Source: a bacterium (GTDB lineage: Bacteria; Hydrothermota; Tepidihabitantia; SM23-42; JAOAFX01). From it: a DNA stretch of 64,000 nucleotides. The position numbers and the translations under genes were made by a program. Below are positions 1 to 64,000 of the stretch, piece by piece; the first letter of the stretch is position 1, and each line of letters begins with the position of its first letter. The notes below the pieces were generated by a model. That model was given only the letters and a program-made list of their open reading frames with translations. It was not told the DNA's origin and did no database searches. The stretch is from positions 1 to 64,000 of the forward strand of contig DASVHD010000047.1 in the NCBI GenBank assembly GCA_036382775.1, in the 5' to 3' direction.

Positions 1-2
1 CA

Positions 3-230
3 TATAATAAAGGCTGGCTGCTGAAGATTAAAATGCCGAGCGGTTTCGACCAGTTGACCAAGGGTTCCACTGCTTCAATGTGGCTTGAAAAGGAATATGA
101 GAAGCTCCATCAAGACCTTGAGCTATCTTCCGGTATCACGATCACGGATGGCGGCGAGCTGATTGAAAATATCAACGAGCAGATCAACGCCGACGAATGG
201 AGGTTTCTGATCTCGAAGTTCCTGGTCTGA
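3..230 (+). CDS. GcvH-like lipoyl carrier protein, C-terminal part (partial)
   Basis: The reading frame is open to the left edge of the window, so only the last 75 residues are present and the lipoyl-lysine site is outside. The visible part begins NKGWLLKIK, which matches the stretch after the lipoyl lysine in glycine cleavage H proteins. It then runs into a tail with TDGGELIENINEQI and ends DEWRFLISKFLV. Such a tail is familiar from the long GcvH-like proteins of anaerobes rather than from the short classical H protein. The family carries a lipoyl arm between enzymes. The heterodisulfide-reductase-like operon 3.5 kb downstream makes a redox role outside glycine cleavage conceivable, but that is inference. 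Confidence 0.7.
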   Translation, partial: YNKGWLLKIKMPSGFDQLTKGSTASMWLEKEYEKLHQDLELSSGITITDGGELIENINEQINADEWRFLISKFLV

Positions 231-274
231 TCCGTTAACTAACGGTTTTTAAAAACCCGGACCATCCGCTAATC

Positions 275-324
275 CCTCCTCTGATCGCGCCGTAACTGGC
301 GGGGTCAGGGGAGGCCGTATTTTG
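275..324 (+). terminator. Hairpin followed by T-run, probable terminator
   Basis: CCTCCTCTGATC pairs imperfectly with GGTCAGGGGAGG around an inner GCGCC/GGCG stem, followed by GTATTTT. It would end the GcvH-like transcript. A separate small palindrome, GGTTTTTAAAAACC, lies at 244-257. Confidence 0.5.
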
Positions 325-327
325 CAC

Positions 328-355
328 TTGACATGGATTGATTAATATATACAAT
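328..355 (+). promoter_or_regulatory. Sigma-70-type promoter for the repeat protein
   Basis: TTGACA at 328-333 and TACAAT at 350-355 with a 16-bp spacer. The predicted transcript has a leader of about 50 nt that includes the GGAGAG ribosome site before the GTG at 411. Confidence 0.7.
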
Positions 356-410
356 ACGGGATTAACCTACTTACATGACCGCAGTATCCCGCGGTAAAAA
401 AGGAGAGCAC

Positions 411-3400
411 GTGAAAACAATTAACGCAAGATGTATCAATGTATTGATAATGCTGCTAATAACGGCGGTAATTGCGCTTGCTATGGATTCGAACGACCGC
501 ATAATATACGCGAAGTCAAACGATCAAACACGCCTGATCCCGAAGGTGCTGAACTATCAAGGTTATATCACGGACAACCTCGGCAATCCGATTACCAATC
601 CCGGATTGGACATGACCTTTGCGATCTACAGTGCTTCATCCGGGGGAAATCAGTTGTGGACCGAGAATCAGAGTACGGCCGTTGACAAAGGCATTTTCAA
701 TGTCACGCTGGGTATTTTTACTCCGGTCCCAGATTCGATCTTCACCAAGTTCACGTACCCGTGGCTTGAATTATCGATCCTGGGCCAGGTTTTAACGCCG
801 CGCACCAGGATCACCGCGGCCGGTTACGCTTATGCGGCGACCTACGCGGACACGGCCGCCGACTCAAGAAAGATACAGGGCAAGGATACGCTGGGTCTGG
901 ACGCGCGTTATGTTAACGAAGGGCAGGCCGCGGCCGGCAGCCTTACCGGTACTTATCCCAATCCCGGCATTGCCGATAATGCGGTAACGACTGCAAAGAT
1001 CCTGGATACGGCCGTGACCATGGTGAAGATCGCGCGCGCCGGCGCTTCGACCAATCAGATCATAAAATGGAACGGCACGGCTTGGGCGCCAGGCGCGGAT
1101 ATCGGCACAGCGGATAATGATTGGGTATATGTGGTTTCAGACGGCGCGGACACGACGCTCCAGACCGGCGGTCGGTGGGGCATTGCCCGCAGCGGCAACA
1201 CCCTTTACGGCAACGCGGACAGCACGCACGTTAATTTCGGCGTCGCCTGCACGACCGGATTTTCAGGCCAGAATTATAAATACTGTGCCGTGGGCGGCGG
1301 ATTTAACAATGCCGCCGACTACCCCGTTGCGACCATAGGCGGCGGCGAAGGCAATCGGGCAACCAATACCTACGGAACCGTAGGCGGCGGATACAGGAAC
1401 ACGGCCGGCGGTTATATCTCGACCGTGGGCGGCGGATATAACAACAATGCCGGCGCTGCTTATACGTCTATTGGCGGCGGTAACAACAACGCTGCTACTA
1501 ATTGGTATAGCACGATAAGCGGCGGCGTGAATAACATTGCCAGCTACAATTATGCAACGGTAAGCGGTGGATACAACAACACGGCTGGCGGCGACAACGC
1601 GACGGTTAGCGGCGGTTATCGCAACATTGCCAGCGCATCATATGCAACGGTCAACGGCGGCGCTGATAACACCGCCAGTGTTCAGTATGCGACCGTGGGC
1701 GGGGGGTATGCCGATACGGTCAAAGCCCTGTACGCCGGGATCTTAACCGGCTACAGCAATCTGGCCGGCGACGCGGCAAGCGATACGGCTGCGGTCGTAG
1801 CCGGCGGCTGGAACAATTCGGCAATCTCCAATTATGCGACCGTGGCGGGCGGACGGGAAAATGTCGCGACTTGTGAATATGCGACCGTGGCGGGCGGATG
1901 GGTCGATACGGCGAAAGGATTGTGGAGTGGCGTCGGGTCGGGTTACTCCAACCTTGCTGGCGATGCGCCGAGCGATACGGCTGCGGTCGTATCCGGCGGC
2001 TGGAATAATTCGGTAACGGCGTCCGGTGCATGCGTAAGTGGCGGACGGAATAATTTTGCTGGTGAAATTTATGCCGCGATCGCCGGCGGCGATTCCAATC
2101 GCACCACCGGAGCCTATGCAACCGTATCCGGTGGTTATCACAATGCGGCAAGCAATAGCGGCGCGACCGTGGGTGGAGGACTCGTGAATTTGGCCGGCGC
2201 TAATTATGCTACCATCGCCGGCGGTCGTAGTAACACGGTCAGCTCTTCCGATGCGACGATCGGCGGTGGCTATTGGAACGAAGTGACCGGAACTTACGCG
2301 ACCGTCGGCGGCGGTTATTACAACGACGCGGACTCCATGTACGCCACTACGGGCGGGGGTGCATGGAACAACGCCGGAGGCATTGGCGCGACCGTGGGCG
2401 GGGGTTATAGCAATAATGCCGGATTTAACTATGCGACCATTGCCGGCGGTTATTGGAACCAGGCATACTGGCGCGCGACCGTCGGCGGCGGTGAAGTCAA
2501 CTACGCTTTCGGCACGTATTCATTCATTGGCGGCGGGTCGCATAACACGGCCGATGCTTACGCGTCAGCGATTGCGGGAGGAGCATCTGGCACTGCCGGC
2601 GGCGTGTATTCGACCATCGGCGGCGGCATCGGCAATAGGACCGGTCTCGCAGCCGCTGATACGGCGGCGAGCGTGTCCGGCGGCTCCAACAATACCGCAA
2701 GTGCCAGGTATTCATATGTTGGCGGGGGGTCATACAATGCCGCCAGCGGTTTCTTTGCGGCGGCCGCCGGCGGCTATGCCGATACGGCAAAAGGCCATTA
2801 CAGCGGCATCCTGTCCGGCAGCCTGAACGATGCCGGCAATGGAACGGAAGATACGGCCGCGGTCGTATCCGGCGGATGGAACAACAAGGTGAACGCAAAA
2901 TACGCTTCGGTCGGGGGTGGATACGCGTGTCTCGCCGAATCGGCTTATGCTTCGGTCGCCGGCGGATACTGCGATTCCTCGATCGCCAACAACAGCTTCA
3001 CGGCCGGCAATAACTCCACCGTGCCGGGCGGCTATGACAATTCAGTCGCCTTCAACGGGCAGACCGCCACTTCTTCAGGACAGACCCGCGTCGGGGCATT
3101 ATCCAAAACCGGCGGATTGTTCACGATCGACCATCCGCTGGATCCGGAGAACAAGATCCTCAACCACTATTTTGTGGAGTCGCCGGATATGTCGAATATC
3201 TATTCCGGATCGGTGACATTGGACGCGACCGGACGCGCGATCGTCAATTTGCCTGAATACTTTGATGCTTTGAATAAAAATCCTCGCGCGCAGCTGACCG
3301 GCGTGGGTTCTGCGGACGTCGTGTACGTGGCCGATGATTTCAAGAACAATCGATTCGTGATCGGCGGTAAACCGGGTATGAAGGTTTATTGGAGCGTGAC

Positions 3401-3614
3401 CGCGGACCGTAAGGACCCGTCAGCAGAGATCATAAGGATCATAATGCCCGTGGAACAACCCAAGACCGGAGGACTGGCGAACCGGTCGCTCGACGACGAA
3501 TTCCTGGTCACGACCATGGCTCAGCTCGAGCACATGGGTAGATCATCGGGTTTTACGTTCCGGCACCTGTCGGAAAAAAACCGGTATGAAGAAATGAAAA
3601 AAATGACCAAGTAA
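411..3614 (+). CDS. Large secreted surface protein with about forty Gly-rich short repeats
   Basis: The GTG at 411 is chosen because AAAGGAGAG lies 4-6 nt before it; an in-frame ATG at 375 has no ribosome site. The 1067-residue protein starts with a basic, then hydrophobic signal peptide. Residues about 45-150 form a domain seen at the start of many secreted repeat proteins (LNYQGYITDNLGNPI). From about 290 to 875 come roughly forty units of 14-16 residues of the form ATVGGGYNNTASGY, some with a DTA insert. These resemble YadA/Hep_Hag head repeats and probably fold as a beta-roll. The last 190 residues form a non-repeated domain (FTIDHPLDPENKILNHYFVE) without a sorting tail. It is likely a cell-surface or appendage protein. 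Its ligand is unknown. Confidence 0.85.
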   Translation: MKTINARCINVLIMLLITAVIALAMDSNDRIIYAKSNDQTRLIPKVLNYQGYITDNLGNPITNPGLDMTFAIYSASSGGNQLWTENQSTAVDKGIFNVTLGIFTPVPDSIFTKFTYPWLELSILGQVLTPRTRITAAGYAYAATYADTAADSRKIQGKDTLGLDARYVNEGQAAAGSLTGTYPNPGIADNAVTTAKILDTAVTMVKIARAGASTNQIIKWNGTAWAPGADIGTADNDWVYVVSDGADTTLQTGGRWGIARSGNTLYGNADSTHVNFGVACTTGFSGQNYKYCAVGGGFNNAADYPVATIGGGEGNRATNTYGTVGGGYRNTAGGYISTVGGGYNNNAGAAYTSIGGGNNNAATNWYSTISGGVNNIASYNYATVSGGYNNTAGGDNATVSGGYRNIASASYATVNGGADNTASVQYATVGGGYADTVKALYAGILTGYSNLAGDAASDTAAVVAGGWNNSAISNYATVAGGRENVATCEYATVAGGWVDTAKGLWSGVGSGYSNLAGDAPSDTAAVVSGGWNNSVTASGACVSGGRNNFAGEIYAAIAGGDSNRTTGAYATVSGGYHNAASNSGATVGGGLVNLAGANYATIAGGRSNTVSSSDATIGGGYWNEVTGTYATVGGGYYNDADSMYATTGGGAWNNAGGIGATVGGGYSNNAGFNYATIAGGYWNQAYWRATVGGGEVNYAFGTYSFIGGGSHNTADAYASAIAGGASGTAGGVYSTIGGGIGNRTGLAAADTAASVSGGSNNTASARYSYVGGGSYNAASGFFAAAAGGYADTAKGHYSGILSGSLNDAGNGTEDTAAVVSGGWNNKVNAKYASVGGGYACLAESAYASVAGGYCDSSIANNSFTAGNNSTVPGGYDNSVAFNGQTATSSGQTRVGALSKTGGLFTIDHPLDPENKILNHYFVESPDMSNIYSGSVTLDATGRAIVNLPEYFDALNKNPRAQLTGVGSADVVYVADDFKNNRFVIGGKPGMKVYWSVTADRKDPSAEIIRIIMPVEQPKTGGLANRSLDDEFLVTTMAQLEHMGRSSGFTFRHLSEKNRYEEMKKMTK

Positions 3615-3658
3615 TGATCTCCGACATCTCTATGGGATAAACCGGCTGTTTCCGATTC

Positions 3659-3686
3659 TTGACAGACCACTATTTCTGTATATAAT
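3659..3686 (+). promoter_or_regulatory. Consensus promoter giving a leaderless hdrC mRNA
   Basis: TTGACA (3659-3664), 16-bp spacer, TATAAT (3681-3686). The ATG of hdrC is at 3694, only 8 nt after the -10 box, and no Shine-Dalgarno sequence fits, so transcription should start at or within a base or two of the ATG. Confidence 0.8.
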
Positions 3687-3693
3687 ATAAATC

Positions 3694-4089
3694 ATGGATA
3701 ACATCAAAAAAGACAAGCATTTCATTGCAAAGATCGAAACGATCAGCAACCAAAAGATCAATGATTGTTATCAGTGTGGACGTTGCACAGCCGGTTGTCC
3801 ATTTGCCGAATTCATGGACGAACCCCCGAACCGCGTGATCCGCATGATTCAGCTCGGTATGAAGCAGGATGTAATGAACACGCAGGGCCCATGGTTTTGT
3901 GCCGCGTGCCTGGTGTGCCAGGCACGGTGCCCGCGAGGTGTCGATATCCCGCGGCTTATGGAGGCGGTACGCACCGTGCACTTGCGCGCCAAAGAACAGA
4001 TACTCGACATCGACAAGATCGACAAAGAACTGCTAAAAGACGCTCACCCGATCGTCCTGATGAGCGCCATGTACAAATTTTCGTATTGA
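3694..4089 (+). CDS. hdrC: Heterodisulfide reductase-like subunit C (iron-sulfur)
   Basis: A 131-residue protein with two four-cysteine [4Fe-4S] motifs, CYQCGRCTAGCP near residue 27 and CAACLVCQARCP near residue 69, each ending in CP as in HdrC. In this family HdrC passes electrons between the flavin subunit HdrA and the catalytic HdrB. The length is slightly below typical archaeal HdrC. It heads the hdrC-hdrB-hdrA operon and is probably translated from a leaderless message. The organism shows no sign of methanogenesis, so the disulfide or other substrate is unknown. Confidence 0.88.
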   Translation: MDNIKKDKHFIAKIETISNQKINDCYQCGRCTAGCPFAEFMDEPPNRVIRMIQLGMKQDVMNTQGPWFCAACLVCQARCPRGVDIPRLMEAVRTVHLRAKEQILDIDKIDKELLKDAHPIVLMSAMYKFSY

Positions 4090-4133
4090 GCTTTACGCAT
4101 TTTGACCGTTCAATAAAATAAACAAGAGAAACC

Positions 4134-4997
4134 ATGAAAATACCTTATTATCCGGGTTGTGACCTTTATACGAAAGCAAAGCCTTTGAACACGTCGATCA
4201 AGGCGTCGTTCAAAGCGCTCGACGTTGAATTACAGGAGCTTGCGCATTGGTATTGCTGCGGGACGACATTCACGCTGGCGCGTGATAACCGCATGTCTCT
4301 GATCGCGCCTTTGCGTGTGCTTGCCAAAGCTCAGAAGGAAAATGGTTCGCTACTTGTGCCGTGCTCGATCTGCTACAACACGCTTAAACGCGCAAACTAC
4401 ATCTTCAAGGAAGACCCCGAGGCGCTGAAGATTATCAACGAGCACCTGGAAGAGAACTACGACAGCTCGGAAAATATCGTGCACCCGTTCGAATTCCTCC
4501 GCGACCACAAAGATCTTTTAAAGGGTCGCGTGAAAAAAGACCTGAAGAACCTGAAGCTTGGATGTTATTACGGCTGCTATCTGCTCCGGCCCCACAAAGA
4601 GATCCAGTTCGACGACCCCGAGTCGCCGACCATGATCGAGGAGTTCGTCAGCCAACTGGGCGCGACACCGGTCAGTTTCCCGCTTAAAGTGGAATGCTGC
4701 GGGTCTTACCTGATCGTCAATTCACCCGACGCCGCGCTCGAAGCCACCTACCGCATCCTCAAGAACGCGAGGGGAGAGGGCGCTGACGCGATCATCACCT
4801 CCTGTCCGCTGTGCCACTACAATCTTGACACCCTTCAGAAAAAGATCGGTCTTAAATACTCCGGGTTCAAAACGATTCCTATCTTTTACTTCAGCCAGAT
4901 CATGGCGATCGCCCTGGATATTCCAAAGGAGCACTGGGGTCTGGAACAGAATAAAGTTTCGCCAGACGGTTATTTGAAGGAGCATGGACTAGCATGA
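4134..4997 (+). CDS. hdrB: Heterodisulfide reductase-like subunit B (CCG domains)
   Basis: A 287-residue protein with the two cysteine-rich CCG domains of HdrB. The first has WYCCGTTF and later CSICYNTLKRAN. The second has GCYYGCYLLRP, ECCGSYL and CPLCHYNL. In characterised HdrB these cysteines hold the noncubane [4Fe-4S] clusters where disulfide reduction takes place, and both sets look complete here. The start follows hdrC by 44 bp. The stop codon overlaps the hdrA start as ATGA, which suggests translational coupling. The physiological acceptor cannot be read from sequence. Confidence 0.9.
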   Translation: MKIPYYPGCDLYTKAKPLNTSIKASFKALDVELQELAHWYCCGTTFTLARDNRMSLIAPLRVLAKAQKENGSLLVPCSICYNTLKRANYIFKEDPEALKIINEHLEENYDSSENIVHPFEFLRDHKDLLKGRVKKDLKNLKLGCYYGCYLLRPHKEIQFDDPESPTMIEEFVSQLGATPVSFPLKVECCGSYLIVNSPDAALEATYRILKNARGEGADAIITSCPLCHYNLDTLQKKIGLKYSGFKTIPIFYFSQIMAIALDIPKEHWGLEQNKVSPDGYLKEHGLA

Positions 4998-7900
4998 AAA
5001 AAATCGGTGTTTTTATCTGCCATTGCGGCATCAATATTGCCAAGACGGTCAACGTGGAAGCCTTGGCCGAGGAATTGAAAAAATATCCAGGCGTCGTGCA
5101 TGTCGAAAATTATAAGTACATGTGTTCCGATCCTGGTCAGAATCTCGTTGTCAACGCGATCAAAGATAAAGGTCTGGACGCGGTGGTCGTAGCCGCGTGC
5201 TCACCGACTTTGCATGAGAACACCTTCCGGGGTGTTGCGGAACGCGGCGGTTTGAACCGCTACGTGTGCGAAATGGCGAACATCCGGGAACAGTGCTCGT
5301 GGGTCCACGAGGATCCCGTGGTCGCAACCCGCAAGGCCGGCATCATCATTAAAACGATTATCGAGAAGGTCCGGCTGAACGAATCACTGGAACCGATCTT
5401 CGTCGACGTAACCCGCCGAGCGCTGGTCGTCGGCGCCGGCATCGCCGGTATGCAGACCGCGCTTGATATCGCCAACGCGGGCGTGGAGACTATCTTGATC
5501 GACCGTTCTCCGGCGATCGGCGGCCGCATGGCGCAGCTGTCCGAAACGTTCCCGACGCTCGACTGCTCGCAGTGTATCTTGACACCCAGGATGGTCGAGG
5601 TCGTGCAGAATCCCAAGATTAAGCTCCTGACCTATTCCGAGATCGAAGAGGTTTCGGGCACCGTGGGTAATTTTAAGGTCAAAGTCCGGAGAAAATCGCC
5701 GTATGTCGACTGGGATAAATGCAACGGCTGCGGCGATTGCGACATTGTCTGCCCGGTGCGATTGCCCAATGAATTCGACTGCGACCTTTCCGATCGCAAG
5801 GCGATCTACCGCCCGTTCCCGCAGGCGGTCCCCAACCGGTTCACGATCTCCAAGACCGGCCACCCACCGTGCCGTTCCGCCTGTCCCGCTGAAGTTAATG
5901 CCCAGGGATACGTGGCCTTGATCCGCGCCGGTAAGTACAAGGAAGCACTGGCACTGGAACGCGAGGACAATCCGTTCGCAAGCGTTTGCGGCCGGGTGTG
6001 CAATCACCCCTGCGAATTCGAATGCGTACGGCGCGATGTGGAAGAACCGATCGCGATCGCGTCCCTCAAACGTTTCGCCGCGGATAAAGGCGATTATCCG
6101 CTGGAACAAAAAAATCCGACCGGCGACCGGATTGCGGTCATTGGTTCTGGTCCAGCCGGCCTTTCCTGCGCCTATTTTCTCGCCCGTAAGAACTACCGGG
6201 TGACGGTATACGAATCCGAAAAGGTGGTTGGTGGTCTTTTAAGCTGGGCAATCCCCAATTTTCGCCTGCCACCGAAGGAACTTCAGAAAGACATCGATTA
6301 CATCAAGTCATGGGGCGTAGAGATCATGACCGGCGTGAAGGTCGGCACTGATGTTGCCATGAACCAGTTGAAAAAAGAATTCAAGGCGGTTTTCATCGGC
6401 ACCGGAGCGCATGAGGAATTGAAACTGAATATTGACGGCGAGAAGCTCAAAGGCGTGGAGCATTGCGTGAGCTTCCTGAAGGACGTTAACCTGGGCAATC
6501 AGGTCAAGGTAGGTAAGCGTGTGGCGGTGATCGGCGGCGGCAACGCGGCGATCGACTGTGCCCGCGTCGCCAAACGGATGGGCAGCGATCATGTGACGAT
6601 CCTGTACCGCCGGTCGCGCAACGAAATGCCCGCCAATGCCTGGGAAGTCGAAGAAGCCCTTAAAGAAGACGTTAAGATTGAGTTCCTGGTGGCACCGATA
6701 CGTATCCTGGGCACGGCGAGTGTGCAGGAGATCGAATGCATCCGCATGGAACTGGGCGCGCCCGATGCCAGCGGCCGGAGAAGGCCGATACCGTTGCCGG
6801 GCTCCGAATTCAAGGTTCCGATCGATACCGTGATCGTGGCAATATCCCAGAAACCCACTCTGGAATGGTTGAGCGACGACTATAACCTGACCAGGTGGCA
6901 GACGCTGTCGGTGGACGCCGAAACGCTGATGACCAGCGTGCCTGGCGTCTTTGCGGGAGGCGACAATGTCTCCGGACCGGCAACCGTGATCGAAGCTGTG
7001 GCCGCCGGTAAGAACGCGGCGCTCGGTATCGACGCCTACGTCAAAGGCACCAAGATCGTGCGCAAAAAATGGCCGGTGGCACGTCCGGATCTCGATGATG
7101 TGAAGCTGACGCCCCGACACGCCCGCGCTGAAATGCCGAGGCTTGACAAAGCAAAGCGCGGCGGTTTTGAGGAAGTGGAACTGGGATTCGATGAAAAGAC
7201 CGCTCAAGCCGAGGCGGATCGCTGCCTGAACTGCGCGCTGTGCAGCGAATGCATGGAGTGCGTCAAGGTCTGTCAGCCCGCTGCCATCGATCACAACCTC
7301 GAAGATAGGATCGTGGAATTCGAGGTCGGCGCGATCGTCGCGGCGCCCGGATACGACACCTACGATGCCGATAAACTCAAGGAATACGGCTATGGCACAC
7401 TGCCGGACGTGATCACATCTCTGCAGTTCGAGCGTCTCCTGAGTGCGTCCGGTCCGACGTCGGGCGAGGTCAAGCGGCCCTCGGATGGCGCGGTCCCCAA
7501 ACGCGTCGTGTTCATTCAGTGTGCTGGTTCACGGGACAAAGAAAATCATCTTGAATACTGTTCGAAGATATGCTGCATGTACACGGCGAAACACGCGATA
7601 CTATATCGGCACCGCGTACACGATGGCGAGCCGGTGATATTCTACATCGATGTCCGCACGCCGGGCAAGGGTTTCGAGGAGTTCTATAACCGCGCGACCG
7701 ACGAAGGCGCCGTCTACATCCGCGGCAAGGTGTCAAAGGTCTACCAGGATAATGGCAAGATCATCGTTTTGGGCGCGGATACGCTGCTGGGTAAAAAGGT
7801 CGAGATCGAAGCCGACCTGGTCGTACTCGCAGTCGGCGTCGTTCCCAGTCAGGGCATCGAAGAGCTGGCGCGGAAACTGAAGATCCAGGTTGATACTAAC

Positions 7901-8305
7901 AAATTCCTGTCCGAAGCCCATGCCAAGCTGAGGCCAGTCGAGAGTCTGAACCTCGGCATCTACATCGCAGGCGCAGCCCAAGGACCCAAGGACATTCCCG
8001 AAGTCGTGGCGCAGGCGTCTGGCGCAGCGAGCAAAGCCATCGGCATCCTGTCGCAGCCCAAGATCGCCTTCGAACCGACGATCGCCGGCGTCAATACTGA
8101 TGAGTGCAGCGGCTGTGGCGTCTGCATAACCGTGTGTCCGTTCAACGCGCGAGAAATGGACAAGGAAAAAATGGTGGCGAAAGTCCATGAAGCGTTGTGC
8201 CAGGGATGCGGCGCCTGTAGCGCTGCCTGCCCGTCGGGCGCAGCCCAGCACCGAAACCTAACGGATAAACAGGTTGAGAGCATGATCTCCTCAGCCGTGC
8301 AGTGA
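4994..8305 (+). CDS. hdrA: HdrA-like FAD protein with an inserted GltD/NfnB-like domain
   Basis: At 1103 residues it is much longer than ordinary HdrA (about 650). Residues 1-115 are the HdrA N-terminal domain. A FAD motif VVGAGIAG lies near 143, CSQCILTPRMVEV near 191 and a ferredoxin motif CNGCGDCDIVCP near 243. Residues about 290-690 are a complete GltD-like unit: CRSACPAEVNAQGY, CGRVCNHPCEFEC, FAD motif VIGSGPAGLSCAYF near 380, nucleotide motif VIGGGNAAIDCARVA near 510 and closing AGGDNVSGPATVIEA. The HdrA fold then resumes, with CLNCALCSECMECVKVCQP near 744 and two ferredoxin clusters at the C-terminus (CSGCGVCITVCP, CQGCGACSAACP). The insert would give HdrA its own NAD(P)H site, which suggests flavin-based electron bifurcation, but that is inference. 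Confidence 0.9.
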   Translation: MKKIGVFICHCGINIAKTVNVEALAEELKKYPGVVHVENYKYMCSDPGQNLVVNAIKDKGLDAVVVAACSPTLHENTFRGVAERGGLNRYVCEMANIREQCSWVHEDPVVATRKAGIIIKTIIEKVRLNESLEPIFVDVTRRALVVGAGIAGMQTALDIANAGVETILIDRSPAIGGRMAQLSETFPTLDCSQCILTPRMVEVVQNPKIKLLTYSEIEEVSGTVGNFKVKVRRKSPYVDWDKCNGCGDCDIVCPVRLPNEFDCDLSDRKAIYRPFPQAVPNRFTISKTGHPPCRSACPAEVNAQGYVALIRAGKYKEALALEREDNPFASVCGRVCNHPCEFECVRRDVEEPIAIASLKRFAADKGDYPLEQKNPTGDRIAVIGSGPAGLSCAYFLARKNYRVTVYESEKVVGGLLSWAIPNFRLPPKELQKDIDYIKSWGVEIMTGVKVGTDVAMNQLKKEFKAVFIGTGAHEELKLNIDGEKLKGVEHCVSFLKDVNLGNQVKVGKRVAVIGGGNAAIDCARVAKRMGSDHVTILYRRSRNEMPANAWEVEEALKEDVKIEFLVAPIRILGTASVQEIECIRMELGAPDASGRRRPIPLPGSEFKVPIDTVIVAISQKPTLEWLSDDYNLTRWQTLSVDAETLMTSVPGVFAGGDNVSGPATVIEAVAAGKNAALGIDAYVKGTKIVRKKWPVARPDLDDVKLTPRHARAEMPRLDKAKRGGFEEVELGFDEKTAQAEADRCLNCALCSECMECVKVCQPAAIDHNLEDRIVEFEVGAIVAAPGYDTYDADKLKEYGYGTLPDVITSLQFERLLSASGPTSGEVKRPSDGAVPKRVVFIQCAGSRDKENHLEYCSKICCMYTAKHAILYRHRVHDGEPVIFYIDVRTPGKGFEEFYNRATDEGAVYIRGKVSKVYQDNGKIIVLGADTLLGKKVEIEADLVVLAVGVVPSQGIEELARKLKIQVDTNKFLSEAHAKLRPVESLNLGIYIAGAAQGPKDIPEVVAQASGAASKAIGILSQPKIAFEPTIAGVNTDECSGCGVCITVCPFNAREMDKEKMVAKVHEALCQGCGACSAACPSGAAQHRNLTDKQVESMISSAVQ

Positions 8306-8375
8306 CCGGGATCCGAATGCTTGACCATAAGGCCGGCGAAATGAATTCGTGCCGAAAACAGCATTAAGGGGGTTT

Positions 8376-8663
8376 ATGAGAAAATACGAAGCGATGTTCT
8401 TGTTCAGTCCAAAAGTGGAAGATGACAAGATCGATAAAGAGATAAAAACCGTGGAGAAAGTGATCGGGGACGTCGGTGAAGGCACGGTGCGCGCGGACTA
8501 CCTTGGCAAAAAAAACCTTGCATACCCAGTTGCCAAGCAGAATGAAGCGCACTATGTTTGCTACACCTTCGATGCGAAGCCTTCGGCGATCCTCACCATC
8601 AAGCAGGAGTTAAAGCACTCGAGCACGATCCTGCGTTCGGTCTTTTTTCTCAAGGAGAACTGA
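8376..8663 (+). CDS. rpsF: 30S ribosomal protein S6
   Basis: A 95-residue protein beginning MRKYEAMFLFSP, the usual S6 opening, with the conserved LGKKNLAYPV segment that binds S18 and 16S rRNA. The ATG at 8376 is preceded by AAGGGGG; an earlier in-frame ATG at 8349 would add nine unlikely residues. It is followed by ssb, rpsR and rplI, the classical S6-SSB-S18-L9 order. Confidence 0.95.
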   Translation: MRKYEAMFLFSPKVEDDKIDKEIKTVEKVIGDVGEGTVRADYLGKKNLAYPVAKQNEAHYVCYTFDAKPSAILTIKQELKHSSTILRSVFFLKEN

Positions 8664-8665
8664 TC

Positions 8666-9142
8666 ATGGCACAGCTCCGTTTGGGTTATTTGAACTCGGT
8701 TTTGATGATTGGCCGTCTGGTTGCCGATCCTGAACTGCGGTATACGCAGAAAGGCGCGCCGGTATGCGATTTCCGGCTTGCCTGCTCGCGGCGATACAAG
8801 AACAAGGAGACCAACGAGGTTCAAGAAGAAACCTTGTTCATCAATGTGGTCGCGTGGCGCCGGCAGGCTGAACTGGTCAATGATTATCTAAAGAAAGGAA
8901 GCGCGATCCTGGTCGAAGGAAGACTGCGTTCCCGCCAGTGGGAAACCAATCAGGGCGAAAAGCGTTCAGCGATCGAGGTTGTCGCGCACCGTATCCAATT
9001 TTTGGACGCGCCAGCCGGAGGCGGTGCTGGAGGCGGTGCTGGCAGTGGAGCTGAAAGCGGCGGTCAGGCCAGTGAAGGCCATGTTGAGACCGAACCCGAG
9101 GCAGATATCAAAGACGAAGCCGAAGGGGATACGCCATTCTGA
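8666..9142 (+). CDS. ssb: Single-stranded DNA-binding protein
   Basis: A 158-residue protein with an N-terminal OB fold (NSVLMIGRLVADPELRYT, then FRLACSRRYKN and VVAWRRQAELVNDYLKKGS). A Gly/Ala-rich linker follows, then an acidic tail ending EGDTPF. The tail ends in the Pro-Phe that other proteins dock on, although the usual DDDIPF is altered. The start at 8666 follows AAGGAGA and lies 2 bp after the rpsF stop. Confidence 0.94.
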   Translation: MAQLRLGYLNSVLMIGRLVADPELRYTQKGAPVCDFRLACSRRYKNKETNEVQEETLFINVVAWRRQAELVNDYLKKGSAILVEGRLRSRQWETNQGEKRSAIEVVAHRIQFLDAPAGGGAGGGAGSGAESGGQASEGHVETEPEADIKDEAEGDTPF

Positions 9143-9214
9143 TAAAAATAGCGGATACGGGGCTAAGGGGATATGTGGATATGAGAAATCAGAGAAGCCA
9201 AAAAGCCAAATTAC

Positions 9215-9239
9215 TGTAGGGCAGGGCTTTAGCCTTGCG
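9215..9239 (+). repeat. Small hairpin repeat of the GTAGGGCA family
   Basis: GTAGGGCAGGGCTTTAGCC followed by TTGCG, an imperfect inverted repeat around TTTA. A near copy lies at 11520-11543 and a reduced form at 61505-61521. All are just upstream of a ribosome site in an intergenic spacer. Confidence 0.55.
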
Positions 9240-9257
9240 AAAGGGAGAAGATAAGGA

Positions 9258-9461
9258 ATGGCTAGAAAATGTCGTTTTTGCAAAGATAAAGTCACCATTA
9301 TTGACTATAAGAATATATCGGTTCTCAAAGGCTGTGTTAACGAACGAGGTAAAATACTGCCTGCCCGGATAACCAAACTGTGTTCCTACCATCAAAGGAG
9401 ACTAACACTAGCAGTAAAGCGAGCGCGGGAAGTGGCACTTTTGCCGTATGAGGTTAAATAA
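9258..9461 (+). CDS. rpsR: 30S ribosomal protein S18
   Basis: A 67-residue protein with the S18 hallmarks: the early pair [15 protein letters not shown], then [34 protein letters not shown]. The retained cysteines (CxxC plus later ones) suggest the zinc-binding version of S18. GAAGATAAGG precedes the ATG. It binds next to S6 in the small subunit and sits in the S6-SSB-S18-L9 cluster. Confidence 0.95.
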
Positions 9462-9565
9462 AAAGAGCGAATGGAACGAATGTTAACTAATGAGCCGAAT
9501 AAGGAAACGGCGGATTTATGCAATCCGCTGTCATTCGCATTATTCGTGGCTCCAAAGGAGCTATT

Positions 9566-10039
9566 ATGAAAGTAATCCTATTGAAGGAACTGGAAAAGCA
9601 TGGTAAACCGTATGACACGATCGAAGTAAAAAAAGGCTTTGCCCGAAACTATCTTTTCCCCAGAAAGATCGCGATAGAAGCAACTCCTGGGAATATAAAA
9701 GGTCTTAAGAAATCACTTGAACGTTTTTCTCAACAAGCCGAGCGGATAAGAAGAAAAAGCATGAGCTTAGCGGAAAAAATTAACACGCTAACATTAAAAA
9801 CCACGATCAAGATGGGGATCGATGGCAAATCTTTTGGTAGTATAACTTCCCAAAATCTGGTCGATATGGTAAATAAAGAAGAGATCGAGATCAATAAAAA
9901 ATGGGTATCTCTGGACGAGCCCATAAAACATCCGGGCATCTATGATGTCGAAGTGAACCTGCCGGAAAAAGTCAAGGCGATCTTCAAGCTGGTCGTGGTG
10001 GCAGAAGGCGAAGAAGGAGAAACGGAGAAGCAGGGATGA
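9566..10039 (+). CDS. rplI: 50S ribosomal protein L9
   Basis: A 157-residue protein starting MKVILLKELEKHGK with the L9 N-terminal signature (VKKGFARNYLFPRKIAIEAT), a long connecting helix and a C-terminal rRNA-binding domain, plus a short acidic tail. The ATG at 9566 follows AAAGGAGC. The 104-bp spacer before it contains CATTCG words in both orientations that can form a weak hairpin. Confidence 0.94.
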   Translation: MKVILLKELEKHGKPYDTIEVKKGFARNYLFPRKIAIEATPGNIKGLKKSLERFSQQAERIRRKSMSLAEKINTLTLKTTIKMGIDGKSFGSITSQNLVDMVNKEEIEINKKWVSLDEPIKHPGIYDVEVNLPEKVKAIFKLVVVAEGEEGETEKQG

Positions 10040-10042
10040 GGA

Positions 10043-10085
10043 ATTAACTCGTAAGAGTTTTATAAAAGCCTTACGGTTTAAGTCC
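10043..10085 (+). repeat. Intergenic repeat family A, copy 1
   Basis: TTAACTCGTAAGAGTT followed by TTATAAAAGCCTTACGG and TTTAAGTCC. The first part contains the inverted repeat AACTC-GTAA-GAGTT. Close copies occur at 14613-14654 and, inverted, at 40238-40281. This copy directly follows rplI. Confidence 0.75.
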
Positions 10086-10190
10086 AGGATATGCAAAAAT
10101 GAAGAGAACTGGATATCAGGGTATCAGTGTTTTCGGTAACGACAATAACGATCTTAACGCTTTAAACGATCCGAACGATTAAGGAGCAGC

Positions 10191-10667
10191 ATGGAAGTAA
10201 TCGTCAGCGGCGTGATCGAAGACCAGCAACTTAATACGTACGTTGTTCTGCTCAAGGAAAAACATGGTGAAAGGACCCTGCCCATATGGATCGGCGAGAA
10301 TGAGGCGATGGCGATCGCGGTTGCCCTTGAGGGGATCAAGTCGCCCCGTCCCATGACGCATGATCTTATTAAAATAATCATCGACGCGGTGGAAGCCCGG
10401 CTTGTAAAGACCGACATTGTCGACCTCAGCAACGAGACTTATTACGCAAAGATCTACATTGAAACTGACGGCAAGCTCATCGGTATCGATGCCCGACCGT
10501 CGGATTCGATTGCGCTGGCCCTGCGGGCGAATTCGATCATTAACGTTCATGACGAGATCATGAACAAAAACGGCGTTGTTTTCCAGGGCGATACGGCGTC
10601 GGACGAGTTCAAACGGCGGTTGAGAGGGACCAAACCGGAAGAATTTGGCAAGTACAACCTTAAATAA
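10191..10667 (+). CDS. Bifunctional nuclease (BFN/DUF151) family protein
   Basis: A 158-residue protein matching the BFN/DUF151 fold: LPIWIGENEAMAIAVALEG, then MTHDLIKIIIDAVEA and the signature DARPSDSIALALRANS. Plant members have nuclease activity; bacterial roles are poorly defined. AAGGAGCAGC precedes the ATG. It follows the ribosomal cluster after a spacer containing family A repeat and AACGAT words. Confidence 0.85.
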   Translation: MEVIVSGVIEDQQLNTYVVLLKEKHGERTLPIWIGENEAMAIAVALEGIKSPRPMTHDLIKIIIDAVEARLVKTDIVDLSNETYYAKIYIETDGKLIGIDARPSDSIALALRANSIINVHDEIMNKNGVVFQGDTASDEFKRRLRGTKPEEFGKYNLK

Positions 10668-10760
10668 AACCGCAGGCCGTAGGCCGTGATCCGCAGGCCG
10701 AAAGATGAAGATCAAAGGACTGCAAACGGCATACCATAACCCTTAGGCCGAATACCAGGC

Positions 10761-11471
10761 ATGAAAATATCACCCATCGAGAAAAAGATCAGCGCTAATC
10801 TGATATTACTACGGGACAAGCCGGTCAGTCAGATCCTTGTACCCAAAAACGAGATCATCGCGCTACCGCACGACATGACGCTCGAGAAAGCGATCGAGAT
10901 CTACCGGCAGAGTCGCTACACGCGGTATCCGGTTTTCCATTTAAACCCGGACGTGGTCGTCGGCGTACTCCATGTCAATGACGTAGTATCTTTCTGGAAA
11001 AATTATGCGCATAGCCCGGTAGTGGAATTCTGCCGCCTGCCGCATTTTGTCTACGAACACCGATCGGTATTGGAAGCGCTGATGGATCTTCAGGCATCCA
11101 ACACTTCGCTCGGCATAGTTATCGACGAGTTCGGCGCCGTGACCGGACTGGTCTCGATGGATGCCATCCTGAGCGCGATCATTGGGGATTTCAGCGATGA
11201 GTTTAAGACCGACCGCGACAAGCGGGTATGGTTCGAAAAGAAATCGGATCGTGAGAGCATCGTACACGGACGAATTCGTCTGGATGAATTCGCTCGTGAA
11301 TATGGCATGACGATCCGCGAGCCGGACGCGGCAACGCTCGCCGGGTTCATAATAAAACAGCTCGACCGCATTCCCAAGACAGGGGAAGAAGTGATATATA
11401 AGAACCTTAAGTTCACGGTCCTGGCATGCACAAAGCGGACCGTGACCAAAGTGAAAGTGGAAAGAATATGA
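10761..11471 (+). CDS. CBS-pair/CorC-HlyC domain protein without membrane domain
   Basis: A 236-residue protein. Residues about 20-140 are a CBS pair of the CNNM/CorC type (PVSQILVPKNEI, YTRYPVFHLN, LGIVIDEFGAVTGLVSMDAIL). The last 80 residues are the CorC/HlyC domain (GRIRLDEFAREYGM, LAGFIIKQLDRIPKTGEEV). Members linked to Mg/Co efflux usually carry an N-terminal four-helix membrane domain; here it is absent, so this is a soluble regulator-like version. The spacers on both sides hold CCGCAGGCCGTAGGCC word repeats. Confidence 0.8.
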   Translation: MKISPIEKKISANLILLRDKPVSQILVPKNEIIALPHDMTLEKAIEIYRQSRYTRYPVFHLNPDVVVGVLHVNDVVSFWKNYAHSPVVEFCRLPHFVYEHRSVLEALMDLQASNTSLGIVIDEFGAVTGLVSMDAILSAIIGDFSDEFKTDRDKRVWFEKKSDRESIVHGRIRLDEFAREYGMTIREPDAATLAGFIIKQLDRIPKTGEEVIYKNLKFTVLACTKRTVTKVKVERI

Positions 11472-11519
11472 TCAAGACCGCATACCGCAGGCGGTAAACG
11501 GTAAGCCGTGGGTCAAAAT

Positions 11520-11543
11520 GTAGGGCATGGCTTTAGCCATGCG
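11520..11543 (+). repeat. Perfect small hairpin, GTAGGGCA repeat family
   Basis: GCATGGC-TTTA-GCCATGC forms a perfect stem at 11525-11542, preceded by TAGG. Same family as 9215-9239. It lies 12 bp before the methyltransferase start. Confidence 0.65.
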
Positions 11544-11554
11544 TCAAAGGGCAC

Positions 11555-12331
11555 GTGACAAAGGATATAGACAAACCCAAGGAAACGCTCGGCGATATCA
11601 AGGCCAACTGGGAGGAATTTGCCCGCCGTGATCCACTCTGGTCGATTCTTCCGTTTCCCGAGAAAAAGAATAACCGCTGGACGATCCAGGAGCTTTTCCA
11701 AAATGGTGATCATGAGATCGACCACATCACGGATTACCTGCGCAATAAAAAAATTCCCATGCGCTACGGCGCAATGCTTGACTTCGGATGCGGGGTCGGG
11801 CGCCTAACCCAGGCATGCAGCCGTTATTTCGATAAATGCGTTGGCATCGATATCTCCGAAGGCATGATCGAACTCGCTCGGGAATTCAATGCGCATAACG
11901 AAAAATGCGTGTTCGCGGTCAATAACTCGACCGACCTATCGATTTTTGAGCGTGACAGCTTTGACATGATCTATTCCAACATCGTGTTCCAGCATATCCC
12001 ACCCGTATATACAAAGGGATATATCCGCGAATTCCTGCGTGTTATCCGTAACGAAGGGGTGATCATGTTCCAAATAACCGTGGCCGAAGTGCCCAAGGTT
12101 GGCACGAAACTGAGAAGCCTGCTGAAACGGGCGGTACCCAAGGCGCTGCGCCATCTGTACAAGAAATATAAATACGGGACCTGGGCGATAAAGGATATGT
12201 ACTGCATAGACCGTAAAGAACTCGATACTTTCATCGCTGATAATAACGGCGAAATAATCGACGTAGTCGACGATCCTTCGTCGCTGCCACGGTATATGGG
12301 GGTAAGGTACTGCGTAAGAAGAAAAAGTTAA
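11555..12331 (+). CDS. Class I SAM-dependent methyltransferase
   Basis: A 258-residue protein starting at GTG 11555. Motif I LDFGCGVGRLTQACSRYF and the acidic end of strand two, CVGIDISEGMIELAREF, are clear. DMIYSNIVFQHIPP follows, as in small-molecule methyltransferases of the UbiE/BioC type. The N-terminal 70 residues (WEEFARRDPLWSILP) resemble a variant found beside glycan or lipid genes. The substrate cannot be assigned and the neighbours give no hint. Confidence 0.8.
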   Translation: MTKDIDKPKETLGDIKANWEEFARRDPLWSILPFPEKKNNRWTIQELFQNGDHEIDHITDYLRNKKIPMRYGAMLDFGCGVGRLTQACSRYFDKCVGIDISEGMIELAREFNAHNEKCVFAVNNSTDLSIFERDSFDMIYSNIVFQHIPPVYTKGYIREFLRVIRNEGVIMFQITVAEVPKVGTKLRSLLKRAVPKALRHLYKKYKYGTWAIKDMYCIDRKELDTFIADNNGEIIDVVDDPSSLPRYMGVRYCVRRKS

Positions 12332-12436
12332 TAGTTATTGGTAAATAGTATATAGCAAGTATTATGCAGTAAAACCTAATAAACGATCCTAACAAAATTA
12401 ACGATATTAACGAACCTAACGTTTTTACCTTCATAG

Positions 12437-12464
12437 TTGACACCATAAACATTTTGTTTATAAT
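12437..12464 (+). promoter_or_regulatory. Consensus promoter giving a leaderless mRNA
   Basis: TTGACA (12437-12442), 16-bp spacer, TATAAT (12459-12464). The GTG start of the next gene is at 12470, 6 nt downstream, so the mRNA should begin at the start codon. The spacer before it (12332-12436) holds AACGATCCTAACAAA-type words. Confidence 0.8.
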
Positions 12465-12469
12465 CACGT

Positions 12470-13369
12470 GTGATCATTGATCCTATTGATATTAAATTGA
12501 TCCGCCAGCTTGAGCTTCAGGGCAGCATCTCCATACCTGATATTATCGCCAAATTTCACATACCCAAGGATGAGATCTTGCTGCGTATCAAGAATTTTGA
12601 GGAAGCAGGGTTCATCTCCGGATATGGCCTCAAGGTTTCGGTGCCAAACCTCCTGGGTGGGAAATGGTACTTGTGCTGCGCTTTCACCGAGGCAAGGGTT
12701 CAGGCAAAACCCGAAACGTTAGTACCGCTTCTCGAGGAGAAAATCGAGAACATGACATTCCCGGCAGGGATATCGCCCAACCTTTCGTTTCTCTTTTACA
12801 CCCAAGATCTTAAAGATTCTTACAAGATCATCAATAAAATGCCCGGACTAGATTACGCTGAAATTTACAAGGTTAACGAATACAGTGTGACGATCCCGGT
12901 ACTGCTCTCATCCGAGGACCAGGAATTGATGTTGAAATTATGCGACATGAAGCTTGACTACCAGCGCATCAATACTATCATTTTCGAACCGCAGACCGAT
13001 ACCGAAGTGAAATACAGCCGCCTGATCTGGCATAAACGAAACCGGCACGGGGTCATTACTATTTTTCCCCAGCTGAACTGGAACGTTGTGAACAATTACG
13101 CCCATCTCCATGTCGCCGTGTCCACCGCCATCCGCAGCCGCGAGTTGAGAAAGATGATCGGCAGTCTTGGTTTTTCCGCTAATCTCACCGCCAAGTTCAA
13201 AAAACGGTTTCTCCAGGTCGAATTCGACATCTGGGGATTTTCCGATATGCAGCAGATCATCGCCGCGCTCGACACCATCAAGCGGCTCGAGATCGTCGGC
13301 TGTTCTTTCGCGCACCGGAACATCATCTGCGACGGATGGCTGAAAGGATTCATTGAGCATCGCATCTAA
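12470..13369 (+). CDS. AsnC/Lrp-like winged-helix regulator, large form
   Basis: A 299-residue protein. Residues 1-60 are an AsnC-type helix-turn-helix (DPIDIKLIRQLELQGSISIP, then EAGFISGYG). The remainder has no signature I can name; two halves of similar size may be two Lrp-like sensing domains. It begins with GTG right after a consensus promoter. Its 3' end overlaps the start of the M23 peptidase gene by 17 bp, so the two are co-transcribed. Target genes and ligand are unknown. Confidence 0.7.
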   Translation: MIIDPIDIKLIRQLELQGSISIPDIIAKFHIPKDEILLRIKNFEEAGFISGYGLKVSVPNLLGGKWYLCCAFTEARVQAKPETLVPLLEEKIENMTFPAGISPNLSFLFYTQDLKDSYKIINKMPGLDYAEIYKVNEYSVTIPVLLSSEDQELMLKLCDMKLDYQRINTIIFEPQTDTEVKYSRLIWHKRNRHGVITIFPQLNWNVVNNYAHLHVAVSTAIRSRELRKMIGSLGFSANLTAKFKKRFLQVEFDIWGFSDMQQIIAALDTIKRLEIVGCSFAHRNIICDGWLKGFIEHRI

Positions 13370-14579
13370 GCATCGGTCCGCCGTTACCACGTTCGTCGCC
13401 TTTATCGCTGCCGTTACAATCCTTAACACTACCGGGTGTCCGAGCCGGAAAAAAGAAGCGCCAAAACCCGTGATCAGCAGTATCTTCACAACGATCAAAC
13501 GGGGAGAAACAATCGACAATGCATTGAAGCGGCTGATGAACCAGGAACAGGCGGTGGCCGTGGTGATCGCGCTGCAAAACGTGGATTTTCCATTCCGGCG
13601 CTGCCTGCCCGAAGACACGCTTACCCTCGTTAAATGTGACAACGCGTTCGCGAAACTTATATACAAACAGAGTCCGACCATTATTTATTATGTAGAACAG
13701 GCGAGCCCATACATGACCGTGGCTATGAAATGTCCTTTTATCGACAAGATCATATGTTGTATGCAGGGGTCGATCAAATCAACCCTTTATGAAGCAATGA
13801 TCGACCAGGGTGAAAAACCGGAGTTGATCTACCGGTTCGCCGATATCTTCGGTTGGGAGATCGATTTTACGACCGAAACCCAGAAAGGAGATTCGTTCTT
13901 CCTGATGCTTGAAAAATCTTACTGCGATTCCATCTTGATCGGATATTCGAGCATACCGATCGTCCGCTATAAAGGCGAGATCGGCGATTATTACGGCGTA
14001 TACTTCCTGGACCGCGACGGCTATGACGACTACTACAACCGCAAGGGCGAATCGCTGCGCAAATCGCTGCTTAAATCACCGCTTAAATATTCACATATCA
14101 GTTCATATTTTACCAAGAACCGTTACCATCCGATCCTGAAGAGGTGGCGACCGCATCATGGTCTTGACTACAGCGCGCCGACCGGAACACCGGTGTCTTC
14201 GATTGGCGACGGCACGGTCACTTACAAGGGGTGGAAAGGCGGGTATGGCAATCTCGTCGAAATAAGGCACAAAAACGGATTTAAGACCAGGTATGGTCAT
14301 CTGTCCCGTTTTGCCAAGGGTGTGAGCAGCGGCAGCAGGGTCAAGATGGGGGAGATCGTCGGCTACGTCGGGAGCACCGGGCTTTCGACCGGTCCGCACC
14401 TTCATTTTGAGCTGCACAAGGACGGCTCGCCGATCAATCCCATGAAAGTGAAGTTGCCGCGCGCGCCATCGATTAAAACCGCCTGCCTGAAAGAATTCAA
14501 GGCGCAAGGAGATTCCTTGGTGGCGTCGCTGCAGTCGGGGTTAAACAAGACCGTGGCGGTGCAGGACAAAAAAGATTGA
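13353..14579 (+). CDS. M23 family metallopeptidase, probable lipoprotein
   Basis: A 408-residue protein starting at TTG 13353, with GAAAGGA 5 nt upstream. The N-terminus has a hydrophobic segment ending TTGC, a plausible lipobox. Residues about 45-110 look like an OapA/LysM-like leader region (IKRGETIDNALKRLM). The catalytic lysostaphin-type domain near the C-terminus has HHGLDYSAPTGTPV and GPHLHFEL, the zinc-binding HxxxD and HxH. These enzymes cut peptidoglycan cross-links and serve in cell division or wall remodelling. Confidence 0.88.
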   Translation: MSIASKHRSAVTTFVAFIAAVTILNTTGCPSRKKEAPKPVISSIFTTIKRGETIDNALKRLMNQEQAVAVVIALQNVDFPFRRCLPEDTLTLVKCDNAFAKLIYKQSPTIIYYVEQASPYMTVAMKCPFIDKIICCMQGSIKSTLYEAMIDQGEKPELIYRFADIFGWEIDFTTETQKGDSFFLMLEKSYCDSILIGYSSIPIVRYKGEIGDYYGVYFLDRDGYDDYYNRKGESLRKSLLKSPLKYSHISSYFTKNRYHPILKRWRPHHGLDYSAPTGTPVSSIGDGTVTYKGWKGGYGNLVEIRHKNGFKTRYGHLSRFAKGVSSGSRVKMGEIVGYVGSTGLSTGPHLHFELHKDGSPINPMKVKLPRAPSIKTACLKEFKAQGDSLVASLQSGLNKTVAVQDKKD

Positions 14580-14612
14580 ATGGAAGAAGGTAAGGGGATG
14601 CGACGAAGGGAG

Positions 14613-14654
14613 TTAACTCGTAAGAGTTTTATGAAAGTCTTACGGTTTAAATCC
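14613..14654 (+). repeat. Intergenic repeat family A, copy 2
   Basis: TTAACTCGTAAGAGTT, TTATGAAAGTCTTACGG, TTTAAATCC: the same element as at 10043-10085 with a few changes. It lies between the M23 peptidase and uridine phosphorylase genes. Confidence 0.75.
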
Positions 14655-14708
14655 AATAGGTTAATAAACGTAATTGCGAACAAGGGGATACTAAAATAAG
14701 GGGGTGCG

Positions 14709-15428
14709 ATGCCCATTCATCTGAAGGTCAATAAAGATGATTATGCCAGGACCGTACTCGTGGTCGGAGACCCGGCCAGGGCCGAGCTTATCCAGGGTCT
14801 TTTTAAAAATTCGCGGCTCGTGAACAAGAACCGGGGGCTGCTGGGCTATACCGGGACCTACAACGGCAAACCAATCTCTGTACAGACCACCGGTATCGGC
14901 TGCCCATCCACCTCGATCGTGATCGAAGAACTGATCCAGTGCGGTGTCACCAGAATAATCCGGGTCGGGACCTGTGGCGGCATCGGCGAACAGGTCAAGG
15001 CCCTTGATTACGTAGCCGCCCTGTCGGCTGCGCCCGAGGACGGCGCTACTCGTACCTACCTGAACGGCGAACCGGTGGCACCTTACGCAACATTCACGAT
15101 TCTGAGAACCGCGTACGATATTGCGCAGAAAATGAAAATGCCATTTCATTTCGGCGGCGTTGCCAGCGTCGATGTTTTCTATAATCCCTTCCCGGATTAT
15201 GTTGCGCGCCTGCGCGGCAAGGGAATACTTGCAGTCGAAATGGAAACAAGCCTGATCTATTACCTCGCCAACCGCAGCAAGATCGAAGCCGCATCATTTC
15301 TCCTGGTATCGGATGTGGTCGGCGGCGGCGAGAGCTTCACGAAATACGTAACCGACGAAGCTTTAAGGCAGGGTGAAGACCGTTTGGGAAAATTCGTCCT
15401 GGACGTATGCGATAATTTAAACGGCTAA
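14709..15428 (+). CDS. udp: Uridine phosphorylase (PNP/UDP family)
   Basis: A 239-residue protein of the nucleoside phosphorylase-I family. GDPARAELI binds phosphate, and IIRVGTCGG is the family glycine loop. AVEMETSLIYYLA is the nucleoside-binding EMET motif and SDVVGGG lies near the base pocket. It splits uridine (possibly other nucleosides) with phosphate to ribose-1-phosphate and base. AAGGGGGTGCG precedes the ATG. The exact base preference is not certain from sequence. Confidence 0.88.
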   Translation: MPIHLKVNKDDYARTVLVVGDPARAELIQGLFKNSRLVNKNRGLLGYTGTYNGKPISVQTTGIGCPSTSIVIEELIQCGVTRIIRVGTCGGIGEQVKALDYVAALSAAPEDGATRTYLNGEPVAPYATFTILRTAYDIAQKMKMPFHFGGVASVDVFYNPFPDYVARLRGKGILAVEMETSLIYYLANRSKIEAASFLLVSDVVGGGESFTKYVTDEALRQGEDRLGKFVLDVCDNLNG

Positions 15429-15550
15429 GAGTTTCGCGAATGAGACGAGTTAAAGAATCAAATTTATCGAATTAACGGATGCAAATATGACGAATGCAGG
15501 ATTCGCGTTATTCGCTATCATTCGTGCTATTCGTTTTTCAAGGAGGTATC
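15429..15550 (+). repeat. Spacer of ATTCG/CGAAT words with hairpin potential
   Basis: The spacer contains GTTTCGCGAATGAGACGAG and, about 70 bp later, TTCGCGTTATTCGCTATCATT and TCGTGCTATTCG, so ATTCG and CGAAT words face each other. A spacer of the same style precedes rplI (9462-9555). Nothing else is recognised here apart from AAGGAGG before the next start. Confidence 0.4.
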
Positions 15551-15754
15551 ATGGATAGATGGCGTTGTGGAGTCTGCGGTTATGTTTATGATTCGAGCGT
15601 GGGAGACCCCGAAGCGGGCATCGGGCCGGGCATCTTGTTCGAAGAACTGTCGGATTCATGGGGTTGTCCCGACTGCGGGTCTGAAAAGGAATTTTTTGAG
15701 CAGTGCGAGGATGACGGCAGTTTGCCTGGGGATACATACAACGAACCGACCTAA
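15551..15754 (+). CDS. Rubredoxin
   Basis: A 67-residue protein with both rubredoxin iron-binding knuckles, CGVCGYVYD near residue 6 and CPDCGSEKEFF near residue 38. The conserved GDPEAGIGPGILFEEL and SWGCP lie between them. The single iron is held by the four cysteines. Rubredoxins carry electrons to oxygen- or peroxide-reducing enzymes in anaerobes. The ATG at 15551 follows AAGGAGGTATC. No partner enzyme is adjacent. Confidence 0.93.
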   Translation: MDRWRCGVCGYVYDSSVGDPEAGIGPGILFEELSDSWGCPDCGSEKEFFEQCEDDGSLPGDTYNEPT

Positions 15755-15798
15755 AGTAAGCCGTCATGCGCACCGGTTAAAATACCGCAAGAATCCCC

Positions 15799-16245
15799 AT
15801 GATACGCGAATGCCTTAACGAAGCGAAGATATTAATGGCGCTGGAAGAACCGGATTACCGGCACCTGATCGAGCGGATGCTGAAGCACAGTGCGCTGATC
15901 GATGCCGCGGATAGCAGACGGGTTTGCGACCAGATTTTGGAACGCGACCAACGCATGCCAACGGCGCTGGGCAAAAGGATCGCGGTACCGAGGTACATCA
16001 GCGACCAGATCGATCATAACGAGATAATCGTAGCGATCAACCCGGCCGGCTTACCCGCCGTCAGCAGCGACCAGAAGCCGGTCAAGATACTTTTTTTATT
16101 GTTGCTCTCGGCCACTACGGCATATGCCGATGTCCTGGCCCAATGTCTCCGGCTGCTCAATGACGACGCGATCAAGGAAGAGCTTATGAAAGCAAAGGAT
16201 GCGCCCGAGGTCTATCGGATCATCCAGCGCTGGGAGCAAGATTGA
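15799..16245 (+). CDS. PTS EIIA type-2-like protein lacking the phospho-histidine
   Basis: A 148-residue protein with the fold order of the fructose/nitrogen EIIA domain: ILERDQRMPTALGKRIAVP, then KPVKILFLLLLS and AQCLRLLNDDAIKEELMKA. In active EIIA the loop reads IPHAR and the histidine is phosphorylated. Here it reads VPRYI, so the histidine is replaced by arginine. The protein is probably a non-catalytic regulator or sensor. It overlaps the VanZ-like gene by 4 bp. Confidence 0.72.
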   Translation: MIRECLNEAKILMALEEPDYRHLIERMLKHSALIDAADSRRVCDQILERDQRMPTALGKRIAVPRYISDQIDHNEIIVAINPAGLPAVSSDQKPVKILFLLLLSATTAYADVLAQCLRLLNDDAIKEELMKAKDAPEVYRIIQRWEQD

Positions 16246-16598
16246 ACAGGAGGATCAGCTGGACAATCTTGCTCATCTGGACCGCCGTCGTTTTTGTGCT
16301 CACCGGCTATCCGACACTGGAAGCTCCGAAGATCAAGGAATTGCCGATCGACAAGGTTTATCATTTCACCATATTTTTTGTTCTCGGTCTGCTTGCGGTC
16401 CGTATTTTCAAACTCAGGGGATATCTGATCTTCTGCGGGATCGCCGTCATCCTGGCCGAGATCCAGCAAATATGGATACCGGGTCGGGATTTTGAACTAC
16501 TGGACATTGTCGCCGGTATAATAGGATTTGTCGTTGCCGATATCATTTTTTTGATTACCCAAAGGAGGCGGGCGCGCCATGAACTATCAAAAGCCTAA
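16242..16598 (+). CDS. VanZ-like membrane protein
   Basis: A 118-residue protein starting at TTG 16242, which overlaps the preceding stop. It has about four hydrophobic segments (WTILLIWTAVVFVLTGY, FTIFFVLGLLAV, LIFCGIAVILAEIQQ, LLDIVAGIIGFVVADIIFLI). The VanZ-family features are DKVYHF and EIQQIWIPGRDFELLDIVA. The function of such proteins outside teicoplanin resistance is unknown. Its end overlaps the start of hisS by 20 bp. Confidence 0.8.
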   Translation: MNRRISWTILLIWTAVVFVLTGYPTLEAPKIKELPIDKVYHFTIFFVLGLLAVRIFKLRGYLIFCGIAVILAEIQQIWIPGRDFELLDIVAGIIGFVVADIIFLITQRRRARHELSKA

Positions 16599-17820
16599 AG
16601 GCACCAGAGATATTACCGGACATGAGCTCAGGCGGATCGAAGAGACTAATGCCCGGGCACGCTCTTTCTTCAGACAAAATGGTTATCAGGAGATCAGAAC
16701 CCCTACTTTTGAATTCGCCGAACTGTTCACAAGGTCGATCGGAGAAGCGACCGATATCGTGGAAAAGGAAATATATAGTTTCGCGATCGACAAGCGCGTG
16801 TACGTACTCAGACCCGAAGGCACGGCTTCGGTGCTTCGGGCCGTGATCGAGAATAAACTTGCGATACCAGCAAAATTTCTGTATATCGGCGCGATGTTTA
16901 GAAAAGATAAACCGCAGAAAGGCCGGTACCGTGAATTTCTGCAGATCGGGATCGAAAACATCGGCAAAGCCGATCCTTTTTATGACGCGGAAACGGTGCT
17001 TATGGGGAAGGAGTTCCTTAACCGCGTGGGTACAAGTGATTTTACGATCCATGTAAATTCGATCGGTTGTCCCGAGTGCCGTAAAGGTTACAAGGAAATA
17101 TTGAAAATTTACCTCATGCCACGGTTCGCCAGCCTTTGCGAGGACTGCCAGCGGCGTTTTGAAAAGAACTTCCTGCGCATCTTTGACTGCAAACAGGATG
17201 CCTGTCAGAAGATCTTCTCGCCGGCGCCGATGATCACGGATCATCTTTGCACGGAATGCCGCGAGCATTACGCTGCGGTGAAGAGTTATATGAAAGAATT
17301 CGGCATTGACTACGCTGAGGATAAAAAACTAGTTCGTGGGCTTGACTATTACACCAGGACGGTGTTTGAATTCAAGTTGCCGGGGCTGGGAGCGCAGGAT
17401 ACTTTCCTGGCAGGTGGTCGCTATGACCTGCTGATGAAAGAACTTGGCGGCGACGATGTCCCGTGCATCGGATGGGCCATGGGTGTGGACCGCACGCTGC
17501 TAGCGCTTCCCGAAGACATGCCGGCAATGGACAAACAAACAGCGCTCTTTATCGCAGTTATGGGGGAGAGGTTCACCAAAAAATTGATCGAGATAAGAAG
17601 GATGATTGACAGCAAAAATTTTGTATGTCACATGGGTAATCCAGGCGCCTCGATAAAAAACCAGATGAAAGACGCGAACCGTTTTGGAGCCCAGTATGTT
17701 GTGATTTACGGCGAGGATGAGGATAAGAACGGATACTACACTGTGAAGAACATGGAGTCGGGCGAGCAGGTCCAGGTGATGAAAGCGGACCTGGAGAAAT
17801 TTGTTAAAAACGTCGTTTGA
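16579..17820 (+). CDS. hisS: Histidyl-tRNA synthetase
   Basis: A 413-residue class II synthetase. It begins YQKPKGTRDI and has motif 2 region YIGAMFRKDKPQKGRYREF, the histidine-A motif LVRGLDYYTRTVFEF and motif 3 region CIGWAMGVDRTLLAL. The C-terminal 90 residues form the anticodon-binding domain. It charges tRNA-His with histidine. AAAGGAGGCGGGC lies upstream of the ATG. Length and motifs are normal. Confidence 0.95.
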   Translation: MNYQKPKGTRDITGHELRRIEETNARARSFFRQNGYQEIRTPTFEFAELFTRSIGEATDIVEKEIYSFAIDKRVYVLRPEGTASVLRAVIENKLAIPAKFLYIGAMFRKDKPQKGRYREFLQIGIENIGKADPFYDAETVLMGKEFLNRVGTSDFTIHVNSIGCPECRKGYKEILKIYLMPRFASLCEDCQRRFEKNFLRIFDCKQDACQKIFSPAPMITDHLCTECREHYAAVKSYMKEFGIDYAEDKKLVRGLDYYTRTVFEFKLPGLGAQDTFLAGGRYDLLMKELGGDDVPCIGWAMGVDRTLLALPEDMPAMDKQTALFIAVMGERFTKKLIEIRRMIDSKNFVCHMGNPGASIKNQMKDANRFGAQYVVIYGEDEDKNGYYTVKNMESGEQVQVMKADLEKFVKNVV

Positions 17821-17824
17821 AGTG

Positions 17825-17938
17825 CGAAATTCTAATATCTAAATCCTAAACAAATTCAAAATCCAAAATCCCAATGTTTAAAACAGTTTGGGATTTAGAA
17901 AATTAGTGCTTTGTTATTATTCCGGATTTAGAATTTGA
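17825..17938. repeat. AT-rich imperfect inverted repeat
   Basis: CGAAATTCTAATATCTAAATCC at the left end is the approximate reverse complement of GGATTTAGAATTTG at the right end, with internal CCAAAATCCCAA facing TTTGGGATTT. Such AAATCCTAAATTC elements are common spacer repeats in candidate-phylum genomes. It separates hisS from the convergent subtilase. Confidence 0.55.
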
Positions 17939-17946
17939 AAAAGAAA

Positions 17947-17983
17947 ACCCCCCGCCCGTCCCAGAAGGGATAAGCGAGGGGTT
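17947..17983 (-). terminator. Terminator of the first subtilase gene
   Basis: On the minus strand CCCCTCGCTTATCCC, loop TTCT, GGGACGGGCGGGG, then TTTTCTTTTT. The hairpin lies 18 bp past the stop codon. Confidence 0.75.
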
Positions 17984-18000
17984 GACTTTTAATGAAAGCG

Positions 18001-20358
18001 TTACTTCACAATGACCACCTTTTCCAGCTTATGCATGTCGCCGGCGGTCACGTCCACGAAATAAACACCGTTCGCAAGATGCGTATCATGGTTTATCTGA
18101 TGCGTTCCGGTCGTATACGTTTTGTCCGTTATCGTCTCCACGACCCTTCCTGAAAGATCGATCACGCGCGCGTTAACCCGCGCATCGCCGGTAAGTACCA
18201 CCTGCAACTGGATGTTACCATTGGTAATGGTCCTGATGCTTATCGTGTTGATCATCGTGACGCCTTGCTGATTTTCCTCAATCCCAACATAGATCGGTAC
18301 GATATCTCCGGTGACCGCATAAGCATAGCCCATGGGTCCGTTGGGTACAGTTTGACCGGTAATCGTAAGCTTCCATTTACCCGTGGTCGGGCTGTTAACC
18401 CGGCAGCATTCCTCAACATTGCGGTTGTCCCAGGATCCGGGGTTTGCAGTCGACTGACCACCGGTATATTGATTGCCGCGATAATAGGTCCCGCCCGGAT
18501 TGGTCAACAAGACGTTCAGGTCATTAACGAGTGTCGGGTTGGCGCTGGTAGCAGCCGCAGTATCGGTCCAGACAACGCATACGCGCAACGGTATTGCTGA
18601 GTTGACCATGAACGAATCAGTGATCGAGACACCGGTCGTGACACCGATCGTGTCGTCCTTGATAATCAGTTTTCGGGTATCGCCCGTCAAAAACAGTACG
18701 CTGTCAAGGTCGATCCGGCCCCAGCCGATGTTAAAATCCGGTATTGTATACGAACCGATATTGGGATCACAGGAAACGATCGCCATTGAGCGGAGTAGGG
18801 CAGCGCTCTGATAGCGGATCGAATCGGCCGGGTCGGCAGCGCCATCCGGATAGAATCCGGCCAACAGGTATTGTCTTATCAGGCCGACTGACCCGTTCGT
18901 TGCCGGCGTCGCCATGCTCGTTCCCGACAAAGACTGGTAACCGTTATCTCCTGCTCCATAAGCCGACATTAGCGGGTCACCCGGCGCGCACACGTTAGGC
19001 TTCATCCTTTGGTCCTGCGTAGGTCCGCGGCTTGAAAAACTTGCTATCTGGTTCGAACTTGTGCCGTTCTGGGTCGCACCAATGGTAAGGCAATTTTTGG
19101 CGATGGCCGGATCGCCGATGGTCATGGCGTTATACTCGTTCCCGGCCGCGTAAATATTCAGAAAATCGGGGTTCGCGTACGCATAGGCGTCGGTCGTCGC
19201 TTCCTGAAGCAGGTAAGTGCCGCTTGAATTGTACCACCGCCACGAGCCGGAATGCTGCAGGATATGGTAGGGGAGACCACGACCGAGATGGATCGTGTCA
19301 TACATCGCGGTCAGGTTCGTAGTGATCGTGAAACCGCCGCCCGCGTCACACAGGTCGACAAAATAGAGCCTTGCCCATTTTGCCGTACCGTCATATAAGC
19401 TTGAACCCAGCAGCGTGTCATTGCCGCCGATCGTGCCGTTGACATGGGTGCCGTGATAGGTCGAACCAACATCTCCAAAGGCCGCGGTCGAATAGAGTTT
19501 ATAACCGACTATTTTGCGATGATTGGGGAAAACGCCCGGTCCGGAGATCGGATACGCCGCGTCATAGAACTGCTGATGGGTGGTGCGCACGCCCGTGTCC
19601 GAGCTGCTCAGCACCGTTCCCTGACCCACGATCCCCGCATACCAGAGCCTCCTTGCGCCCGGATTAGTAGGTACGGACGCCTGCCAGCCAGTCTGCGTGA
19701 CCCACTGGGCGTTATCGTTGCACACTTCCGGGGCGGACCAGCGCTGGATCCAATGCACGCCTGGTACGCGCGCCACCAGATAGAGCTTGCTCAAATCGCC
19801 GGTGATATCCAGGGATTTACAGAGTTCGTGGTTCACGGTTTCGATGACCGCAAAACCATAAGACTCTACCAGCGATACAATTTTGTTAATGTCTTCCCGC
19901 GTGTAGACCTGCACGGAAACCCTGTCGGTTCCCGAACCGTCAATGAGTTCCGATTGGAGCTTATATGCAGGCTGGAATATGCCGGTCCACTGCACATATT
20001 GTTTGGAACTTATGCTGTTCATTTGCGCACGGCTCGCGTAGACGATCTCGGCGTACATGGGAATGTAGCCGATAACCTCGATTCCTACGTTTTTCAGGTC
20101 CTGCAGCCACGCTGTATAGATCGGACCCTTGAACTGCACCAGGTAATAGCCGTATTCTTCCGCATCCCGGATACACAGCCTGGATGGGAGAGACGGTTCG
20201 CCAGACCTGGTGTCAAAGACGATGCCGTTAGAGAACGATATTATGGTGGCGTTCTCGTCCGGAACCGGTGTGAAGGGCACGGGCACGCCATGCGAGTGAA
20301 TGTCGACTGCCGACAGCATGGCGGCACATGCGCACAAACCCAGTATTGCAAGTTTCAT
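18001..20358 (-). CDS. Secreted subtilisin-like serine protease (S8) with sorting tail
   Basis: A 785-residue protein with a signal peptide. The S8 triad is visible: Asp in SSDTGVRTTH, His in YHGTHVNGT and Ser in SGTSMATPATNG. A propeptide-like region of about 230 residues precedes it and a jelly-roll P-like domain follows. The last 70 residues (DLSGRVVETITDK, then ANGVYFVDVTAGD and EKVVIVK) form a type IX-style C-terminal sorting domain, implying export across the outer membrane. It is a close paralog of the gene at 20738-23092, especially at the C-terminus. It probably degrades external protein for nutrition. Confidence 0.9.
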   Translation of the reverse strand: MKLAILGLCACAAMLSAVDIHSHGVPVPFTPVPDENATIISFSNGIVFDTRSGEPSLPSRLCIRDAEEYGYYLVQFKGPIYTAWLQDLKNVGIEVIGYIPMYAEIVYASRAQMNSISSKQYVQWTGIFQPAYKLQSELIDGSGTDRVSVQVYTREDINKIVSLVESYGFAVIETVNHELCKSLDITGDLSKLYLVARVPGVHWIQRWSAPEVCNDNAQWVTQTGWQASVPTNPGARRLWYAGIVGQGTVLSSSDTGVRTTHQQFYDAAYPISGPGVFPNHRKIVGYKLYSTAAFGDVGSTYHGTHVNGTIGGNDTLLGSSLYDGTAKWARLYFVDLCDAGGGFTITTNLTAMYDTIHLGRGLPYHILQHSGSWRWYNSSGTYLLQEATTDAYAYANPDFLNIYAAGNEYNAMTIGDPAIAKNCLTIGATQNGTSSNQIASFSSRGPTQDQRMKPNVCAPGDPLMSAYGAGDNGYQSLSGTSMATPATNGSVGLIRQYLLAGFYPDGAADPADSIRYQSAALLRSMAIVSCDPNIGSYTIPDFNIGWGRIDLDSVLFLTGDTRKLIIKDDTIGVTTGVSITDSFMVNSAIPLRVCVVWTDTAAATSANPTLVNDLNVLLTNPGGTYYRGNQYTGGQSTANPGSWDNRNVEECCRVNSPTTGKWKLTITGQTVPNGPMGYAYAVTGDIVPIYVGIEENQQGVTMINTISIRTITNGNIQLQVVLTGDARVNARVIDLSGRVVETITDKTYTTGTHQINHDTHLANGVYFVDVTAGDMHKLEKVVIVK

Positions 20359-20640
20359 AAAACCTCCCTTTGTTTGTTGTCCTGATATATTTTAGTGTTA
20401 TATGGCGAAAAGTCAAGAGTTTACATACTGGTCTATTTAGTTTATTTGGTTTCTCTGGTCTTTCTAGCTTCTAATGCCTGTCATCCTGACCCTGAGTGAA
20501 ACGAAGAGGAAGGAGCTGACGTCATCCTGATAAAGCCGCAGGGTTGCGAAGGATCTGAGATTCTTCCCTTCGACTTACGCTCAGGGTGAACTTACTGCGA
20601 AACCATCAGAATGACAGACACAACAGACCAGAAAGACTAA
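20345..20640. repeat. Upstream duplicated block, copy 1 (includes promoter)
   Basis: About 295 bp, from the subtilase start codon through the leader, the promoter and GTCATCCTGACCCTGAGTG-type repeat sequence. It is nearly identical to 23084-23378. The outer part contains a CATCCTGA...TCAGGGTGAA inverted arrangement typical of widespread bacterial intergenic repeats. Confidence 0.8.
20389..20416 (-). promoter_or_regulatory. Promoter of the first subtilase
   Basis: On the minus strand TTGACT (20411-20416), 16-bp spacer, TAAAAT (20389-20394). GGGAGG lies before the ATG at 20358. Confidence 0.7.
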
Positions 20641-20670
20641 AAAGAGTAAAAGGAACGGAAAAACCAGAAA

Positions 20671-20703
20671 AACCAGGGTAAGGTTTAACCTTACCCTGGT
20701 TTA
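20671..20703 (-). terminator. Terminator of the second subtilase gene
   Basis: AACCAGGGTAAGG and CCTTACCCTGGTT form a perfect 13-bp stem. T-runs on both sides mean it can work in both directions; on the minus strand it is 35 bp past the stop codon. Confidence 0.8.
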
Positions 20704-20737
20704 TTACTGACTACGGTTTGCCGCTTACAGTTCGCGG

Positions 20738-23092
20738 TTATTTAACGATTACCACCTTTTCCAATTTATGCATGTCACCGGCGGTCACGTCCACGAAATA
20801 TACGCCATTCGCGAGACGCGTACCATGATCTATCTGGTAAGTTCCAGCCGCATAAGCTTTGTCGGCTATCGTTTCAACTATCCTGCCTGAAAGATCGATC
20901 ACGCGCGCGCTAACCCGCGCATCAGCGGCAAGCGTTACCTGCAACCTTATATTCCCGTTGGTGATCGTCGTAATGGCAACCGTGTTTCTCATTTCAACAC
21001 CTTGCTGATTTTCCTCGATCCCGATCAGAATCGGTTCGACATCACCGGTTATCGCGTAGCCGTATCCCTGGGGACCGTAAGGAACATTCTGTCCCGTAAG
21101 GGTTATTTTCCATTTGCCGACAGTCGGGTTCTGGACTCGGAAGTTTTCCTCGACGTTGATCGTATCGAAGGTAGTAGGATTAGCGATCGAATAACCGCCG
21201 GAGAATCTATTGCCTCGATAAGTGGTACCGCTCGGATTGGTCAACTCAACATTCAGGTTATTGACCAACGTCCGGGATGCGCCCGTAGCCGCCGCAGTAT
21301 CGGTCCATGCGGTACTGACGCGCAGGGTCATAGTAGTGTTGACCAAAAATGAATCGGTGAACGACAAGCCAGTGCTCAAACCGATGGTATCATCCCTGAT
21401 GATCAGCTTCCGGGCATCACCGGTGAAAAACAAAACGCTGTCAAGGTTGAGACGGCCCCAGCCGATGTTTGAATCGGGGTATGTGTAGGATCCCACATTG
21501 GGATCACCGGAAACCATCACCAGCGCTCGCAGCAAAGCCTGGCTCTGATAGCGTATTGAATCCGCTGGATCTGCCGCACCCGATGGGTAATATCCGGCGG
21601 TAAGGTAATTACGGATCAGCGCCACGCTGCCATTGACGGAGGGCGCCGCCATGCTGGTTCCGCTGAGCGACCAGTAACCATTGGTCCCGCCGCCGTTTGC
21701 CGAGTAGACAATATCGGCGGGTGTAAGGATATTTGGTTTCAAGCGGCGGTCGGCTGTATTGCCGCGGCTTGAATAATAATATATCGCGTTGGAAGAGGTG
21801 CCGTTTTGGGTACCGCCGACCGTTAGAATATTCTTGGATATTGCGGGGTGCCCCAGGGTCCTGCCGCCGGGACCGGAATTACCGGCTGAATATATGCTGA
21901 GGAAATCCGGATAGCGGTAGTGATAAGCATCGGTCGTCGCATCCTGTGTCTGATAATCACCGACCGAGCTGCCCCAACCCCAGCTGCCAGAATGCTGGAG
22001 GATGTGATACCCGAGACCAGCCCCCGGATAGATCGAATCGTACATTGGCGTAAGGTTCGTAGAAACCACCAGACTGCCATTAGATCCAATGTCGACAAAA
22101 TAGATCCTGGCTTCTTTCGCTATCCCGTCGCGCGCGCTCGAACCTAAGAGCGTATCATTTCCCGCCGCCGTGCAAGAAGTATGAGTTCCATGATAGCTGA
22201 AGCCGGAATAATCGCCGAATACCGCACCGACATAGTCTTTGTAAGCCACGATCTTGCGGTGGTTGGGGTAAACGCCGGTCGTCGTGATCGGATATGCGGC
22301 GTCGTAAAACTGCTGGTGTCCTGTGGTGATCCCGGTATCGGTCAGGCTCAACACGACACCACTGCCAACAACGCCTTTTTTCCAGATCCGGCGGCCAAGC
22401 GAATCTACCGGCACTGACGATCGATATCCGGTCTGGCAGACCCACTGGGAATTGTCGTTGAATAATTGCGGTTGGTACCAGCGTTGGATCCAGCTCACGC
22501 CCGGAATAGCGGCAAGTTCTGGGATGCGTTTCAGATCGAGTTTGATATCGACCGTATTGCATAGTTCGTTTCTTATTACTTCAACTATTTCCAAGCCCAG
22601 CAGGGTAACCTGTTCGATAACTGCATCCACGTCAGCGTTGGGGAATAACTGCATCGTGACACGGCCATTGCCGGCAGCTTTAAGCAGTTCACCTTGGACT
22701 TTGTACGCCGGCTGGAATATGCCGATCCAGTTTACGTATGATCTCGTGCGCGCCTGTTCAATCTGCTCTACGTTGCCGTAAACCAAAAGCGTGTAATTGG
22801 GGAAATAGGTCATGACGTCGAGTCCAACGGATTTCAGCTCGTTGATCCACTGCGAATAGATAGGACCTTTGAATTGGATAAGGTAATACCCGTCGCCGTT
22901 ATATGACTGAATCCTCAACTCGGCTGGTATAACTGGCTCACCAACACGGGTGTCGATCGCAAATCCGTTAGCGAAGCCGATGTAATTGGGGCTAACATCG
23001 ATCTCAGGAGTGAAGGTCTGCACAACTCCCGGTGCATGGATATCGACTGCACCCAATAATCCGACCATAAAAACAATGGTTAAGAACCTCAT
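20738..23092 (-). CDS. Secreted subtilisin-like serine protease (S8) with sorting tail, paralog
   Basis: A 784-residue protein built like its neighbour at 18001-20358: signal peptide, long N-terminal region, catalytic Asp in TDTGITTGH, His in YHGTHTSCT, Ser in SGTSMAAPSVNG, P-like domain and type IX-style tail ending EKVVIVK. The two differ at many positions in the middle, but the last 60 residues and the upstream block are almost the same. This points to duplication followed by local gene conversion. The role is probably extracellular proteolysis. Confidence 0.9.
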   Translation of the reverse strand: MRFLTIVFMVGLLGAVDIHAPGVVQTFTPEIDVSPNYIGFANGFAIDTRVGEPVIPAELRIQSYNGDGYYLIQFKGPIYSQWINELKSVGLDVMTYFPNYTLLVYGNVEQIEQARTRSYVNWIGIFQPAYKVQGELLKAAGNGRVTMQLFPNADVDAVIEQVTLLGLEIVEVIRNELCNTVDIKLDLKRIPELAAIPGVSWIQRWYQPQLFNDNSQWVCQTGYRSSVPVDSLGRRIWKKGVVGSGVVLSLTDTGITTGHQQFYDAAYPITTTGVYPNHRKIVAYKDYVGAVFGDYSGFSYHGTHTSCTAAGNDTLLGSSARDGIAKEARIYFVDIGSNGSLVVSTNLTPMYDSIYPGAGLGYHILQHSGSWGWGSSVGDYQTQDATTDAYHYRYPDFLSIYSAGNSGPGGRTLGHPAISKNILTVGGTQNGTSSNAIYYYSSRGNTADRRLKPNILTPADIVYSANGGGTNGYWSLSGTSMAAPSVNGSVALIRNYLTAGYYPSGAADPADSIRYQSQALLRALVMVSGDPNVGSYTYPDSNIGWGRLNLDSVLFFTGDARKLIIRDDTIGLSTGLSFTDSFLVNTTMTLRVSTAWTDTAAATGASRTLVNNLNVELTNPSGTTYRGNRFSGGYSIANPTTFDTINVEENFRVQNPTVGKWKITLTGQNVPYGPQGYGYAITGDVEPILIGIEENQQGVEMRNTVAITTITNGNIRLQVTLAADARVSARVIDLSGRIVETIADKAYAAGTYQIDHGTRLANGVYFVDVTAGDMHKLEKVVIVK

Positions 23093-23378
23093 AATACCTC
23101 CCTTTGTTTGTTGTCCTGATATATTTTAGTGTTATAAGGCGAAAAGTCAAGGGTTAAAAATACTGGTCTATTTAGTTTATTTGGTTTCTCTGGTCTTTCT
23201 AGCTTCTAATGCCTGTCATCCTGACCCTGAGTGAAACGAAGAGGAAGGAGCTGATGTCATCCTGAGAAAGCCGCAGGGTTGTGAAGGATCTGAGATTCTT
23301 CCCTTCGACTCACGCTCAGGGTAAACTTACTGCGAAACCCTCAGAACGACAGACACAACAGATCAGAAAGACTAAAAA
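23084..23378. repeat. Upstream duplicated block, copy 2 (includes promoter)
   Basis: Near-identical to 20345-20640, covering the start codon, GGGAGG ribosome site, promoter and the CATCCTGA repeat. It ends about 18 bp before the promoter of the plus-strand subtilase. Confidence 0.8.
23123..23150 (-). promoter_or_regulatory. Promoter of the second subtilase
   Basis: On the minus strand TTGACT (23145-23150), 16-bp spacer, TAAAAT (23123-23128), the same arrangement as for the first copy. Confidence 0.7.
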
Positions 23379-23395
23379 GACTGGTTTTAGTACCC

Positions 23396-23423
23396 TTGAC
23401 AAAAGAGCATTTGTTCTTATAAT
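23396..23423 (+). promoter_or_regulatory. Promoter of the third subtilase
   Basis: TTGACA (23396-23401), 16-bp spacer, TATAAT (23418-23423). The predicted leader is about 130 nt long, far longer than at most promoters here. It contains GAAAGGGAGGTTGGAGCTG, a strong ribosome-site-like sequence without a gene. Confidence 0.75.
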
Positions 23424-23562
23424 ATATAATAATAACAAAGACTTAAATCTATATTGAGCAATAAAACAATTTTATTTGAGAAAGAAAGGGAGGTTGGAGC
23501 TGCAGGCAGCAGCGTAATATTTCATTTGCCTAACGCGCAAGAGAGTCGACAAGGAGGTAATG

Positions 23563-25878
23563 ATGACTCAATTAAGGTTGCTTAAAGTGTTGATGATCGT
23601 CGTCTTGGTCGCGACATTATCACCTTTATTCGGTGATATGATACGGCTCAAGACCTATCCGTTTGATACTAAGCAGGGAGAACCGATCCTGCCCCCGCAG
23701 CTGATGACGACCGAGAAGGAAGTAAACTACTACGTTATCCAGTGCGCCGGCCCGGTCGAAAAAGCATGGAAGGACGACCTGAAGGCAAGCGGTGTTTATG
23801 TCCTGGGATACATCCCTGATTACGCATACCTGGTCAGGATGGATAAACTGACCGGGGAACTGGTAAGCTTAAAGCCGTATATAACTTACGTAGGTCTGTG
23901 GCAGCCGGCATACAAGATCCAGCCTGCACTGTGGAACATGGGCGGCACATTCCGGGCGATCATGCTCATTCACGATACTGAAGATCTGGCAGCGACGATC
24001 GCGAAGGTCCGTTCGACCGGCGCCAACGTCACCGACGCGTCTGAGATGGTGAGCAAATTAGTTGTCGCTGAAGTAAATTCATCCCAGCTCACTGCGCTGG
24101 CACAGATCGAAGGCATCTGGTGGATCGAATTTTACACGGATCCGGTCCTGTACAATAATAACAGCAGCAAGTGGTGCCAGTCCGGCGCGACCGGCGATAC
24201 GACGATCTGGAATCGAGGCATCAGGGGATCGAACCAGATCCTTGGTACTACGGATTCAGGTATCACGACCGCGCACTGGGCGTTCTACGATGCCGCCTAT
24301 CCCATAACAACATGGGGCAGTTACCCAAGCCACCGGAAGATCAGGAATTACAGCCGGGGCGGTTCATCAGCGGGATTTGGCGATGAATCCGGCAATTCTT
24401 GGCACGGCACGCACACTTGCGGCACAGTAAGTGGCGACGATTCCTACAATGGTGGCACGTCAACCTATGACGGCATATCCAAATCAGACAAGCATTCTTT
24501 TGTTGACATCGGCGTCACGGGCGGCGGGTTAAGCGTCTGGGCAGACCTGAACCAGTTGTGGGATACCAGCTATGCGTACGGTGCCACCGTCGTGTCCAAT
24601 TCGTGGGGCTGGGGCACGTTTGGTGATTATGCTTCTTACGACGCCCAGACCGACCAGTTTATGTGGCGCAGGAAAAACCTCCTGCTCGTCGTATCCGCCG
24701 GTAATTCAGGTTCGGGCGCCAGTTCAACCGGCAGTCCAGGGAACGCCAAAGGCACGCTCACGATCGGTTCAGTGGGTAGGCTTGATGCCACGGCCATCGC
24801 TGGTTACTCATCGCGCGGTCCGACACTCGACGGTCGGTACAAGCCGACGATCATGGCACCGGGCGGTCTGAATACCGGTGGTGATCCTGGCTTGTATTCG
24901 TCTAACGGAGGCACCTCGGGCGGCAGCAGCGGCTACTGGCAGATGTCGGGCACGAGCATGGCATCGCCTTCAGCCTGCGGCACCGTGGGTTTGATCAGAG
25001 AATATTTAAACCGCGGTTTTTACCCGACCGGCGCCGAAGTGCCTGGTAATGCGATACCGAACCCGTCCAGCGCGCTTCTCAAAGCGCTCGCTGTTGTTTC
25101 GGCCGATCCCAATATCACCGGTTATACGGTACCCAACTATAACATAGGATGGGGGAGGATCGACGCGGAAAGCGTGCTCTATTTTTCAGGCCAGGCACGC
25201 AAGCTGTTACTGCACGATTCGGCTTCCGGCGGTTTGAACACCAATGACAGCGTCGTTTATTCATGGGACGTGACCAGCGCCATTCCTGTAAGGGTCACGC
25301 TGTGCTGGACCGATTCTGCCGGCAATCCTTCGGCAACCAGGCCTCAGACCAACGACCTTGACCTGAGGGTCGTCAATCCTGGCGGAACGTCGTACTGGGG
25401 CAATTACTATTCTGGCGGTCAGTCAGCGACCGGCGGCAGCCGCGATTCCAACAACGTCGAAGAGAATTTCAGGCTGAACTCTCCGACTGTCGGCAGATGG
25501 AGCGCCTGGGTACGGGGTCGGAATGTTCCGACCGGAGCCAACCAGACGTTCGCGATAACGATCAGCGGTGATGTAACCAACCTCGGGATCGGTGTAGCAG
25601 AGGAAACCGGTTTGACCGCAACGCTGACTGGGATTCGCAATTTCCCGACCGTGGCCAATCATGAGATATCATACACGCTGCAGGTTGCGCGCGCGGGAAA
25701 CGTCGTGACCAGGATGTTCAATGTGCTGGGAGCCCGGGTTTACCAGGAAACGAGGAATTACGCAAAGGGAGAGTACCAGGCGCTGATCCCGGTGGCTTCT
25801 TTGCCGCATGGCGTATACTTCCTGGTGATCGACCTTCCAGGTCAGACCTATGAACAAAAGGTGGTACTGGTCAAATAA
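23563..25878 (+). CDS. Secreted subtilisin-like serine protease (S8), divergent third copy
   Basis: A 771-residue protein. ATGATG at 23560 offers two starts; the second is 5 nt after AAGGAGG and is preferred. The triad is Asp in TTDSGITTAH, His in WHGTHTCGT and Ser in SGTSMASPSACG. The domain order is as in the two minus-strand copies, but the sequence is more distant and the sorting tail (GVYFLVIDLPGQ, EQKVVLVK) is a different version. It is transcribed divergently from them, so three exported proteases share one locus. Confidence 0.9.
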   Translation: MTQLRLLKVLMIVVLVATLSPLFGDMIRLKTYPFDTKQGEPILPPQLMTTEKEVNYYVIQCAGPVEKAWKDDLKASGVYVLGYIPDYAYLVRMDKLTGELVSLKPYITYVGLWQPAYKIQPALWNMGGTFRAIMLIHDTEDLAATIAKVRSTGANVTDASEMVSKLVVAEVNSSQLTALAQIEGIWWIEFYTDPVLYNNNSSKWCQSGATGDTTIWNRGIRGSNQILGTTDSGITTAHWAFYDAAYPITTWGSYPSHRKIRNYSRGGSSAGFGDESGNSWHGTHTCGTVSGDDSYNGGTSTYDGISKSDKHSFVDIGVTGGGLSVWADLNQLWDTSYAYGATVVSNSWGWGTFGDYASYDAQTDQFMWRRKNLLLVVSAGNSGSGASSTGSPGNAKGTLTIGSVGRLDATAIAGYSSRGPTLDGRYKPTIMAPGGLNTGGDPGLYSSNGGTSGGSSGYWQMSGTSMASPSACGTVGLIREYLNRGFYPTGAEVPGNAIPNPSSALLKALAVVSADPNITGYTVPNYNIGWGRIDAESVLYFSGQARKLLLHDSASGGLNTNDSVVYSWDVTSAIPVRVTLCWTDSAGNPSATRPQTNDLDLRVVNPGGTSYWGNYYSGGQSATGGSRDSNNVEENFRLNSPTVGRWSAWVRGRNVPTGANQTFAITISGDVTNLGIGVAEETGLTATLTGIRNFPTVANHEISYTLQVARAGNVVTRMFNVLGARVYQETRNYAKGEYQALIPVASLPHGVYFLVIDLPGQTYEQKVVLVK

Positions 25879-25923
25879 CAACCGCTACTCCACATGCCTG
25901 GACGGATGTGCAATCGCTTGAAT

Positions 25924-25965
25924 GAAGAACTGAGGCACGCATCAGCGTGCCTCAGTTCTTCTTAA
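25924..25965 (+). terminator. Strong terminator hairpin
   Basis: GAAGAACTGAGGCACGC, loop ATCA, then the exact reverse complement: a perfect 17-bp stem followed by TTAAGT. It lies 45 bp after the third subtilase stop. The T-run is short. Confidence 0.75.
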
Positions 25966-26013
25966 GTGAACGGCATTTATCCACCTCTGCAATATGAAAA
26001 GGCACTTTAATAT

Positions 26014-26250
26014 ATGTTTAAATGTAAAAAATTATGGAGCAAATCCGGCTATCGAAGAGGTAAAATCTTAAGTAGAAAAAATATCGCACAGATCAACATA
26101 CAACAAAACAGGTTAGATAACGCGAACATAGTACTGATAGATGTTATGGATGTTCTTAAGGAGGTCCCAGATCAGGAATACGAAAGACAAATAGTCAGGT
26201 TATATGCCATGATGGAGATCCGCAGACTGGACCCCATGAAGGCTCGGTAA
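26014..26250 (+). CDS. Small hypothetical protein, possibly a decayed gene
   Basis: A 78-residue frame with no ribosome site before the ATG. IAQINIQQNRLDNANIVLIDVM and DQEYERQIVRLYAMMEIR are amphipathic and slightly TPR-like, but I do not recognise the family. Reading through the TAA stop at 26248 gives HAERLAMLAQSWKSKIRG before the next stop, which reads like continuing protein. This may therefore be the remnant of a longer gene. It may also not be expressed. Confidence 0.35.
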   Translation: MFKCKKLWSKSGYRRGKILSRKNIAQINIQQNRLDNANIVLIDVMDVLKEVPDQEYERQIVRLYAMMEIRRLDPMKAR

Positions 26251-26445
26251 CATGCAGAACGTTTGGCAATGCTCGCACAGTCCTGGAAAAGCAAAATCCG
26301 TGGTATTATCAGCAATTGAATTCTTCAAGAACGCAAGCGCTCCTAAATGGATGGAGGAGTGCGTAAAGCTGTTAATATAGCGAGTCCGCACGGGGGGAAA
26401 GTCGCATCAAGACGCGCGCAGGTGAGAGGCTGCTCCGCATGGGTA
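26251..26445 (+). other. Intergenic stretch, nothing certain
   Basis: No convincing gene. An ATG at 26252 opens a 42-codon frame that stops at 26380, without support. GAGTCCGCACGGGG and GCTGCTCCGCATGGG recall each other but form no clear structure. Confidence 0.3.
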
Positions 26446-26473
26446 TTGACATCCATTCATCGGTAAGTATATT
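26446..26473 (+). promoter_or_regulatory. Promoter of the lipoprotein pair
   Basis: TTGACA (26446-26451), 16-bp spacer, TATATT (26468-26473). AAAGGAGG precedes the ATG at 26500. Confidence 0.7.
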
Positions 26474-26499
26474 GTTATAACTTTTCAAAAGGAGGATAC

Positions 26500-27306
26500 A
26501 TGAGGAAAATGCTTTTACTGATTATCGCCCTGCTGGTCAGCATAAGCTGCAGCAGTAGGGTAAATCTGTACGTCGAATGCGATGTCGAACGAGGACAGAC
26601 CTGGGACGATACATTTTCGGGAAGCCGGGGGGGAGACATATTTTCGGATCCAGTACTCGAGGAAATGACCGCGACCATTAACGATGACACGATGGAGGTC
26701 GATCTGCCCGATCCGGGCAGCTATCATCACTACGCGTATTTCTGGGATGAGGATACGATACCACCGGATGCCGGGTCAGAACACGAATTCAATATCCAGA
26801 CCGATGTGGGCAACGCGTCCGCGACCGTCACCGTGCCTGGTGAATTCGATATAACGGCACCCCTTGAGGACGACAGTATTCCGATCGACGCGGCTTTGGA
26901 CATAACTTGGGAAGCATCGGACGGAGCGGACTGGTATGCGGTCTGGTTAAGATATTTCTGGACCGGTGATAGTAAGGATACCACTGTATATGTCGATAAT
27001 ACTGCATGGACAGCTCCTGCGGACTGGATCGACGTCGATGGCACCATCTATGTCTATGTATACGCCGGCGACGGACCACGGTTTGAAGCGGGAGAAGCTG
27101 GGAATATCGAAGGCGCTAAGGGTTTCTGCGTCGCCACGAACTATCGGGCGAACCGGGTGATCGTAGGAGCCGGATACTTGGCACCAAAACAGTCGAAATT
27201 TGAAACTCAGAGAATATCTTCCAAGGATTTTTACCGGGCTTATATCAAGGAAATGTCAAAATACAGCTCGGAAGCCGCGGAAATGCTCGAGTATCTGGAA
27301 TTTTAA
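26500..27306 (+). CDS. Lipoprotein of unknown function, tandem copy 1
   Basis: A 268-residue protein with a lipobox-type signal (LLVSISC near residue 17). An all-beta-looking acidic body follows, with WDDTFSG, TINDDTMEVDLP and DITAPLEDDSIPIDAA. The later part (ITWEASDGADWYAVWL) resembles a fibronectin-III or Ig-like strand pattern. The C-terminus SSKDFYRAYIKEMSKYSSEAAEMLEYLEF is helical. No known family is recognised. It is about 70 percent similar to the next gene, with a stretch of over 40 residues in the middle identical between the two. Confidence 0.8.
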   Translation: MRKMLLLIIALLVSISCSSRVNLYVECDVERGQTWDDTFSGSRGGDIFSDPVLEEMTATINDDTMEVDLPDPGSYHHYAYFWDEDTIPPDAGSEHEFNIQTDVGNASATVTVPGEFDITAPLEDDSIPIDAALDITWEASDGADWYAVWLRYFWTGDSKDTTVYVDNTAWTAPADWIDVDGTIYVYVYAGDGPRFEAGEAGNIEGAKGFCVATNYRANRVIVGAGYLAPKQSKFETQRISSKDFYRAYIKEMSKYSSEAAEMLEYLEF

Positions 27307-27329
27307 CCAGTTAAAATAAAGGAGGAGGC

Positions 27330-28133
27330 ATGAGGAAAGCGCTTTTACTGGCCGTAGCCTTGCTGCTCGTCGCGAGTTGCAGCAGTAAGGTGAATCTGTT
27401 CGTCGAAGGCTATATCGAACGTTATCAGACCTGGAGCGATACGTTTTGGGGAGGTCGATCTGGAGATGTCTTGTCGGATCCGATACTTGAGGAAATGACC
27501 GTGACCATCAACGATGACACGATGGAGGTCGACCTGCCAGGACTAAACAGCTATAATCATGATGCGCGTTTTTGGGATGAAGATACCATACCGCCAGATG
27601 CTGGGTCAGAACACGAATTCAATATCCAGACCGATGTCGGCAACGCGTCCGCGACCGTCACCGTGCCCGGTGAATTCGATATTACGGCACCCCTCGAGGA
27701 CGATAGCATTCCGGTCGACGCGGCTTATGATATTGCCTGGGAAGCTTCGGAAGGAGCGGACTGGTACATGGTTCTGATATATTATTCCTGGAGCGGAGAT
27801 TACAAAGACACATTGGTCTACGTCAACGTCGATTCAACCACGTGGACTATCCCCGCGAATTGGATCAGTGAAGACGGGGAGATGTCGTTTTATGTCTATG
27901 CCGGTGACGGGCCGCAGATCGAAGTTGGTGCCGCCGGGAATATAAAGGGCGGAAAGGGTTTCTGCATCGCCACGAATGCCCGGGCAAACCATATAATTGT
28001 CGGGAATCCGGTCTTCACGGACTCTAGAAATGAATCCCATCGAATGTCTTCAAAGGATTTTTACCGGGCTTACATAAAGGAAATGTCCAAATACAGCTTG
28101 GAAGCCGCTGAAATGCTAGAGTACCTGGAATAA
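27330..28133 (+). CDS. Lipoprotein of unknown function, tandem copy 2
   Basis: A 267-residue paralog of the preceding gene, starting 23 bp after it with its own AAAGGAGGAGG. Lipobox LLLVASC, the same conserved middle (from TIPPDAGSEHEF to TAPLEDDSIP) and the same helical C-terminus. The parts before and after the conserved middle have diverged. The protein is presumably anchored in a membrane facing the periplasm or cell surface. Function unknown. Confidence 0.8.
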   Translation: MRKALLLAVALLLVASCSSKVNLFVEGYIERYQTWSDTFWGGRSGDVLSDPILEEMTVTINDDTMEVDLPGLNSYNHDARFWDEDTIPPDAGSEHEFNIQTDVGNASATVTVPGEFDITAPLEDDSIPVDAAYDIAWEASEGADWYMVLIYYSWSGDYKDTLVYVNVDSTTWTIPANWISEDGEMSFYVYAGDGPQIEVGAAGNIKGGKGFCIATNARANHIIVGNPVFTDSRNESHRMSSKDFYRAYIKEMSKYSLEAAEMLEYLE

Positions 28134-28150
28134 TTACACGCAAACATCAC

Positions 28151-28187
28151 AATCAAGGGGAGCGTTATGCTCCCCTTGATTTTTTTA
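28151..28187 (+). terminator. Strong terminator after the lipoprotein pair
   Basis: ATCAAGGGGAGC, loop GTTAT, GCTCCCCTTGAT, then seven Ts. It closes the host transcript just before the integrated element. Confidence 0.9.
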
Positions 28188-28273
28188 CTCAAGCGCTTCA
28201 AAAGGGGTAGAGAAGTACGAGAAGCTCATAAAGTCATGATTTATTGATTCTTTATAATTCGCAGTTTTTTCCA

Positions 28274-28301
28274 GGTAATCATAATGTCTATTATCAGACG
28301 T
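28274..28301 (+). other. dif-like attachment site at left end (attL candidate)
   Basis: GGTAATCATAA, TGTCTA, TTATCAGACGT reads as an 11-6-11 Xer site. The E. coli dif site is GGTGCGCATAA, TGTATA, TTATGTTAAAT. The match covers 8 of 11, 5 of 6 and 6 of 11 positions, and the inner CATAA...TTATC near-palindrome is kept. The identity shared with the right-hand repeat starts exactly at the first base of the 6-bp centre (28285). Assignment as an attachment site is inference. Confidence 0.5.
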
Positions 28302-28385
28302 TGGCAGTTGCCAATGGAATAGGCCCCCTTGCAGCCAAAACGGGTGTTTAAGGCGAGATTCCCCAAAAGGTGAGGGTTTATGTAG
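28285..28385 (+). repeat. Left flanking direct repeat of the element
   Basis: 101 bp, collinear with 39663-39763 without net gaps. The first 26 bp are identical and roughly 73 of 101 positions match overall, ending in TATGTAG in both. Inside, TTGGC-AGTT-GCCAA forms a small stem that stays pairable through G-T pairs in the right copy. No gene is seen in 28188-28593. Confidence 0.85.
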
Positions 28386-28459
28386 GCCATTAGAGAATAA
28401 ACCACTACAGGGTAGTGAATCACGAGAGCAGCCCTCAAAGTTAGTTGCTGCTCGAAAGC

Positions 28460-28500
28460 AAAAAAGCCGATCATTAACTGAGGAATGGTCGGCTTTTTTA
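28460..28500 (+). terminator. Strong terminator inside the left end
   Basis: AAAAAAGCCGATCATT and AATGGTCGGCTTTTTT form a 16-bp stem with an 8-nt loop, T-rich on both strands. It lies 75 bp after the repeat block. A hairpin terminator also follows the right repeat at a similar distance (32 bp). Confidence 0.85.
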
Positions 28501-28593
28501 TTTGGTAAACTCCAAAAACCGCCATGCTATGATATTGCCAGCTTGATTGAAATGCGTCCTGGTGAAAATGGTGATGGGAGTTTTTAAAAAAAC

Positions 28594-29148
28594 ATGGGAA
28601 AGATAATATTGGACCTATGCGGCGGTACCGGAGCCTGGTCAAAACCTTATTTAGAGGCCGGCTATGATGTGCAAAATATTACATTGCCGGATTATGATGT
28701 CAGAACTTATAAAGTCCCAGAGAATGTCTACGGAATACTCGCAGGTCCCCCCTGCACGATATTTTCTAAAGCCCGGCCAATGATCTCACGAGACAGAAAT
28801 TTTGCCGGCGCAATGACAATAGTTGAGGCCTGCCTGAAGATAATCTGGGCAGCTCGCATTTCTGGAAGTTTGCAATTTTGGGCCCTGGAGAATCCGGCGA
28901 CCGGTTATTCACGGCAATTCTTAGGTCACCCGTGTTTTGTTTTTCAGCCGGTTGAGTTCGGGGATCCATGGACGAAGATGACGGCACTCTGGGGATATTT
29001 TCATCGACCGCGGAAAATTCACCCGGTCAAAAAAATCCGAAGGATCGGCAGTGGATATCCGCAAAAAGTCAATCAGTTTAAAGATTCAACCAGGCGTTCG
29101 ATTACGCCGGCGAATTTCGCAAAAGCATTTTTTAAGGCGAACCCATAA
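28594..29148 (+). CDS. Small C5-cytosine DNA methyltransferase-like protein
   Basis: A 184-residue protein with the C5-methyltransferase core motifs. Motif I is ILDLCGGTGAWSKPYLEAGY, motif IV is AGPPCTIFS with the catalytic cysteine, and motif VI is the variant ENP rather than ENV. It is less than half the length of restriction-type enzymes and lacks an obvious target-recognition domain, as in several phage-encoded short versions. It is the first gene of the element and could protect the element DNA. GGGAG lies 14 nt upstream of the ATG. Activity is likely but not proven. Confidence 0.75.
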   Translation: MGKIILDLCGGTGAWSKPYLEAGYDVQNITLPDYDVRTYKVPENVYGILAGPPCTIFSKARPMISRDRNFAGAMTIVEACLKIIWAARISGSLQFWALENPATGYSRQFLGHPCFVFQPVEFGDPWTKMTALWGYFHRPRKIHPVKKIRRIGSGYPQKVNQFKDSTRRSITPANFAKAFFKANP

Positions 29149-29160
29149 AAGGAGGTAATC

Positions 29161-29304
29161 ATGGTTAGAACAATGCGTACCGATGGTCATATCGGCAGCC
29201 GCATAAAGCGGAAGTACGGAAAGATCGGAGCTCCGAGATCTGCCAAGCGCAGACGCTGGCTCAAAAAAATCAGGCGTCATCACAGACGCCACAGACGGAG
29301 ATAA
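29161..29304 (+). CDS. Very basic 47-residue protein, possible DNA-condensing peptide
   Basis: A short frame with an excellent AAAGGAGGTAATC ribosome site, starting MVRTMRTDGHIGSRIKRK and ending IRRHHRRHRRR. About half of the residues are Arg, Lys or His. It starts 12 bp after the methyltransferase and ends 2 bp before the next gene. Small Arg-rich peptides in viruses often bind packaged nucleic acid, so a virion DNA-binding role is possible; this is inference from composition only. Confidence 0.65.
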   Translation: MVRTMRTDGHIGSRIKRKYGKIGAPRSAKRRRWLKKIRRHHRRHRRR

Positions 29305-29306
29305 TC

Positions 29307-29495
29307 GTGGACCCCGGGAAAGAAGATTGCCCTTGCTGTCCTCTTTGTTTTGCTAATCCCGGGCCTGAGGGTATCAGTCTGCGCTGCGAGGGGAATAAAT
29401 GCGCCTGGTGGGTTAAATCATTTGAGGCGTGCGCACTGAAAAGCATAGCGGTAACTCTATACAATATTCTGTGTCTCAAAAGTGAAAAAAAATAG
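29307..29495 (+). CDS. Small zinc-ribbon protein of the element
   Basis: 62 residues from GTG 29307. CPCCPLC near the start and RCEGNKCAWW in the middle form two cysteine pairs of a zinc ribbon, followed by a hydrophobic C-terminal helix. The gene overlaps the next by 14 bp. The GTG has only a poor ribosome site, but coupling to the gene just upstream would explain that. Function unknown. Confidence 0.5.
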   Translation: MDPGKEDCPCCPLCFANPGPEGISLRCEGNKCAWWVKSFEACALKSIAVTLYNILCLKSEKK

Positions 29496-29718
29496 CGAGA
29501 TCTCCATTATTCCGATTCCAAATAGCCGGCAGCAATGTCAAGAGATCTTCCTGGTAAAGGGACGAAGGGCGGAGCGTTGCCTGAATCGAGCGGTCTACCG
29601 GATCCAATGGTCCTCGGGCGGCGGTAAAGCAAGATCGATTAGGCTGGTATGCCATAAGCATATCGATATTTACCGCTTCCTGAGGTCCTATCTACGGCCT
29701 AATACTGTATTAACTTGA
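29482..29718 (+). CDS. Hypothetical small protein of the element
   Basis: 78 residues from GTG 29482. Three cysteines and a histidine pair (QQCQEIF, AERCLNRAVYRIQW, LVCHKHID) suggest metal binding of the kind seen in small phage proteins where C...C and CxKH hold zinc. No family is recognised. It lies between the zinc-ribbon gene and rep. Confidence 0.5.
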   Translation: MKKNSEISIIPIPNSRQQCQEIFLVKGRRAERCLNRAVYRIQWSSGGGKARSIRLVCHKHIDIYRFLRSYLRPNTVLT

Positions 29719-29754
29719 ACTACGGAACAAGACTTACAATGGAAGAAAAAACTA

Positions 29755-30720
29755 ATGGAATTACAGACTAAAATTGATTACTCCAAAGTCTCGGATCTAG
29801 TCAAAAGTTACCAGGTGAAGAGTGCTCGGGAGCGGGAAGCATGTCCGAATACCAGCCGGACCATCTATACCAGGACCGATTGCAGCTGTGGGCATGCCTT
29901 TGTTAGGATCAATTCCGTCAGCTGCAAGAAAGAGATCTGTCCGGTATGTGGTCAAAAGTACAGCGCGTTACATAATCAAAGGATGGCGCGCTGGCTGCCT
30001 AAGATCCTCTGGATGCTTGACCAGGGTTATTATATCGGTTATCTGGTCGTTACGCTCCCCCCTGAGTACTGGGTCCTCGATAAAGTTTTCCTGAGAGCGT
30101 TTAGACGCTATGTAGTGCGTAAACTCAAGCGCTATGGTATCAAGTACGGTAAGGTGCGCTTCCACTGGGCCGGCGACAAGGGCGGTAAGTACTTCCCCCA
30201 TCTCAATATCCTGATCGCTACCGATGGCTACCTGGATTGGATCGAGGACAAAAAAGACCCGGTCACCGATAAGGTCATTAAAAAAGGGTTCAAAAGTGAA
30301 TTTGCCGAATGGTTAAAATATCCCGGGACTCCCGTAGTGCATTACAAATATAAAAAAGACATCGGATGGGTCATGCATAAGGTTGAATACGTTACGCGGC
30401 CGACATTGAACTTGATCAATGACGATTTGTTCAGTGATCACCATAAAAAGCAAATATGGAATGACGTTGTAAAAGGGTTTATGAACGATGTGGAGATCGG
30501 CAAGCCGCAGAAAATTGATAAGGATGTCGACTACTGGATCCAAAAAGGCTTAACAAGCATGGGTGATCAGAATTTCAAGCTTTTCAGCCTTACCCTTAAT
30601 CGCTGTCCACACTGTCATAAGCCATTAAAATGGCACTACTGCAAGGGAGAACACGAGGCCCTGGAAGGATCTATGTGGAGTAATGACCTTAATAACGAGT
30701 ATACCGAGTTGATATTTTAA
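29755..30720 (+). CDS. Rolling-circle-type replication initiator (Rep)
   Basis: A 321-residue protein. The N-terminus has a zinc-binding region (CSCGHAF, then CKKEICPVCGQKY), common in phage and transposon Rep proteins. VVTLPPEYW and KVRFHWAGDKGGKYFPHLNIL follow; PHLN would be the metal-binding HUH-type motif with the second histidine replaced by asparagine. HKVEYVTRP near residue 227 carries the likely catalytic tyrosine. A second zinc pair, CPHCHKPLKWHYCKGEH, ends the protein. Such enzymes nick one strand at the origin and stay attached through tyrosine. It is the largest gene of the element. The exact Rep family is uncertain. Confidence 0.72.
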   Translation: MELQTKIDYSKVSDLVKSYQVKSAREREACPNTSRTIYTRTDCSCGHAFVRINSVSCKKEICPVCGQKYSALHNQRMARWLPKILWMLDQGYYIGYLVVTLPPEYWVLDKVFLRAFRRYVVRKLKRYGIKYGKVRFHWAGDKGGKYFPHLNILIATDGYLDWIEDKKDPVTDKVIKKGFKSEFAEWLKYPGTPVVHYKYKKDIGWVMHKVEYVTRPTLNLINDDLFSDHHKKQIWNDVVKGFMNDVEIGKPQKIDKDVDYWIQKGLTSMGDQNFKLFSLTLNRCPHCHKPLKWHYCKGEHEALEGSMWSNDLNNEYTELIF

Positions 30721-30734
30721 ATTGGAGGCAAAAC

Positions 30735-31064
30735 ATGAATATAACAGTAGAACAGGCAATCAATATCGTAACTGTCAACAGCCGGTCGGCAGTCATCCGT
30801 GAACTTGGTCAGATCAGGACTCACGCGGATATTATCGAGGACGAACTCAGGGACAAAAATCTGATCAATCTCACGGACCAGCAGCGCGACGAAAAATATC
30901 GGCTGTTGATCAAAGCCCTGTCCAAGATCTTTGCAACGTGCGATCATATCAAGCAGGACTGCCGCGCCTTGTACGAAATCCTGGAGAAGGCCTTCCCTGA
31001 TGTCGCGCTGAATGGCGGAGTGTTGGATATCAAAGAGCCGGAGGCTGATCGTGGCGGTAATTGA
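30735..31064 (+). CDS. Hypothetical helical protein of the element
   Basis: A 109-residue, mostly helical, acidic protein (DIIEDELRDKNLINLTDQQRD, LIKALSKIFATCDHIKQ). TTGGAGG precedes the ATG and the gene follows rep by 14 bp. I do not recognise it. Its position after rep suggests a replication accessory role, which is speculative. Confidence 0.6.
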   Translation: MNITVEQAINIVTVNSRSAVIRELGQIRTHADIIEDELRDKNLINLTDQQRDEKYRLLIKALSKIFATCDHIKQDCRALYEILEKAFPDVALNGGVLDIKEPEADRGGN

Positions 31065-31407
31065 AAGAATCAAACCGCAGGTCTCCCCTGCTATTGAAGT
31101 CGATAGAGTCGACGAGGAATACCAAAGCAAGCAGCTCAAGGCTGGAATTTTGAAAACCTTGCGATGGTTAGTCAGGGAATCACGATCGACCATGCTGATC
31201 GATACGAAGGTCAAAAGTAATTCAGTCGATGCTAAAGACCTTTTTGTAATTGTGATCTACCCTCTTGATAAGTCACTGCTCGATATCTTTTGTAAGCTGA
31301 CCGGATCATTCTTAACTATGGCCCTTGGGATCTATGACAAGCGGATCCCCGCGCCCTGGGACGCTCAGCCGAAGCTGTCATCGACCATCATTAAACCTGG
31401 AGGATAA
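31051..31407 (+). CDS. Hypothetical protein of the element
   Basis: The GTG at 31051 is chosen because CGGAGG lies 6 nt upstream; an earlier ATG at 31012 has no such site. It gives a 118-residue protein overlapping the previous gene by 14 bp. Alternating beta strands and helices (TMLIDTKVKSNS, DLFVIVIYPLDKSLLDIFC) suggest a small alpha-beta domain. No family is recognised. Confidence 0.55.
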   Translation: MAVIERIKPQVSPAIEVDRVDEEYQSKQLKAGILKTLRWLVRESRSTMLIDTKVKSNSVDAKDLFVIVIYPLDKSLLDIFCKLTGSFLTMALGIYDKRIPAPWDAQPKLSSTIIKPGG

Positions 31408-31608
31408 ATGACCACACTTTATAAGTGCGTTCATGCTGATCGCTGTACAGATCCGTACTGCATTCATCAGCGTTATCACACGGAAAGAGACGACTGCCAA
31501 CTGAACCGCGCGTGTGATTACTCTAAGCATGTAGTATGCAGGGTCGCGCGCAGCAACATCGAAAACCTTAAGCCGCCGGCAGGGAAGCTCCGCATATGTC
31601 CCGCGTGA
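31408..31608 (+). CDS. Small cysteine-rich protein of the element
   Basis: 66 residues starting directly after the previous stop, with TGGAGG before the ATG. Cysteines in CVHADRCTDPYCIHQRYH and CQLNRACDYSKHVVC can form one or two small zinc knots. Function unknown; nucleic-acid binding is a possibility. Confidence 0.55.
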   Translation: MTTLYKCVHADRCTDPYCIHQRYHTERDDCQLNRACDYSKHVVCRVARSNIENLKPPAGKLRICPA

Positions 31609-31805
31609 TGGTGCATGTGTTAAGGGATCATTACGAAAATCTGTGGCGCTTGATTACGCGCTATGAGATCCTGCTGCGGCACAAAGGTTATTCGCGGTCC
31701 GATCTGGATGAGCAGCGGCTGCGCGTCTTCGAATCGAAGCCCTGCAGAATAGATTTTGTAAAGGCAAAGCCGAGCCTGAATCGGCACAGCAAAAAAGCGA
31801 GGTAA
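31596..31805 (+). CDS. Hypothetical basic protein of the element
   Basis: 69 residues, overlapping the previous gene by 13 bp. A basic, probably helical protein (HVLRDHYENLWRLITRYEILL, SDLDEQRLRVFESK). A weak GGGAAGCTCCGCAT site precedes the ATG. No family is recognised. Confidence 0.5.
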   Translation: MSRVMVHVLRDHYENLWRLITRYEILLRHKGYSRSDLDEQRLRVFESKPCRIDFVKAKPSLNRHSKKAR

Positions 31806-31809
31806 TAAT

Positions 31810-32058
31810 ATGCCAAAAATGCTATCAATCGCAAAGGTCAAGGAAAACGTCCTCAAGCTCATACAGGTCTACGGCGATTTTGTCAAGGCCATGGTGAGGA
31901 TGAACCCGGGGATCGAGCTGAAATTCGACGTCTACTTCTCCAGCAAACCGGAAGGCGATCATCTGTTTACGTTCGACATTCCCTTTGTCAAGGCGTACCT
32001 GATCATCAAGGTTTCGAGCTCGCACGGCATCCTGAAGTGCGTTCACATCGACCTGTAA
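31810..32058 (+). CDS. Hypothetical protein of the element
   Basis: 82 residues: a helical N-terminus (IAKVKENVLKLIQVYGDF) followed by beta strands (ELKFDVYFSS, FDIPFVKAYLIIKVSS). The start is 4 bp after the previous stop. No family is recognised. Compact order and spacing support it as a gene. Confidence 0.5.
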   Translation: MPKMLSIAKVKENVLKLIQVYGDFVKAMVRMNPGIELKFDVYFSSKPEGDHLFTFDIPFVKAYLIIKVSSSHGILKCVHIDL

Positions 32059-32075
32059 CCGACGCGGGAACGGGC

Positions 32076-32309
32076 GTGAAGAAAAGCGGCGGCGGCAGTG
32101 GACCTTACCAGGGACTTACTGAAAGTCAACGTAAGATCATTGCCGCCGTCGAGGATTCACTTACATGCCCTGGATTCCGCAAAAAATTCTTTTCGCTATT
32201 CGGCCATTATTTTAGGTGCTGGCATTGTTTTAAGATAATGTGCCGATTCATAGGAGGCATGATATGGTTAACAATCAAGAAGTGGCTGACGAAAAATCCG
32301 GAGCTGTAA
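32076..32309 (+). CDS. Hypothetical protein of the element with hydrophobic segment
   Basis: The GTG at 32076 is taken as the start, giving 77 residues: KKSGGGSGPYQGLTESQRKI, then a Cys/aromatic-rich hydrophobic stretch (LFGHYFRCWHCFKIMC) and WLTIKKWLTKNPEL. A frame opening at 32037 is an alternative. It overlaps the next gene by 46 bp, which weakens the case. Confidence 0.4.
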   Translation: MKKSGGGSGPYQGLTESQRKIIAAVEDSLTCPGFRKKFFSLFGHYFRCWHCFKIMCRFIGGMIWLTIKKWLTKNPEL

Positions 32310-32794
32310 TACAAACGTCGCAGCCTGGGGATCCGGCGGGGAAAGCCGAACCGGTCGAACCGGCAACATCGGCGGTGATTTCCAAGACGTTAAATGAAGC
32401 GGCGGACCAGGTGTCGTCTGAGCCGGCATTGTTAGCTGAGCCAGGGGGGTCAGCCGCGGAAAAGCCGCTGGTGCCGGTACCTGAACAACCGCCGGCAAAG
32501 AAACCGCCAGCTGTGTCTGAGGATCTGATAAAGGATTATACCGAAGCGCTGGTGGCAACACTGGACGTCGTTAACGGCCAGGTATGCTCGGTGATCGCGC
32601 GCCAAATGGACCACGATTTTTCATTCAAACAGTCCCAGCATGACAAGCTGGTGATGGTCTGGACACCGGTCGTGCGGATGTTCTATGACAAGATTCCGGT
32701 CCTGGTGGTCGCCGGATTTACGACCGTTACGGTCCTGGGCGGAAATTTCATCGCGGCGCGTCAGCTGCGCGATGAGAAGGATCAGAAAAAATGA
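32264..32794 (+). CDS. Pro/Ala-rich protein with C-terminal membrane helix
   Basis: The ATG at 32264 follows AGGAGG by 6 nt and gives 176 residues. The first half is a low-complexity Pro/Ala/Glu linker (PVPEQPPAKKPPAVSEDL). The second half has a helical region and a membrane helix IPVLVVAGFTTVTVLGGNF near the end with a charged tail (RDEKDQKK). It could be a membrane-anchored virion or assembly protein. Not recognised by family. Confidence 0.6.
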   Translation: MVNNQEVADEKSGAVIQTSQPGDPAGKAEPVEPATSAVISKTLNEAADQVSSEPALLAEPGGSAAEKPLVPVPEQPPAKKPPAVSEDLIKDYTEALVATLDVVNGQVCSVIARQMDHDFSFKQSQHDKLVMVWTPVVRMFYDKIPVLVVAGFTTVTVLGGNFIAARQLRDEKDQKK

Positions 32795-33036
32795 CCGAGA
32801 ACCGCCAGGCTATGATATTGCCGGCATCGTCAAGATCGATCCTGATCGAACTGGTGAGCCGATTTTTTCAATCCAGGCATAAAATGGCAGAGCTGCTCAA
32901 AAGTCTATATACTAAATCGATTCGGATTCCTCGAGTAGAGCATATATACTTTCCGGCGGCGATCGCCGAAGTATATATACAAGCCGGCAGGATCCCGAGT
33001 ATATATACTTCAGGATCTGCGTCGACTGAGACGTAA
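32791..33036 (+). CDS. Hypothetical protein overlapping the palindrome cluster
   Basis: 81 residues starting as ATGA on the previous stop. The first 40 residues look like a normal helical protein (SILIELVSRFFQSRHKMAELL). The second half is encoded by four copies of the AGTATATATACT palindrome that fall in different reading frames. This end may therefore be a DNA-level control region that is merely translated. Confidence 0.4.
   Translation: MTENRQAMILPASSRSILIELVSRFFQSRHKMAELLKSLYTKSIRIPRVEHIYFPAAIAEVYIQAGRIPSIYTSGSASTET
32902..33009 (+). promoter_or_regulatory. Four copies of the palindrome AGTATATATACT
   Basis: Copies lie at 32902-32913 (one mismatch), 32939-32950 (one mismatch), 32970-32981 (one mismatch) and 32998-33009 (perfect). 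Start-to-start spacing is 37, 31 and 28 bp. A second palindrome, CGGCGATCGCCG (32957-32968), lies between copies two and three. Two more copies occur at 38585-38620. They are candidate binding sites for an element-encoded regulator or for the replication initiator. Confidence 0.65.
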
Positions 33037-33076
33037 ATTATATATGATTAAGCTTTTTCGAGTGCGAGGAGAGACC

Positions 33077-33292
33077 ATGAAGAAAAAAACAAAAACGAAC
33101 AAGAATGACCAGGTAGATGATGGGATGGTCCTGGAGAATCCGCAGCATAAGGACCATTATGCTTGCTGGTGCGGTCGCTGGGTGTCGCTGTACATATTTC
33201 ACGCTCATAAATGGTTAAAGGTCGGCGTGTTTTGTAATCGCTGCGGCGCGGTCGCGCTCTATAAAAAATACAATAAGAAGGACAATTCCTGA
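33077..33292 (+). CDS. Small zinc-ribbon protein of the element
   Basis: The ATG at 33077 follows GAGGAGAGACC. 71 residues: a Lys-rich start (KKKTKTNKNDQ), then CWCGRWVSLYIFHAHKW and CNRCGAVALYKKY, a four-cysteine zinc ribbon. It overlaps the next start by one base. Function unknown. Confidence 0.6.
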   Translation: MKKKTKTNKNDQVDDGMVLENPQHKDHYACWCGRWVSLYIFHAHKWLKVGVFCNRCGAVALYKKYNKKDNS

Positions 33293-33552
33293 TGAAGTAC
33301 TCTATTTTTAGCATGCCCTATTTTTTCTATCGCGGGCTCTGCGCGATCGGTGCATCGATCCGGCGTTACTATTTTAACTATCGTACTGAGCGTTACTTTG
33401 CGCGCTGCCGGGAGGACATCACCAGGCTCCACTGGTACATGATCAAATGTCATTACTCGCGCCAGGACCGCCGGCGAATCGCCAGGCAGCTGATGAAATA
33501 TACCATGTCATTGAGCGGCTTCGATTTCAAGGAAGGCAAGGTGCAACCATGA
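33292..33552 (+). CDS. Basic, aromatic-rich hypothetical protein of the element
   Basis: 86 residues rich in Arg, Tyr and Phe (MPYFFYRGLCAIGASIRRYY, HYSRQDRRRIARQLMKY). The start overlaps the previous stop and the end overlaps the ATPase start as ATGA, so the three genes are translationally coupled. No family is recognised. Confidence 0.55.
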   Translation: MKYSIFSMPYFFYRGLCAIGASIRRYYFNYRTERYFARCREDITRLHWYMIKCHYSRQDRRRIARQLMKYTMSLSGFDFKEGKVQP

Positions 33553-34094
33553 CAAGACCTCGTATGTTCTTTTTGATCATCGGCACGACGCACACCGGAA
33601 AGACGTACTTTATCCGGGACCTGATAAAACTATCGAAGCAGAAGGTCCTGGTCTATGACGTGAACCGCGAAGAAAAGTACGCTCGCCTGCCGGTAGTCAA
33701 CGTGCAAAAACTGGCATCGTTTCATAAGGGCAAATATCGCGTAATTCAGCGGCAGCCGGACCAGGTAATCGAATACATAATTAACGACTATCGTAACGGA
33801 CTGCTTATCCTGGACGATGTGGACCGCTATTTATCGGTTACTTCGGTCGCATGGAATGACCTGATTATCGGTCATCGACACATGGGTCTGGACCTGATCG
33901 CGGTATTTCACTCATTAAACCGTACCTTGCCGATATTTTACGAGAACTGTACCGATATCATTCTCTTCAAAACTCAGGAACAGCCTGACAAGAGCATAAA
34001 TAAGCTGCCTAAATCGGACGATGTACTAAGGGCGTTTTACCAGGTTGAAAGCAATAAGGATCCGCATTACAAAGTACGGATCCGCTGCCGATAG
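33549..34094 (+). CDS. Short FtsK/HerA- or Zot-type ATPase, probable genome-packaging ATPase
   Basis: A 181-residue P-loop protein. Walker A is IIGTTHTGKTYFIRDL, Walker B is GLLILDDVDRYL, and GHRHMGLDLIAVFHSLNRT follows, corresponding to the sensor region of the HerA-FtsK/A32 and Zot groups. There is no membrane helix, whereas inovirus Zot proteins usually have one. The small size matches packaging ATPases of tailless membrane-containing phages such as PM2 and PRD1. The ATG at 33549 overlaps the previous stop. A terminator follows the gene, closing the first transcription unit. Confidence 0.75.
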   Translation: MTRPRMFFLIIGTTHTGKTYFIRDLIKLSKQKVLVYDVNREEKYARLPVVNVQKLASFHKGKYRVIQRQPDQVIEYIINDYRNGLLILDDVDRYLSVTSVAWNDLIIGHRHMGLDLIAVFHSLNRTLPIFYENCTDIILFKTQEQPDKSINKLPKSDDVLRAFYQVESNKDPHYKVRIRCR

Positions 34095-34105
34095 TCAAGC
34101 GGTGC

Positions 34106-34131
34106 AAAAGGGATAATTATCCCTTATTTTT
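34106..34131 (+). terminator. Terminator after the ATPase gene
   Basis: AAGGGATAATTATCCCTT is a perfect palindrome followed by ATTTTTA. A TATAAT box at 34167-34172 downstream may start the late unit, but no good -35 box is visible because the upstream DNA is C-rich. Confidence 0.8.
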
Positions 34132-34248
34132 ACCTGGTCTACTCCACCCCCCTCCCCCCTTTTTGTTATAATGTACCATAATGGATATTTATACTTTGAG
34201 ATATCCTGCGGGCCTGGCATGGGGTCAGGCCCTAAAGAGAGGTGCTTT

Positions 34249-34362
34249 ATGAAGGGATGGTTTGGGGATTTTTTGCTGACTGCTTTCGCGGTGCTTGTGG
34301 CATTGATACTCTATCACATATCCGCGCCGATAGTCAGTGGCTTGTTCAAGCCAAAAAAGTAA
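34249..34362 (+). CDS. 37-residue single-helix membrane peptide
   Basis: The ATG at 34249 follows AGAGAGG by 6 nt. The peptide is MKGWFGDF, a hydrophobic helix (LLTAFAVLVALILYHI) and a basic end (GLFKPKK). It is the first gene after the terminator and lies 12 bp before the first capsid candidate. Small single-helix proteins of this kind occur in the inner membrane of tailless phages and as coat subunits of filamentous phages. Confidence 0.6.
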   Translation: MKGWFGDFLLTAFAVLVALILYHISAPIVSGLFKPKK

Positions 34363-34374
34363 AGGGGGTTACCT

Positions 34375-35067
34375 ATGCCAAGCAATCTATTATCTGAACT
34401 CGAAAGAATCGAAGAGCTGGCTCGGGGTGAATCCTTCGCGTACGATGATCCTGCTGATACGGTGCTTTCCCTTGCTGGCCCACTGGCCGATATCGAGATC
34501 GATCAGCAATTCGGGTTCGATACTCAATCGAGTAAATCGCCGTCCGGTACGACCTATGGCCTACGGATCGTCAATGGGGTGGCGGGGGCAAGGACCGTCA
34601 AACTCTTTGGTTTCGAAGGCTTTAAATACACTGATGCCAACGTTACAATCACGGCCCAGGGCGGTTATGGAACGTATGAAAAGTTCTGTTACTCGAACTG
34701 GTTCAATCCGGCCGAGATTGTATCGGTAAGGATCACCACCACATCAGCTCAGATCGACCAGATGTCGCTGAAATGGGTGCGGGACAGTGTCTTCGGTAAG
34801 CTCGATTCCAATGTTCTTTCGATGTCTTCGTATCGGACTGAGTCGGACTATCAGACTGGAGTCATCACGATTCCGTTCCGGTTTCTGCTGGCGTTCGATG
34901 CGTATATTGAGACGACGATCCTGGTCTCGACGACCGTTGACTTGCTATTCTTCATGGGTGCGCGTCTCGATCCGGCGAAAAAGATCGAAGCCATGAGATC
35001 GGCGCCGCAGATAATGTCGAAGTCCGGCCGAAGGCCAGTGCTAAGTAAATCTGGTGGCGCAGTTTAA
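34375..35067 (+). CDS. Beta-rich protein of 230 residues, capsid candidate 1
   Basis: AAAGGGGGTTACCT precedes the ATG. The body is predominantly beta (VKLFGFEGFKYTDANVTITA, SVRITTTSAQIDQMSLKWV, QTGVITIPFRFLLAF), with no signal peptide or membrane helix. The C-terminus is basic (MSKSGRRPVLSKSGG). The gene lies directly after the ATPase and small membrane peptide, where major capsid genes of double- or single-jelly-roll phages are often found. I do not recognise the family; the capsid assignment rests on size, composition and place. Confidence 0.5.
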   Translation: MPSNLLSELERIEELARGESFAYDDPADTVLSLAGPLADIEIDQQFGFDTQSSKSPSGTTYGLRIVNGVAGARTVKLFGFEGFKYTDANVTITAQGGYGTYEKFCYSNWFNPAEIVSVRITTTSAQIDQMSLKWVRDSVFGKLDSNVLSMSSYRTESDYQTGVITIPFRFLLAFDAYIETTILVSTTVDLLFFMGARLDPAKKIEAMRSAPQIMSKSGRRPVLSKSGGAV

Positions 35068-35080
35068 AAGGCGGTGATCC

Positions 35081-35521
35081 ATGAGAGCAGTTGATAGGAT
35101 CATCGAAAAACTACCAGGCTATGCTGAGATGCGCGGTCAGGTATCCGACGAGGCGATCATTGCTCACGCGGCTGCCGTCTATCCTACTACGACCGCAATT
35201 GCCGTCGCTGAAGCCGAGGTCGAATCCGAAGGATTCGGCTTGTTCGGGATCGGCGATATTTTCAATGTGGCAAAAAACGCTATTAAAGGCGTGGTTGGAG
35301 CTGGGAAGGGTGTGATCAAGGCGTTTTCAAAAACGCATGACGTGGGGCTAAAAATCACGCCTAAAGAACCGCAGCCTACCGCTGCGCAGGTCGCGGCAGC
35401 GGTCGCAAAAGAAAAGGATAAGTCTAAGGCTAAACCTTCCTGGATCCTTCCGGCTATTATCGCGGTTGTCGTTGCGGTAGTGATCGTCCTGTTTGTTTCG
35501 TTCACCGGCAAAGCGAAGTGA
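35081..35521 (+). CDS. Gly/Ala-rich membrane protein of the element
   Basis: 146 residues, preceded by AAGGCGGTGATCC. The middle has FGLFGIGDIFNVAKNAIKG, an amphipathic Gly-rich segment. The C-terminus has the strong membrane helix WILPAIIAVVVAVVIVLFV with a short basic end. This resembles minor membrane proteins in virions with an internal lipid layer. Not recognised by family. Confidence 0.6.
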   Translation: MRAVDRIIEKLPGYAEMRGQVSDEAIIAHAAAVYPTTTAIAVAEAEVESEGFGLFGIGDIFNVAKNAIKGVVGAGKGVIKAFSKTHDVGLKITPKEPQPTAAQVAAAVAKEKDKSKAKPSWILPAIIAVVVAVVIVLFVSFTGKAK

Positions 35522-35526
35522 TGTAA

Positions 35527-35766
35527 ATGGTGTACCAGCATACGCTTACGCTCAAAGGTCCGGCGGACGTAATCGTTTCCTGCCCTGATAATGGCGTGGT
35601 ATGGTGTAAAGGCAATAACGGATTGCAGTACTCAATACCGCATCGCTGTCATCAGGGCAGGACGCTTCTTAAGCTCCCGCGACCGCCCAAAATCCTTAAG
35701 ATCATCGCTACAAAAAGATTCACGGTGGAAGTCAAACCTTTCAATGCCCGTCGCCGTCATGCTTAG
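35527..35766 (+). CDS. Small beta-rich hypothetical protein of the element
   Basis: 79 residues with beta-type sequence (HTLTLKGPADVIVSC, TKRFTVEVKPFNARRRHA). The ribosome site is poor and coupling to the gene 5 bp upstream is likely. Its end overlaps the next gene by 8 bp. No family is recognised. Confidence 0.5.
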   Translation: MVYQHTLTLKGPADVIVSCPDNGVVWCKGNNGLQYSIPHRCHQGRTLLKLPRPPKILKIIATKRFTVEVKPFNARRRHA

Positions 35767-36082
35767 ATATGTCATTGAGCCATCGGACCGGATCGTCAAG
35801 ATATTCCCTAAGCGTGAGCTCGTGGTCATCGATCCATCGTTTTATACGATTTACAATTTTAACATCCGCGTATTTATCCTGCTGCACGAGTTGGCTCATT
35901 TAGATAGGTCTAACGAATATGAGGCCGACTATCAAGCGTTTCGTATGTACCGCGATGCCGGCTATCCTTTGCGCGACTGCATTTTTGCCCTTACCCGCAT
36001 ATTGCCCCTGCCTAAAAATTATGAGCGTGTCTCTCGCCTATTCCGAAGGATTATCGATGAATATCCTGAGCTTCTTAATTGA
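35759..36082 (+). CDS. HExxH metallopeptidase-like protein of the element
   Basis: The ATG at 35759 overlaps the previous stop; an in-frame ATG at 35744 is an alternative. The 107-residue protein contains LLHELAHLDRSNEYEADYQAF. HELAH is a zinc-binding HExxH, and EYEAD downstream supplies the usual third glutamate of a gluzincin. The region C-terminal to it is short. It may be a small wall- or protein-cleaving enzyme used at entry, exit or maturation. The gene overlaps the transglycosylase by 26 bp. Confidence 0.65.
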   Translation: MLRYVIEPSDRIVKIFPKRELVVIDPSFYTIYNFNIRVFILLHELAHLDRSNEYEADYQAFRMYRDAGYPLRDCIFALTRILPLPKNYERVSRLFRRIIDEYPELLN

Positions 36083-36512
36083 TCGGAATTGGTATATGCC
36101 GCTGATCAAGCCCAAAGATTCCCTGCTGCCCTATTATGAATACATTGCCGAGCAGCTTGGCATGCCGATCGAGCTGGTGATCGCTCATGCACAATTAGAA
36201 AGCCAGCAGTATTATCTTGCCAGGGGTAAAGCAGGGGAATACGGGCTGTGGCAGTTTCTACCATCGACCTGGAAAGGGCTGATGGGCAGCGCGAACTGGA
36301 AAAGCATCGATAACCAATGCGCGGCCTATATCATACATACGCGCAATGTTATCAATCGCTATGGACTCAATTTACACAACTCCGCGCATGTTACAGTTTA
36401 CTTATGGGTGTGGAATGCCGGCGGCGGAAATTACGAGAAGAATTTTATGCCTGTATCAACCCGTGAATATATCCGCGTGATTAAACAATATCAAGCGCAA
36501 GTCGAAGTGTAG
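36057..36512 (+). CDS. Lytic transglycosylase (SLT type)
   Basis: The ATG at 36057 has AAGGA 7 nt upstream. The 151-residue protein has the SLT core: VIAHAQLESQQYY with the catalytic glutamate, then GEYGLWQFLPSTWKGLMG and VTVYLWVWNAGGGNYEK. Such enzymes cut the glycan strands of peptidoglycan, here likely for virion entry or release. No signal peptide is seen, which fits a virion-borne enzyme. Confidence 0.85.
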   Translation: MNILSFLIDRNWYMPLIKPKDSLLPYYEYIAEQLGMPIELVIAHAQLESQQYYLARGKAGEYGLWQFLPSTWKGLMGSANWKSIDNQCAAYIIHTRNVINRYGLNLHNSAHVTVYLWVWNAGGGNYEKNFMPVSTREYIRVIKQYQAQVEV

Positions 36513-36522
36513 GAGATATGAA

Positions 36523-36891
36523 ATGAACAAGGACGATGTAAAAAAGCTCGCGTATTCAATATGGGATTCTAAACTCCCTGTAAATTATAAGATGGAATTA
36601 TTTGGCGGCCTTAAAAAACTATATGATACATGGGATCAGTATTCGGATCAGGGGCGTCGAGAAGTCGTTCAGTTGGTCAAAGATCGTTTGGAATGGATCA
36701 AAACGCATGATCCGCAAGTTATTATTACCCAATTAATTTTTGATCTAATCGACATTATTTTAAAACCAATATCATTTGGGCTGTGGCTTTTGAGACACAT
36801 AAAAGAAGTCGTATTATTTGTAGTGGTGGCAGCCTTGATCGCCGGCGGTGCTTACTACGGGATCAAGCTTCGAAAGGTAGTCAAAAAATGA
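36523..36891 (+). CDS. Membrane-anchored hypothetical protein of the element
   Basis: 122 residues with AGGAGAT before the ATG. A helical soluble part (REVVQLVKDRLEWIKTHDPQ) is followed by hydrophobic segments, including LLRHIKEVVLFVVVAALIAG, and a basic end (KLRKVVKK). Function unknown. Its stop overlaps the next start as ATGA. Confidence 0.6.
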   Translation: MNKDDVKKLAYSIWDSKLPVNYKMELFGGLKKLYDTWDQYSDQGRREVVQLVKDRLEWIKTHDPQVIITQLIFDLIDIILKPISFGLWLLRHIKEVVLFVVVAALIAGGAYYGIKLRKVVKK

Positions 36892-37424
36892 TAAGAGCAT
36901 TCCGAAGGACGCAGACGCAAGATCGAGACGAAAAAACAGATCCGCCGATAGTGCCTTCGGAGAGTCTTCAGTCGGCGGAAAAACCCATCGAAAACATCCC
37001 GGGTCCGCCTGATCCAAAGCCTGAACCTGAACCTGAAAAATCACCGGCAAAGAAAGAATCTAAACTTGATTATTTGCTGATCGTTGAAAAAATATCCGAC
37101 AACCAGGTCAAAATCACATTCGCCGGCCGTCCGTCCGTGATTACGCCGGTTGAAAAACACTGGGACATAATCCGAGACTACTATAAATATAAAATTTTGC
37201 CAACCGATCCCGAGCCGACTGAGTACTACAAACTTAAAGACTCTCCTGGAAGGCCGCCGAAGGAATGGTGGAATAGCAAGGTGCGCTGTCTGCGCCGTGA
37301 ACATCCTGGTTATTCGGGCAAGCGGATCAGTAAGGTCGCCGGTGAAATTTGGGAAGGATACTCGGTCAACACAAAACGCAGGTTGATATCAAGAGTGGAA
37401 CGTAAGAAAAGGAGTAAACGATGA
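36888..37424 (+). CDS. Hypothetical protein with Pro/Glu linker and basic C-terminus
   Basis: 178 residues from the ATG overlapping the previous stop. Residues 1-60 are a disordered Pro/Glu linker (PPDPKPEPEPEKSPAKKE). A short beta region (YLLIVEKISDNQVKITFAG) and a Cys-containing basic end (RCLRREHPGYSGKRISKVAG) follow. The C-terminal pattern resembles helix-turn-helix-like DNA-binding segments, but I cannot place it. Confidence 0.5.
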   Translation: MIRAFRRTQTQDRDEKTDPPIVPSESLQSAEKPIENIPGPPDPKPEPEPEKSPAKKESKLDYLLIVEKISDNQVKITFAGRPSVITPVEKHWDIIRDYYKYKILPTDPEPTEYYKLKDSPGRPPKEWWNSKVRCLRREHPGYSGKRISKVAGEIWEGYSVNTKRRLISRVERKKRSKR

Positions 37425-38110
37425 TCTATATTATCAAACGCAGTTTCATGGACAATGCATTGACGACGGATATGCTGCCGAGGGGGTTTCGTTATTTCAG
37501 TTTTTTGACTGACGGCGGTATCAATCCTGAGTGTAATTTCGCCAATGAAAATTTGACGCTCGAATTGATTGCGGTCGGTAACGCAGCGGGACCAGTATAT
37601 CCGATTAATCAGGAAGTACTTAATCTCACCGCGGGCGTTCTGTGCGATATGCTTCGCATAACGAACCTACAAATGGGCATGAGTCCACTGACGCTTGAAA
37701 ATGGATACGGGAATATCATCGTGGTCTGCTCGGATGAGCCGCTTGGGGGTAATTTTATCACAAAGAGCAATGCGCATATTGAAGAAGCACTGACAATTCC
37801 GGCAGCCACTACGAAAACCTATTGGCTCGGCAGGGACCGGGTAGACGCTGCTGACATTTTACTGCTGCCTTATGTTCCGCCGCGTTATAACTATGCGATG
37901 GTATTGTTGCAATACGGCGGCGGAACGATAGCGAGTCTTCAATGGGCACCTTTCGCTAAAACGTTAAATGTGTTCGGTTCAACAGTGAATGCCGGCGATA
38001 TTACAAGCGTCAAAACGTCGGATCGCGTAAGGATAACAATACAAAACACTCATGTAGCGGATCCAGCGAATGCGGTCGTCTATGCAGTCTTTTGCGAGGG
38101 CGGCGCGTAA
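37421..38110 (+). CDS. Beta-rich protein of 229 residues, capsid candidate 2
   Basis: AAAGGAGTAAACG precedes the ATG; an in-frame ATG at 37448 is an alternative that may match mature proteins better. The body is beta-rich with many Asn/Thr (CNFANENLTLELIAVGNAAG, NVFGSTVNAGDITSVKTSDR, RITIQNTHVADPANAVVYAV), no membrane helix and no signal. Size and composition match capsid candidate 1, so the two could be paired capsid proteins, or one capsid and one spike/vertex protein. No family is recognised. Confidence 0.5.
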   Translation: MIYIIKRSFMDNALTTDMLPRGFRYFSFLTDGGINPECNFANENLTLELIAVGNAAGPVYPINQEVLNLTAGVLCDMLRITNLQMGMSPLTLENGYGNIIVVCSDEPLGGNFITKSNAHIEEALTIPAATTKTYWLGRDRVDAADILLLPYVPPRYNYAMVLLQYGGGTIASLQWAPFAKTLNVFGSTVNAGDITSVKTSDRVRITIQNTHVADPANAVVYAVFCEGGA

Positions 38111-38301
38111 TGAATGTAAATAAATTGCTAAACATACTAATAATTATAATCTGTTTAGTATCAATGCTCGAAGGCCTGGCATTGATTAAAGGCGTGGATG
38201 GTGCGGCACTATCCGCCATGATCGGTTTATTTTGTGCTATCGCGGGGATCATTGGGACGGTGCTGAGATACAAGATCAAGCATCATCACGATCAGAAATA
38301 G
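38110..38301 (+). CDS. Two-helix membrane protein, holin-like size
   Basis: The ATG at 38110 overlaps the previous stop by one base. 63 residues with two membrane helices (LLNILIIIICLVSMLEGLA, MIGLFCAIAGIIGTVL) and a charged tail KIKHHHDQK. This is the size and layout of a class II holin, but small virion membrane proteins look alike. Confidence 0.6.
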   Translation: MNVNKLLNILIIIICLVSMLEGLALIKGVDGAALSAMIGLFCAIAGIIGTVLRYKIKHHHDQK

Positions 38302-38309
38302 GAGCAACC

Positions 38310-38567
38310 ATGAAAAAATGGCTTTTGATACTTATCGGCATTTTGATCGGCATGCTGGCGGAAGTAATTCTGGCGGTACTGGTAATTACTGTTTTTAATA
38401 AAAATCTGAGCGTGGAACTTAACAAAAAAAGCAGCTGGTACGGTATCCTAAAACCGATTAACGTCTTTCCGATCAGAATCCCGCTGCGGAAGATCTTTGC
38501 TTCGTTCCTGGGTCTAAAAGGTCCCGCCGGTATTCAAGAGAATCCGCTGGAGCTTAAGCTCAAATAG
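38310..38567 (+). CDS. Single-helix membrane protein of the element
   Basis: AGGAGCAACC precedes the ATG at 38310. 85 residues: KKW, then an N-terminal membrane helix (LILIGILIGMLAEVILAVLV), followed by a basic soluble part (NVFPIRIPLRKIFASFLGLK). It is the last gene before the second pair of palindromes. Not recognised. Confidence 0.6.
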   Translation: MKKWLLILIGILIGMLAEVILAVLVITVFNKNLSVELNKKSSWYGILKPINVFPIRIPLRKIFASFLGLKGPAGIQENPLELKLK

Positions 38568-38584
38568 ATCTTCCTGCAGGAAAA

Positions 38585-38620
38585 AGTATATATACTTCAC
38601 CATGCAAAAGTATATATATT
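38585..38620 (+). promoter_or_regulatory. Two further copies of AGTATATATACT
   Basis: 38585-38596 is perfect and 38609-38620 is AGTATATATATT (one change). They sit 24 bp apart, upstream of the promoter at 38644-38671, where a bound protein could control the lipoprotein and regulator genes. Confidence 0.65.
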
Positions 38621-38643
38621 TCGAAGATATCCAATTTTACCCC

Positions 38644-38671
38644 TTGACAATTCCGTTTTTGTTCTTAAACT
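38644..38671 (+). promoter_or_regulatory. Promoter of the element lipoprotein gene
   Basis: TTGACA (38644-38649), 16-bp spacer, TAAACT (38666-38671). AAGGGAGG lies before the ATG at 38714. Confidence 0.6.
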
Positions 38672-38713
38672 GTACACGTGAGCAACAAAGAATAAAATAA
38701 CAAGGGAGGATGT

Positions 38714-39148
38714 ATGAAATATATAATACCATTTGTCTTGCTCTTTTCTTTGTCATGTAAAGCCAATTTTACAATGGACACGTATGTCGATGAATTTATA
38801 AATATTGATGCGAAGGGTTACTATTTGAAAATTCTAACGCCGGAATCGGAACAGCAGAGCAAAGATTATTTTTTTGGTAAAATAGTTGTGAGCCCTGGAT
38901 GCAGTTTTGTGAGGGGTTCCGAGGAACGCGTAATCAATTGTTATTTGTTGGACGCTGATAATTATGAAGAATGGAAAAGCGGAAAGGATCCGTCGACAAG
39001 CATATTCAAAAAAATTGAAAAATCAGACATGACGATACCGATTACTGAATTGAATTGGGATGAGAATAAAAAATACTATTTTATAATTAGCAACAGGTTT
39101 TCGGAAATGAATAAATCGGTTCATTTGTATTTGATAAGGATCTATTAA
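38714..39148 (+). CDS. Element-encoded lipoprotein of unknown function
   Basis: A 144-residue protein with a short signal peptide ending in a lipobox-like FSLSC near residue 15, then a mostly beta mature part (KIVVSPGCSFVRG, KYYFIISNRFSEM). It is expressed from its own promoter behind two AGTATATATACT sites. A lipoprotein added to the host surface by an integrated element could block infection by related phages; this is a guess from lifestyle. It is lower in GC than its neighbours by eye. Confidence 0.65.
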   Translation: MKYIIPFVLLFSLSCKANFTMDTYVDEFINIDAKGYYLKILTPESEQQSKDYFFGKIVVSPGCSFVRGSEERVINCYLLDADNYEEWKSGKDPSTSIFKKIEKSDMTIPITELNWDENKKYYFIISNRFSEMNKSVHLYLIRIY

Positions 39149-39156
39149 ATGTCGAA

Positions 39157-39256
39157 AGCAACTCATAATTACCCAGGGGAAGCCAGGATACCAATCTTGG
39201 CAGGGCAGGTCGCTCCTGCCGTTATGAGTTGCTCACCTCCCCTGGGGAAAGGTGAG
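39157..39256 (+). other. Interleaved inverted repeats (pseudoknot-like or origin-like)
   Basis: AGCAACTCATAA (39157-39168) pairs perfectly with TTATGAGTTGCT (39222-39233). CCCAGGGG (39172-39179) can pair with CCCCTGGG (39239-39246), giving an interleaved A-B-A'-B' order. Between them GGCAGG/CCTGCC forms a hairpin. CTCACCT/AGGTGAG with CCCC/GGGG (39232-39256) is a competing hairpin. It could be a structured RNA, a terminator or a single-strand replication origin. Confidence 0.5.
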
Positions 39257-39303
39257 CTGATATGGAATATTTTAAACAAGGCGAAAAGTGGAGGCGGCCA
39301 CAA

Positions 39304-39627
39304 ATGAGCCGGGTCACAAGATATTTTAATATCCGCCTTAGAGATCTAATGGTCGAAAAAGGATTCAAGGCTGGGCAGCTGGCGATGATTACAAATGTTG
39401 CGCCGGCTTCGGTATCGCTTTGGATCAATGGCATTGAAATGCCGCCGGACGATATCCAGTGTCTGATCGCTATCTGGCTCGGTGTGTGCCGAGATGAGAT
39501 CTGGCAATTTAAAAAAGAATGTTTTAACGAAATTATTGAGCTTTCGAAACTTCACAAAGAACAGGTGCGGCTGGAGAAAAAGCTGGCCGGAAAATTACAG
39601 CTGCAAAATTCAAACGAGGATTTTTAG
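39304..39627 (+). CDS. Xre-type helix-turn-helix regulator of the element
   Basis: The ATG at 39304 has GGAGG 9 nt upstream; an in-frame ATG at 39262 with AAAGGTGA is an alternative. The 107-residue protein has an HTH_3-like fold: YFNIRLRDLMVEKGFKAGQL, then NVAPASVSLWINGIEMPPDD and IAIWLGVCRDEIWQF. A helical, coiled-coil-like tail follows. It is the last gene of the element and a candidate ligand of the AGTATATATACT sites. Confidence 0.72.
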   Translation: MSRVTRYFNIRLRDLMVEKGFKAGQLAMITNVAPASVSLWINGIEMPPDDIQCLIAIWLGVCRDEIWQFKKECFNEIIELSKLHKEQVRLEKKLAGKLQLQNSNEDF

Positions 39628-39651
39628 TGAACTCCTTTAATAAACTATTTC

Positions 39652-39679
39652 AATGACCTAACTGTCTATTATCAGACGT
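39652..39679 (+). other. Right-end recombination site (attR candidate)
   Basis: AATGACCTAAC, TGTCTA, TTATCAGACGT. The centre and right arm are identical to the left site, but the left arm differs completely. That is the pattern expected if Xer strand exchange joined a host left arm (28274-28284) and an element left arm at the two ends. Confidence 0.45.
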
Positions 39680-39763
39680 TGGCAGTTGTCGGCGAAATAG
39701 GCCATATTATAGCGGAAACGGGCTTTTGGGGCGTGATCTCCCCAAGACGGATAATCTATGTAG
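39663..39763 (+). repeat. Right flanking direct repeat of the element
   Basis: Counterpart of 28285-28385, same length and orientation. In a Xer model this copy would be the original chromosomal flank and the left copy would be element-borne. An inner palindrome, TTGGGG-CGTGATCT-CCCCAA, is present only here. Confidence 0.85.
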
Positions 39764-39794
39764 TCTAAAAGCTAATTCGTAGCATTTAATACAT

Positions 39795-39836
39795 AAAATC
39801 CCACCTGATCATTTATCTTGGTCTGATGGGATTTTC
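39795..39836. terminator. Bidirectional terminator beyond the right repeat
   Basis: AAAATCCCA and TGGGATTTT frame an inner CCTGATC...GTCTGAT stem, with T-rich sequence on either side. It lies 25 bp past the stop of the minus-strand zinc-ribbon gene and can also end plus-strand transcripts. Confidence 0.7.
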
Positions 39837-39860
39837 TATTTTATAGAGCTGTTTTTGATT

Positions 39861-40094
39861 TTATACACTGTTATACAAGCTTTTATTAATTTTAAATCGC
39901 TTTCCACACATTTTACAGTAAAAATCCAGCCATTCCGGGTCTTCAATATTTTTTACTCTTTTTGAACCGCTGTATTGGTCAAGTGCATGTGCCTTTCCGC
40001 ATTTTGGGCAGGTACTCGTTTTCTTTAATCCTTTTATCAGTTCGACGTCAGCAATTAAGATCACTTCAGAACTGTCCTTTTTGTTGTCTGACAT
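39861..40094 (-). CDS. Small zinc-ribbon protein
   Basis: 77 residues; on the minus strand GGAGGTAAA precedes the ATG. CPKCGKAHALDQYSG and CKMCGKRFKINKS form a four-cysteine zinc ribbon after an N-terminal acidic region (DSSEVILIADVELIKGLKK). It lies just outside the right repeat and so is probably a host gene. Function unknown. Confidence 0.65.
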   Translation of the reverse strand: MSDNKKDSSEVILIADVELIKGLKKTSTCPKCGKAHALDQYSGSKRVKNIEDPEWLDFYCKMCGKRFKINKSLYNSV

Positions 40095-40237
40095 TTTACC
40101 TCCGCCGTCAATTATAGCCCGTAGAAATTTTTTGTCAACCTTGAAAGAAGGTTGTTTTGGCTCGGTTATTACCTACAATATATTTTCGCAAAGTTAAAGC
40201 CCCGCTATGCGGGATCATGACTTTACCCTACATTTTT

Positions 40238-40281
40238 GGATTTAAGCCGTAAGGCTTTTACTTAGAACTCTTACGAGTTAA
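40238..40281 (-). repeat. Intergenic repeat family A, copy 3 (inverted)
   Basis: The reverse complement reads TTAACTCGTAAGAGTTC, then AAAAGCCTTACGG and CTTAAATCC, matching 10043-10085 and 14613-14654. Confidence 0.75.
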
Positions 40282-40305
40282 CTCCTTTTCCATCCCATCC
40301 CTCAC

Positions 40306-40349
40306 CTTTTTCCTCTCCCTTAGAAAGGGAGAGGGTTGGGGTGAGGGTT
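40306..40349. repeat. CTCTCCCT/AGGGAGAG inverted repeat, copy 1
   Basis: CCCTCACC, CCTCTCCCTTA-GAAAGGGAGAGG and GGTGAGGG form a nested inverted repeat. A second copy lies at 54873-54919, where it enters a coding region. Confidence 0.7.
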
Positions 40350-40458
40350 AGATTACGGATCACGGTATGTGGTCTTTTTAGTATTTCCGGTTTACCTAAT
40401 ACTCTGGTATCCTGATCTCCATTTTCCGATCATCTGATTTCCTGATATCCGTAATAAC

Positions 40459-40486
40459 TTGACTGGTACTGCAAAATAATTATACT
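40459..40486 (+). promoter_or_regulatory. Promoter of the epimerase gene, near-leaderless
   Basis: TTGACT (40459-40464), 16-bp spacer, TATACT (40481-40486). The ATG at 40498 is 12 nt after the -10 box and no ribosome site is seen, so the leader is only a few nucleotides. Confidence 0.7.
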
Positions 40487-40497
40487 TACGCATTATC

Positions 40498-41484
40498 ATG
40501 AAAATTCTTGTCATCGGCGGTACGCGGTTCGTAGGCAGGCATTTTGTTGAAATAGCGGTCAAAAAAGGCCACCAGATAACGCTTTTTAACCGCGGCAAAT
40601 CAAATCCAGGCATATTTAGCGGAATCGAGCAGTACCATGGCAGTCGTAATACCGAACTTTCAAATTTGTTAATATCGAACCGGCACTGGGACTGTGTGCT
40701 TGATACCTGCGGATACGTACCACGGATCGTCAAAAGCAGCGCTGAATACCTTAAAATTTCCGTAGACCGGTACGTCTTCGTATCTACCATAAGCGTGTAC
40801 GCAGATTTTACAAAACCCGGGATCACCGAGGATTCGCCGCTGAGCACGACCAATGATCCGGCTGCCGAAACCGTTACGAATGAAAACTATGGTCCGCTGA
40901 AAGTGCTATGCGAAAAAGCTGTGAACGATTTATATGGCGACAACACTCTTATAATCAGACCCGGTTTGATCGTCGGACCTTATGACCCGACTGACCGTTT
41001 TACTTACTGGCCGGTTAGGATCAGCCGTGGGGGTGAAGTCATCGCGCCCTCTCCCCCGGATTCACCTGTGCAGTTCATTGACGGACGCGATCTGGCTGAA
41101 TTTATGTTATCCGGTATTGAAAATAAAACGAAAGGGACCTACAACGCGACCGGTCCTGAATATCCGATGACCATGGAAGAGGCTCTGCGCGCTTGCATCG
41201 CGGCAACCGGCAGCAAAGCAACATTTGCCTGGGTATCCGAGAAGTTCATCGAGGATAACAATATCGATATGCCGGGCTGGGTCCCGAAAAACTGGTATGG
41301 CATCAGCCAGGTCGATTGCAGCAAGGCGATAAAACAAGGTCTGCGTTTCAGGTCCTTGCATGATATTATCAAAGACACGCTGGACTGGCACGCCACCAGA
41401 CCAGCGGACTACGTCTTGAAGGCTGGATTAAAGCCGGAAGTCGAAGTAGAATTACTGGAAAAATGGCGGAAATTAGTGAGTTAA
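40498..41484 (+). CDS. NAD-dependent epimerase/reductase (extended SDR)
   Basis: A 328-residue protein. The N-terminal nucleotide motif VIGGTRFVGRHFVE is the extended short-chain dehydrogenase glycine motif. YGPLKVLCEKA carries the Tyr-xxx-Lys active site and FVSTISVYAD the serine/threonine region. The C-terminal part (VQFIDGRDLAEFML) resembles isoflavone-reductase-like or nucleoside-sugar epimerases of the NAD-epimerase/dehydratase family. The substrate is unknown; neighbours give no pathway. Confidence 0.82.
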   Translation: MKILVIGGTRFVGRHFVEIAVKKGHQITLFNRGKSNPGIFSGIEQYHGSRNTELSNLLISNRHWDCVLDTCGYVPRIVKSSAEYLKISVDRYVFVSTISVYADFTKPGITEDSPLSTTNDPAAETVTNENYGPLKVLCEKAVNDLYGDNTLIIRPGLIVGPYDPTDRFTYWPVRISRGGEVIAPSPPDSPVQFIDGRDLAEFMLSGIENKTKGTYNATGPEYPMTMEEALRACIAATGSKATFAWVSEKFIEDNNIDMPGWVPKNWYGISQVDCSKAIKQGLRFRSLHDIIKDTLDWHATRPADYVLKAGLKPEVEVELLEKWRKLVS

Positions 41485-41521
41485 TAGTAATTGTGTAATT
41501 ATGTAATTGATAGATTACCGG

Positions 41522-42859
41522 CTACGGTTTACGCTCTACTGTCTTTTCCGCCGCCTTCTCCCCGGCCACGTAGCCGGTGGAAAACGCCGCCTGCAGGTTA
41601 TAACCGCCGGTGTTGCCGTCAATATCAATGACCTCGCCGCAGAAAAACAAGTTCTTGACTAATTTGGATTCCATGGTCTTCGGATCAATTTCGTTCAAAG
41701 CGATGCCGCCTGCGGTCACGACGGCTTCTTCGATCGGTCGAGCACATTTCACGGTCATGCGGAAATCCTGTAGGGTCTGCACTATCGTCTGACGTTCCTC
41801 CCGCGTTATGTCACCGCATTTTTTCATTGGTGACAATCTGATGCGGTCAATGAATACCGGTATCATCCTCAACGGCAGTAAGTTGGCTATCATGTTTTTT
41901 ACCATTGTTCTGCTGTTGTCTTTGATCTCTCTTAGCATGCGTCCATCAAGGATCTCGTACGATAACGCCGGCTTGAAATTTATTGCCAGCGCTACACTCT
42001 TTTTCGCATCATGATCATTACTGGCGGCATCTAACTCTTCCATTTTTTCTATTATTATCTTGCTCATGGTCAGCACGATCGGACCGGATACGCCGTAATG
42101 CGTAAAGAGCATTTCGCCGAACATTTTCGCGAACGGCTGATGCGATCCCGTTTCATAAGCGCTTAGTTCGACATTTTTCAAAGATAATCCTTTAAGCGAT
42201 CCGGCAAAGCTTTCTTTTATCTCGATCGGAACCAAGCTTGGCTTAGGATCTATTATTGTATGTCTAAGCTCGCCTGCCAGCTTGTAACCATCACCGGTCG
42301 AGCCGGTCCCAGGATAGGACATGCCGCCTGTTGCCAGGATCACGGCTTTTGCCTGCAATATTTCATTTGTTTCTGTTCTAACCCCCATAATACCGTCAGC
42401 GTCTATTAGTATTTTGGCAATCCTGCAGTTATATCTCACGCGCACGCGTTTTTGTTTTAAATAACGCTCCAAGCATAACGTCACTTCATCCGCTTTGTTA
42501 GATTTCGGAAATACCCTTCCCCCTCTTTCAATAACGACCTCGACCCCGCGCAATTTAAGAAATTCCATAAGATGAGTGTTAAAAAACACGTGCAGGATAT
42601 TATACATGAACTTGGCGCTGTCACCGCTACCGTAGCTCTTGATGAACGTTTCGACATCGCCAATATTGGTGATATTACAGCGGCCTTTACCCGTTATGCT
42701 GAGTTTATTCCCAAGACTTCGAGTTTTTTCAATCAGTAAAACCCTTGCTTTTAATTCTCCAGCCCTGCCCGCCGCCATCATGCCGGCTGGACCGCCGCCG
42801 ATGACGATTACGTCATACTGGTTACCAGGTAATTGGGGAGTAGGGTAATTATGTTTCAT
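41522..42859 (-). CDS. HI0933/YhiN-family flavoprotein
   Basis: A 445-residue FAD protein starting with VIVIGGGPAGMMAAGRAGE. GNKLSITGKGRCNITN is the family signature, and ILATGGMSYPGTGSTGDGY and CGEVIDIDGNTGGYNLQAAF follow. Members are NAD(P)/FAD-dependent oxidoreductases of unclear physiological substrate. It ends an operon on the minus strand after maf, with which it overlaps by 4 bp. Confidence 0.9.
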   Translation of the reverse strand: MKHNYPTPQLPGNQYDVIVIGGGPAGMMAAGRAGELKARVLLIEKTRSLGNKLSITGKGRCNITNIGDVETFIKSYGSGDSAKFMYNILHVFFNTHLMEFLKLRGVEVVIERGGRVFPKSNKADEVTLCLERYLKQKRVRVRYNCRIAKILIDADGIMGVRTETNEILQAKAVILATGGMSYPGTGSTGDGYKLAGELRHTIIDPKPSLVPIEIKESFAGSLKGLSLKNVELSAYETGSHQPFAKMFGEMLFTHYGVSGPIVLTMSKIIIEKMEELDAASNDHDAKKSVALAINFKPALSYEILDGRMLREIKDNSRTMVKNMIANLLPLRMIPVFIDRIRLSPMKKCGDITREERQTIVQTLQDFRMTVKCARPIEEAVVTAGGIALNEIDPKTMESKLVKNLFFCGEVIDIDGNTGGYNLQAAFSTGYVAGEKAAEKTVERKP

Positions 42860-43617
42860 TGCACGATTATCTTGTTATAGTCATTGTAGTGGTCGATTTT
42901 ACTCGACATGCAATCCGTATTCTCTGCAGAGCAAGTTCTGCCACTACATATTTTATTATTCGATAAACGCTTTAAGATCATGCGCAGCACCTCCACCGGC
43001 AGACCTACGATATTGGTATAACTGCCTGAGTATTTTTCAATTAGGCGCTTCCCCTTTTCCTGGATCGCGTAAGCACCGGCTTTGTCCATGGGTTCGCCAG
43101 TTTGCACGTAATCATGTATCGTTTTATCGCTCAGTCGTCTCAACCAGACGCGGCTGATCACCGCTTTGGTGACGATAAGATCGCTCTTTTCAGCGCGCCC
43201 AAACTTTGACCGGTGTCGCATAATGACAGCCAGACCAGTGACAACGTCGTGCCGTTTACCGCTCAGCAGTTTGAGGATACGTACCGCGTCGCGTTTGCTT
43301 TTTGGCTGCCCGATGATCTTATTTTTAAATGAAATAACAGTATCCGCAGCGATCACTATCAGATCGCGCCGGCTGCCGGTGCGCGACCGCGATTCGATCG
43401 CCATGACCCGCGAAGCTTTTGCCAGCGCGACACGCATGCAGTACAAGATCGCGTTTTCGTCCGGGATCGGCGTTTCTGGTATAGTGCTGTGCCTGATTTC
43501 AAACTCCGTCCTCCCAATTATGCGCGAAAGCAAGGCACAGCGCCGTGGAGACCGTGAAGCCAGTACGATCCTAAATCTCTTTGGAACTGAAAAATGCATT
43601 TTGTTATTTCGCAGCAT
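42856..43617 (-). CDS. maf: Maf-family nucleotide pyrophosphatase
   Basis: A 253-residue protein with the Maf signature ASRSPRRCALLSR at the start, then VIAADTVISFKNKIIGQP and LLSGKRHDVVTGLAVI, and VQTGEPMDKAGAYAIQEKG. Such enzymes hydrolyse dTTP/UTP or modified nucleotides and affect septum formation. A second in-frame ATG at 43599 is possible. The C-terminal 35 residues (Cys/Asn-rich) are an extension not usual in the family. The gene follows pbpC by 8 bp. Confidence 0.88.
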   Translation of the reverse strand: MLRNNKMHFSVPKRFRIVLASRSPRRCALLSRIIGRTEFEIRHSTIPETPIPDENAILYCMRVALAKASRVMAIESRSRTGSRRDLIVIAADTVISFKNKIIGQPKSKRDAVRILKLLSGKRHDVVTGLAVIMRHRSKFGRAEKSDLIVTKAVISRVWLRRLSDKTIHDYVQTGEPMDKAGAYAIQEKGKRLIEKYSGSYTNIVGLPVEVLRMILKRLSNNKICSGRTCSAENTDCMSSKIDHYNDYNKIIVQ

Positions 43618-43625
43618 CGAAACTT

Positions 43626-45851
43626 TTAGAACACGCGGAACGACACGCGATCGATCAGGGTCTTATCCGGGGTGTGACCCCTGGCTTCCAGCATATATTC
43701 ACCGGGTTTCGGCTTCCAGACAAATTCAAAAGGCGGTTTCGAGGTCGCGAGCTCAGCACCGTTGAGCACGAAGGTTACCTCACTGATCGCAACCGTATCT
43801 GGCTGGACTTTGAAGATAACGGCCTGGGAGTTATAGGTAACGCGGGGATCTATGGTAAAAATGTCGCCGGCAGAAGGTGTTACTATATGAAAACCCTTTT
43901 TCCCATTACCGGGTCCGGTCGTCATTTCAATGTCCCGCGACCGGTCGTTATCGCTTTCAGCACAGGTATCTTTCGGTTGGGTTCCGGGGATGAATATCTC
44001 ATCGATGACCCGGTCGCATCGTGACGATGGGAGCAGTCCACTTCTGGCGCATACTGACAAATGCTCAAGGGACGGGGGTTCATCGAAAGCCGCAGGCAGC
44101 TGGTCGCGGTGGAGTTCGATCATGATATCGCGGAACAAGGGAGCCGTCCCGGAAATACCCGAGACACCGTGCATCGGTGATCCGTCAAAATTGCCGACCC
44201 ATACGCCGACCACGTAGCCACTGGTGTATCCAATACACCAGTTGTCGCGATAGTTCTTCGATGTTCCGGTTTTCACCGCGCATTCGAAAGGCAGGTCGAG
44301 CGGTGAATCATCGCCAAAGGCTTTAAGACGGCTAGCGTTATCGGCCAGGATGTCTGTGATGATATACGCTATGTCGACGGTGGTTGCGGTCATTGCCGGC
44401 AGCGTGTCCTGACCGCCGCCTGCCGGCGCGATAAAACACCTCTCCCCTTTCCAGACACCGCCGTTGGCAAAAGCGCGGTAACCATTCGTGAGTTCCAGCA
44501 GCGTGGCTTCGGCTGCGCCTAATGCCAACGCCAGTCCATAATGGCTTGCTTCACGGTCCAGACTTGTAAAATGCATCGTCTGCCGTAAATACTGGTGGAA
44601 TCGTTCGATCCCAATTCTTTCAAGCAGGACCACGGTCGGTACGTTGAACGACGAGCCTAGAGCTTCGCGCGCGCGCGTCGGGCCGTGGTAACGTTCTCCG
44701 TAATTCTGCGGCGCGAAACGCGTGCCATCCGGAAGCCTAAACTCGATCGCAGAGTCAGGAAGTACCGTGCTCACCGGTATGCCGCATTTCAACCCGAGCG
44801 CGTAGAGGAACGGCTTGATGCTGGAACCAGGCTGACGCCGCGCCGTGCAGCCGTTGACCTGGCCATCGCGGCAGTCAAAATAATCCTTCGAACCAACCAT
44901 TGCCAGGATATCGCCGCTGCCGCGCTTGATCACGATGGCGGCTCCCTGGGTCACGTTGTAGTTTCTCAGCGTATTTATGGACGTTGCCAGGAGTTTTTCC
45001 AGATCCTTTTGCAGGTTAAGGTCAAGCGTGGTCATGATCTCGGTGCGGCCATTTGTCACCGCCGGATCCAGCTGAGCCAGAATATAGTCGACAAAATGAG
45101 GCGCGTAGAAACGCGCTCTTCTGTCATCAATGTCCGGCGATTCACTGCAGGCGACCGAGAACATCAGCGTGTCAATAACCCCATATCCCAGCATTGTCTC
45201 AAGGAGATGGTTTCGTTCATTCATGACATGGTCTGGATTAACGAAGGGATTATGCACGGTCGGCGACTGGGGGATCACGGCGAGCAGCGCCGATTCGCCA
45301 AGCGACAGCTGGAGCGCTTTTTTTTCAAAATAGCACACCGCTGCTGCTTCGATGCCGTACGCCTGGTTGCCGTACGGCGACCGGTTAAGGTAAATTTCAA
45401 GGATCTGCGCTTTGCTCAAGTAAAGCTCGAGTTTCAGCGCGTACGCCATCTCAAGTAGTTTACTCCATACCCCGCGGTTTTTCATCCCCAGCGTCATCTT
45501 GGCGACCTGCATGGTTATCGTCGATCCGCCGGAAACGGTCTTCCCTTTTACGACGTCGGTCGCCAGCGCCCGAGTGAGCGCAATAAGATCGATCCCGTGA
45601 TGGATCATGAATCTTTTGTCTTCCCTGATTACGGTCGCCCTGATGACGTGCGGCGATATCGAGTCGAGCGGGACCCAGACGCTGGTCTTGTAATCGCGCG
45701 ACAGGACCTCGCGCAGAAGAACGCCGTTACGGTCCAGAACCCGGAACGAGCTGAACCGTGGATAAGTGTTATTAGAAGACACGGGCAGGACAAAAAATCC
45801 GACAGCAACGCAGACGGCAGTCAAGAAGATAATGATAATTGTTTTTTGCAT
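43626..45851 (-). CDS. pbpC: Penicillin-binding protein 1C (transglycosylase-transpeptidase)
   Basis: 741 residues from the ATG at 45851; an ATG at 45875 lies upstream of the likely -10 box and is rejected. An N-terminal membrane anchor is followed by the GT51 domain (REDKRFMIHHGID, then GGSTITMQVAKM and EIYLNRSPYGNQAYG). The transpeptidase has the serine motif PGSSIKPFLYA, SFN and VKTGTSKNYRDNW. The last 100 residues are the PBP1C-specific beta domain. The motifs EDKRF and KTGTS are intact, so both activities are likely. It makes and cross-links peptidoglycan. No alpha-2-macroglobulin gene is beside it. Confidence 0.92.
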   Translation of the reverse strand: MQKTIIIIFLTAVCVAVGFFVLPVSSNNTYPRFSSFRVLDRNGVLLREVLSRDYKTSVWVPLDSISPHVIRATVIREDKRFMIHHGIDLIALTRALATDVVKGKTVSGGSTITMQVAKMTLGMKNRGVWSKLLEMAYALKLELYLSKAQILEIYLNRSPYGNQAYGIEAAAVCYFEKKALQLSLGESALLAVIPQSPTVHNPFVNPDHVMNERNHLLETMLGYGVIDTLMFSVACSESPDIDDRRARFYAPHFVDYILAQLDPAVTNGRTEIMTTLDLNLQKDLEKLLATSINTLRNYNVTQGAAIVIKRGSGDILAMVGSKDYFDCRDGQVNGCTARRQPGSSIKPFLYALGLKCGIPVSTVLPDSAIEFRLPDGTRFAPQNYGERYHGPTRAREALGSSFNVPTVVLLERIGIERFHQYLRQTMHFTSLDREASHYGLALALGAAEATLLELTNGYRAFANGGVWKGERCFIAPAGGGQDTLPAMTATTVDIAYIITDILADNASRLKAFGDDSPLDLPFECAVKTGTSKNYRDNWCIGYTSGYVVGVWVGNFDGSPMHGVSGISGTAPLFRDIMIELHRDQLPAAFDEPPSLEHLSVCARSGLLPSSRCDRVIDEIFIPGTQPKDTCAESDNDRSRDIEMTTGPGNGKKGFHIVTPSAGDIFTIDPRVTYNSQAVIFKVQPDTVAISEVTFVLNGAELATSKPPFEFVWKPKPGEYMLEARGHTPDKTLIDRVSFRVF

Positions 45852-45866
45852 AGTACGATCCAAAAT

Positions 45867-45894
45867 ATTGTACATAAAAAGACCACCATATCAA
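45867..45894 (-). promoter_or_regulatory. Promoter of pbpC
   Basis: On the minus strand TTGATA (45889-45894), 16-bp spacer, TACAAT (45867-45872). The ATG follows 15 nt later. Confidence 0.65.
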
Positions 45895-45946
45895 GTCAAT
45901 ATATGGCGGGTTCTGAAAACGCATTCATCCTCCTCATGTCAATCAC

Positions 45947-45974
45947 TTGACATCCTGGTGTTTTGGGCTACAAT
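45947..45974 (+). promoter_or_regulatory. Promoter of the sensor kinase, near-leaderless
   Basis: TTGACA (45947-45952), 16-bp spacer, TACAAT (45969-45974). The ATG at 45986 is 11 nt downstream of the -10 box. It is divergent from and close to the pbpC promoter. Confidence 0.75.
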
Positions 45975-45985
45975 TATATTTTCTG

Positions 45986-48196
45986 ATGACAACAGAACCA
46001 TCCAACACTCTGATCTGCGAAAAGTGCGGCCAGCAGAACGACAAAAACAATAAACTGTGCCGCAGCTGCGGTACGCCGCTGTATAAGAACTATTACAGAG
46101 GGCTCTGGTTCAGAAATATGGTCGTCACATTCGCGCTATTTATTGTGCCTCTGGTAATCGTATTTTATATCCTGAATTTTGAAGTAACATCATCTTTCGA
46201 GCATCAGATCCAAACCAGTCTTGATTACTCGGTAAATGTTAATGCGCGCATTATCCGGCTGTTTTTGGAAGAAAGACAGAAAGACCTGTTGTCCATAGCG
46301 GACTTTGACGGCATGACTCTGACCGAAGCAGGTTCACGGGTCAATTACTTCAAGCGTTTTATCAGAAATAAACCGGAGTTTGACCTTCTAGTGGTCGCCG
46401 ATACGACCGGCACGATCGTCATGGCAACAGACGACATCCATGGTTCGATCAAAACCCGTACGTATTTTAAGCATTCATTACGGGGTGAATTTTATAACAG
46501 CGGTATCTTCTATTCCGATATCCTCGACACGACCGCCATGGTCGTATCAAGTCCGTTTCGCAACCGTGCGGGCCGGATAATCGGCGTTATTCTTGCCAAT
46601 ATTTCGCTCAAAAACTTCTATAACCTGATCCTTGATCTGCGGATCGGAAAAACGAGCGAGATCTTTCTGGTCGATGAAAACGGGTATTTTCTCTCGCCCT
46701 CCAAGCTCGGCGGCGATGTTCTTACACAAGTCGCGTACTTAAAAGGGGATCCAAACCCCCACACTGGAAGCGATGGTCTGCTTATGCACCGTGATTACCG
46801 GGGTGAGAAAGTGATCTGCGCCTACAAAAAGAACAATGACCTGCATTGGTACCTGATCTCTGAAATGGACGTCGATGAAGCGCTCGCGCCGGTAAACGCG
46901 CTTAAAAATATCATGCTTCTGACATTCGTCATAGTCGGCCTGTTTCTGATCGGCTCGTCCATAATTTTTTCGCGACAGGTAACGTCCATGCTCAAGAACC
47001 TGACCGCGAGCTTGAAAGCGGCGCTTGACGATAGCAGTGCGAAGAAAGAAATGATCAACACGATCAACATAGAGCTACGCAAGCGCTTAAAAGAGTGCCA
47101 AAGCCTGAGCACCAGGCTCAACATATCCGAAGTAAATCTCAAAAATATTGCCAACAGCATCACCAGCGGACTGATCGCCGTTAACCGTGAATACCGGATA
47201 ACCTACTGTAATAACGCCGCCCGGGTATTATTGCATACTGCCTATGACCTTTTGGATAAAAATCTTTTCGAAGCCGGGACGGTTTTTTCCGATCCGGTCA
47301 TCAAAAAAGCGATCGAAGACCTTTTTACGAAAGGCAGCGGTTTCCGCCTGGACCGCAAAAATGTTGAAATCGATGGCGTGCACATGACCTTGACAATAGC
47401 CGGGTTTCCGGTTCAGACCTTTGACGGACTGAACACGGCGACGCTTTTGCTAACTGACATATCGGATCTAGAACTCATGAATGCGCAGATGGCGGATTAC
47501 GAGAAGCTGTCGGCTTTGAGCCAGCTCGCGTTGGGTGCCGCGCATGAGATTAACAACCCGCTCCAGGGTATAACATCATATCTGGAAATGCTGCGCGACG
47601 AAGAGACTGACGTCGAGAATAAAACCCGAACCCAGGCCGTCCTTGATAACGCGTACCGGATATCGGAGACGATCCGCGGTCTTCTGAATTTCGCTCGCCC
47701 GACTCCCCCTTCTTTCACAAAGAAAAATCTTAACAAACTGATCATCGAGACGATATCATTCTTGAAACATCAGCCGCTGTTTAAAAAACTGAAGATCGAA
47801 AATAATTTGAACGAAGCCCTGCCCACGGTAACAGCCGATGCCAACCAGATGCGCCAGGTTCTCATCAATATTCTCCTTAACGCAGCACAGGCGACGCCGG
47901 AAGGAGGGACGATAACGGTGAATACCGCTAAAGTAAAATTCGAGGAATTCGTCGAAATCACCGTTACCGACACGGGCATGGGTATTAAGGAAGAAGATCT
48001 TAAAAAAGTATTCGATCCCTTTTTTACGACTAAGAAAGGAACGGGAACCGGCCTGGGATTGAGCATAAGTTTAAGCTATATCAAGAACCATAATGGTGAC
48101 ATTCATATATCAAGCACGGTAAGCAAAGGGACGAGCGTAAGGATCGTTGTACCCGTGCGTCAGAAGGGCCGGGTTCAGGGGGAGGTTATTGAATAA
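45986..48196 (+). CDS. Membrane sensor histidine kinase with zinc ribbon and PAS
   Basis: The ATG at 45986 is taken because the promoter lies just before it. The 736-residue protein has a zinc ribbon (CEKCGQQNDKNNKLCRSCG) at residues 11-29, then a membrane helix, a dCache-like extracellular domain (about 70-300) and a second helix (about 308-330). A PAS domain follows near 390 (NSITSGLIAVNREY), with the phospho-acceptor box LGAAHEINNPLQG near 516 and the HATPase boxes (NILLNAAQATPEGG, TGTGLGLSIS). It overlaps the response regulator start by one base (TAATG), so they form a two-component pair. A cytoplasmic N-terminal zinc ribbon is unusual in such kinases. Confidence 0.9.
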   Translation: MTTEPSNTLICEKCGQQNDKNNKLCRSCGTPLYKNYYRGLWFRNMVVTFALFIVPLVIVFYILNFEVTSSFEHQIQTSLDYSVNVNARIIRLFLEERQKDLLSIADFDGMTLTEAGSRVNYFKRFIRNKPEFDLLVVADTTGTIVMATDDIHGSIKTRTYFKHSLRGEFYNSGIFYSDILDTTAMVVSSPFRNRAGRIIGVILANISLKNFYNLILDLRIGKTSEIFLVDENGYFLSPSKLGGDVLTQVAYLKGDPNPHTGSDGLLMHRDYRGEKVICAYKKNNDLHWYLISEMDVDEALAPVNALKNIMLLTFVIVGLFLIGSSIIFSRQVTSMLKNLTASLKAALDDSSAKKEMINTINIELRKRLKECQSLSTRLNISEVNLKNIANSITSGLIAVNREYRITYCNNAARVLLHTAYDLLDKNLFEAGTVFSDPVIKKAIEDLFTKGSGFRLDRKNVEIDGVHMTLTIAGFPVQTFDGLNTATLLLTDISDLELMNAQMADYEKLSALSQLALGAAHEINNPLQGITSYLEMLRDEETDVENKTRTQAVLDNAYRISETIRGLLNFARPTPPSFTKKNLNKLIIETISFLKHQPLFKKLKIENNLNEALPTVTADANQMRQVLINILLNAAQATPEGGTITVNTAKVKFEEFVEITVTDTGMGIKEEDLKKVFDPFFTTKKGTGTGLGLSISLSYIKNHNGDIHISSTVSKGTSVRIVVPVRQKGRVQGEVIE

Positions 48197-49557
48197 TGGC
48201 TGAATCGATCATGATCATTGATGATGAAGTCCTCACGTTGAATAACCTGAAGCGGGCATTGACCCGGGAAGGTTATGAAGTATTGATCAGCGATAATGGC
48301 GAGAATGGCCTTGCCATCTACCGTGAGCGCCGTCCCAATCTCGTCCTGGTTGATCTTATGCTCCCCGGTATTGACGGCCTTGAAGTGCTGAAGCGCATCA
48401 AAGCCATTGACCCGGAAACGGTCGTTATCATGATCACCGCGTACGAGATCCTTGAAAAGGCAGTGCAGGCGATGAAACTGGGCGCTTACGATTATCTGTT
48501 AAAACCTTTCAAACTCGTCGATCTGAAGATCGTGATCAGCCGAGCGCTTGAACTTCAGCAGCTCCGGCTGCGCATATCCGAAACGATCGAAACCGAAAAA
48601 GGTAAATACTATTTCGGCCGAATTATTGCCAAGAACCAGGCTATGAAAGATACCCTGGAAACCGCGCATAAAATCGCCAGCCTCGACAAAACAACGGTGC
48701 TGCTCAAAGGAGAAAGCGGCACTGGAAAGGAATTGCTAGCGCGCGCGATCCATTATAACAGCAAGCGCCTGGATAAGCCATTTGTCGAGATCAACTGCGC
48801 GGCGATCCCGGAAACTCTGCTGGAAAGCGAGTTGTTCGGTTATGAACCGGGCGCGTTCACGGACGCTAAAAAACGTAAAATTGGTCTATTGGAAAAAGCG
48901 AATATGGGCACTCTGTTCCTTGATGAAATCGCTGACATGAGTCTGCCGGTCCAGGCTAAAGTCCTTAAGGTCCTGGAAGAACAGGTATTTACCAGGCTGG
49001 GCGGGACGCAAGAAACTAAATGCAATGTCAGAGTAATCGCCGCCACGAATAAAAATCTTCAACAGGAGATTTCAGCTGGCCGGTTCCGCGAAGATCTGTT
49101 TTATCGGCTCAATGTCGTGCCGCTTGAGATACCGCCTTTGCGCGCCCGGACTGAAGATATAATACCGCTAGCGCTTACTTTCATGCAGGATTTCAATCAT
49201 GAGTTGCACCGGACGTATAAGGGGATAACCGGTCCAGCTGCGATCGCCCTTACCCAGTATTCTTGGCCTGGAAATGTCCGGGAGCTTAAGAATGTTATCG
49301 AACGTATCATGAGTCTCAATGATAGCGAAGAAATAAAACCCGAACAGCTGCCCCAGGAAATCCGAGCCTTGAAAGCTGCCAGCGGGTTGGAACCATTGAT
49401 GCAAAAACAGCAGTCAAGCTTCATGACCCTGGACGAACTGGAGAGAAAGTATATCAAGGAAATATTAACGCATACCCAGGGGAATAAGACAAAAGCAGCG
49501 CAGATACTCGGCATCCACAGTACATCATTATTCAGAAAACTGAAGAAACGCAAATAA
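48196..49557 (+). CDS. NtrC-family sigma-54-dependent response regulator
   Basis: A 453-residue protein. The receiver domain (IIDDEVLTLNNLKRAL) has the phospho-acceptor Asp in LVLVDLMLPGIDG near residue 54. The AAA+ domain has Walker A LLKGESGTGKELLARAI, the sigma-54 loop ELFGYEPGAFTDAKK and arginine-finger-type FYRLNVVPLEIPPLRAR. The C-terminal Fis-type helix-turn-helix is GNKTKAAQILGIHSTSLFRK. It should activate sigma-54 promoters when its partner kinase is active. The nearest such promoter is 119 bp downstream, before glutamate dehydrogenase. Confidence 0.93.
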   Translation: MAESIMIIDDEVLTLNNLKRALTREGYEVLISDNGENGLAIYRERRPNLVLVDLMLPGIDGLEVLKRIKAIDPETVVIMITAYEILEKAVQAMKLGAYDYLLKPFKLVDLKIVISRALELQQLRLRISETIETEKGKYYFGRIIAKNQAMKDTLETAHKIASLDKTTVLLKGESGTGKELLARAIHYNSKRLDKPFVEINCAAIPETLLESELFGYEPGAFTDAKKRKIGLLEKANMGTLFLDEIADMSLPVQAKVLKVLEEQVFTRLGGTQETKCNVRVIAATNKNLQQEISAGRFREDLFYRLNVVPLEIPPLRARTEDIIPLALTFMQDFNHELHRTYKGITGPAAIALTQYSWPGNVRELKNVIERIMSLNDSEEIKPEQLPQEIRALKAASGLEPLMQKQQSSFMTLDELERKYIKEILTHTQGNKTKAAQILGIHSTSLFRKLKKRK

Positions 49558-49587
49558 CCCGGTCATAGTTTAAAATTAGAAGTAAAA

Positions 49588-49632
49588 TGCATTTCGCACC
49601 ATTGCATTATGCATTGAAACATGCATTTTGCA
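49588..49632 (+). promoter_or_regulatory. Three upstream repeats TGCATTnnGCA (activator sites)
   Basis: TGCATTTCGCA (49588-49598), TGCATTATGCA (49603-49613) and TGCATTTTGCA (49622-49632), spaced 15 and 19 bp. They lie 44 to 88 bp upstream of the sigma-54 box, where NtrC-type activators bind. Confidence 0.65.
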
Positions 49633-49675
49633 GTAATGAGGGTATATAATTTGCCGAAATTTCGACATTAAAACA

Positions 49676-49691
49676 TGGCATGAATCTTGCA
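49676..49691 (+). promoter_or_regulatory. Sigma-54 promoter of the first glutamate dehydrogenase
   Basis: TGGCATGAATCTTGCA matches the -24/-12 consensus TGGCACG-N4-TTGCA with one base different (C to T) and exact spacing. GGAGG follows at 49708-49712 before the ATG at 49718. Confidence 0.8.
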
Positions 49692-49717
49692 ATATGAATG
49701 GTTGATGGAGGTTAACA

Positions 49718-51004
49718 ATGGTTAAAATAGCCGAAGATACAAAAAGCAAAGAAAAGAAATATGATCCGTTTATGGAAGCCACTTTGCAATATGAAAAGGC
49801 TGCCAATTCACTGGATCTTGAACCCTGGATATATAACCGCTTGAAATATCCAGAGAAAGAACTCACTGTTCATATGACAATTACCCGGGACAGTGGTCTA
49901 GTAGAAACTTTTACCGGGTATCGTGTCCAGCATTCCACGATCCGCGGACCGGGTAAAGGCGGAATACGCTACAGCCCTGATGCGTCATTGAGCGAATGCA
50001 AAGCGCTCGCTGCCTGGATGACATGGAAATGCGCTGTACTCGACCTTCCGTTAGGCGGGGCAAAAGGCGCGGTTATCTGCAACCCGCCCGATATGTCGGA
50101 GAATGAGCTTGAGAAACTAACCAAAGAATTCACGTATGCGATAAAAGATATCATTGGTCCGCACAAAGACGTGCCGGCGCCGGATGTCTATACAAATTCC
50201 CAAACCATGGCATGGATCTGCGATGCGTACAGCCGGTATGTCGGGCATTTTGAACCAGCCGTGGTTACCGGGAAACCGCTTGAAATCGGCGGGTCCCGCG
50301 GCCGAAGCCAGGCTACAGGTTTGGGCATGTACTACACGCTGCTTGAGGCTTCCAAGTACCTTGATTTGCCGCTTGAAGGCATGCGCGTTGGTCTCATTGG
50401 ATACGGGAACGTGGGTTCATCGATCGCGCGTTTGCTTAATGACTATGGCTGCCGCATCGTTGCCATAACCGATATATATGGCGGTATCTATAAGAAAAAT
50501 GGTATCAATATCAAGGATCTGGACGCTTTTGTAAAGAAAACCAAGACCATCAAAGATTTTCCGAACCATGATGCGATAACAAATGAAGACCTACTGAAGT
50601 TAGATTGTGAACTGCTCCTCCCCTGCGCTATGGAAGGAATGATCACTACTCAGAATGCTCCATCCATCAAAGCAAAGATCATCTGCGAAGGCGCAAATGG
50701 CCCCACGACAACGGAAGCCACTACTATTCTCAGCGACATGGGTGTTTTCATTATCCCTGATATTCTGGCCAATGCCGGCGGGGTTACGGTATCATACCTG
50801 GAATGGGTGCAGAACGTTCAGAGCCTTTTCTTTACTGAGGAAGAAGTCAGGGAAAGATGCTGGCAGAAAATGTGCCAGGCATTTGGTGATGTCGTTCGTA
50901 TAAAGGATAAGTACAAAATCGATATGCGATTGGCCGCTTATACGCTGGCCGTACAGCGAGTGGCCGATTCAGTCAGAATGTTAGGAAAAATCGGCAGAAA
51001 CTGA
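49718..51004 (+). CDS. gdhA: Glutamate dehydrogenase, first copy
   Basis: A 428-residue protein of the hexameric Glu/Leu dehydrogenase family. It has TGYRVQHSTIRGPGKGGIRY, AAWMTWKCAVLDLPLGGAKG with the active-site lysine, and the nucleotide motif VGLIGYGNVGSSIARLLND. The domain order is normal. It interconverts glutamate and 2-oxoglutarate plus ammonia with NAD(P)H. It is about as long as the second copy at 61547 but clearly different in sequence. The sigma-54 promoter and upstream repeats suggest nitrogen- or redox-responsive control by the preceding two-component pair. Confidence 0.93.
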   Translation: MVKIAEDTKSKEKKYDPFMEATLQYEKAANSLDLEPWIYNRLKYPEKELTVHMTITRDSGLVETFTGYRVQHSTIRGPGKGGIRYSPDASLSECKALAAWMTWKCAVLDLPLGGAKGAVICNPPDMSENELEKLTKEFTYAIKDIIGPHKDVPAPDVYTNSQTMAWICDAYSRYVGHFEPAVVTGKPLEIGGSRGRSQATGLGMYYTLLEASKYLDLPLEGMRVGLIGYGNVGSSIARLLNDYGCRIVAITDIYGGIYKKNGINIKDLDAFVKKTKTIKDFPNHDAITNEDLLKLDCELLLPCAMEGMITTQNAPSIKAKIICEGANGPTTTEATTILSDMGVFIIPDILANAGGVTVSYLEWVQNVQSLFFTEEEVRERCWQKMCQAFGDVVRIKDKYKIDMRLAAYTLAVQRVADSVRMLGKIGRN

Positions 51005-51042
51005 CAATTTGATTATGTAAAATATACATAAGAAATTTCTTT

Positions 51043-51073
51043 AAAAGCCCCATGAAACTTTCATGGGGCTTTT
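51043..51073 (+). terminator. Terminator after glutamate dehydrogenase
   Basis: AAAAGCCCCATGAAA and TTCATGGGGCTTTT form a perfect 14-bp stem with T-rich end. Confidence 0.9.
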
Positions 51074-51120
51074 GCCATTATGAATGCAGAAAGCTATAGC
51101 ATATTATACTATGACTGACC

Positions 51121-51148
51121 TTGACATTTGTTAGTATTTTAATATAAT
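51121..51148 (+). promoter_or_regulatory. Promoter of the NuoE/HydS operon
   Basis: TTGACA (51121-51126), 16-bp spacer, TATAAT (51143-51148). AAAAAGGAG precedes the ATG at 51173. Confidence 0.8.
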
Positions 51149-51172
51149 AATAAACAAAAAGGAGTTATCCCA

Positions 51173-51721
51173 ATGGAAATAAAGACTGACGAAGTGCATG
51201 GAATTCTCCAAAAATACAGAAACAGGAAGTCAGCATTGCTTGCTGTACTGCAGGATATCCAGGAAAAATACAACTGGTTGCCTGAGCCGGTCTTAAGAAT
51301 GGTTTCAGAGGAACTATGTGTACCCTTAATCGATATTTATTCTGTTGCAACGTTTTACCGCGCGTTCAGCCTGGTTCCCCGAGGCAGGCATTTGTGCACT
51401 GTATGTCTGGGTACCGCCTGCCATGTTCGGGGCGCTCCGACCGTTCTCAGCAGAGTCGAGGATAAACTGGGGATCGAAGCTGGTTGCACGACGAGAGATG
51501 AAGAATTTACTTTGGAAACGGTTAATTGCCTTGGTGCGTGTGCGCTTGCTCCTATCGTCGTGATCGACGGCAAATACCACGGGCAGACGACTGTTCACAA
51601 AGTTGACACAATCTTTTCCGAAATTAAGAAGGTTAAGCCTGCACAAAAAGCAGCGAAAAAAACAAGGACAAAAACAACAAAAAAAGTCAAAACCCGAACC
51701 ACAACCAAGAAAAAAAAGTGA
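51173..51721 (+). CDS. NuoE/HydC-like [2Fe-2S] subunit
   Basis: A 182-residue protein with the thioredoxin-like ferredoxin fold of NuoE. CTVCLGTACHVRGA and VNCLGACALAP supply the four cysteines. The N-terminal helical part (ALLAVLQDIQEKYNWLPEPV) is normal. The last 30 residues are a Lys/Thr-rich tail (KKTRTKTTKKVKTRTTTKKK), not found in typical NuoE. In the family NuoE passes electrons between NuoF and the iron-sulfur chain. It heads the operon and overlaps the next start as GTGA. Confidence 0.9.
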   Translation: MEIKTDEVHGILQKYRNRKSALLAVLQDIQEKYNWLPEPVLRMVSEELCVPLIDIYSVATFYRAFSLVPRGRHLCTVCLGTACHVRGAPTVLSRVEDKLGIEAGCTTRDEEFTLETVNCLGACALAPIVVIDGKYHGQTTVHKVDTIFSEIKKVKPAQKAAKKTRTKTTKKVKTRTTTKKKK

Positions 51722-52071
51722 TACTTAAAGAAATCATAGATATTTTGAACGCTGCAGTGCTCTCAAATCGCGAATCTCTGAACCTGGACATACAGCGTGT
51801 CATTGCCTGTGATCTGATGAGCGACGTATTGGCTTTCGGCGATTCCGGAGCGCTTCTGATAACCGGGTTGATTAACACTCAGGTCATCCGTACGTGCGAA
51901 ATAGCAGGGATCCAGGCGGTCGTCTTTGTACGCGGAAAAAAACCAACGGTAGAAACGGTTAAGATGAGCGAGGATTTTGGCATTACGGTCATGCAGTCAG
52001 ATTTGTCGACATTTGAGGCATGCGGCCGGCTGTTCGCCCAAGGTTTGGCTTCGGGTTTGACAAAGGTATGA
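51718..52071 (+). CDS. DRTGG-domain protein, first copy
   Basis: A 117-residue protein from GTG 51718. ACDLMSDVLAFGDSGALLI is the beginning of the DRTGG fold and VVFVRGKKPTVETVKMSE is the signature region (the DRTGG residues are replaced by variants). Domains of this kind occur with HPr kinase-like and hydrogenase-linked proteins and may sense a small ligand. The gene is coupled to neighbours by GTGA and ATGA overlaps. Confidence 0.8.
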   Translation: MILKEIIDILNAAVLSNRESLNLDIQRVIACDLMSDVLAFGDSGALLITGLINTQVIRTCEIAGIQAVVFVRGKKPTVETVKMSEDFGITVMQSDLSTFEACGRLFAQGLASGLTKV

Positions 52072-52514
52072 ACGAAGGCGAAACAATATTTCACGAGGAG
52101 TTTACAGTCCGGGGCGGCGATTTTGCCAACGCGGGCGACGCTTCCTGCAGGATCCGGCGGATCCTCAAAGATATCGGTGTCGACGCCGACATTATTCGGC
52201 GCGTAGCGATCGCTTCTTATGAAGCAGAAATGAACGTGGTAATGTACGCAAAATCCGGGATAATGATGCTGGACGTTACATCGGTGCAGATCCTGATCAA
52301 AGTCGAGGACCAGGGTCAAGGAATAGAGAATATCGAATTGGCGATGCAACCCGGGTTTTCAACAGCCACGCCGGAGATGCGGGAAATGGGATTTGGCGCC
52401 GGCATGGGCTTGCCCAATATCAAAAAGAATTCGGATGTATTTGACATCAAGTCCGAGCTGGGCAGCGGCACCCGGCTTAAGATCATTATCCATTTGAACG
52501 GTAAACATGCCTGA
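52068..52514 (+). CDS. RsbW-like HATPase (anti-sigma/switch kinase type)
   Basis: A 148-residue protein with the GHKL fold of RsbW/SpoIIAB: an N-box-like EAEMNVVMYAKSG, DQGQGIENIELAMQP and the G-box GFGAGMGLPNIKK. The N-terminal half is shorter than in sensor kinases. It sits between a DRTGG protein and the hydrogenase-like sensor, a combination known from clostridial hydrogenase loci. It may phosphorylate or sequester a partner; which one is unknown. The start overlaps the previous stop as ATGA. Confidence 0.82.
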   Translation: MNEGETIFHEEFTVRGGDFANAGDASCRIRRILKDIGVDADIIRRVAIASYEAEMNVVMYAKSGIMMLDVTSVQILIKVEDQGQGIENIELAMQPGFSTATPEMREMGFGAGMGLPNIKKNSDVFDIKSELGSGTRLKIIIHLNGKHA

Positions 52515-53769
52515 GAACAGGATTTATCATTCCATTAAAATAGACGTGCAGCACTGTATCGGCTGCGTTGCCTGCATGAAAGCGTGTCCGACCAAAGCCA
52601 TCCGTGTCCGAAAGCGACGGGCCATCATAAATTATGACCGCTGCATTGATTGCGGGGAATGCCTGCGCGTGTGCCCTTGTAACGCGGTTGTTTCGCTCAC
52701 GACATCTGCCGCTGATCTTTCCCGGTTCAAGTACAAAGTGGCATTACCGTCGCCGGTACTGTATTCGCAGTTTGGTCAGAACACCATGCCCAACACTGTA
52801 CTTGCCGCCCTTGAAGAAACAGGATTTGACCGTGTCTACGATGAAGCGGTAATCTGCGAAATGACTTCGCTTGCCATTGAGGAATATCTGGTGAACCGGA
52901 AAGGCGCAGGGCCGACGATTTCCACAACCTGTCCCGTGGTCGTGCGGCTGATACAACGGCTCTTTCCTGATCTTTGCAGTTTGATCGTGCCCATTGAACC
53001 ACCCAGGGAGATCGCGGCGAAAAATCTGCGCGCCGAAATTTCTAAAAAACTCGATATTCCCGACAATGAGATCGGGATAATCCATATAACGTCGTGCCCG
53101 GCTAAAATGGTTTCCATCAATCAACCGGAATCGATGTCGAAGTCTTATTTGAACGGCGCGGTCTCCATCCGTGACATCTTTAACCAAATCATGATGAAGA
53201 TCAAAAAACCGAGCCTGCATGGTATCATGGATCCTCAGTGGTCGAGCAGCAGCATTGGGATCAACTGGGCGATCACGGGCGGTGAAACGAACTGTTTGAA
53301 GACATCCAATACGATCGCCGTCTCCGGTGTATATGATACGATCCGCATCCTGGGCGATGTTGAATCCGGCCGGTTAAAGAAGATCAACTACCTGGAATGC
53401 ATGATCTGTCCCGACGGTTGCGTGGGCGGACCATTGGCCGTGGAGAACAGGTTCATTGCCAAAAGCAATATAATAAGGTTAATCAGGCATCTCGGCAACC
53501 GCCGGGTCGTTGATGCCGGTTACGTCAGGAAACTGTACAAAGACGGGTTTTTCTCATTTGAGCATGCGGTGGCACCCAGGCCTTTCACGCCGCTGGACAA
53601 CAACCGTGATATGGCGATAAAAAAGTTCAAAATGAAAGAACAGATCATGAAAAAACTGCCGGGCATCAACTGTGGCGTATGTGGTGCGCCTGATTGCGAA
53701 ACGCTTGCCGAGGATATCGCCAGGGAAGCAGCCCGGCTTGAGGAATGTATTTTTTTAGCTGCCACGTGA
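52507..53769 (+). CDS. HydS-like sensory [FeFe]-hydrogenase-related protein
   Basis: A 420-residue protein. Two [4Fe-4S] ferredoxin motifs (CIGCVACMKACP, CIDCGECLRVCP) precede an [FeFe]-hydrogenase-like domain. L1 is STTCPVV, L2 is TSCPAKM and L3 is LECMICPDGCVGGP, so the four H-cluster cysteines are present. The proton-shuttling cysteine (first C of TSCCP) is replaced by Thr. The C-terminus ends with the RnfB-type cluster motif NCGVCGAPDCETLAEDI. This matches the group C sensory hydrogenase architecture, where slow turnover suits H2 or redox sensing. PAS or kinase domains are absent from this polypeptide. Confidence 0.82.
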   Translation: MPENRIYHSIKIDVQHCIGCVACMKACPTKAIRVRKRRAIINYDRCIDCGECLRVCPCNAVVSLTTSAADLSRFKYKVALPSPVLYSQFGQNTMPNTVLAALEETGFDRVYDEAVICEMTSLAIEEYLVNRKGAGPTISTTCPVVVRLIQRLFPDLCSLIVPIEPPREIAAKNLRAEISKKLDIPDNEIGIIHITSCPAKMVSINQPESMSKSYLNGAVSIRDIFNQIMMKIKKPSLHGIMDPQWSSSSIGINWAITGGETNCLKTSNTIAVSGVYDTIRILGDVESGRLKKINYLECMICPDGCVGGPLAVENRFIAKSNIIRLIRHLGNRRVVDAGYVRKLYKDGFFSFEHAVAPRPFTPLDNNRDMAIKKFKMKEQIMKKLPGINCGVCGAPDCETLAEDIAREAARLEECIFLAAT

Positions 53770-53780
53770 AGGGAAGTATA

Positions 53781-54140
53781 ATGGATAATAACGTACTAAC
53801 GGTCGGATCGATCGTAAAAACTCTGGCGCTCGAGGTGCAGAGCGGCCAGGAATTAATGTTCACTGAGATCAAAGGGGGCTACTCCAGCGACCTCCTGAGC
53901 GATGTGATGGCAAACGGGAAAAAGGGCGATATCTGGGTCACCTGCCAGATACATCCCAATATTATCGCCGTCGGCGTGCTTAAAGAGATGGCGGGCATTA
54001 TTATAACCGGCGGTCGGAAGCCAGATGCCGGCATGGTGGAAAAAGCGCGAACGGAAAAACTGATAGTCATGTGCTCAAGTCTCCCCTCTTTTGAAGTGGC
54101 TGGCAAGTTATGGGCAATGGGCGTTGAAGGACCGCGGTGA
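53781..54140 (+). CDS. DRTGG-domain protein, second copy
   Basis: A 119-residue protein from ATG 53781 (AAGGGAAGTATA upstream). GYSSDLLSDVMANGKKGD and IITGGRKPDAGMVEKART match the DRTGG pattern and resemble 51718-52071 in layout. Two copies in one operon suggest a heteromeric sensor with the HATPases or the HydS-like protein. It overlaps the next gene as GTGA. Confidence 0.8.
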   Translation: MDNNVLTVGSIVKTLALEVQSGQELMFTEIKGGYSSDLLSDVMANGKKGDIWVTCQIHPNIIAVGVLKEMAGIIITGGRKPDAGMVEKARTEKLIVMCSSLPSFEVAGKLWAMGVEGPR

Positions 54141-54910
54141 TACTGCGATGGTTTCGCGCCGACCTCCATATCCATACGTGCCTATCTCCATGCAGTGAGA
54201 TCACCATGTCGCCCAAAAGGATAGTCAAAAAAGCAAAGGCCGATAAACTGGACCTTATTGCCATTTGCGACCACAACTCCGCTGAAAATGTAGCGGCAGT
54301 GTTTAAAGCGGCGAAGAAAGATCAACTGAAGATAATAGCCGGCATGGAGATTTCGAGCAGCGAAGAAGTGCATATTTTGGGGCTTTTTGAGTGCCTTGAA
54401 GATGTCCTTTCATTGCAGGGAACCGTTTACGCGCAGCTTGCGGAAGGCGAAAATAATCCCGCTGTATTCGGTGATCAGATAATCGCGAACGAACATGATG
54501 AAGTTGAAGGCTACAATAACCGGCTGTTGATCGGAGCCACCTTGCTCACGGCCGCGGAAATCGTGGAAAAGATCCACAAGTCAAAAGGCCTTGCCATCGC
54601 GTCACATATCGACCGGCCGAGCTACAGCCTATTGAGTCAGCTGGGATTTATCCCGGATGATATTGACCTGGACGCGGTGGAAATATCTCCTCAATCAACG
54701 CTTGACGAAGCCACGGAAAAATTTCCGGAAATAAGAAAAATCCCGGCCGTTACGTCATCCGATGCTCACGACCTCGGGGAGATCGGCCGTGCGGTCACTT
54801 TGTTCTATCTTGCCGAACCAAGCGTGCCGGAAATAAAAAAGGCTTTAAGGAACCAGGATGGACGAAAATTTACCCTCATCCTTCCCTCTCCCTCGGAGGG
54901 AGAGGATTAA
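54137..54910 (+). CDS. PHP-domain protein
   Basis: A 257-residue protein from GTG 54137 with the PHP metal motifs RADLHIHTCLSPCSE at the start, AICDHNS, ASHIDRPSYSL and AVTSSDAHDLGEI. PHP proteins are phosphoesterases; this form resembles YciV/TrpH-like RNase/phosphatase members and is regularly found beside hydrogenase genes. The last 13 residues (KFTLILPSPSEGED) are encoded by a small intergenic repeat, see 54873-54919. Confidence 0.88.
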   Translation: MILRWFRADLHIHTCLSPCSEITMSPKRIVKKAKADKLDLIAICDHNSAENVAAVFKAAKKDQLKIIAGMEISSSEEVHILGLFECLEDVLSLQGTVYAQLAEGENNPAVFGDQIIANEHDEVEGYNNRLLIGATLLTAAEIVEKIHKSKGLAIASHIDRPSYSLLSQLGFIPDDIDLDAVEISPQSTLDEATEKFPEIRKIPAVTSSDAHDLGEIGRAVTLFYLAEPSVPEIKKALRNQDGRKFTLILPSPSEGED

Positions 54911-54919
54911 GGTGAGGGT
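54873..54919. repeat. CTCTCCCT/AGGGAGAG inverted repeat, copy 2, inside a gene end
   Basis: CCCTCATCC, CCCTCTCCCTCGGAGGGAGAGG and AAGGTGAGGG; same element as 40306-40349. Its left part encodes the end of the PHP protein and supplies its stop codon. Confidence 0.75.
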
Positions 54920-54931
54920 GATCATGGTTTT

Positions 54932-55486
54932 ATGGATGATCTTTCCCTGCACGTGCTGGATATCGCCGAAAATTCAATAAGAGCCGGTGCCACTGTGATC
55001 GAGATATTGATCGATGAAAATATCAAGAAAAATCTGTTGAGCATCAAGATAAAAGATAATGGCCGCGGCATTGATAAAAACGAACTGAGCAAGGTGCTTG
55101 ATCCTTTCTATACGACTAAAAAGGGTAAGCGGATCGGCTTGGGATTGGCGCTGCTTGCTCAGTCAGCCCATGAGGCTATGGGTAAATTTGATATAATATC
55201 CAAACCAGGAAGGGGCACGGACGTACTGGCCACATTTGTCTATGATCATATCGACCGGAAGCCCCTTGGCGATATGGGTGAAACAGTAATGGCTTTGATC
55301 GGCACGCATGCGGATAAGATTGACGTCGTCTATGCGCACAAGGTGAACGACCGGGGTTTTAAGCTCGGCACGAGTAACGTGAAATCCATGCTTGATGGAG
55401 TACCGATAATGAATCCTGAAGTCATGGATTTTTTACGGCACAAGCTCCAAAGTGAACTGAAAAAACTGGGAGTTAACCGAAAATGA
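54932..55486 (+). CDS. GHKL-type ATP-binding protein
   Basis: A 184-residue protein with an HATPase fold and no phospho-acceptor domain. The N-box is VLDIAENSIRAGATVIEIL; DNGRGIDKNELSKVLDPFYTT and RIGLGLALLAQSAHEA are the G-boxes. This is the type found next to PHP in hydrogenase-linked clusters. It probably acts with the DRTGG proteins. It is clearly distinct from the RsbW-like gene at 52068. Confidence 0.85.
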   Translation: MDDLSLHVLDIAENSIRAGATVIEILIDENIKKNLLSIKIKDNGRGIDKNELSKVLDPFYTTKKGKRIGLGLALLAQSAHEAMGKFDIISKPGRGTDVLATFVYDHIDRKPLGDMGETVMALIGTHADKIDVVYAHKVNDRGFKLGTSNVKSMLDGVPIMNPEVMDFLRHKLQSELKKLGVNRK

Positions 55487-55553
55487 AATATCCGTTTGAA
55501 TCCGTGTCGTTATCCGTTTGCATCGGGGTTACAAATGAAAGGAGAACCGTAAT

Positions 55554-55937
55554 ATGAAAAAGCTGAAAATCGGCGATCTGGAGAAGATCCGGGATAAAGC
55601 CCGGCGGACCACGATCCTCCGGGAAGGCAAAGCCCGGGCGAAAGTTACCGTGCATATGGGTACCTGCGGCATTGCGGCCGGAGCACGGGAAGTCCTGACA
55701 TCCCTGCTTAAGGAGATCGAAGCGAAAAAGATCGATGATGTTATCGTCACAACGTCTGGTTGTGCGGGCCTGTGCAGTCGCGAGCCCATGGCTACGGTTG
55801 AAATTCCGGGCCGGGCACCCGTGAAATACGTTGACCTTAACGCCGAGAAGATAAAGAAAATTTTGCAGAAACATGTGATGAAGGGCATTATCGTCGATGA
55901 ATGTGCCCTGGCTATAGGTAGCGAAACTACGCACTGA
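55554..55937 (+). CDS. Thioredoxin-like [2Fe-2S] ferredoxin
   Basis: A 127-residue protein with a thioredoxin-like 2Fe-2S fold: VHMGTCGIAAGAREV and TTSGCAGLCSREPMATVEI, with the third and fourth cysteines in the second motif; only three to four cysteines fit the NuoE pattern (C...C, C...C). AAAGGAGAACC precedes the ATG. It lies directly ahead of the NuoF-GltD fusion and is probably its electron-transfer partner. Confidence 0.82.
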   Translation: MKKLKIGDLEKIRDKARRTTILREGKARAKVTVHMGTCGIAAGAREVLTSLLKEIEAKKIDDVIVTTSGCAGLCSREPMATVEIPGRAPVKYVDLNAEKIKKILQKHVMKGIIVDECALAIGSETTH

Positions 55938-56064
55938 TACTGATGGTTGAATGGCCAAGGTTGAGATGCTGGAAATGATGGAATGCAGAAAAGCATTATG
56001 ACGTTTCTGTTATCTATCCAGCTTCCAAACCTCAACCTTAAAACTATCTTTTAAGGAGGTTGAT

Positions 56065-59000
56065 TTGAAAGGTTATCGGTCACACTTACTCGTCTGTGCG
56101 GGAACTGGTTGCGTGGCATGCGGTTCATACGAGATCAGGCAGGAGCTTACGAAGGAAATCACGCGGCGCGGCCTTCAAAACGAAATCGCTGTAATCTCGA
56201 CCGGCTGTAATGGATTTTGCGAACGGGGTCCGATCGTCGTCGTCCAACCAGAAGGGATATTCTACCAGCGGATGAAAAAAGAGGATATCGCGCATCTGGT
56301 TGAAGAACATTTCCTCAAGGGCCGACCGGTGAAAGACCTGATGTACGTGCCGCCGGCAGACACAGTACCTATTCCTAAAATGTCGGATATCGGTTTCTTC
56401 AAACACCAGCGTTTGATCGTCCTCAAGAACCGTGGTCGGATCGATCCCGAGAACATTGAGGAATATATCGCGTTCGACGGATACCGGGCGCTGGAAAAAG
56501 CCCTCCAAGAATTGACGCCGGAAACCATCATAAAGGATGTCAAAGATTCTGGATTGCGCGGCCGTGGCGGTGCTGGTTTCCCAACGGGTTTGAAGTGGGA
56601 GCGCTGCCGCCAGGGATCAAGCAATGGCAAGTATATTGTGTGCAACGGTGATGAAGGTGACCCTGGAGCATTCATGGACCGAAGCGTGCTGGAAGCCGAT
56701 CCTCATGCCGTTCTGGAAGGCATGATCATCGGAGCCCGCGCGATCGGCGCTCAGAAAGGATATATCTATGTGCGGACAGAATACCCGCTTGCCCTGAAAA
56801 GGATCCAGATCGCGATCGAACAGGCACTGGAATACGGTTTGCTTGGGGACGATATCCTGGGAACCGGTTTTAATTTTACGCTTGAATTGACGCGCGGGGC
56901 CGGCGCTTTTGTCTCGGGTGAAGAAACATCTCTCCTGGCGGCGATCGAAGGTAAGATCGGCGTACCCAGACAGCGCCCGCCTTTCCCCGTGCAAAAGGGG
57001 TTATTCGGCAAACCGACGGTCATCAACAACGTCGAAACCTGGGCTAACATACCGCAGATAATCCTCAAAGGCGCGGCATGGTACTCTGAAATCGGCACCA
57101 AAACAAGCAAAGGGACTAAGATCTTCTCGCTGGTGGGCAAAATCAACAATACCGGTCTGGTCGAGGTGCCCATGGGCATCTCGCTGAAGGATATTATCTA
57201 TGAGATCGGCGGTGGCGTTGCCAAGAACAAGAAATTCAAAGCAGTCCAGACCGGCGGTCCTTCAGGCGGCTGCATTCCGCAGAAAATGCTCAATCTGCCC
57301 ATCGACTATGAAAGTCTCAAAGAAGTCGGTTCGATCATGGGGTCGGGCGGAATGATCGTGATGGATGAAGACACGTGCATGGTTGACGTGGCTAAATACT
57401 TCATGAATTTCTTGCGCGATGAATCATGCGGCAAGTGCCTGTCATGCCGAGAAGGCACTCGGCGTATGTGGGAGATACTTGACAAGATCACCAGGGGTAA
57501 AGGTACGCTGGCGGATCTGGCATTGCTGGAAGAACTGGCGCCCGCGGTCAAGGACGCTTCAATGTGCGGGTTGGGACAAACCGCGGCCAATCCGGTACTG
57601 TCTACGATCCATTATTTCCGTGATGAATATCTCGCGCATATCCTGAACAAACAGTGCCCGGCAGTGGTATGTAAAAGCATCATCTCCTCCCCCTGCCAGC
57701 ACACATGTCCGATCGACACCGAAGCTCCCCAGTACATCGCTCATATCGCGCGCGGTGAATTCGACAAAGCGTTTGATATCATATTGAAGGATAACCCTCT
57801 GCTTAACGTATGCGGAAGGGTATGCAATCACCCGTGCGAAACAAAATGCCGCGCCGGACAAGGTGGCGAGGCGATCGCGATACGGGCGTTAAAGCGTTTT
57901 GCGGCAGCATACGGCAATGGAAAAAAGGCAAGGAAAAATGCCGTTAAAGCCAACGGTATCAAAGTCGCTATCATAGGATCGGGACCATCCGGGCTCATGG
58001 CCGCATATCACCTCGCTGGCAAAGGCTACTCGCCCACGATCTTCGAAGCGCTGCCTGTTATTGGCGGCATGCTCGCCGTGGCTATCCCCGAGTACCGTCT
58101 GCCCCGTGCCGATCTCAAAAAGGATATCCAGCGCATCATTGACGCTGGCGTGGAGATAAAACTCAATCAGAAACTCGGCACTGATTTTTCAACCGACGAC
58201 CTGTTCAAACAGGGGTACAAGGCGGTTTATATAGCGATCGGAGCCCATAAGAGCATAAAACTTGGCGTTCCAAATGAAAATGCCAACGGCGTTCTGCCCG
58301 GCATGGAGTTTCTGAACGCCGTACACCTTGGCAAGAAAATGCTGGTTGGCAAGCGCATCGGTATTATCGGCGGCGGAAATTCTGCGGTCGATGCGGCACG
58401 GGTAGCGCACCGCCTCGCCGGTGTTGAGTCGGTGACGATCATCTATCGCCGGACCCTCGCCGAAATGCCCGCCTACAAAGAAGAAGTCGATGCCGCGCTC
58501 GAGGAAGGAATCGACATCAAGTATCTAACCGCCCCGACGAAGGTGATCGTAACAGAAGGCACTATCACCGGAATCGAATGCCAGCGCATGTCACTGGGCG
58601 ATATCGATGACAGCGGCAGGCGGAGACCCTTGCCGATAAAAGGATCCGATTTTGTCATTGAACTTGATACGGTAATAACGGCGATCAGTGAACAACCTGA
58701 CCTTTCATGTCTCGGACCCGATCCGGAACTTACCATTTCCCGATGGAATACGCTTGAAGTCAACAAGGAGACGTTCGCAACCAATTTAAACGGTGTCTTC
58801 GCTGGCGGAGACGCGATCCGTGGACCAAGCACGGTTATCGAGGCGATGGCCGACGGCAAGAAGGTCGCTGAACTTATCGATCGATATGTCAAGGGCGAGA
58901 AGCTGGAATTGAAATATGCCGTGACGCGGCCGTCGATTTATGTCGATCCGGTCGTGCTTACGGAAAAGGAGCAGCTTGAAAGCAAGCGCCAGTCAACGGC

Positions 59001-59142
59001 AAAACTTGTGCTGGGAAAACGCAGCAAGAATTTCAAGGAGGTCGACCTGGGATTTGATGAAAAACAGGCAATGATCGAAGCAAAACGGTGTTTGAGATGC
59101 GACCTGGAGGCAAAAAAGGAAGACGAAAAGGAGCTGAAATGA
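56065..59142 (+). CDS. NuoF-like flavoprotein fused to a GltD-like module
   Basis: 1025 residues from TTG 56065 (AAGGAGG 4 nt upstream). Residues 1-90 are a thioredoxin-like [2Fe-2S] domain (CAGTGCVACGS, STGCNGFC). Residues about 150-520 are NuoF: FMN motif RGRGGAGFPTGLKWERC, NADH loop GDEGDPGAFMDRSVLEADP and cluster motif ESCGKCLSCREGTRRMWE. Residues about 540-1000 are a GltD-like module: CQHTCPIDTEAPQYIAHI, CGRVCNHPCETKC, FAD motif IIGSGPSGLMAAYHLA and nucleotide motif IIGGGNSAVDAARVAHR. Two pyridine nucleotide sites in one chain suggest transfer or bifurcation between NADH, NADPH and ferredoxin. The next gene starts as ATGA on the stop. Confidence 0.9.
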   Translation: MKGYRSHLLVCAGTGCVACGSYEIRQELTKEITRRGLQNEIAVISTGCNGFCERGPIVVVQPEGIFYQRMKKEDIAHLVEEHFLKGRPVKDLMYVPPADTVPIPKMSDIGFFKHQRLIVLKNRGRIDPENIEEYIAFDGYRALEKALQELTPETIIKDVKDSGLRGRGGAGFPTGLKWERCRQGSSNGKYIVCNGDEGDPGAFMDRSVLEADPHAVLEGMIIGARAIGAQKGYIYVRTEYPLALKRIQIAIEQALEYGLLGDDILGTGFNFTLELTRGAGAFVSGEETSLLAAIEGKIGVPRQRPPFPVQKGLFGKPTVINNVETWANIPQIILKGAAWYSEIGTKTSKGTKIFSLVGKINNTGLVEVPMGISLKDIIYEIGGGVAKNKKFKAVQTGGPSGGCIPQKMLNLPIDYESLKEVGSIMGSGGMIVMDEDTCMVDVAKYFMNFLRDESCGKCLSCREGTRRMWEILDKITRGKGTLADLALLEELAPAVKDASMCGLGQTAANPVLSTIHYFRDEYLAHILNKQCPAVVCKSIISSPCQHTCPIDTEAPQYIAHIARGEFDKAFDIILKDNPLLNVCGRVCNHPCETKCRAGQGGEAIAIRALKRFAAAYGNGKKARKNAVKANGIKVAIIGSGPSGLMAAYHLAGKGYSPTIFEALPVIGGMLAVAIPEYRLPRADLKKDIQRIIDAGVEIKLNQKLGTDFSTDDLFKQGYKAVYIAIGAHKSIKLGVPNENANGVLPGMEFLNAVHLGKKMLVGKRIGIIGGGNSAVDAARVAHRLAGVESVTIIYRRTLAEMPAYKEEVDAALEEGIDIKYLTAPTKVIVTEGTITGIECQRMSLGDIDDSGRRRPLPIKGSDFVIELDTVITAISEQPDLSCLGPDPELTISRWNTLEVNKETFATNLNGVFAGGDAIRGPSTVIEAMADGKKVAELIDRYVKGEKLELKYAVTRPSIYVDPVVLTEKEQLESKRQSTAKLVLGKRSKNFKEVDLGFDEKQAMIEAKRCLRCDLEAKKEDEKELK

Positions 59143-59837
59143 TTCCAATCAAACTGAATGGCCTTGAAGTTCAAGTTGAGGATGGTTCGACCATACTCGA
59201 CGCGTGCACGTTCTACGGTATCGAAGTCCCTACCCTTTGTCACCGCGAAGGGCTGACTCCTTATGGCGGGTGCCGGCTTTGCCTTGTGGAAATAGGCGAT
59301 GCTCCCAACTCCCGGCTTGTCAGCTCATGCACCTATCCGGTGGAACAAGGTTTGAAGGTGAGAACCAATACCAAAAGGGTAATCGAAGCACGGAGAATGA
59401 TGATCGAACTCCTCGTGTCGGTATGCCCGTCTTCAAAGGTGCTGCAGGATCTGGCCTCTAAATTCAATGTCAAGCAGGTGCGGTTCACACCACGCAACGA
59501 AAACTGCATCTTGTGCGGTCTGTGCGTTCGTATGTGCAAAGAACAAATGCAATCGGGTGCGATCGGTTTTGTAGAACGGGGTTTCAAGAAGAAGATCGCA
59601 ACGCCGTTCAACGTCCGATCAGAAGTCTGCCGGCTGTGCGGCGGCTGTATTTACATATGCCCGGCATGCCAACTCCGGTGCCAGGGACCTGATGCTGCAA
59701 CCGACCTGTGCCACGGCTGTCTTACCCTGGAACCGTCCTGCATCGAAGCGCATGATGATTATCAATGCTGGATGGGCACGACCGGCGATTGCGGTACATG
59801 CGAAGGAAGACCAGATCAGATAAAAAAGAGTAAATAA
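59139..59837 (+). CDS. Iron-sulfur subunit resembling NuoG/HydA N-terminus
   Basis: A 232-residue protein. Residues 1-80 are a plant-type [2Fe-2S] domain (CHREGLTPYGGCRLCLVEIG, SSCTYP). Two [4Fe-4S] motifs follow (CILCGLCVRMCKEQ, CRLCGGCIYICPA), and the C-terminal region is cysteine-rich (CHGCLTLEPSC, CWMGTTGDCGTC). It equals the electron-entry half of a HydA or NuoG protein, without the H-cluster or molybdopterin part. It overlaps the NuoF-GltD stop and is 32 bp ahead of the glutamate synthase gene, which could be the acceptor. Confidence 0.88.
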   Translation: MIPIKLNGLEVQVEDGSTILDACTFYGIEVPTLCHREGLTPYGGCRLCLVEIGDAPNSRLVSSCTYPVEQGLKVRTNTKRVIEARRMMIELLVSVCPSSKVLQDLASKFNVKQVRFTPRNENCILCGLCVRMCKEQMQSGAIGFVERGFKKKIATPFNVRSEVCRLCGGCIYICPACQLRCQGPDAATDLCHGCLTLEPSCIEAHDDYQCWMGTTGDCGTCEGRPDQIKKSK

Positions 59838-59869
59838 CCAGCCTCAGGCTGAAATAAAGGAGATAAAAA

Positions 59870-61453
59870 ATGGGATCATTGCTTAGACCAAATGCCTCAG
59901 CAGCAACATTAACTAAGAACAGAACTGAGGACTCGGTTGTACCTTTAAGCGGCATGTGCGTTACTTGCATTGACGGTTGCATCGGTATGTGCGAGATCGG
60001 AAAATCGGCATACCGGGGACACGAAGTCATCTACCCGCAGCCTTTTGGAATCCTGACGGCGGCCGCGGAAAAAAATTATCCCGTTGACTATTCGCATTTT
60101 AATATCATGGGGACCGCCGTGGGCGCTCACGGTATCGAAGCCGATTCGGATAAGGCTATCTTTCCCAACGTGAATGTCGAAGCCAAGGTTGGACATGATG
60201 GCGGTATCAAGCTTCGAATGCCGGTCGTCATACCCGGACTGGGATCGACCAATATCGCGAAGAACAACTGGGATGGCCTGGCGATCGGCGCTGCGATCTC
60301 CGGTATCATCCTGACCGTTGGCGAGAACGTCGCTGCCATGGACATGGACTCGGATATCAAGAACGGCCGGGTTCTTAAAGCGCCGGATCTAGAATATCGG
60401 GTCAAGACCTACAAGAAATGGCAACGCGACGGGTATGGGACTGTGGTCGTGCAGGCTAACGTCGAAGATACCCGGCTTGCGGTCCAGGAATTCGCGATCC
60501 AGAAGCTCGGCGTCGACACGGTCGAGCTCAAATGGGGCCAGGGCGCAAAAGATATCGGCGGCGAAGTAAAGATCAAAGAGCTGAAAAAAGCCCAGGAACT
60601 GAGGAAACGCGGCTACATCGTGTTGCCTGACCCGCTCGATCCGGACGTGATTAAAGCTTTTGAACGACGGGCTTTTTCCGAATTTGAAAGGCATTCGCGC
60701 GTCGGCATGGTCGAACAAGAGTCATTTGTCAAACGGGTGGAAGAATTGCGCAGCGCTGGCGCCAAATACGTTTTCCTGAAGACCGGCGCTTACCGGCCAG
60801 CCGACCTGGCGCGCGCGGTCAAGTACGCTTCGATCGCAAAACTCGACCTGCTCACGGTTGACGGCGCGGGCGGCGGAACGGGCATGAGCCCGTGGCATAT
60901 GATGAATGAATGGGGTATGCCGCCCGTAGAGATCCACTCCCTGACATATTTCTACGCCGATAAACTCACCAAGAAGGGCGCGTACGTGCCACCGATCGCG
61001 TTTGCGGGCGGTATCGCTTTTGAAGATCAGATGTTCAAAGCCCTTGCCCTGGGTGCGCCTTATGCCAAGATCATCGGCATGGCGCGCGGTCCGCTGTGCG
61101 CGGCGATGGTGGGAAAGACCATCGGCAAAAGGATCGAAGAAAACGAGGTGCCGGTATTCGTCGAACGCTTTGGAAATAACCGCGAAGAGATCTTTGTTAC
61201 TGCCTCTGCGCTCAAAAAGGAACTGGGTAAGGATTTCGATGAACTGCCGAGCGGCGCTCTGGGTGTCTACACATACATGGAGCGGCTCAGCCAGGGTTTG
61301 AGACAGCTGATGGCCGGCAACCGCAAATTTGCCTTAAGCTATATTACACGCGACGATATCGCGGCGATCACCAAAGATGCTGCCCAGATCTCCAAGATCC
61401 CGTACGTGATGGATGTCGACAAAGACGAGGTTGAAAAGATACTGAACAGCTAA
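59870..61453 (+). CDS. FMN-binding glutamate synthase family protein (GltB-like)
   Basis: A 527-residue protein with the GltB FMN/cluster half but no glutamine amidotransferase domain. The N-terminus has SGMCVTCIDGCIGMCEIGKS. GTAVGAHGIEAD, VELKWGQGAKDIGGEVK, LLTVDGAGGGTGMSP and FAGGIAFEDQMFKALALGA follow. This is the short, archaeal/clostridial type of glutamate synthase. AAAGGAGATAAAA precedes the ATG. It probably makes or oxidises glutamate using electrons from the flavoprotein complex upstream, but the pairing is inference from gene order. Confidence 0.88.
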   Translation: MGSLLRPNASAATLTKNRTEDSVVPLSGMCVTCIDGCIGMCEIGKSAYRGHEVIYPQPFGILTAAAEKNYPVDYSHFNIMGTAVGAHGIEADSDKAIFPNVNVEAKVGHDGGIKLRMPVVIPGLGSTNIAKNNWDGLAIGAAISGIILTVGENVAAMDMDSDIKNGRVLKAPDLEYRVKTYKKWQRDGYGTVVVQANVEDTRLAVQEFAIQKLGVDTVELKWGQGAKDIGGEVKIKELKKAQELRKRGYIVLPDPLDPDVIKAFERRAFSEFERHSRVGMVEQESFVKRVEELRSAGAKYVFLKTGAYRPADLARAVKYASIAKLDLLTVDGAGGGTGMSPWHMMNEWGMPPVEIHSLTYFYADKLTKKGAYVPPIAFAGGIAFEDQMFKALALGAPYAKIIGMARGPLCAAMVGKTIGKRIEENEVPVFVERFGNNREEIFVTASALKKELGKDFDELPSGALGVYTYMERLSQGLRQLMAGNRKFALSYITRDDIAAITKDAAQISKIPYVMDVDKDEVEKILNS

Positions 61454-61476
61454 TAAGGAATCCTGTCTTATTTCAC

Positions 61477-61523
61477 GAGGCTGAAGCCTCTACTCCAATT
61501 GGGAGTAGGGCATTTATGCCCGT
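61477..61523 (+). repeat. Two small hairpins before the second glutamate dehydrogenase
   Basis: GAGGCTGAAGCCTC (about 61478-61491) and GGGCATTTATGCCC (61508-61521) are small inverted repeats flanking CTCCAATTGGGAG. The second resembles the GTAGGGCA family of 9215 and 11520. Confidence 0.55.
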
Positions 61524-61546
61524 ATCGTGAAGGAGGTGTTTTTCTC

Positions 61547-62794
61547 ATGAAGAAATTTTCAGTCGCCGAGATGGCGCGCCAGCAGGTCCAGGCCGCGGCA
61601 AAAGCGATGAATCTTCCCGCATCGACGACCACTATCCTGATGTGTCCCAAACGCATGCTCAGAGTTACATTCCCGATCAAGATGGATGACGGAACGGTGC
61701 AGTGTTTCATGGGTTATCGCTGCCAGTATAATGATGCCCGCGGTCCAACCAAAGGCGGCGTGCGCTATCATCCGGATGTCTGCGAAGACGAGGTGATCGC
61801 CCTGGCTGCCTGGATGACATGGAAGTGCTCGCTCGTTGACCTTCCCTATGGCGGAGCAAAAGGCGGTGTGATCTGTGACCCGCTTAAGCTGTCCGAGCAG
61901 GAACTTGAAAAGATCACGCGGCGCTACACGACCGAGATTATGCCGGTACTTGGTCCTAACAAGGATATACCAGCCCCCGACGTGTTCACCACATCAAAGA
62001 CCATGGCCTGGATGATGGATACCTTCAGCATGATGACCGGTCATACCGAGCCGGCAGTGGTGACCGGGAAACCCGAGGTCCTGGGCGGTTCCAAGGGCAG
62101 GAAAGAAGCCACGGGTCGCGGCGTATCGATCATAACGCGCGAACTTTTCAAAGCCCTGGGCAAATCATTGAAGGATGCCCGCGTGATCATTCAGGGGTTC
62201 GGCAACGTGGGAGGTTATGCGGCGTATTTCCTTTCACAAATGGGCGCCAAGATCGTCGCCGTGTCGGATTCTTCGATCGGCCTGCTCGATCCCAATGGAT
62301 TCAACGTGACGGAGCTGATGGAAGTGGTGGAAAAACACAAACTGCTGGAACCGTACAAGAAAGGCAAAAGGATCGACCGGGATGAGATACTATTCCAGGA
62401 AGCCGACCTTTTGATCCCGGCGGCACTGGAAAACCAGATCCGCGGGGATAACGCGGGCCGCGTCAAAGTCAGTATTATTGTTGAAGGTGCCAACGGTCCG
62501 ACCACGCCTGAAGCCGATGAGATCCTGGATAAAAAGGGTATCTATGTCGCGCCCGATATTCTTGCGAATGCAGGCGGTGTCATCGTCAGCCATTTTGAAT
62601 GGGTCCAGGCATTGTCAGGCATGTACTGGGAAGAACAGGAAGTAAATGAACGCCTTGAACGCAAACTGGTCAAAACATTCGCCGAAGTTTGGAAAAAAGC
62701 CATGACCATGAAAACATCGCTAAGAACTGCCGCTTACGTCGTGGCGCTGGAGCGTGTGGCCGAAGTCTACAAGTACCGGGGGATATTTCCGTAA
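61547..62794 (+). CDS. gdhA: Glutamate dehydrogenase, second copy
   Basis: A 415-residue protein from the ATG after GAAGGAGGTG. It has the family motifs YNDARGPTKGGVRYHPDV, CSLVDLPYGGAKGGVICDP with the active-site lysine, and VIIQGFGNVGGYAAYFL. It is a different subtype from the copy at 49718: shorter, with a different N-terminus and no sigma-54 promoter. It lies 93 bp after the glutamate synthase gene and could be its co-transcribed partner. Coenzyme preference cannot be read. Confidence 0.93.
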   Translation: MKKFSVAEMARQQVQAAAKAMNLPASTTTILMCPKRMLRVTFPIKMDDGTVQCFMGYRCQYNDARGPTKGGVRYHPDVCEDEVIALAAWMTWKCSLVDLPYGGAKGGVICDPLKLSEQELEKITRRYTTEIMPVLGPNKDIPAPDVFTTSKTMAWMMDTFSMMTGHTEPAVVTGKPEVLGGSKGRKEATGRGVSIITRELFKALGKSLKDARVIIQGFGNVGGYAAYFLSQMGAKIVAVSDSSIGLLDPNGFNVTELMEVVEKHKLLEPYKKGKRIDRDEILFQEADLLIPAALENQIRGDNAGRVKVSIIVEGANGPTTPEADEILDKKGIYVAPDILANAGGVIVSHFEWVQALSGMYWEEQEVNERLERKLVKTFAEVWKKAMTMKTSLRTAAYVVALERVAEVYKYRGIFP

Positions 62795-62802
62795 TAGATT
62801 TT

Positions 62803-62848
62803 TAGAACGATTTAAACGACACTAACGATCTTAACGATCCAAACGGTT
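62803..62848. repeat. AACGAT-word spacer
   Basis: AACGATTTAAACGACACT, AACGATCTTAACGATCC, AACGGTT: a run of near-repeats of AACGAT. Similar runs lie at 10137-10183 and 12377-12425. Nothing else is seen in this spacer. Confidence 0.5.
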
Positions 62849-62849
62849 A

Positions 62850-64000
62850 TTAAAGTATATCTATCATCCTCGCCAGCACCGCCTTGCCGCGGTAATCGGG
62901 GAGCAGGATCGGGGATTTCCGCGTCGTTTTTATACCGGCATCATTGATCATTTTTTCATAGGCGGGGACATGAGCCAATGACAATTTGCCTTGGGAAGGA
63001 TTTTTAAGAAGATACTCGGCGGTCGAGATCCCTGACCGGCGGCCGAATACCAAGCAGTCAAGCGTTGAATTACCCATGAGGCGGTTCTTGCCGTGGACAC
63101 CGCCCGAAACTTCACCCGCGACCCATAACCGTTCAAGGTTCGTTTTGCCCCAGGGATCGGTCTCTACACCGCCGTTCTGGTAATGAAGCGTCGGGAAAAC
63201 CAGAACTGGGTCTTTGCGTATGTCAATGTCGAACCGCTTGTACATCCGGTGCATGCCGGGAAAAGCCTTTTCGATCGTGCCGGGACCGTTCTTCGTGTCG
63301 ATCAGCGGCGTATCAAGCCACACGCCGCGCATGCCCGTGGGCGTCGTGACCCCTTTGTTGCGCACGTAGCATTCACGGATGAACGCTGCCATTTCGACGT
63401 CGCGCGGTTCCAGAGGGAAGACGAACGCTTCGCCCTCAATATTCACTGGCTGGGCACCCATGCTTCTCAGTTTTTCGGTCAACAACAGACCGACTATCTG
63501 TTGAGGATAGGCGGCGCCGGTTGGGTGGTATTGAACCGTATCGGTATCGCGCAGTTTTGCGCCGGCGCGGTAAGCGAGCACCACGCCATCGGCGGTCGCG
63601 CCGTAATGATTGGTCGTCGGAAAACCCCTGATGTGCAGCCGGCCGAAGCCGCCGGTCGCGATGATCGTGGCTTTTGCCTGTACTATCTTATACTGTCCGG
63701 TCTCAAGATTATAAAGCACCGCGCCGGTCACGGCGTTGCCGTCGGTCAACAGTTCCACGACTGGATAGAATTCGAGACAAGGTATTTCACGTGATCTGAA
63801 TTCGTCGCGGATGACCCTGAGTTCTTCCATGCCGGTATAATCCGCGCATGCGTGCATGCGGTTGCGCGACGTGCCGCCGCCGGCCTTTTCAGTAAAGCTG
63901 CCATCCGGCTCGCGGTCGATCATGGCGCCGAGATCGCATAGCCAGTCCATGATGACCGGCCCATCTTCGGTCAAAGCCCTGAGCACATCAGGCTTATTGG
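62850..64000 (-). CDS. Succinate dehydrogenase/fumarate reductase flavoprotein-type subunit (partial)
   Basis: The frame runs off the right edge of the window, so the N-terminus with the FAD glycine motif is missing. The visible 383 residues include GGGTSRNRMHACADYTG, IIATGGFGR, VQYHPTGAAYP and the active-site region MRGVWLDTP, FPTLHYQNGGVETDPWG and LWVAGEVSGGVHGKNRLMGN. This is the SdhA/FrdA/L-aspartate oxidase superfamily. NGVTT-type thermophile versions use thiols or methyl-viologen-type donors; the donor here is unknown. It is convergent with the glutamate dehydrogenase, with AACGATCTTAACGATCC words in the spacer. Confidence 0.88.
   Translation of the reverse strand, partial: NKPDVLRALTEDGPVIMDWLCDLGAMIDREPDGSFTEKAGGGTSRNRMHACADYTGMEELRVIRDEFRSREIPCLEFYPVVELLTDGNAVTGAVLYNLETGQYKIVQAKATIIATGGFGRLHIRGFPTTNHYGATADGVVLAYRAGAKLRDTDTVQYHPTGAAYPQQIVGLLLTEKLRSMGAQPVNIEGEAFVFPLEPRDVEMAAFIRECYVRNKGVTTPTGMRGVWLDTPLIDTKNGPGTIEKAFPGMHRMYKRFDIDIRKDPVLVFPTLHYQNGGVETDPWGKTNLERLWVAGEVSGGVHGKNRLMGNSTLDCLVFGRRSGISTAEYLLKNPSQGKLSLAHVPAYEKMINDAGIKTTRKSPILLPDYRGKAVLARMIDIL

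Follow-up and report, generated by a model that had tools for sequence, protein, structure and literature searches.

A probable provirus of a tailless phage, with a PM2-like packaging ATPase, integrated in a Hydrothermota genome

A compact array of small genes, among them one for a packaging-type ATPase, lies near the middle of the 64,000-nucleotide stretch analyzed here (the window), and it raises the question of whether the array is a virus and, if so, of what kind. A preliminary description had proposed an integrated tailless virus-like element bounded by direct repeats. The 26-bp sequence TGTCTATTATCAGACGTTGGCAGTTG is present as exact copies at 28285-28310 (left attachment core) and 39663-39688 (right attachment core), at a spacing of 11,378 bp, with a chance expectation of 0 in 100 shuffles, which bears out both the repeats and the integration. 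The last 14 bases of the core are found only at these two places in the host genome sequence (3.06 Mb; genome 95.6% complete). Positions 28285-39688 of the window are an integrated mobile element, a unit of 11,378 bp flanked by the two identical cores.

The likeness of the two ends extends beyond the cores. Downstream of the core, they agree at 54 of 90 positions, with an alignment score reached by none of 2000 shuffles, compared with 26 of 90 positions in the upstream control, indicating that the extended likeness is on the downstream side only. The left core stands at the head of a structured plus-strand sequence (28285..28505) that finishes in a terminator-like hairpin (RNA fold z -3.1; equalled by one of 200 shuffles), and its homologue at the right end (39663..39845, plus strand), structured as well, finishes in a hairpin followed by Ts (z -2.5; two of 200 shuffles). 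Rfam gave no family at the gathering score for the left sequence and none up to E 5 for the right, and the core itself is not convincingly dif-like. Since the core heads a terminator-ended structured sequence of which the element has its own version, integration probably exchanges one 3' body for another. Phages swap 3' bodies in this way in tRNA genes.

Thirty frames, all on the plus strand, were selected within the element, and 26 of the 29 intervals between them are overlaps or shorter than 15 bp, in line with the approximately 29 packed genes first described. Overlaps between some of the selected frames reach 70 nt, and not all 30 are necessarily genes; the longest open stretch on the minus strand is 179 codons. 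The Pfam scan covered all 30 frames, with each family judged by its own gathering score, and the PHROG scan covered 19. None of the tail, portal, terminase, integrase, relaxase, and conjugation families rose above its Pfam gathering score in the 30 frames; the reported absence of tail, portal, terminase, and integrase genes thus held at this cut-off, as did the lack of hits that would have pointed to a conjugative or plasmid system. The four Phage_integrase matches of the host genome are all on contigs other than that of the element. Only SLT passed its own Pfam gathering score, in a lytic transglycosylase (36057..36512; PF01464, 22.1 bits against a cut-off of 21.3, scored on a longer frame) whose gene start we placed at 36057. 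Just upstream is a possible metalloprotease with the HExxH motif LHELAHL (35759..36082, start placed at 35759). Both genes had been predicted, as had at least six small membrane proteins, and hydropathy segments were found in six proteins (frames starting at 32240, 34171/34249, 35081, 36523, 38110, and 38310), including a two-helix protein (36523..36891) and two small ones (38110-38301 and 38310-38567).

A methyltransferase labeled as phage-type by its PHROG (28594..29148; phrog_757, E 2e-26) matches 32 phage records, the best being Mycobacterium phages at 41% identity, and toward the other end lies a phage-type HTH repressor (39262..39627; phrog_3, transcriptional repressor, E 5.8e-8). Rep (29755..30720), a probable rolling-circle initiator, has a Cys-rich N-terminus and a tyrosine in the motif YVTRP. 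It aligns over ~230 aa with the Rep of plasmid pt38 (z 14.8), tyrosine included, and by this alignment it is related to small-plasmid Rep. It had been described as an HUH-type protein, but the motif reads P-H-L-N, which aligns with P-H-I-H of the pt38 Rep and so places H-L-N where HUH is expected. Profile matches of Rep to Zn_Tnp_IS91 (E 1.6e-4) and Rep_1 (E 0.04) were below gathering.

The 181-residue ATPase (33549..34094) had been called packaging-type, and profile searches against PHROG and PDB agreed. Its best PHROG is phrog_2666 (residues 5-147, E 3.2e-9), with a match that spans 143 residues, from the P-loop to past the acidic and arginine motifs. This family carries the name terminase, yet it is also the top family for all five tailless-virus ATPases compared (PM2, PRD1, P23-77, IN93, and SNJ1). 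Among the known ATPases compared, that of PM2 (P9) is the closest (Smith-Waterman z 11.5-14.3), with z of 5.6-8.3 for P23-77 and IN93, 2.2-2.6 for PRD1, and 0.2 for SNJ1. In single hhalign comparisons, a profile of this ATPase and its homologue in a second element (see below) aligned with P23-77 (prob 96, E 1.2e-9), PM2 (prob 93, E 4.2e-7), and PRD1 (prob 63). The top PDB match of the window ATPase was the packaging NTPase B204 of STIV (E 0.0083); the PDB matches of the two-member profile were other P-loop proteins only, and a tree of the ATPases gave no resolved branching. Judged by these similarities, the ATPase belongs to the packaging family of PM2/PRD1/P23-77 viruses. Homology to PM2 P9, as in Corticoviridae/Vinavirales, and the FtsK/HerA packaging ATPase of Matsushitaviridae/Helvetiavirae (realm Singelaviria) are thus both found.

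Downstream of the ATPase gene come a 37-residue single-helix membrane peptide (34249..34362; 63 residues if the start is 34171) in the position of PM2 P7 (34 aa), a soluble 230-aa protein (34375..35067), and a membrane-anchored protein (35081..35521) with a C-terminal helix (hydropathy 3.2, residues 122-140) that follows it like PM2 P3; the corresponding order in PM2 is ATPase-P7-capsid-P3. Because of this PM2-like order by the ATPase, and because homologues of the ATPase and the 230-residue protein occur together in the second element, the 34375-35067 protein is likely the major capsid protein. Its AlphaFold2 model is a single beta-sandwich (residues 57-199) of low confidence (mean pLDDT 46). 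In a fold search with this model, an arabinofuranosidase and a CUB domain ranked 1 and 2, the PRD1/PR772 coat ranked 3-8, and PHM accounted for 15 of the 50 matches listed, all with Z below 8, a range that according to the tool may reflect merely a common arrangement. With Foldseek, nothing in the PDB matched at E 0.001, and the first 50 entries listed did not include PRD1. The model lies near a single barrel of the coat of PRD1 but also near other sandwiches, which is no more than suggestive of a jelly roll. The protein matched none of the capsid families or named coat proteins tried (z -1.5 with PRD1 P3; z 0.3 and hhalign prob 0.2 with PM2 P2), and no sequence similarity was detected between the capsid candidates and VP16, VP17, PB2, PB7, or IN93 ORF13/14.

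A 229-residue protein encoded 2.4 kb away (37421..38110) is a possible second capsid or vertex/spike protein. It had no family match in Pfam or PHROG, its PDB matches were at E 1.1 or worse, and its model was unusable (pLDDT 31). The proposal of two beta-rich proteins of about 230 residues, either of them perhaps a jelly roll, therefore stands for the first, through a poor model, and is unsupported by the model for the second. At the Pfam gathering score, neither protein matched any family.

A search for the same gene set elsewhere retrieved one related element, the sole relative among the collections tried, in the JZ-1 genome of the same phylum (JAUQPS010000014.1, locus L008/L017), where it is cut by the contig end. 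The hosts belong to two families, and identity between the elements is 25% for the ATPase and 22% for the 230-residue protein. The JZ-1 homologue of the latter (BLASTP E 8e-8, z 12.1) is encoded 1.3 kb from an ATPase whose top PHROG is again phrog_2666 (E 1.3e-6). HExxH and lytic-type genes follow in tandem downstream, with LHELAHI at the place matching LHELAHL, although the overall similarity of the two HExxH proteins was not above noise. The elements differ in several respects. The JZ-1 ATPase is on the strand opposite its capsid candidate, whereas both are on the plus strand in the window; JZ-1 has a tyrosine recombinase nearby, and none was found in the window element; the JZ-1 lytic gene is glucosaminidase-like (E 0.011, below cut-off) rather than SLT; and GC content is 28.8% there and 47.0% here. 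Nothing similar to the window Rep was seen in the sequenced part of the JZ-1 element.

The preliminary description had likened the element to PM2-, FLiP-, or P23-77-like viruses. PM2 (Corticoviridae, Vinavirales) shares its size (10-11 kb) and a Rep gene that precedes the ATPase-peptide-capsid candidate-membrane protein order, but Rep has no detectable similarity to PM2 P12 (z 0.4), the capsid candidate has 230 aa against 269 in PM2, and neither SLT nor HExxH genes are annotated in PM2. P23-77, IN93, and SNJ1 (Matsushitaviridae, Simuloviridae) have two single-jelly-roll capsid proteins, where the element encodes two soluble ~230-aa proteins; P23-77 and IN93 also have an annotated transglycosylase gene, and a short Cys-rich segment is common to Rep and the RepA of SNJ1, at a z (4.3) that is within noise. 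Their capsid genes are adjacent, however, unlike the two ~230-aa genes of the element, and these genomes are larger (16.5-19.6 kb, compared with 11.4 kb). FLiP (Finnlakeviridae) resembles the element in small size, Rep, and lytic enzyme, and temperate FLiP relatives are described, in an excerpt of PMC9719478, as integrated between 28-nt repeats. It is nevertheless a poor comparison, because excerpted text of PMC5894146 gives the published FLiP-group viruses as being without a packaging ATPase and with an M13-like Rep; the window element has the ATPase, and its capsid candidate and Rep score z -0.5 and -1.2 against those of FLiP. The ATPase thus sustains the PM2 and P23-77 comparisons and argues against the FLiP one. 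Caudoviricetes were considered separately: no HK97 capsid, portal, terminase, or tail family was above the Pfam cut-off in any of the 30 frames, a profile-based result that leaves room for a highly diverged HK97 coat.

Read from its genes, the element is very probably a temperate tailless phage in its provirus state; in our best reading, the phage is probably membrane-containing and of an undescribed lineage. A non-viral origin, as an integrated plasmid of the rolling-circle kind or a mobilizable element whose HerA-type ATPase serves in DNA transfer or partition, is unlikely. Relaxase, coupling-protein, and type IV secretion families were below cut-off in all 30 frames, and a lytic enzyme, a phage-type repressor and methyltransferase, and a PM2-like order near the ATPase speak for a virus, even though Rep is clearly related to small-plasmid Rep. 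HerA/VirB4 ATPases have the P-loop region in common with the window ATPase, which also has a weak TraD match (11.7 bits, where the cut-off is 521), but its match to the virus packaging family runs across 143 residues; a Parcubacterial VirB4-like ATPase reaches phrog_2666 (E 2.1e-9) as well, but its match spans 56 residues and phrog_2666 is not its top family. The JZ-1 ATPase scores higher with this VirB4-like ATPase (z 7.3-8.2) than with PM2 (4.8-5.4).

A filamentous inovirus-type provirus, with the ATPase a relative of Zot/protein I, is highly improbable. Such a phage would account for the Rep of rolling-circle type, the presence of several small membrane proteins, the small size, and a z of 3.9-4.9 between the ATPase and M13 protein I, but the ATPase has no hydropathy segment that could serve as the membrane anchor, and it did not match phrog_1675 or phrog_197, the PHROGs of M13 protein I, at E 0.1, nor did protein I reach phrog_2666 at that threshold. 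Inovirus coats are tiny, and the soluble 230-residue structural candidates are unlike them. It is very unlikely that the element is a defective remnant, or a satellite borrowing the shell of another virus, in which the ATPase and the 230-residue protein serve otherwise. The failure to recognise any known capsid family, and a lineage of only two members found, would suit such an origin; against it, the 30 frames are packed and unbroken, and the two proteins have been retained together in two host families at 22-25% identity.

For the temperate tailless phage, the genes suggest a life cycle in which the repressor would hold the provirus silent and, upon induction, a host tyrosine recombinase would recombine the two cores and release a circle. 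Rep would nick this circle for rolling-circle replication, the 230-residue protein may form a shell around an internal membrane bearing the small membrane proteins, and the ATPase would pump DNA into the particle. The transglycosylase and HExxH protein may breach the wall at entry or exit.

Tailless phages are sparsely sampled. The pair of related elements, whose hosts are separate families within a single phylum and whose coat candidate is outside the capsid families tried, suggests that searches with known coats miss lineages. The novelty proposed earlier is consistent with the single relative and the unmatched capsid families, whereas a jelly roll in the candidate coat is suggested by the model. 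According to an excerpt of PMC12714852, ICTV in 2025 split single- and double-jelly-roll viruses into two realms, the origins of their coats being separate, and one study (PMC8328091) placed the ATPases of the two groups together. A PM2-like packaging module beside a coat that is short and possibly of a single barrel is directly relevant to this split. It is possible, though doubtful, that the element represents a separate tailless lineage with one short single-jelly-roll coat (~230 residues) and PM2-like ATPase and gene order, either an intermediate between viruses with two single-jelly-roll coat proteins (realm Singelaviria) and double-jelly-roll viruses (realm Varidnaviria) or one that independently captured a jelly-roll protein.

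The remaining frames are small. Three (29161, 29307, and 29482; within 29161..29718) are unassigned and blank in Pfam, as is a block of ten within 30735..33552 (30735, 31012, 31408, 31596, 31810, 32037, 32240, 32791, 33044, and 33292) at gathering score; frames at 35527..35766 and 39149..39307 are likewise unassigned. By eye, the 36888..37424 protein is basic/proline-rich (no family above cut-off), and that at 38714..39148, blank in family searches, has a signal-like N-terminus and may be a cargo protein. Minor matches include the repressor to the phage packaging family GP3_package (E 0.012) and the 38110-38301 protein to YesK (E 0.0014), both below the Pfam cut-off, the SLT protein to a PHROG named "lytic tail protein" (E 0.014), and a JZ-1 membrane protein to a tape-measure PHROG (E 2.9e-4).

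The window (1-64000) is the first part of a contig of 91.7 kb; the genome to which it belongs measures 3.06 Mb, at 95.6% completeness and 2.3% contamination. Identical 26-bp sequences at 28285-28310 and 39663-39688 enclose 30 plus-strand frames, and 26 of the 29 intervals between these frames are overlaps or shorter than 15 bp. Shuffled sequences produced no such repeat, and the final 14 bases of the core have no further copy elsewhere in the genome assembly. Similarity between the two ends past the core was restricted to the downstream side, where 54 of 90 positions agree (an alignment score reached by 0 of 2,000 shuffles), compared with 26 of 90 upstream of the core as a control. Each end continues to a hairpin followed by Ts, and the RNA folds of the two ends beat their own shuffles (z -3.1 and -2.5), with the hairpins contributing much. 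The attachment core may thus head a structured, terminator-ended sequence of which the element carries its own version.

Insertion into a known RNA gene was rejected because no Rfam family matched either end copy at gathering scores; the left end had matches far under their respective cut-offs, and the right end had none even up to E 5. A target conserved across the order was also rejected, since a comparison with 26 further genomes from that order revealed no recognizable insertion site, every match having an E-value of 0.05 or worse. A search of the window for tRNAs was negative. As the preliminary description had stated for integrases, no tyrosine recombinase was found within the element, and the four matches in the genome sit on other contigs. 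Published FLiP relatives integrate via dif and XerC/XerD (PMC9719478). Integration of this type was rejected here, as the best 11-6-11 dyad matched at 7 of 11 positions, and the 26-bp core is not convincingly dif-like in its sequence. The element is flanked on the left by two tandem lipoprotein-like genes and on the right by an epimerase-like gene (labels by eye). The tandem pair adjoining the insertion (26500-28133) contains closely similar blocks with 79% and 87% identity.

The 181-aa packaging-type ATPase (33549..34094) had phrog_2666 as its best PHROG family (E 3.2e-9, residues 5-147). This family, labelled 'terminase large subunit' in PHROGs, was the top family of all five ATPases of tailless viruses compared (PM2, P23-77, PRD1, SNJ1, and IN93; E 1.7e-25 to 1.1e-64), and the profile search thus upholds the packaging-type assignment of the preliminary description. 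Among the controls, M13 protein I had no match to phrog_2666, and a VirB4-like protein reached it at E 2.1e-9 over 56 residues, far below its own best family, indicating that the E-value alone is unspecific and that match length and rank are specific. The closest known ATPase compared was PM2 P9 (pairwise z against shuffled sequences 11.5-14.3), followed by those of P23-77 and IN93 (5.6-8.3), M13 protein I (3.9-4.9), PRD1 (2.2-2.6), and SNJ1 (0.2). Against PDB sequences, the top match was the STIV packaging NTPase (E 0.0083).

When 147 genomes of the phylum were searched with this ATPase, one relative emerged besides the element's own genome, on contig JAUQPS010000014.1 of MAG JZ-1.bins.166 (86% complete, 7% contaminated). 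The JZ-1 ATPase is 25% identical to that of the window and is less clear in pairwise comparison (z 4.8-5.4 versus PM2 and 7.3-8.2 versus the VirB4-like control). A profile of the two ATPases retrieved only other P-loop proteins from the PDB, and a tree built from eight ATPases gave no resolved branching. On the opposite strand, 1.3 kb from the JZ-1 ATPase, lies a gene for a 228-aa protein that is homologous to the product of 34375-35067 (22% identity, BLASTP E 8e-8, z 12.1, 0 of 200 shuffles). The region past this gene encodes membrane proteins, a protein with an HExxH motif (M78, E 1.9e-7), and one that resembles a glucosaminidase (under cut-off); a tyrosine recombinase is encoded on the other side. 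When 22 window proteins were compared with 13 proteins of the JZ-1 locus, the ATPase and the 230-aa protein alone were clear of noise. Homology of the HExxH proteins (z 4.5) was not retained, because the window HExxH protein scored likewise against the JZ-1 ATPase, and the claim is limited to motif and place. The second protein of about 230 residues (37421-38110) was within noise of a 333-aa JZ-1 protein (z 3.3). A match between one membrane protein of JZ-1 and a tape-measure PHROG (E 2.9e-4) is ascribed to a helix effect. TATTTAC/T repeats, iteron- or operator-like, form two clusters that flank the leftward JZ-1 ATPase genes (JZ-1 locus positions 12710-12766 and 15199-15265; 6 and 7 copies, 10-nt spacing).

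The product of 34375-35067 is probably the major capsid protein. The window order of ATPase, 37-aa membrane peptide, 230-aa protein, and membrane protein matches that of PM2 (P9 ATPase, P7 of 34 aa, P2 capsid, and P3), and Yutin et al. (PMC5894146) count the packaging ATPase among the genes most stably associated with the double-jelly-roll capsid protein. No similarity was found to 11 coat or vertex proteins of PM2, FLiP, P23-77, IN93, SNJ1, STIV, and PRD1 (largest z 2.5) or to PM2 spike P1 (z 0.4). An AlphaFold2 model from a two-sequence input had pLDDT 45.9 and pTM 0.50, and Foldseek returned no PDB match at E 0.001. In a second-look alignment, model residues 57-199 were placed on one PRD1 coat barrel (Z 6.4, rmsd 3.2, 105 residues). 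The best 50 matches listed in the second-look fold search included 6 of PRD1/PR772 and 15 of PHM, a cellular double-jelly-roll protein compared with viral coats in PMC8812541. They stand amid sandwiches that are unrelated but reach a similar Z; the first two ranks went to an arabinofuranosidase and a CUB domain, entries are redundant, and Z below 8 is no proof. Given the length of 230 residues, one barrel is somewhat favored over two. A BFVD search gave 15 matches below E 0.001 that were discarded as evidence, being mixed viral proteins with a query TM-score of at most 0.34 among the best 50 listed. Chou-Fasman strand counts failed to separate capsid proteins from the ATPase and were dropped as a capsid indicator, and nothing can be concluded from the lack of further capsid families in the VIA list.

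About 230 residues of the 321-aa Rep (29755..30720) align with its counterpart encoded by Streptococcus plasmid pt38 (z 14.8), which was also the single, weak tblastn match among plasmids (E 0.03). Plasmids of the pt38 type replicate by rolling circle. A Cys stretch and a tyrosine (YVTRP/YPTKP) are aligned, and the plasmid P-H-I-H corresponds to P-H-L-N in the element. Rep also matched Zn_Tnp_IS91, under its cut-off, and has the Cys stretch alone in common with SNJ1 RepA (z 4.3, within noise). The last gene of the element encodes a phage-type repressor (phrog_3, E 5.8e-8), and this assignment fits a temperate life; the first encodes a methyltransferase matched by 32 phage records. An AT-rich palindromic stretch at 38560-38620, a possible origin or promoter region, separates the structural genes from the last genes. 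Apart from the structural genes, 38714-39148 encodes a lower-GC, signal-peptide-like protein, possibly a lysogenic conversion gene, with a promoter-like site of a match class at chance level. A 77-nt repeat (28512-28588 and 32795-32871; copies 71% alike) encodes a similar peptide end (PPxYDIA...) in both copies; the reading frame of the first copy is open from 28402 or earlier, with its stop at 28585-28587.

Further relatives were sought with both 230-aa proteins, the ATPase, Rep, the ATPase and capsid candidate of JZ-1, and three query alignments (A1-A3). Eight of eight viral_contigs scans (37421 and 34375 proteins, both ATPases, JZ-1 capsid candidate, A1, A2, and Rep) found no relative; these use short peptide patterns that reach close relatives only and are weak negatives. 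Searches of phages by tblastn with both 230-aa proteins, Rep, both ATPases, and the JZ-1 capsid candidate found none, the window ATPase giving two matches at a threshold of E 10 (E 0.9, a PMBT28 gene annotated as terminase, and E 5). The lytic transglycosylase (36057..36512) had a single phage match, Elizabethkingia phage EKP1 (E 1e-3), and the ATPase had none among plasmids. In the 147 phylum genomes, own genome included, matches occurred in two with the ATPase, three with A2 at E 0.01, three with A1, and the own genome only with Rep. Among 390 relatives, A2 matched in three and the ATPase in two, and A2 had two matches among 389 relatives of the JZ-1 genome. The match in G028 (E 7.9e-4) was attributed to chance, lying opposite a longer glycosyltransferase-like frame (label by eye), as was that in G099, which covers model positions 10-69 only inside a 600-aa frame. 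A search of genome contigs with A3 gave at least 589 stretches, with two relatives among the matches listed, JZ-1 itself and a Parcubacterial frame that resembles VirB4 by eye and was dropped, as no other element genes were seen. The collections searched thus gave one relative, the viral_contigs part reaching close relatives only. A literature search, with PMC5894146, PMC9719478, PMC8328091, PMC8812541, PMC12714852, and PMC12642351 as background, found no description of this element among the papers listed.

A temperate tailless phage is very likely the best account of the element. The sequences establish the insertion and the families of the ATPase, Rep, repressor, and lytic transglycosylase; each functional step of the phage life cycle is inferred. 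The repressor would hold the element silent, a host recombinase would excise it, and replication would proceed by rolling circle. The ATPase would package the DNA into a shell with a membrane lining that bears the small helical proteins, and the transglycosylase and HExxH protein would act on the wall. A tailed phage had been discounted in the preliminary description for want of tail, portal, and terminase genes, and the profile search agreed, with no tailed-phage hallmark above cut-off in any of the 30 frames. Filamentous phages differ in the ATPase family, and the element's ATPase has no anchor. Of the proposed fit to PM2-, FLiP-, or P23-77-like viruses, the PM2 and P23-77 part is partly supported, whereas FLiP does not fit, given the presence of an ATPase and a different Rep. 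Charybdis elements, described in PMC12324425 as 4.6 kb, lacking a replication protein, and with an archaeal host, were set aside as a comparison. The temperate tailless phage would work like PM2 or P23-77, yet we place it in no family because its Rep differs from that of PM2, capsid similarity was undetected, and the capsid fold model is weak.

Elsewhere in the window, 18001-25878 encodes a trio of large paralogs that look subtilisin-like by eye, two of which end in a shared, sorting-signal-like KLEKVVIVK tail. A 1,079-aa protein at 375-3614, adhesin-head-like by eye, has 38 counted GGG/AGG/SGG repeats.

Follow-up and report, generated by a model that had tools for sequence, protein, structure and literature searches.

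All surveyed (pro)phages of the Vinavirales, the PM2/Jorvik-type phages, encode a capsid protein, a spike/penton protein (P1) and an ATPase, and they represent three clades (PMC9502842). PM2 has a ~10-kb genome and a rolling-circle-type replication protein, and its packaging ATPase (P9) is followed after 135 bp by the peptide P7 (34 aa), after a further 13 bp by the capsid protein P2, a 269-aa double jelly roll, and after another 13 bp by P3. The P7-capsid-P3 order is common to Vibrio PE phages, autolykiviruses, Marinomonas phage YY and Jorvik, and P7 is 34-38 aa long in PM2, Jorvik, YY and the Vibrio PE phages. Jorvik and YY are prophages with capsid proteins of 319-328 aa, an ATPase gene on the opposite strand, and a lytic transglycosylase within the late operon, before which lies the spike gene. 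Helvetiavirae (P23-77, IN93, SNJ1 and SH1) instead combine a HerA/FtsK-type packaging ATPase with two adjacent capsid genes, whose products are single vertical jelly rolls of unequal length (173/291 aa in P23-77, 158/239 in SNJ1, 185/232 in SH1). In FLiP (Finnlakeviridae), a small genome encodes a Rep, a 311-aa capsid protein, then a protein with a C-terminal membrane helix, and a lytic enzyme downstream. FLiP lacks a packaging ATPase (PMC5894146).

A probable tailless provirus bracketed by direct repeats

Within the stretch of DNA analyzed here (64,000 nucleotides, hereafter the window), a perfect 26-bp direct repeat brackets an 11.4-kb element (28285-39688; Table 1). This element is a small tailless provirus, encoding a Rep, a packaging ATPase, a transglycosylase and a repressor. 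Similarity around the repeat continues to 77/110 bases, and across 147 genomes of the phylum the repeat pattern, with up to three mismatches allowed, occurs only at these two sites. The repeat was also considered as a XerCD dif site, a reading left unsupported by its absence from all relatives within the family.

Table 1 Features of the 11.4-kb element and its borders (window coordinates)
Feature	Coordinates	Strand	Basis
Left 26-bp direct repeat, attL candidate	28285..28310	.	exact repeat TGTCTATTATCAGACGTTGGCAGTTG
DNA methyltransferase-like protein, accessory gene	28594..29148	+	phrog_757 E 2e-26
Putative rolling-circle replication initiator (HUH/IS91-like Rep)	29755..30720	+	weak matches
184-aa protein: Pro/Glu-rich linker, then hydrophobic/helical region near C-terminus	32240..32794	+	composition
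Packaging ATPase, 181 aa, ORF open from 33447	33549..34094	+	PM2 P9 match
37-aa single-helix membrane peptide, PM2 P7 equivalent by position/size	34249..34362	+	hydropathy
Protein 1, 230 aa, major capsid protein candidate	34375..35067	+	slot, L004 homologue, profile match
146-aa protein, PM2 P3 equivalent by position/build	35081..35521	+	hydropathy 3.2 at residue 122
79-aa protein	35527..35766	+	
107-aa HELAH metallopeptidase-like protein	35759..36082	+	HELAH motif
Lytic transglycosylase	36057..36512	+	Pfam SLT 22.8 bits, cut-off 21.3
122-aa membrane protein	36523..36891	+	hydropathy 2.31
178-aa basic protein, Pro-rich N-terminus	36888..37424	+	
Protein 2, 229 aa, spike/vertex candidate, alternatively second capsid protein	37421..38110	+	role from context
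63-aa membrane protein	38110..38301	+	hydropathy 2.54
85-aa membrane protein	38310..38567	+	hydropathy 2.91
HTH repressor	39262..39627	+	phrog_3 5.8e-8, phrog_2328 1.5e-5
Right 26-bp direct repeat, attR candidate	39663..39688	.	exact repeat

The element resembles PM2 in genome size and in having a rolling-circle-type replication protein, although one of another family, and it resembles FLiP in its small genome, its Rep and its downstream lytic enzyme. With Jorvik and YY it shares the prophage lifestyle and a lytic transglycosylase within the late operon, whereas no Rep similarity was seen. Matches of the putative Rep were weak throughout, including Pfam Zn_Tnp_IS91 (1.6e-4) and Rep_1 (0.04), a Streptococcus thermophilus plasmid rep (E 0.03) and, in pairwise comparison, SNJ1 RepA (E 0.004).

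Packaging ATPase and late gene order

Among reference virus proteins, the nearest relative of the packaging ATPase is PM2 P9 (blastp E 5e-7, phmmer 4e-7), ahead in single-sequence comparison of STIV (4e-4) and of P23-77, whose ATPase matches over its full length (197 aa, E 7e-4). The relationship to P9 held with more phages added, and the ATPase profile score was 48.7 compared with a shuffled maximum of 22.5. When a two-sequence ATPase profile was used, the best alignment was with the P23-77/IN93 profile (9.8e-10, vs 2.9e-7 for PM2 alone), and the Jorvik/YY profile gave 5.4e-9. A match to phrog_2666 ("terminase large subunit") was rejected as proof of a P23-77-type ATPase because this general HerA/FtsK profile gives hits in all 147 phylum genomes and all 14 controls; the ATPases of SH1, P23-77 and SNJ1 match it strongly.

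Downstream of the ATPase, the gene order copies the P9-P7-P2-P3 order of PM2 with near-identical spacing: 155 bp to the 37-aa peptide, 13 bp to protein 1 and 14 bp to the 146-aa anchor protein. The Vinavirales succession of ATPase, P7 peptide, capsid protein and P3 membrane protein is reproduced in position, size and spacing, and, as in Vinavirales, a small HerA/FtsK-type packaging ATPase lies next to the candidate capsid gene. The 146-aa protein consists of a Gly-rich amphipathic stretch, a linker and a C-terminal membrane helix; in FLiP, too, a protein with a C-terminal membrane helix follows the capsid gene. In sequence, neither this protein nor the 37-aa peptide matches P3 or P7 proteins, and P1 is likewise without a sequence match in the element. 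The 184-aa protein lies upstream of the ATPase, in the slot of the Vinavirales assembly factor Gp-h; this role, suggested by position and composition alone, was rejected after a negative profile comparison with Gp-h proteins. Overall, both the genomic context and the profiles favor PM2/Jorvik-type phages over P23-77, and the element is probably an integrated, tailless, membrane-containing virus, organized like PM2 and Jorvik, whose bacterial host is uncultured.

Protein 1 as a likely major capsid protein

A first-pass annotation of this region had singled out two proteins of about 230 residues, without signal or membrane helix and lying among membrane proteins, and this description was borne out. 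ORFs of 230 and 229 aa are present, both coding in frame by host codon usage (the five other frames all score lower) and both preceded by a purine-rich ribosome site. Their maximum 19-residue hydropathy is 1.43 (protein 1) and 0.94 (protein 2), compared with 2.3-3.2 in the small membrane proteins that surround them. The same annotation had proposed both as capsid proteins, a proposal that gained support for protein 1, through its gene position, its conservation in another provirus and its profile match, but none for protein 2.

The second provirus, L004 (JAUQPS010000014.1), is related to the element and belongs to another family of the phylum. It encodes a 228-aa homologue of protein 1 (E 4e-6, 22% identity), and across the 147 phylum genomes this sole homologue adjoins the sole other small ATPase of its kind, which is encoded on the other strand, an orientation shared with YY and Jorvik. 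L004 also carries, in the same relative place, a counterpart of the 107-aa HELAH protein that matches Peptidase_M78 (1.9e-7), and its contig ends shortly past its lytic enzyme.

Compared with 12 Vinavirales capsid proteins, the protein 1 profile scored 32.6, a value reached by 0 of 200 shuffles (mean 13.2, maximum 22.1). The first Vinavirales jelly roll alone gave E 1.6e-4 and the second gave nothing, while comparisons with the capsid proteins of P23-77, SH1, SNJ1, haloviruses and FLiP remained at background. The match is moderate, as an unrelated SH1 ORF reaches 30.4 against the same Vinavirales capsid profile; by itself the protein 1 sequence scores 25.6, and its L004 homologue, taken singly, has no match. 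At 230 aa, protein 1 also falls short of the 263-328 aa of the Vinavirales capsid proteins compared; the match ends near its C-terminus, and about 75 N-terminal residues remain.

The first-pass annotation had also called both proteins beta-rich, a description that stands only tentatively. For protein 1, structure prediction yielded a low-confidence AlphaFold model of about ten strands (mean pLDDT 45.9, pTM 0.50), for which Foldseek returned mostly generic beta-sandwich/jelly-roll neighbors such as nucleoplasmin and the STMV coat. Residue propensities of both proteins fall within the range of known jelly-roll capsid proteins, a non-discriminating result. Searches of Pfam, PHROGs, NCBIfam and PDB sequences with proteins 1 and 2 returned nothing, as did tblastn against phages and plasmids. 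Scans of viral contigs with protein 1, protein 2, Rep, ATPase alignments and L004 proteins recovered only Thermus phages, for the P23-77 ATPase. From slot, homologue and profile match, we consider protein 1 likely to be the major capsid protein. We further infer, a little less firmly, that it contains only one jelly roll, which would be unusual.

Protein 2 and the proposed capsid pair

No search found relatives of protein 2, and its AlphaFold model was unusable (pLDDT 31). Its ATG start codon overlaps the stop codon of the gene before it, and it is the only soluble protein >200 aa in the late operon besides protein 1. This context tentatively suggests a spike/vertex protein, an assignment to which we give slightly less than even chances and which is more likely than a second shell protein. 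Protein 2, the sole candidate in the element for a P1-type spike/penton protein, has no profile match to P1 proteins, themselves very divergent, and it lies after the transglycosylase, whereas the spike gene of Jorvik and YY lies before it. A 13-residue similarity (DI-L-P-VPP-Y) to a 333-aa membrane-anchored protein of L004 was set aside as chance or a short motif.

The first-pass annotation had likened the two proteins to the capsid pair of P23-77-type viruses, a comparison that did not hold up. Their near-equal size is no sign of such pairing, because P23-77-type capsid proteins are unequal and encoded by adjacent genes, whereas here a distance of 2.35 kb and six intervening genes (five wholly new ORFs and the short 79-aa one) separate proteins 1 and 2. 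The two proteins show no mutual similarity, and neither has profile similarity to VP16, VP17, VP4, VP7 or the SNJ1 capsid proteins, protein 1 scoring at shuffled background and protein 2 giving no match. Moreover, PM2 provides the better fit for ATPase and gene order, and protein 2 is likelier a spike/vertex than a second shell protein, so the pair is unsupported. Given that protein 1 apparently has a single jelly roll, as Helvetiavirae capsid proteins do, a partner would be useful, and both the weaker P23-77 ATPase match and the faint likeness of the Rep to SNJ1 RepA would fit; even so, we regard a P23-77-type pair as quite improbable.

Discussion

On balance, we favor the interpretation of this region as the late genes of an integrated tailless virus on the PM2/Jorvik plan, with protein 1 forming the shell and protein 2 more likely a spike/vertex protein. 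The core of protein 1 would be a single jelly roll, akin to the first of the two in Vinavirales double-jelly-roll capsid proteins, and many copies may tile an icosahedral shell over a putative internal membrane carrying the 37-aa peptide, the 146-aa protein and other small membrane proteins. The rolling-circle-type Rep would copy the DNA that the small HerA/FtsK-type ATPase then pumps into the particle, the transglycosylase may breach the cell wall as the virus enters or leaves, and protein 2 would more likely occupy the vertices than serve as a second capsid protein.

The gene slot, the profile match to the Vinavirales capsid family and the ~ten predicted strands would also suit a compact double jelly roll, making the element an ordinary, if very divergent, Vinavirales prophage. 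This is unlikely, since it is the first jelly roll that the match spans, and the ~75 remaining residues offer too little chain to form another barrel. Low model confidence for both proteins, the moderate profile score and the small size of the element, which could be a satellite, are compatible with neither protein being a capsid protein; protein 1 would then have a minor virion or assembly role, and the shell protein would be encoded elsewhere in the element or by a helper virus. This too is improbable, to much the same degree as the P23-77-type pair: the ATPase neighborhood is conserved in two proviruses of different families, and the late region contains no other capsid-sized gene except protein 2. 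Least probable is a PM2-plan shell assembled from separate single-jelly-roll proteins, with protein 1 as the first jelly roll and protein 2 as the second; if true, such a virus would be either a surviving intermediate between single- and double-jelly-roll viruses or the product of a secondary split.

We found no description of a tailless membrane-containing virus on the PM2 plan in this phylum. If the favored interpretation of a PM2/Jorvik-plan virus is right, such phages extend to a phylum of uncultured bacteria, and the capsid protein of this virus has only half the jelly-roll content that is usual. The origin of double-jelly-roll capsid proteins from single ones could then be probed on a concrete case, a PM2-type operon whose capsid gene encodes a single jelly roll.

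Proposed provirus boundaries and a related element

The two ORFs, which we call protein 1 and protein 2, are real and were placed exactly by the first-pass annotation as products of near 230 residues, and both show in-frame coding signal and no membrane helix. They lie within one co-directional gene set running from a methyltransferase through a rolling-circle replication initiator candidate (Rep) to an HTH repressor, bracketed by a 26-bp perfect direct repeat. Across 147 genomes of the phylum, this repeat occurs at only these two places; likeness runs on beyond it (77/110 bases), it does not resemble a conserved dif site, and the outer flanks carry ordinary bacterial genes. We interpret the bracketed set as a provirus of 11.4 kb. 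No integrase was recognised between the repeats, and a Xer-type or Rep-mediated route of integration is possible. The Rep zinc-finger start resembles IS91 transposases and Rep_1, with weak similarity to RepA of SNJ1, reported to be IS91-like (reference list of PMC12642351).

Among the same 147 genomes, a protein 1 homologue was found in one other, from a different family (pairwise E 4e-6, z 9.8). Its contig, JAUQPS010000014.1 (L004), also encodes a small ATPase of the same type, the only other in the phylum (pairwise E 2e-6). In L004 an ATPase on the opposite strand is followed by a membrane protein, the protein 1 homologue, a second membrane protein, two larger proteins, a metallopeptidase and a cell-wall hydrolase candidate; YY and Jorvik share this gene plan.

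Coordinates of the element, its surroundings and counterparts in L004
Feature	Position	Remark
Subtilisin-like proteases	18001-25878	Host; row of three, related, large, secreted
Lipoprotein genes	26500-28133	Host; tandem duplication beside left insertion point
Direct repeat	28285-28310; 39663-39688	Element ends
Methyltransferase	28594	
Short, very basic ORF	29161-29304	RSAKRRRWLKKIRRHHRRHRRR; possibly a DNA-condensing virion peptide
Rep	29755-30720	
Linker protein	32240-32794	Pro/Glu-rich linker, helical C-terminus
Small ATPase	33549-34094	181 aa
Protein 1	34375-35067	230 aa
HELAH metallopeptidase-like	35759-36082	
Protein 2	37421-38110	229 aa
HTH repressor	39262	
IS110-like transposase	L004:6291-7379	Adjoins related provirus; by eye
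Tyrosine integrase	L004:7934-8446	Adjoins related provirus; Pfam Phage_integrase 1.5e-21
Linker protein	L004:10423-10971 (-)	Same build as in window
HELAH metallopeptidase-like	L004:14817-15236	Same relative place as in window

Packaging ATPase and gene order

The small ATPase, the best handle on virus type, certainly belongs to the family of viral packaging ATPases. Compared as a single sequence with reference virus proteins, it comes closest to PM2 P9 (blastp E 5e-7, phmmer 1e-7); the STIV and P23-77 ATPases rank lower, and P9 stayed top when the comparison was widened to NO16, autolykivirus, Vibrio PE, Jorvik and YY; in profile comparison P9 scored 48.7, against a maximum of 22.5 in 100 shuffles. 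A two-sequence profile (window and L004) matches the P23-77/IN93 (9.8e-10) and Jorvik/YY (5.4e-9) profiles as well as or better than PM2, so that the family is certain, and nearness to PM2 rests on single-sequence comparison and gene order.

The genes around the ATPase copy the PM2 order. PM2 has ATPase, 135 bp, P7 (34 aa), 13 bp, capsid protein P2, 13 bp and P3, with a C-terminal membrane helix; the window has ATPase, 155 bp, a 37-aa membrane peptide, 13 bp, protein 1, 14 bp and a 146-aa protein, likewise with a C-terminal membrane helix. The P7-capsid-P3 order recurs in Vibrio PE phages, autolykiviruses, YY and Jorvik, and in Jorvik, which has the same synteny, P2 is the most abundant virion protein (PMC10589892). 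The linker protein sits where the Gp-h/PRD1 P10 assembly factor is found in Vinavirales; its profile test against Gp-h was negative. The PM2-like phages examined have no annotated HELAH metallopeptidase-like gene.

Candidate virion proteins

Protein 1, whose chain is unusually short, is likely the shell protein. When its two-sequence profile (window and L004) was run against a set of capsid and non-capsid profiles, the top match was the capsid profile of Vinavirales (the PM2, NO16, autolykivirus and Jorvik group). Including the Jorvik and YY capsid proteins raised the score from 27.9 to 32.6, which none of 200 column shuffles approached (mean 13.2, maximum 22.1). Scores for the capsid proteins of P23-77, haloviruses and FLiP stayed at background level. 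An SH1 ORF reaches 30.4 with the same Vinavirales profile; as single sequences, protein 1 scores 25.6 and its L004 homologue has no match. The test is not very sensitive, since the genuine but remote double-jelly-roll proteins of PRD1, STIV and FLiP fail it too. Protein 1 matches the first jelly roll (E 1.6e-4) and not the second, and the strand/helix pattern predicted in a weak AlphaFold model is compatible with how the protein aligns pairwise with an autolykivirus-like capsid protein. As the match would reach near the C-terminus, some 75 residues would remain at the N-terminus, not enough for another barrel, so protein 1 would more likely hold one jelly roll.

Protein 2, encoded after a transglycosylase and two other genes and before two small membrane protein genes, had no match by any search run, and its single-sequence structure model was worthless. 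No homologue was found elsewhere in the L004 genome, whose provirus contig stops right after the hydrolase candidate, before the point at which one might follow. The two ORFs, of near-equal size, had been proposed as a possible P23-77-type capsid pair. In P23-77, IN93, SNJ1 and SH1 the two capsid genes are neighbouring and unequal, whereas proteins 1 and 2 are equal in size and six genes apart; these features are thus no sign of such a pair, which is possible but unlikely. Surveyed Vinavirales (pro)phages universally encode a capsid protein, an ATPase and a spike with a penton domain (PMC9502842). Once the capsid protein and ATPase are assigned, the late operon has one further soluble product above 200 aa, protein 2, which would thus be the best candidate for the spike with a penton domain. 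The window element and its L004 relative represent a real and probably new group of small tailless proviruses.
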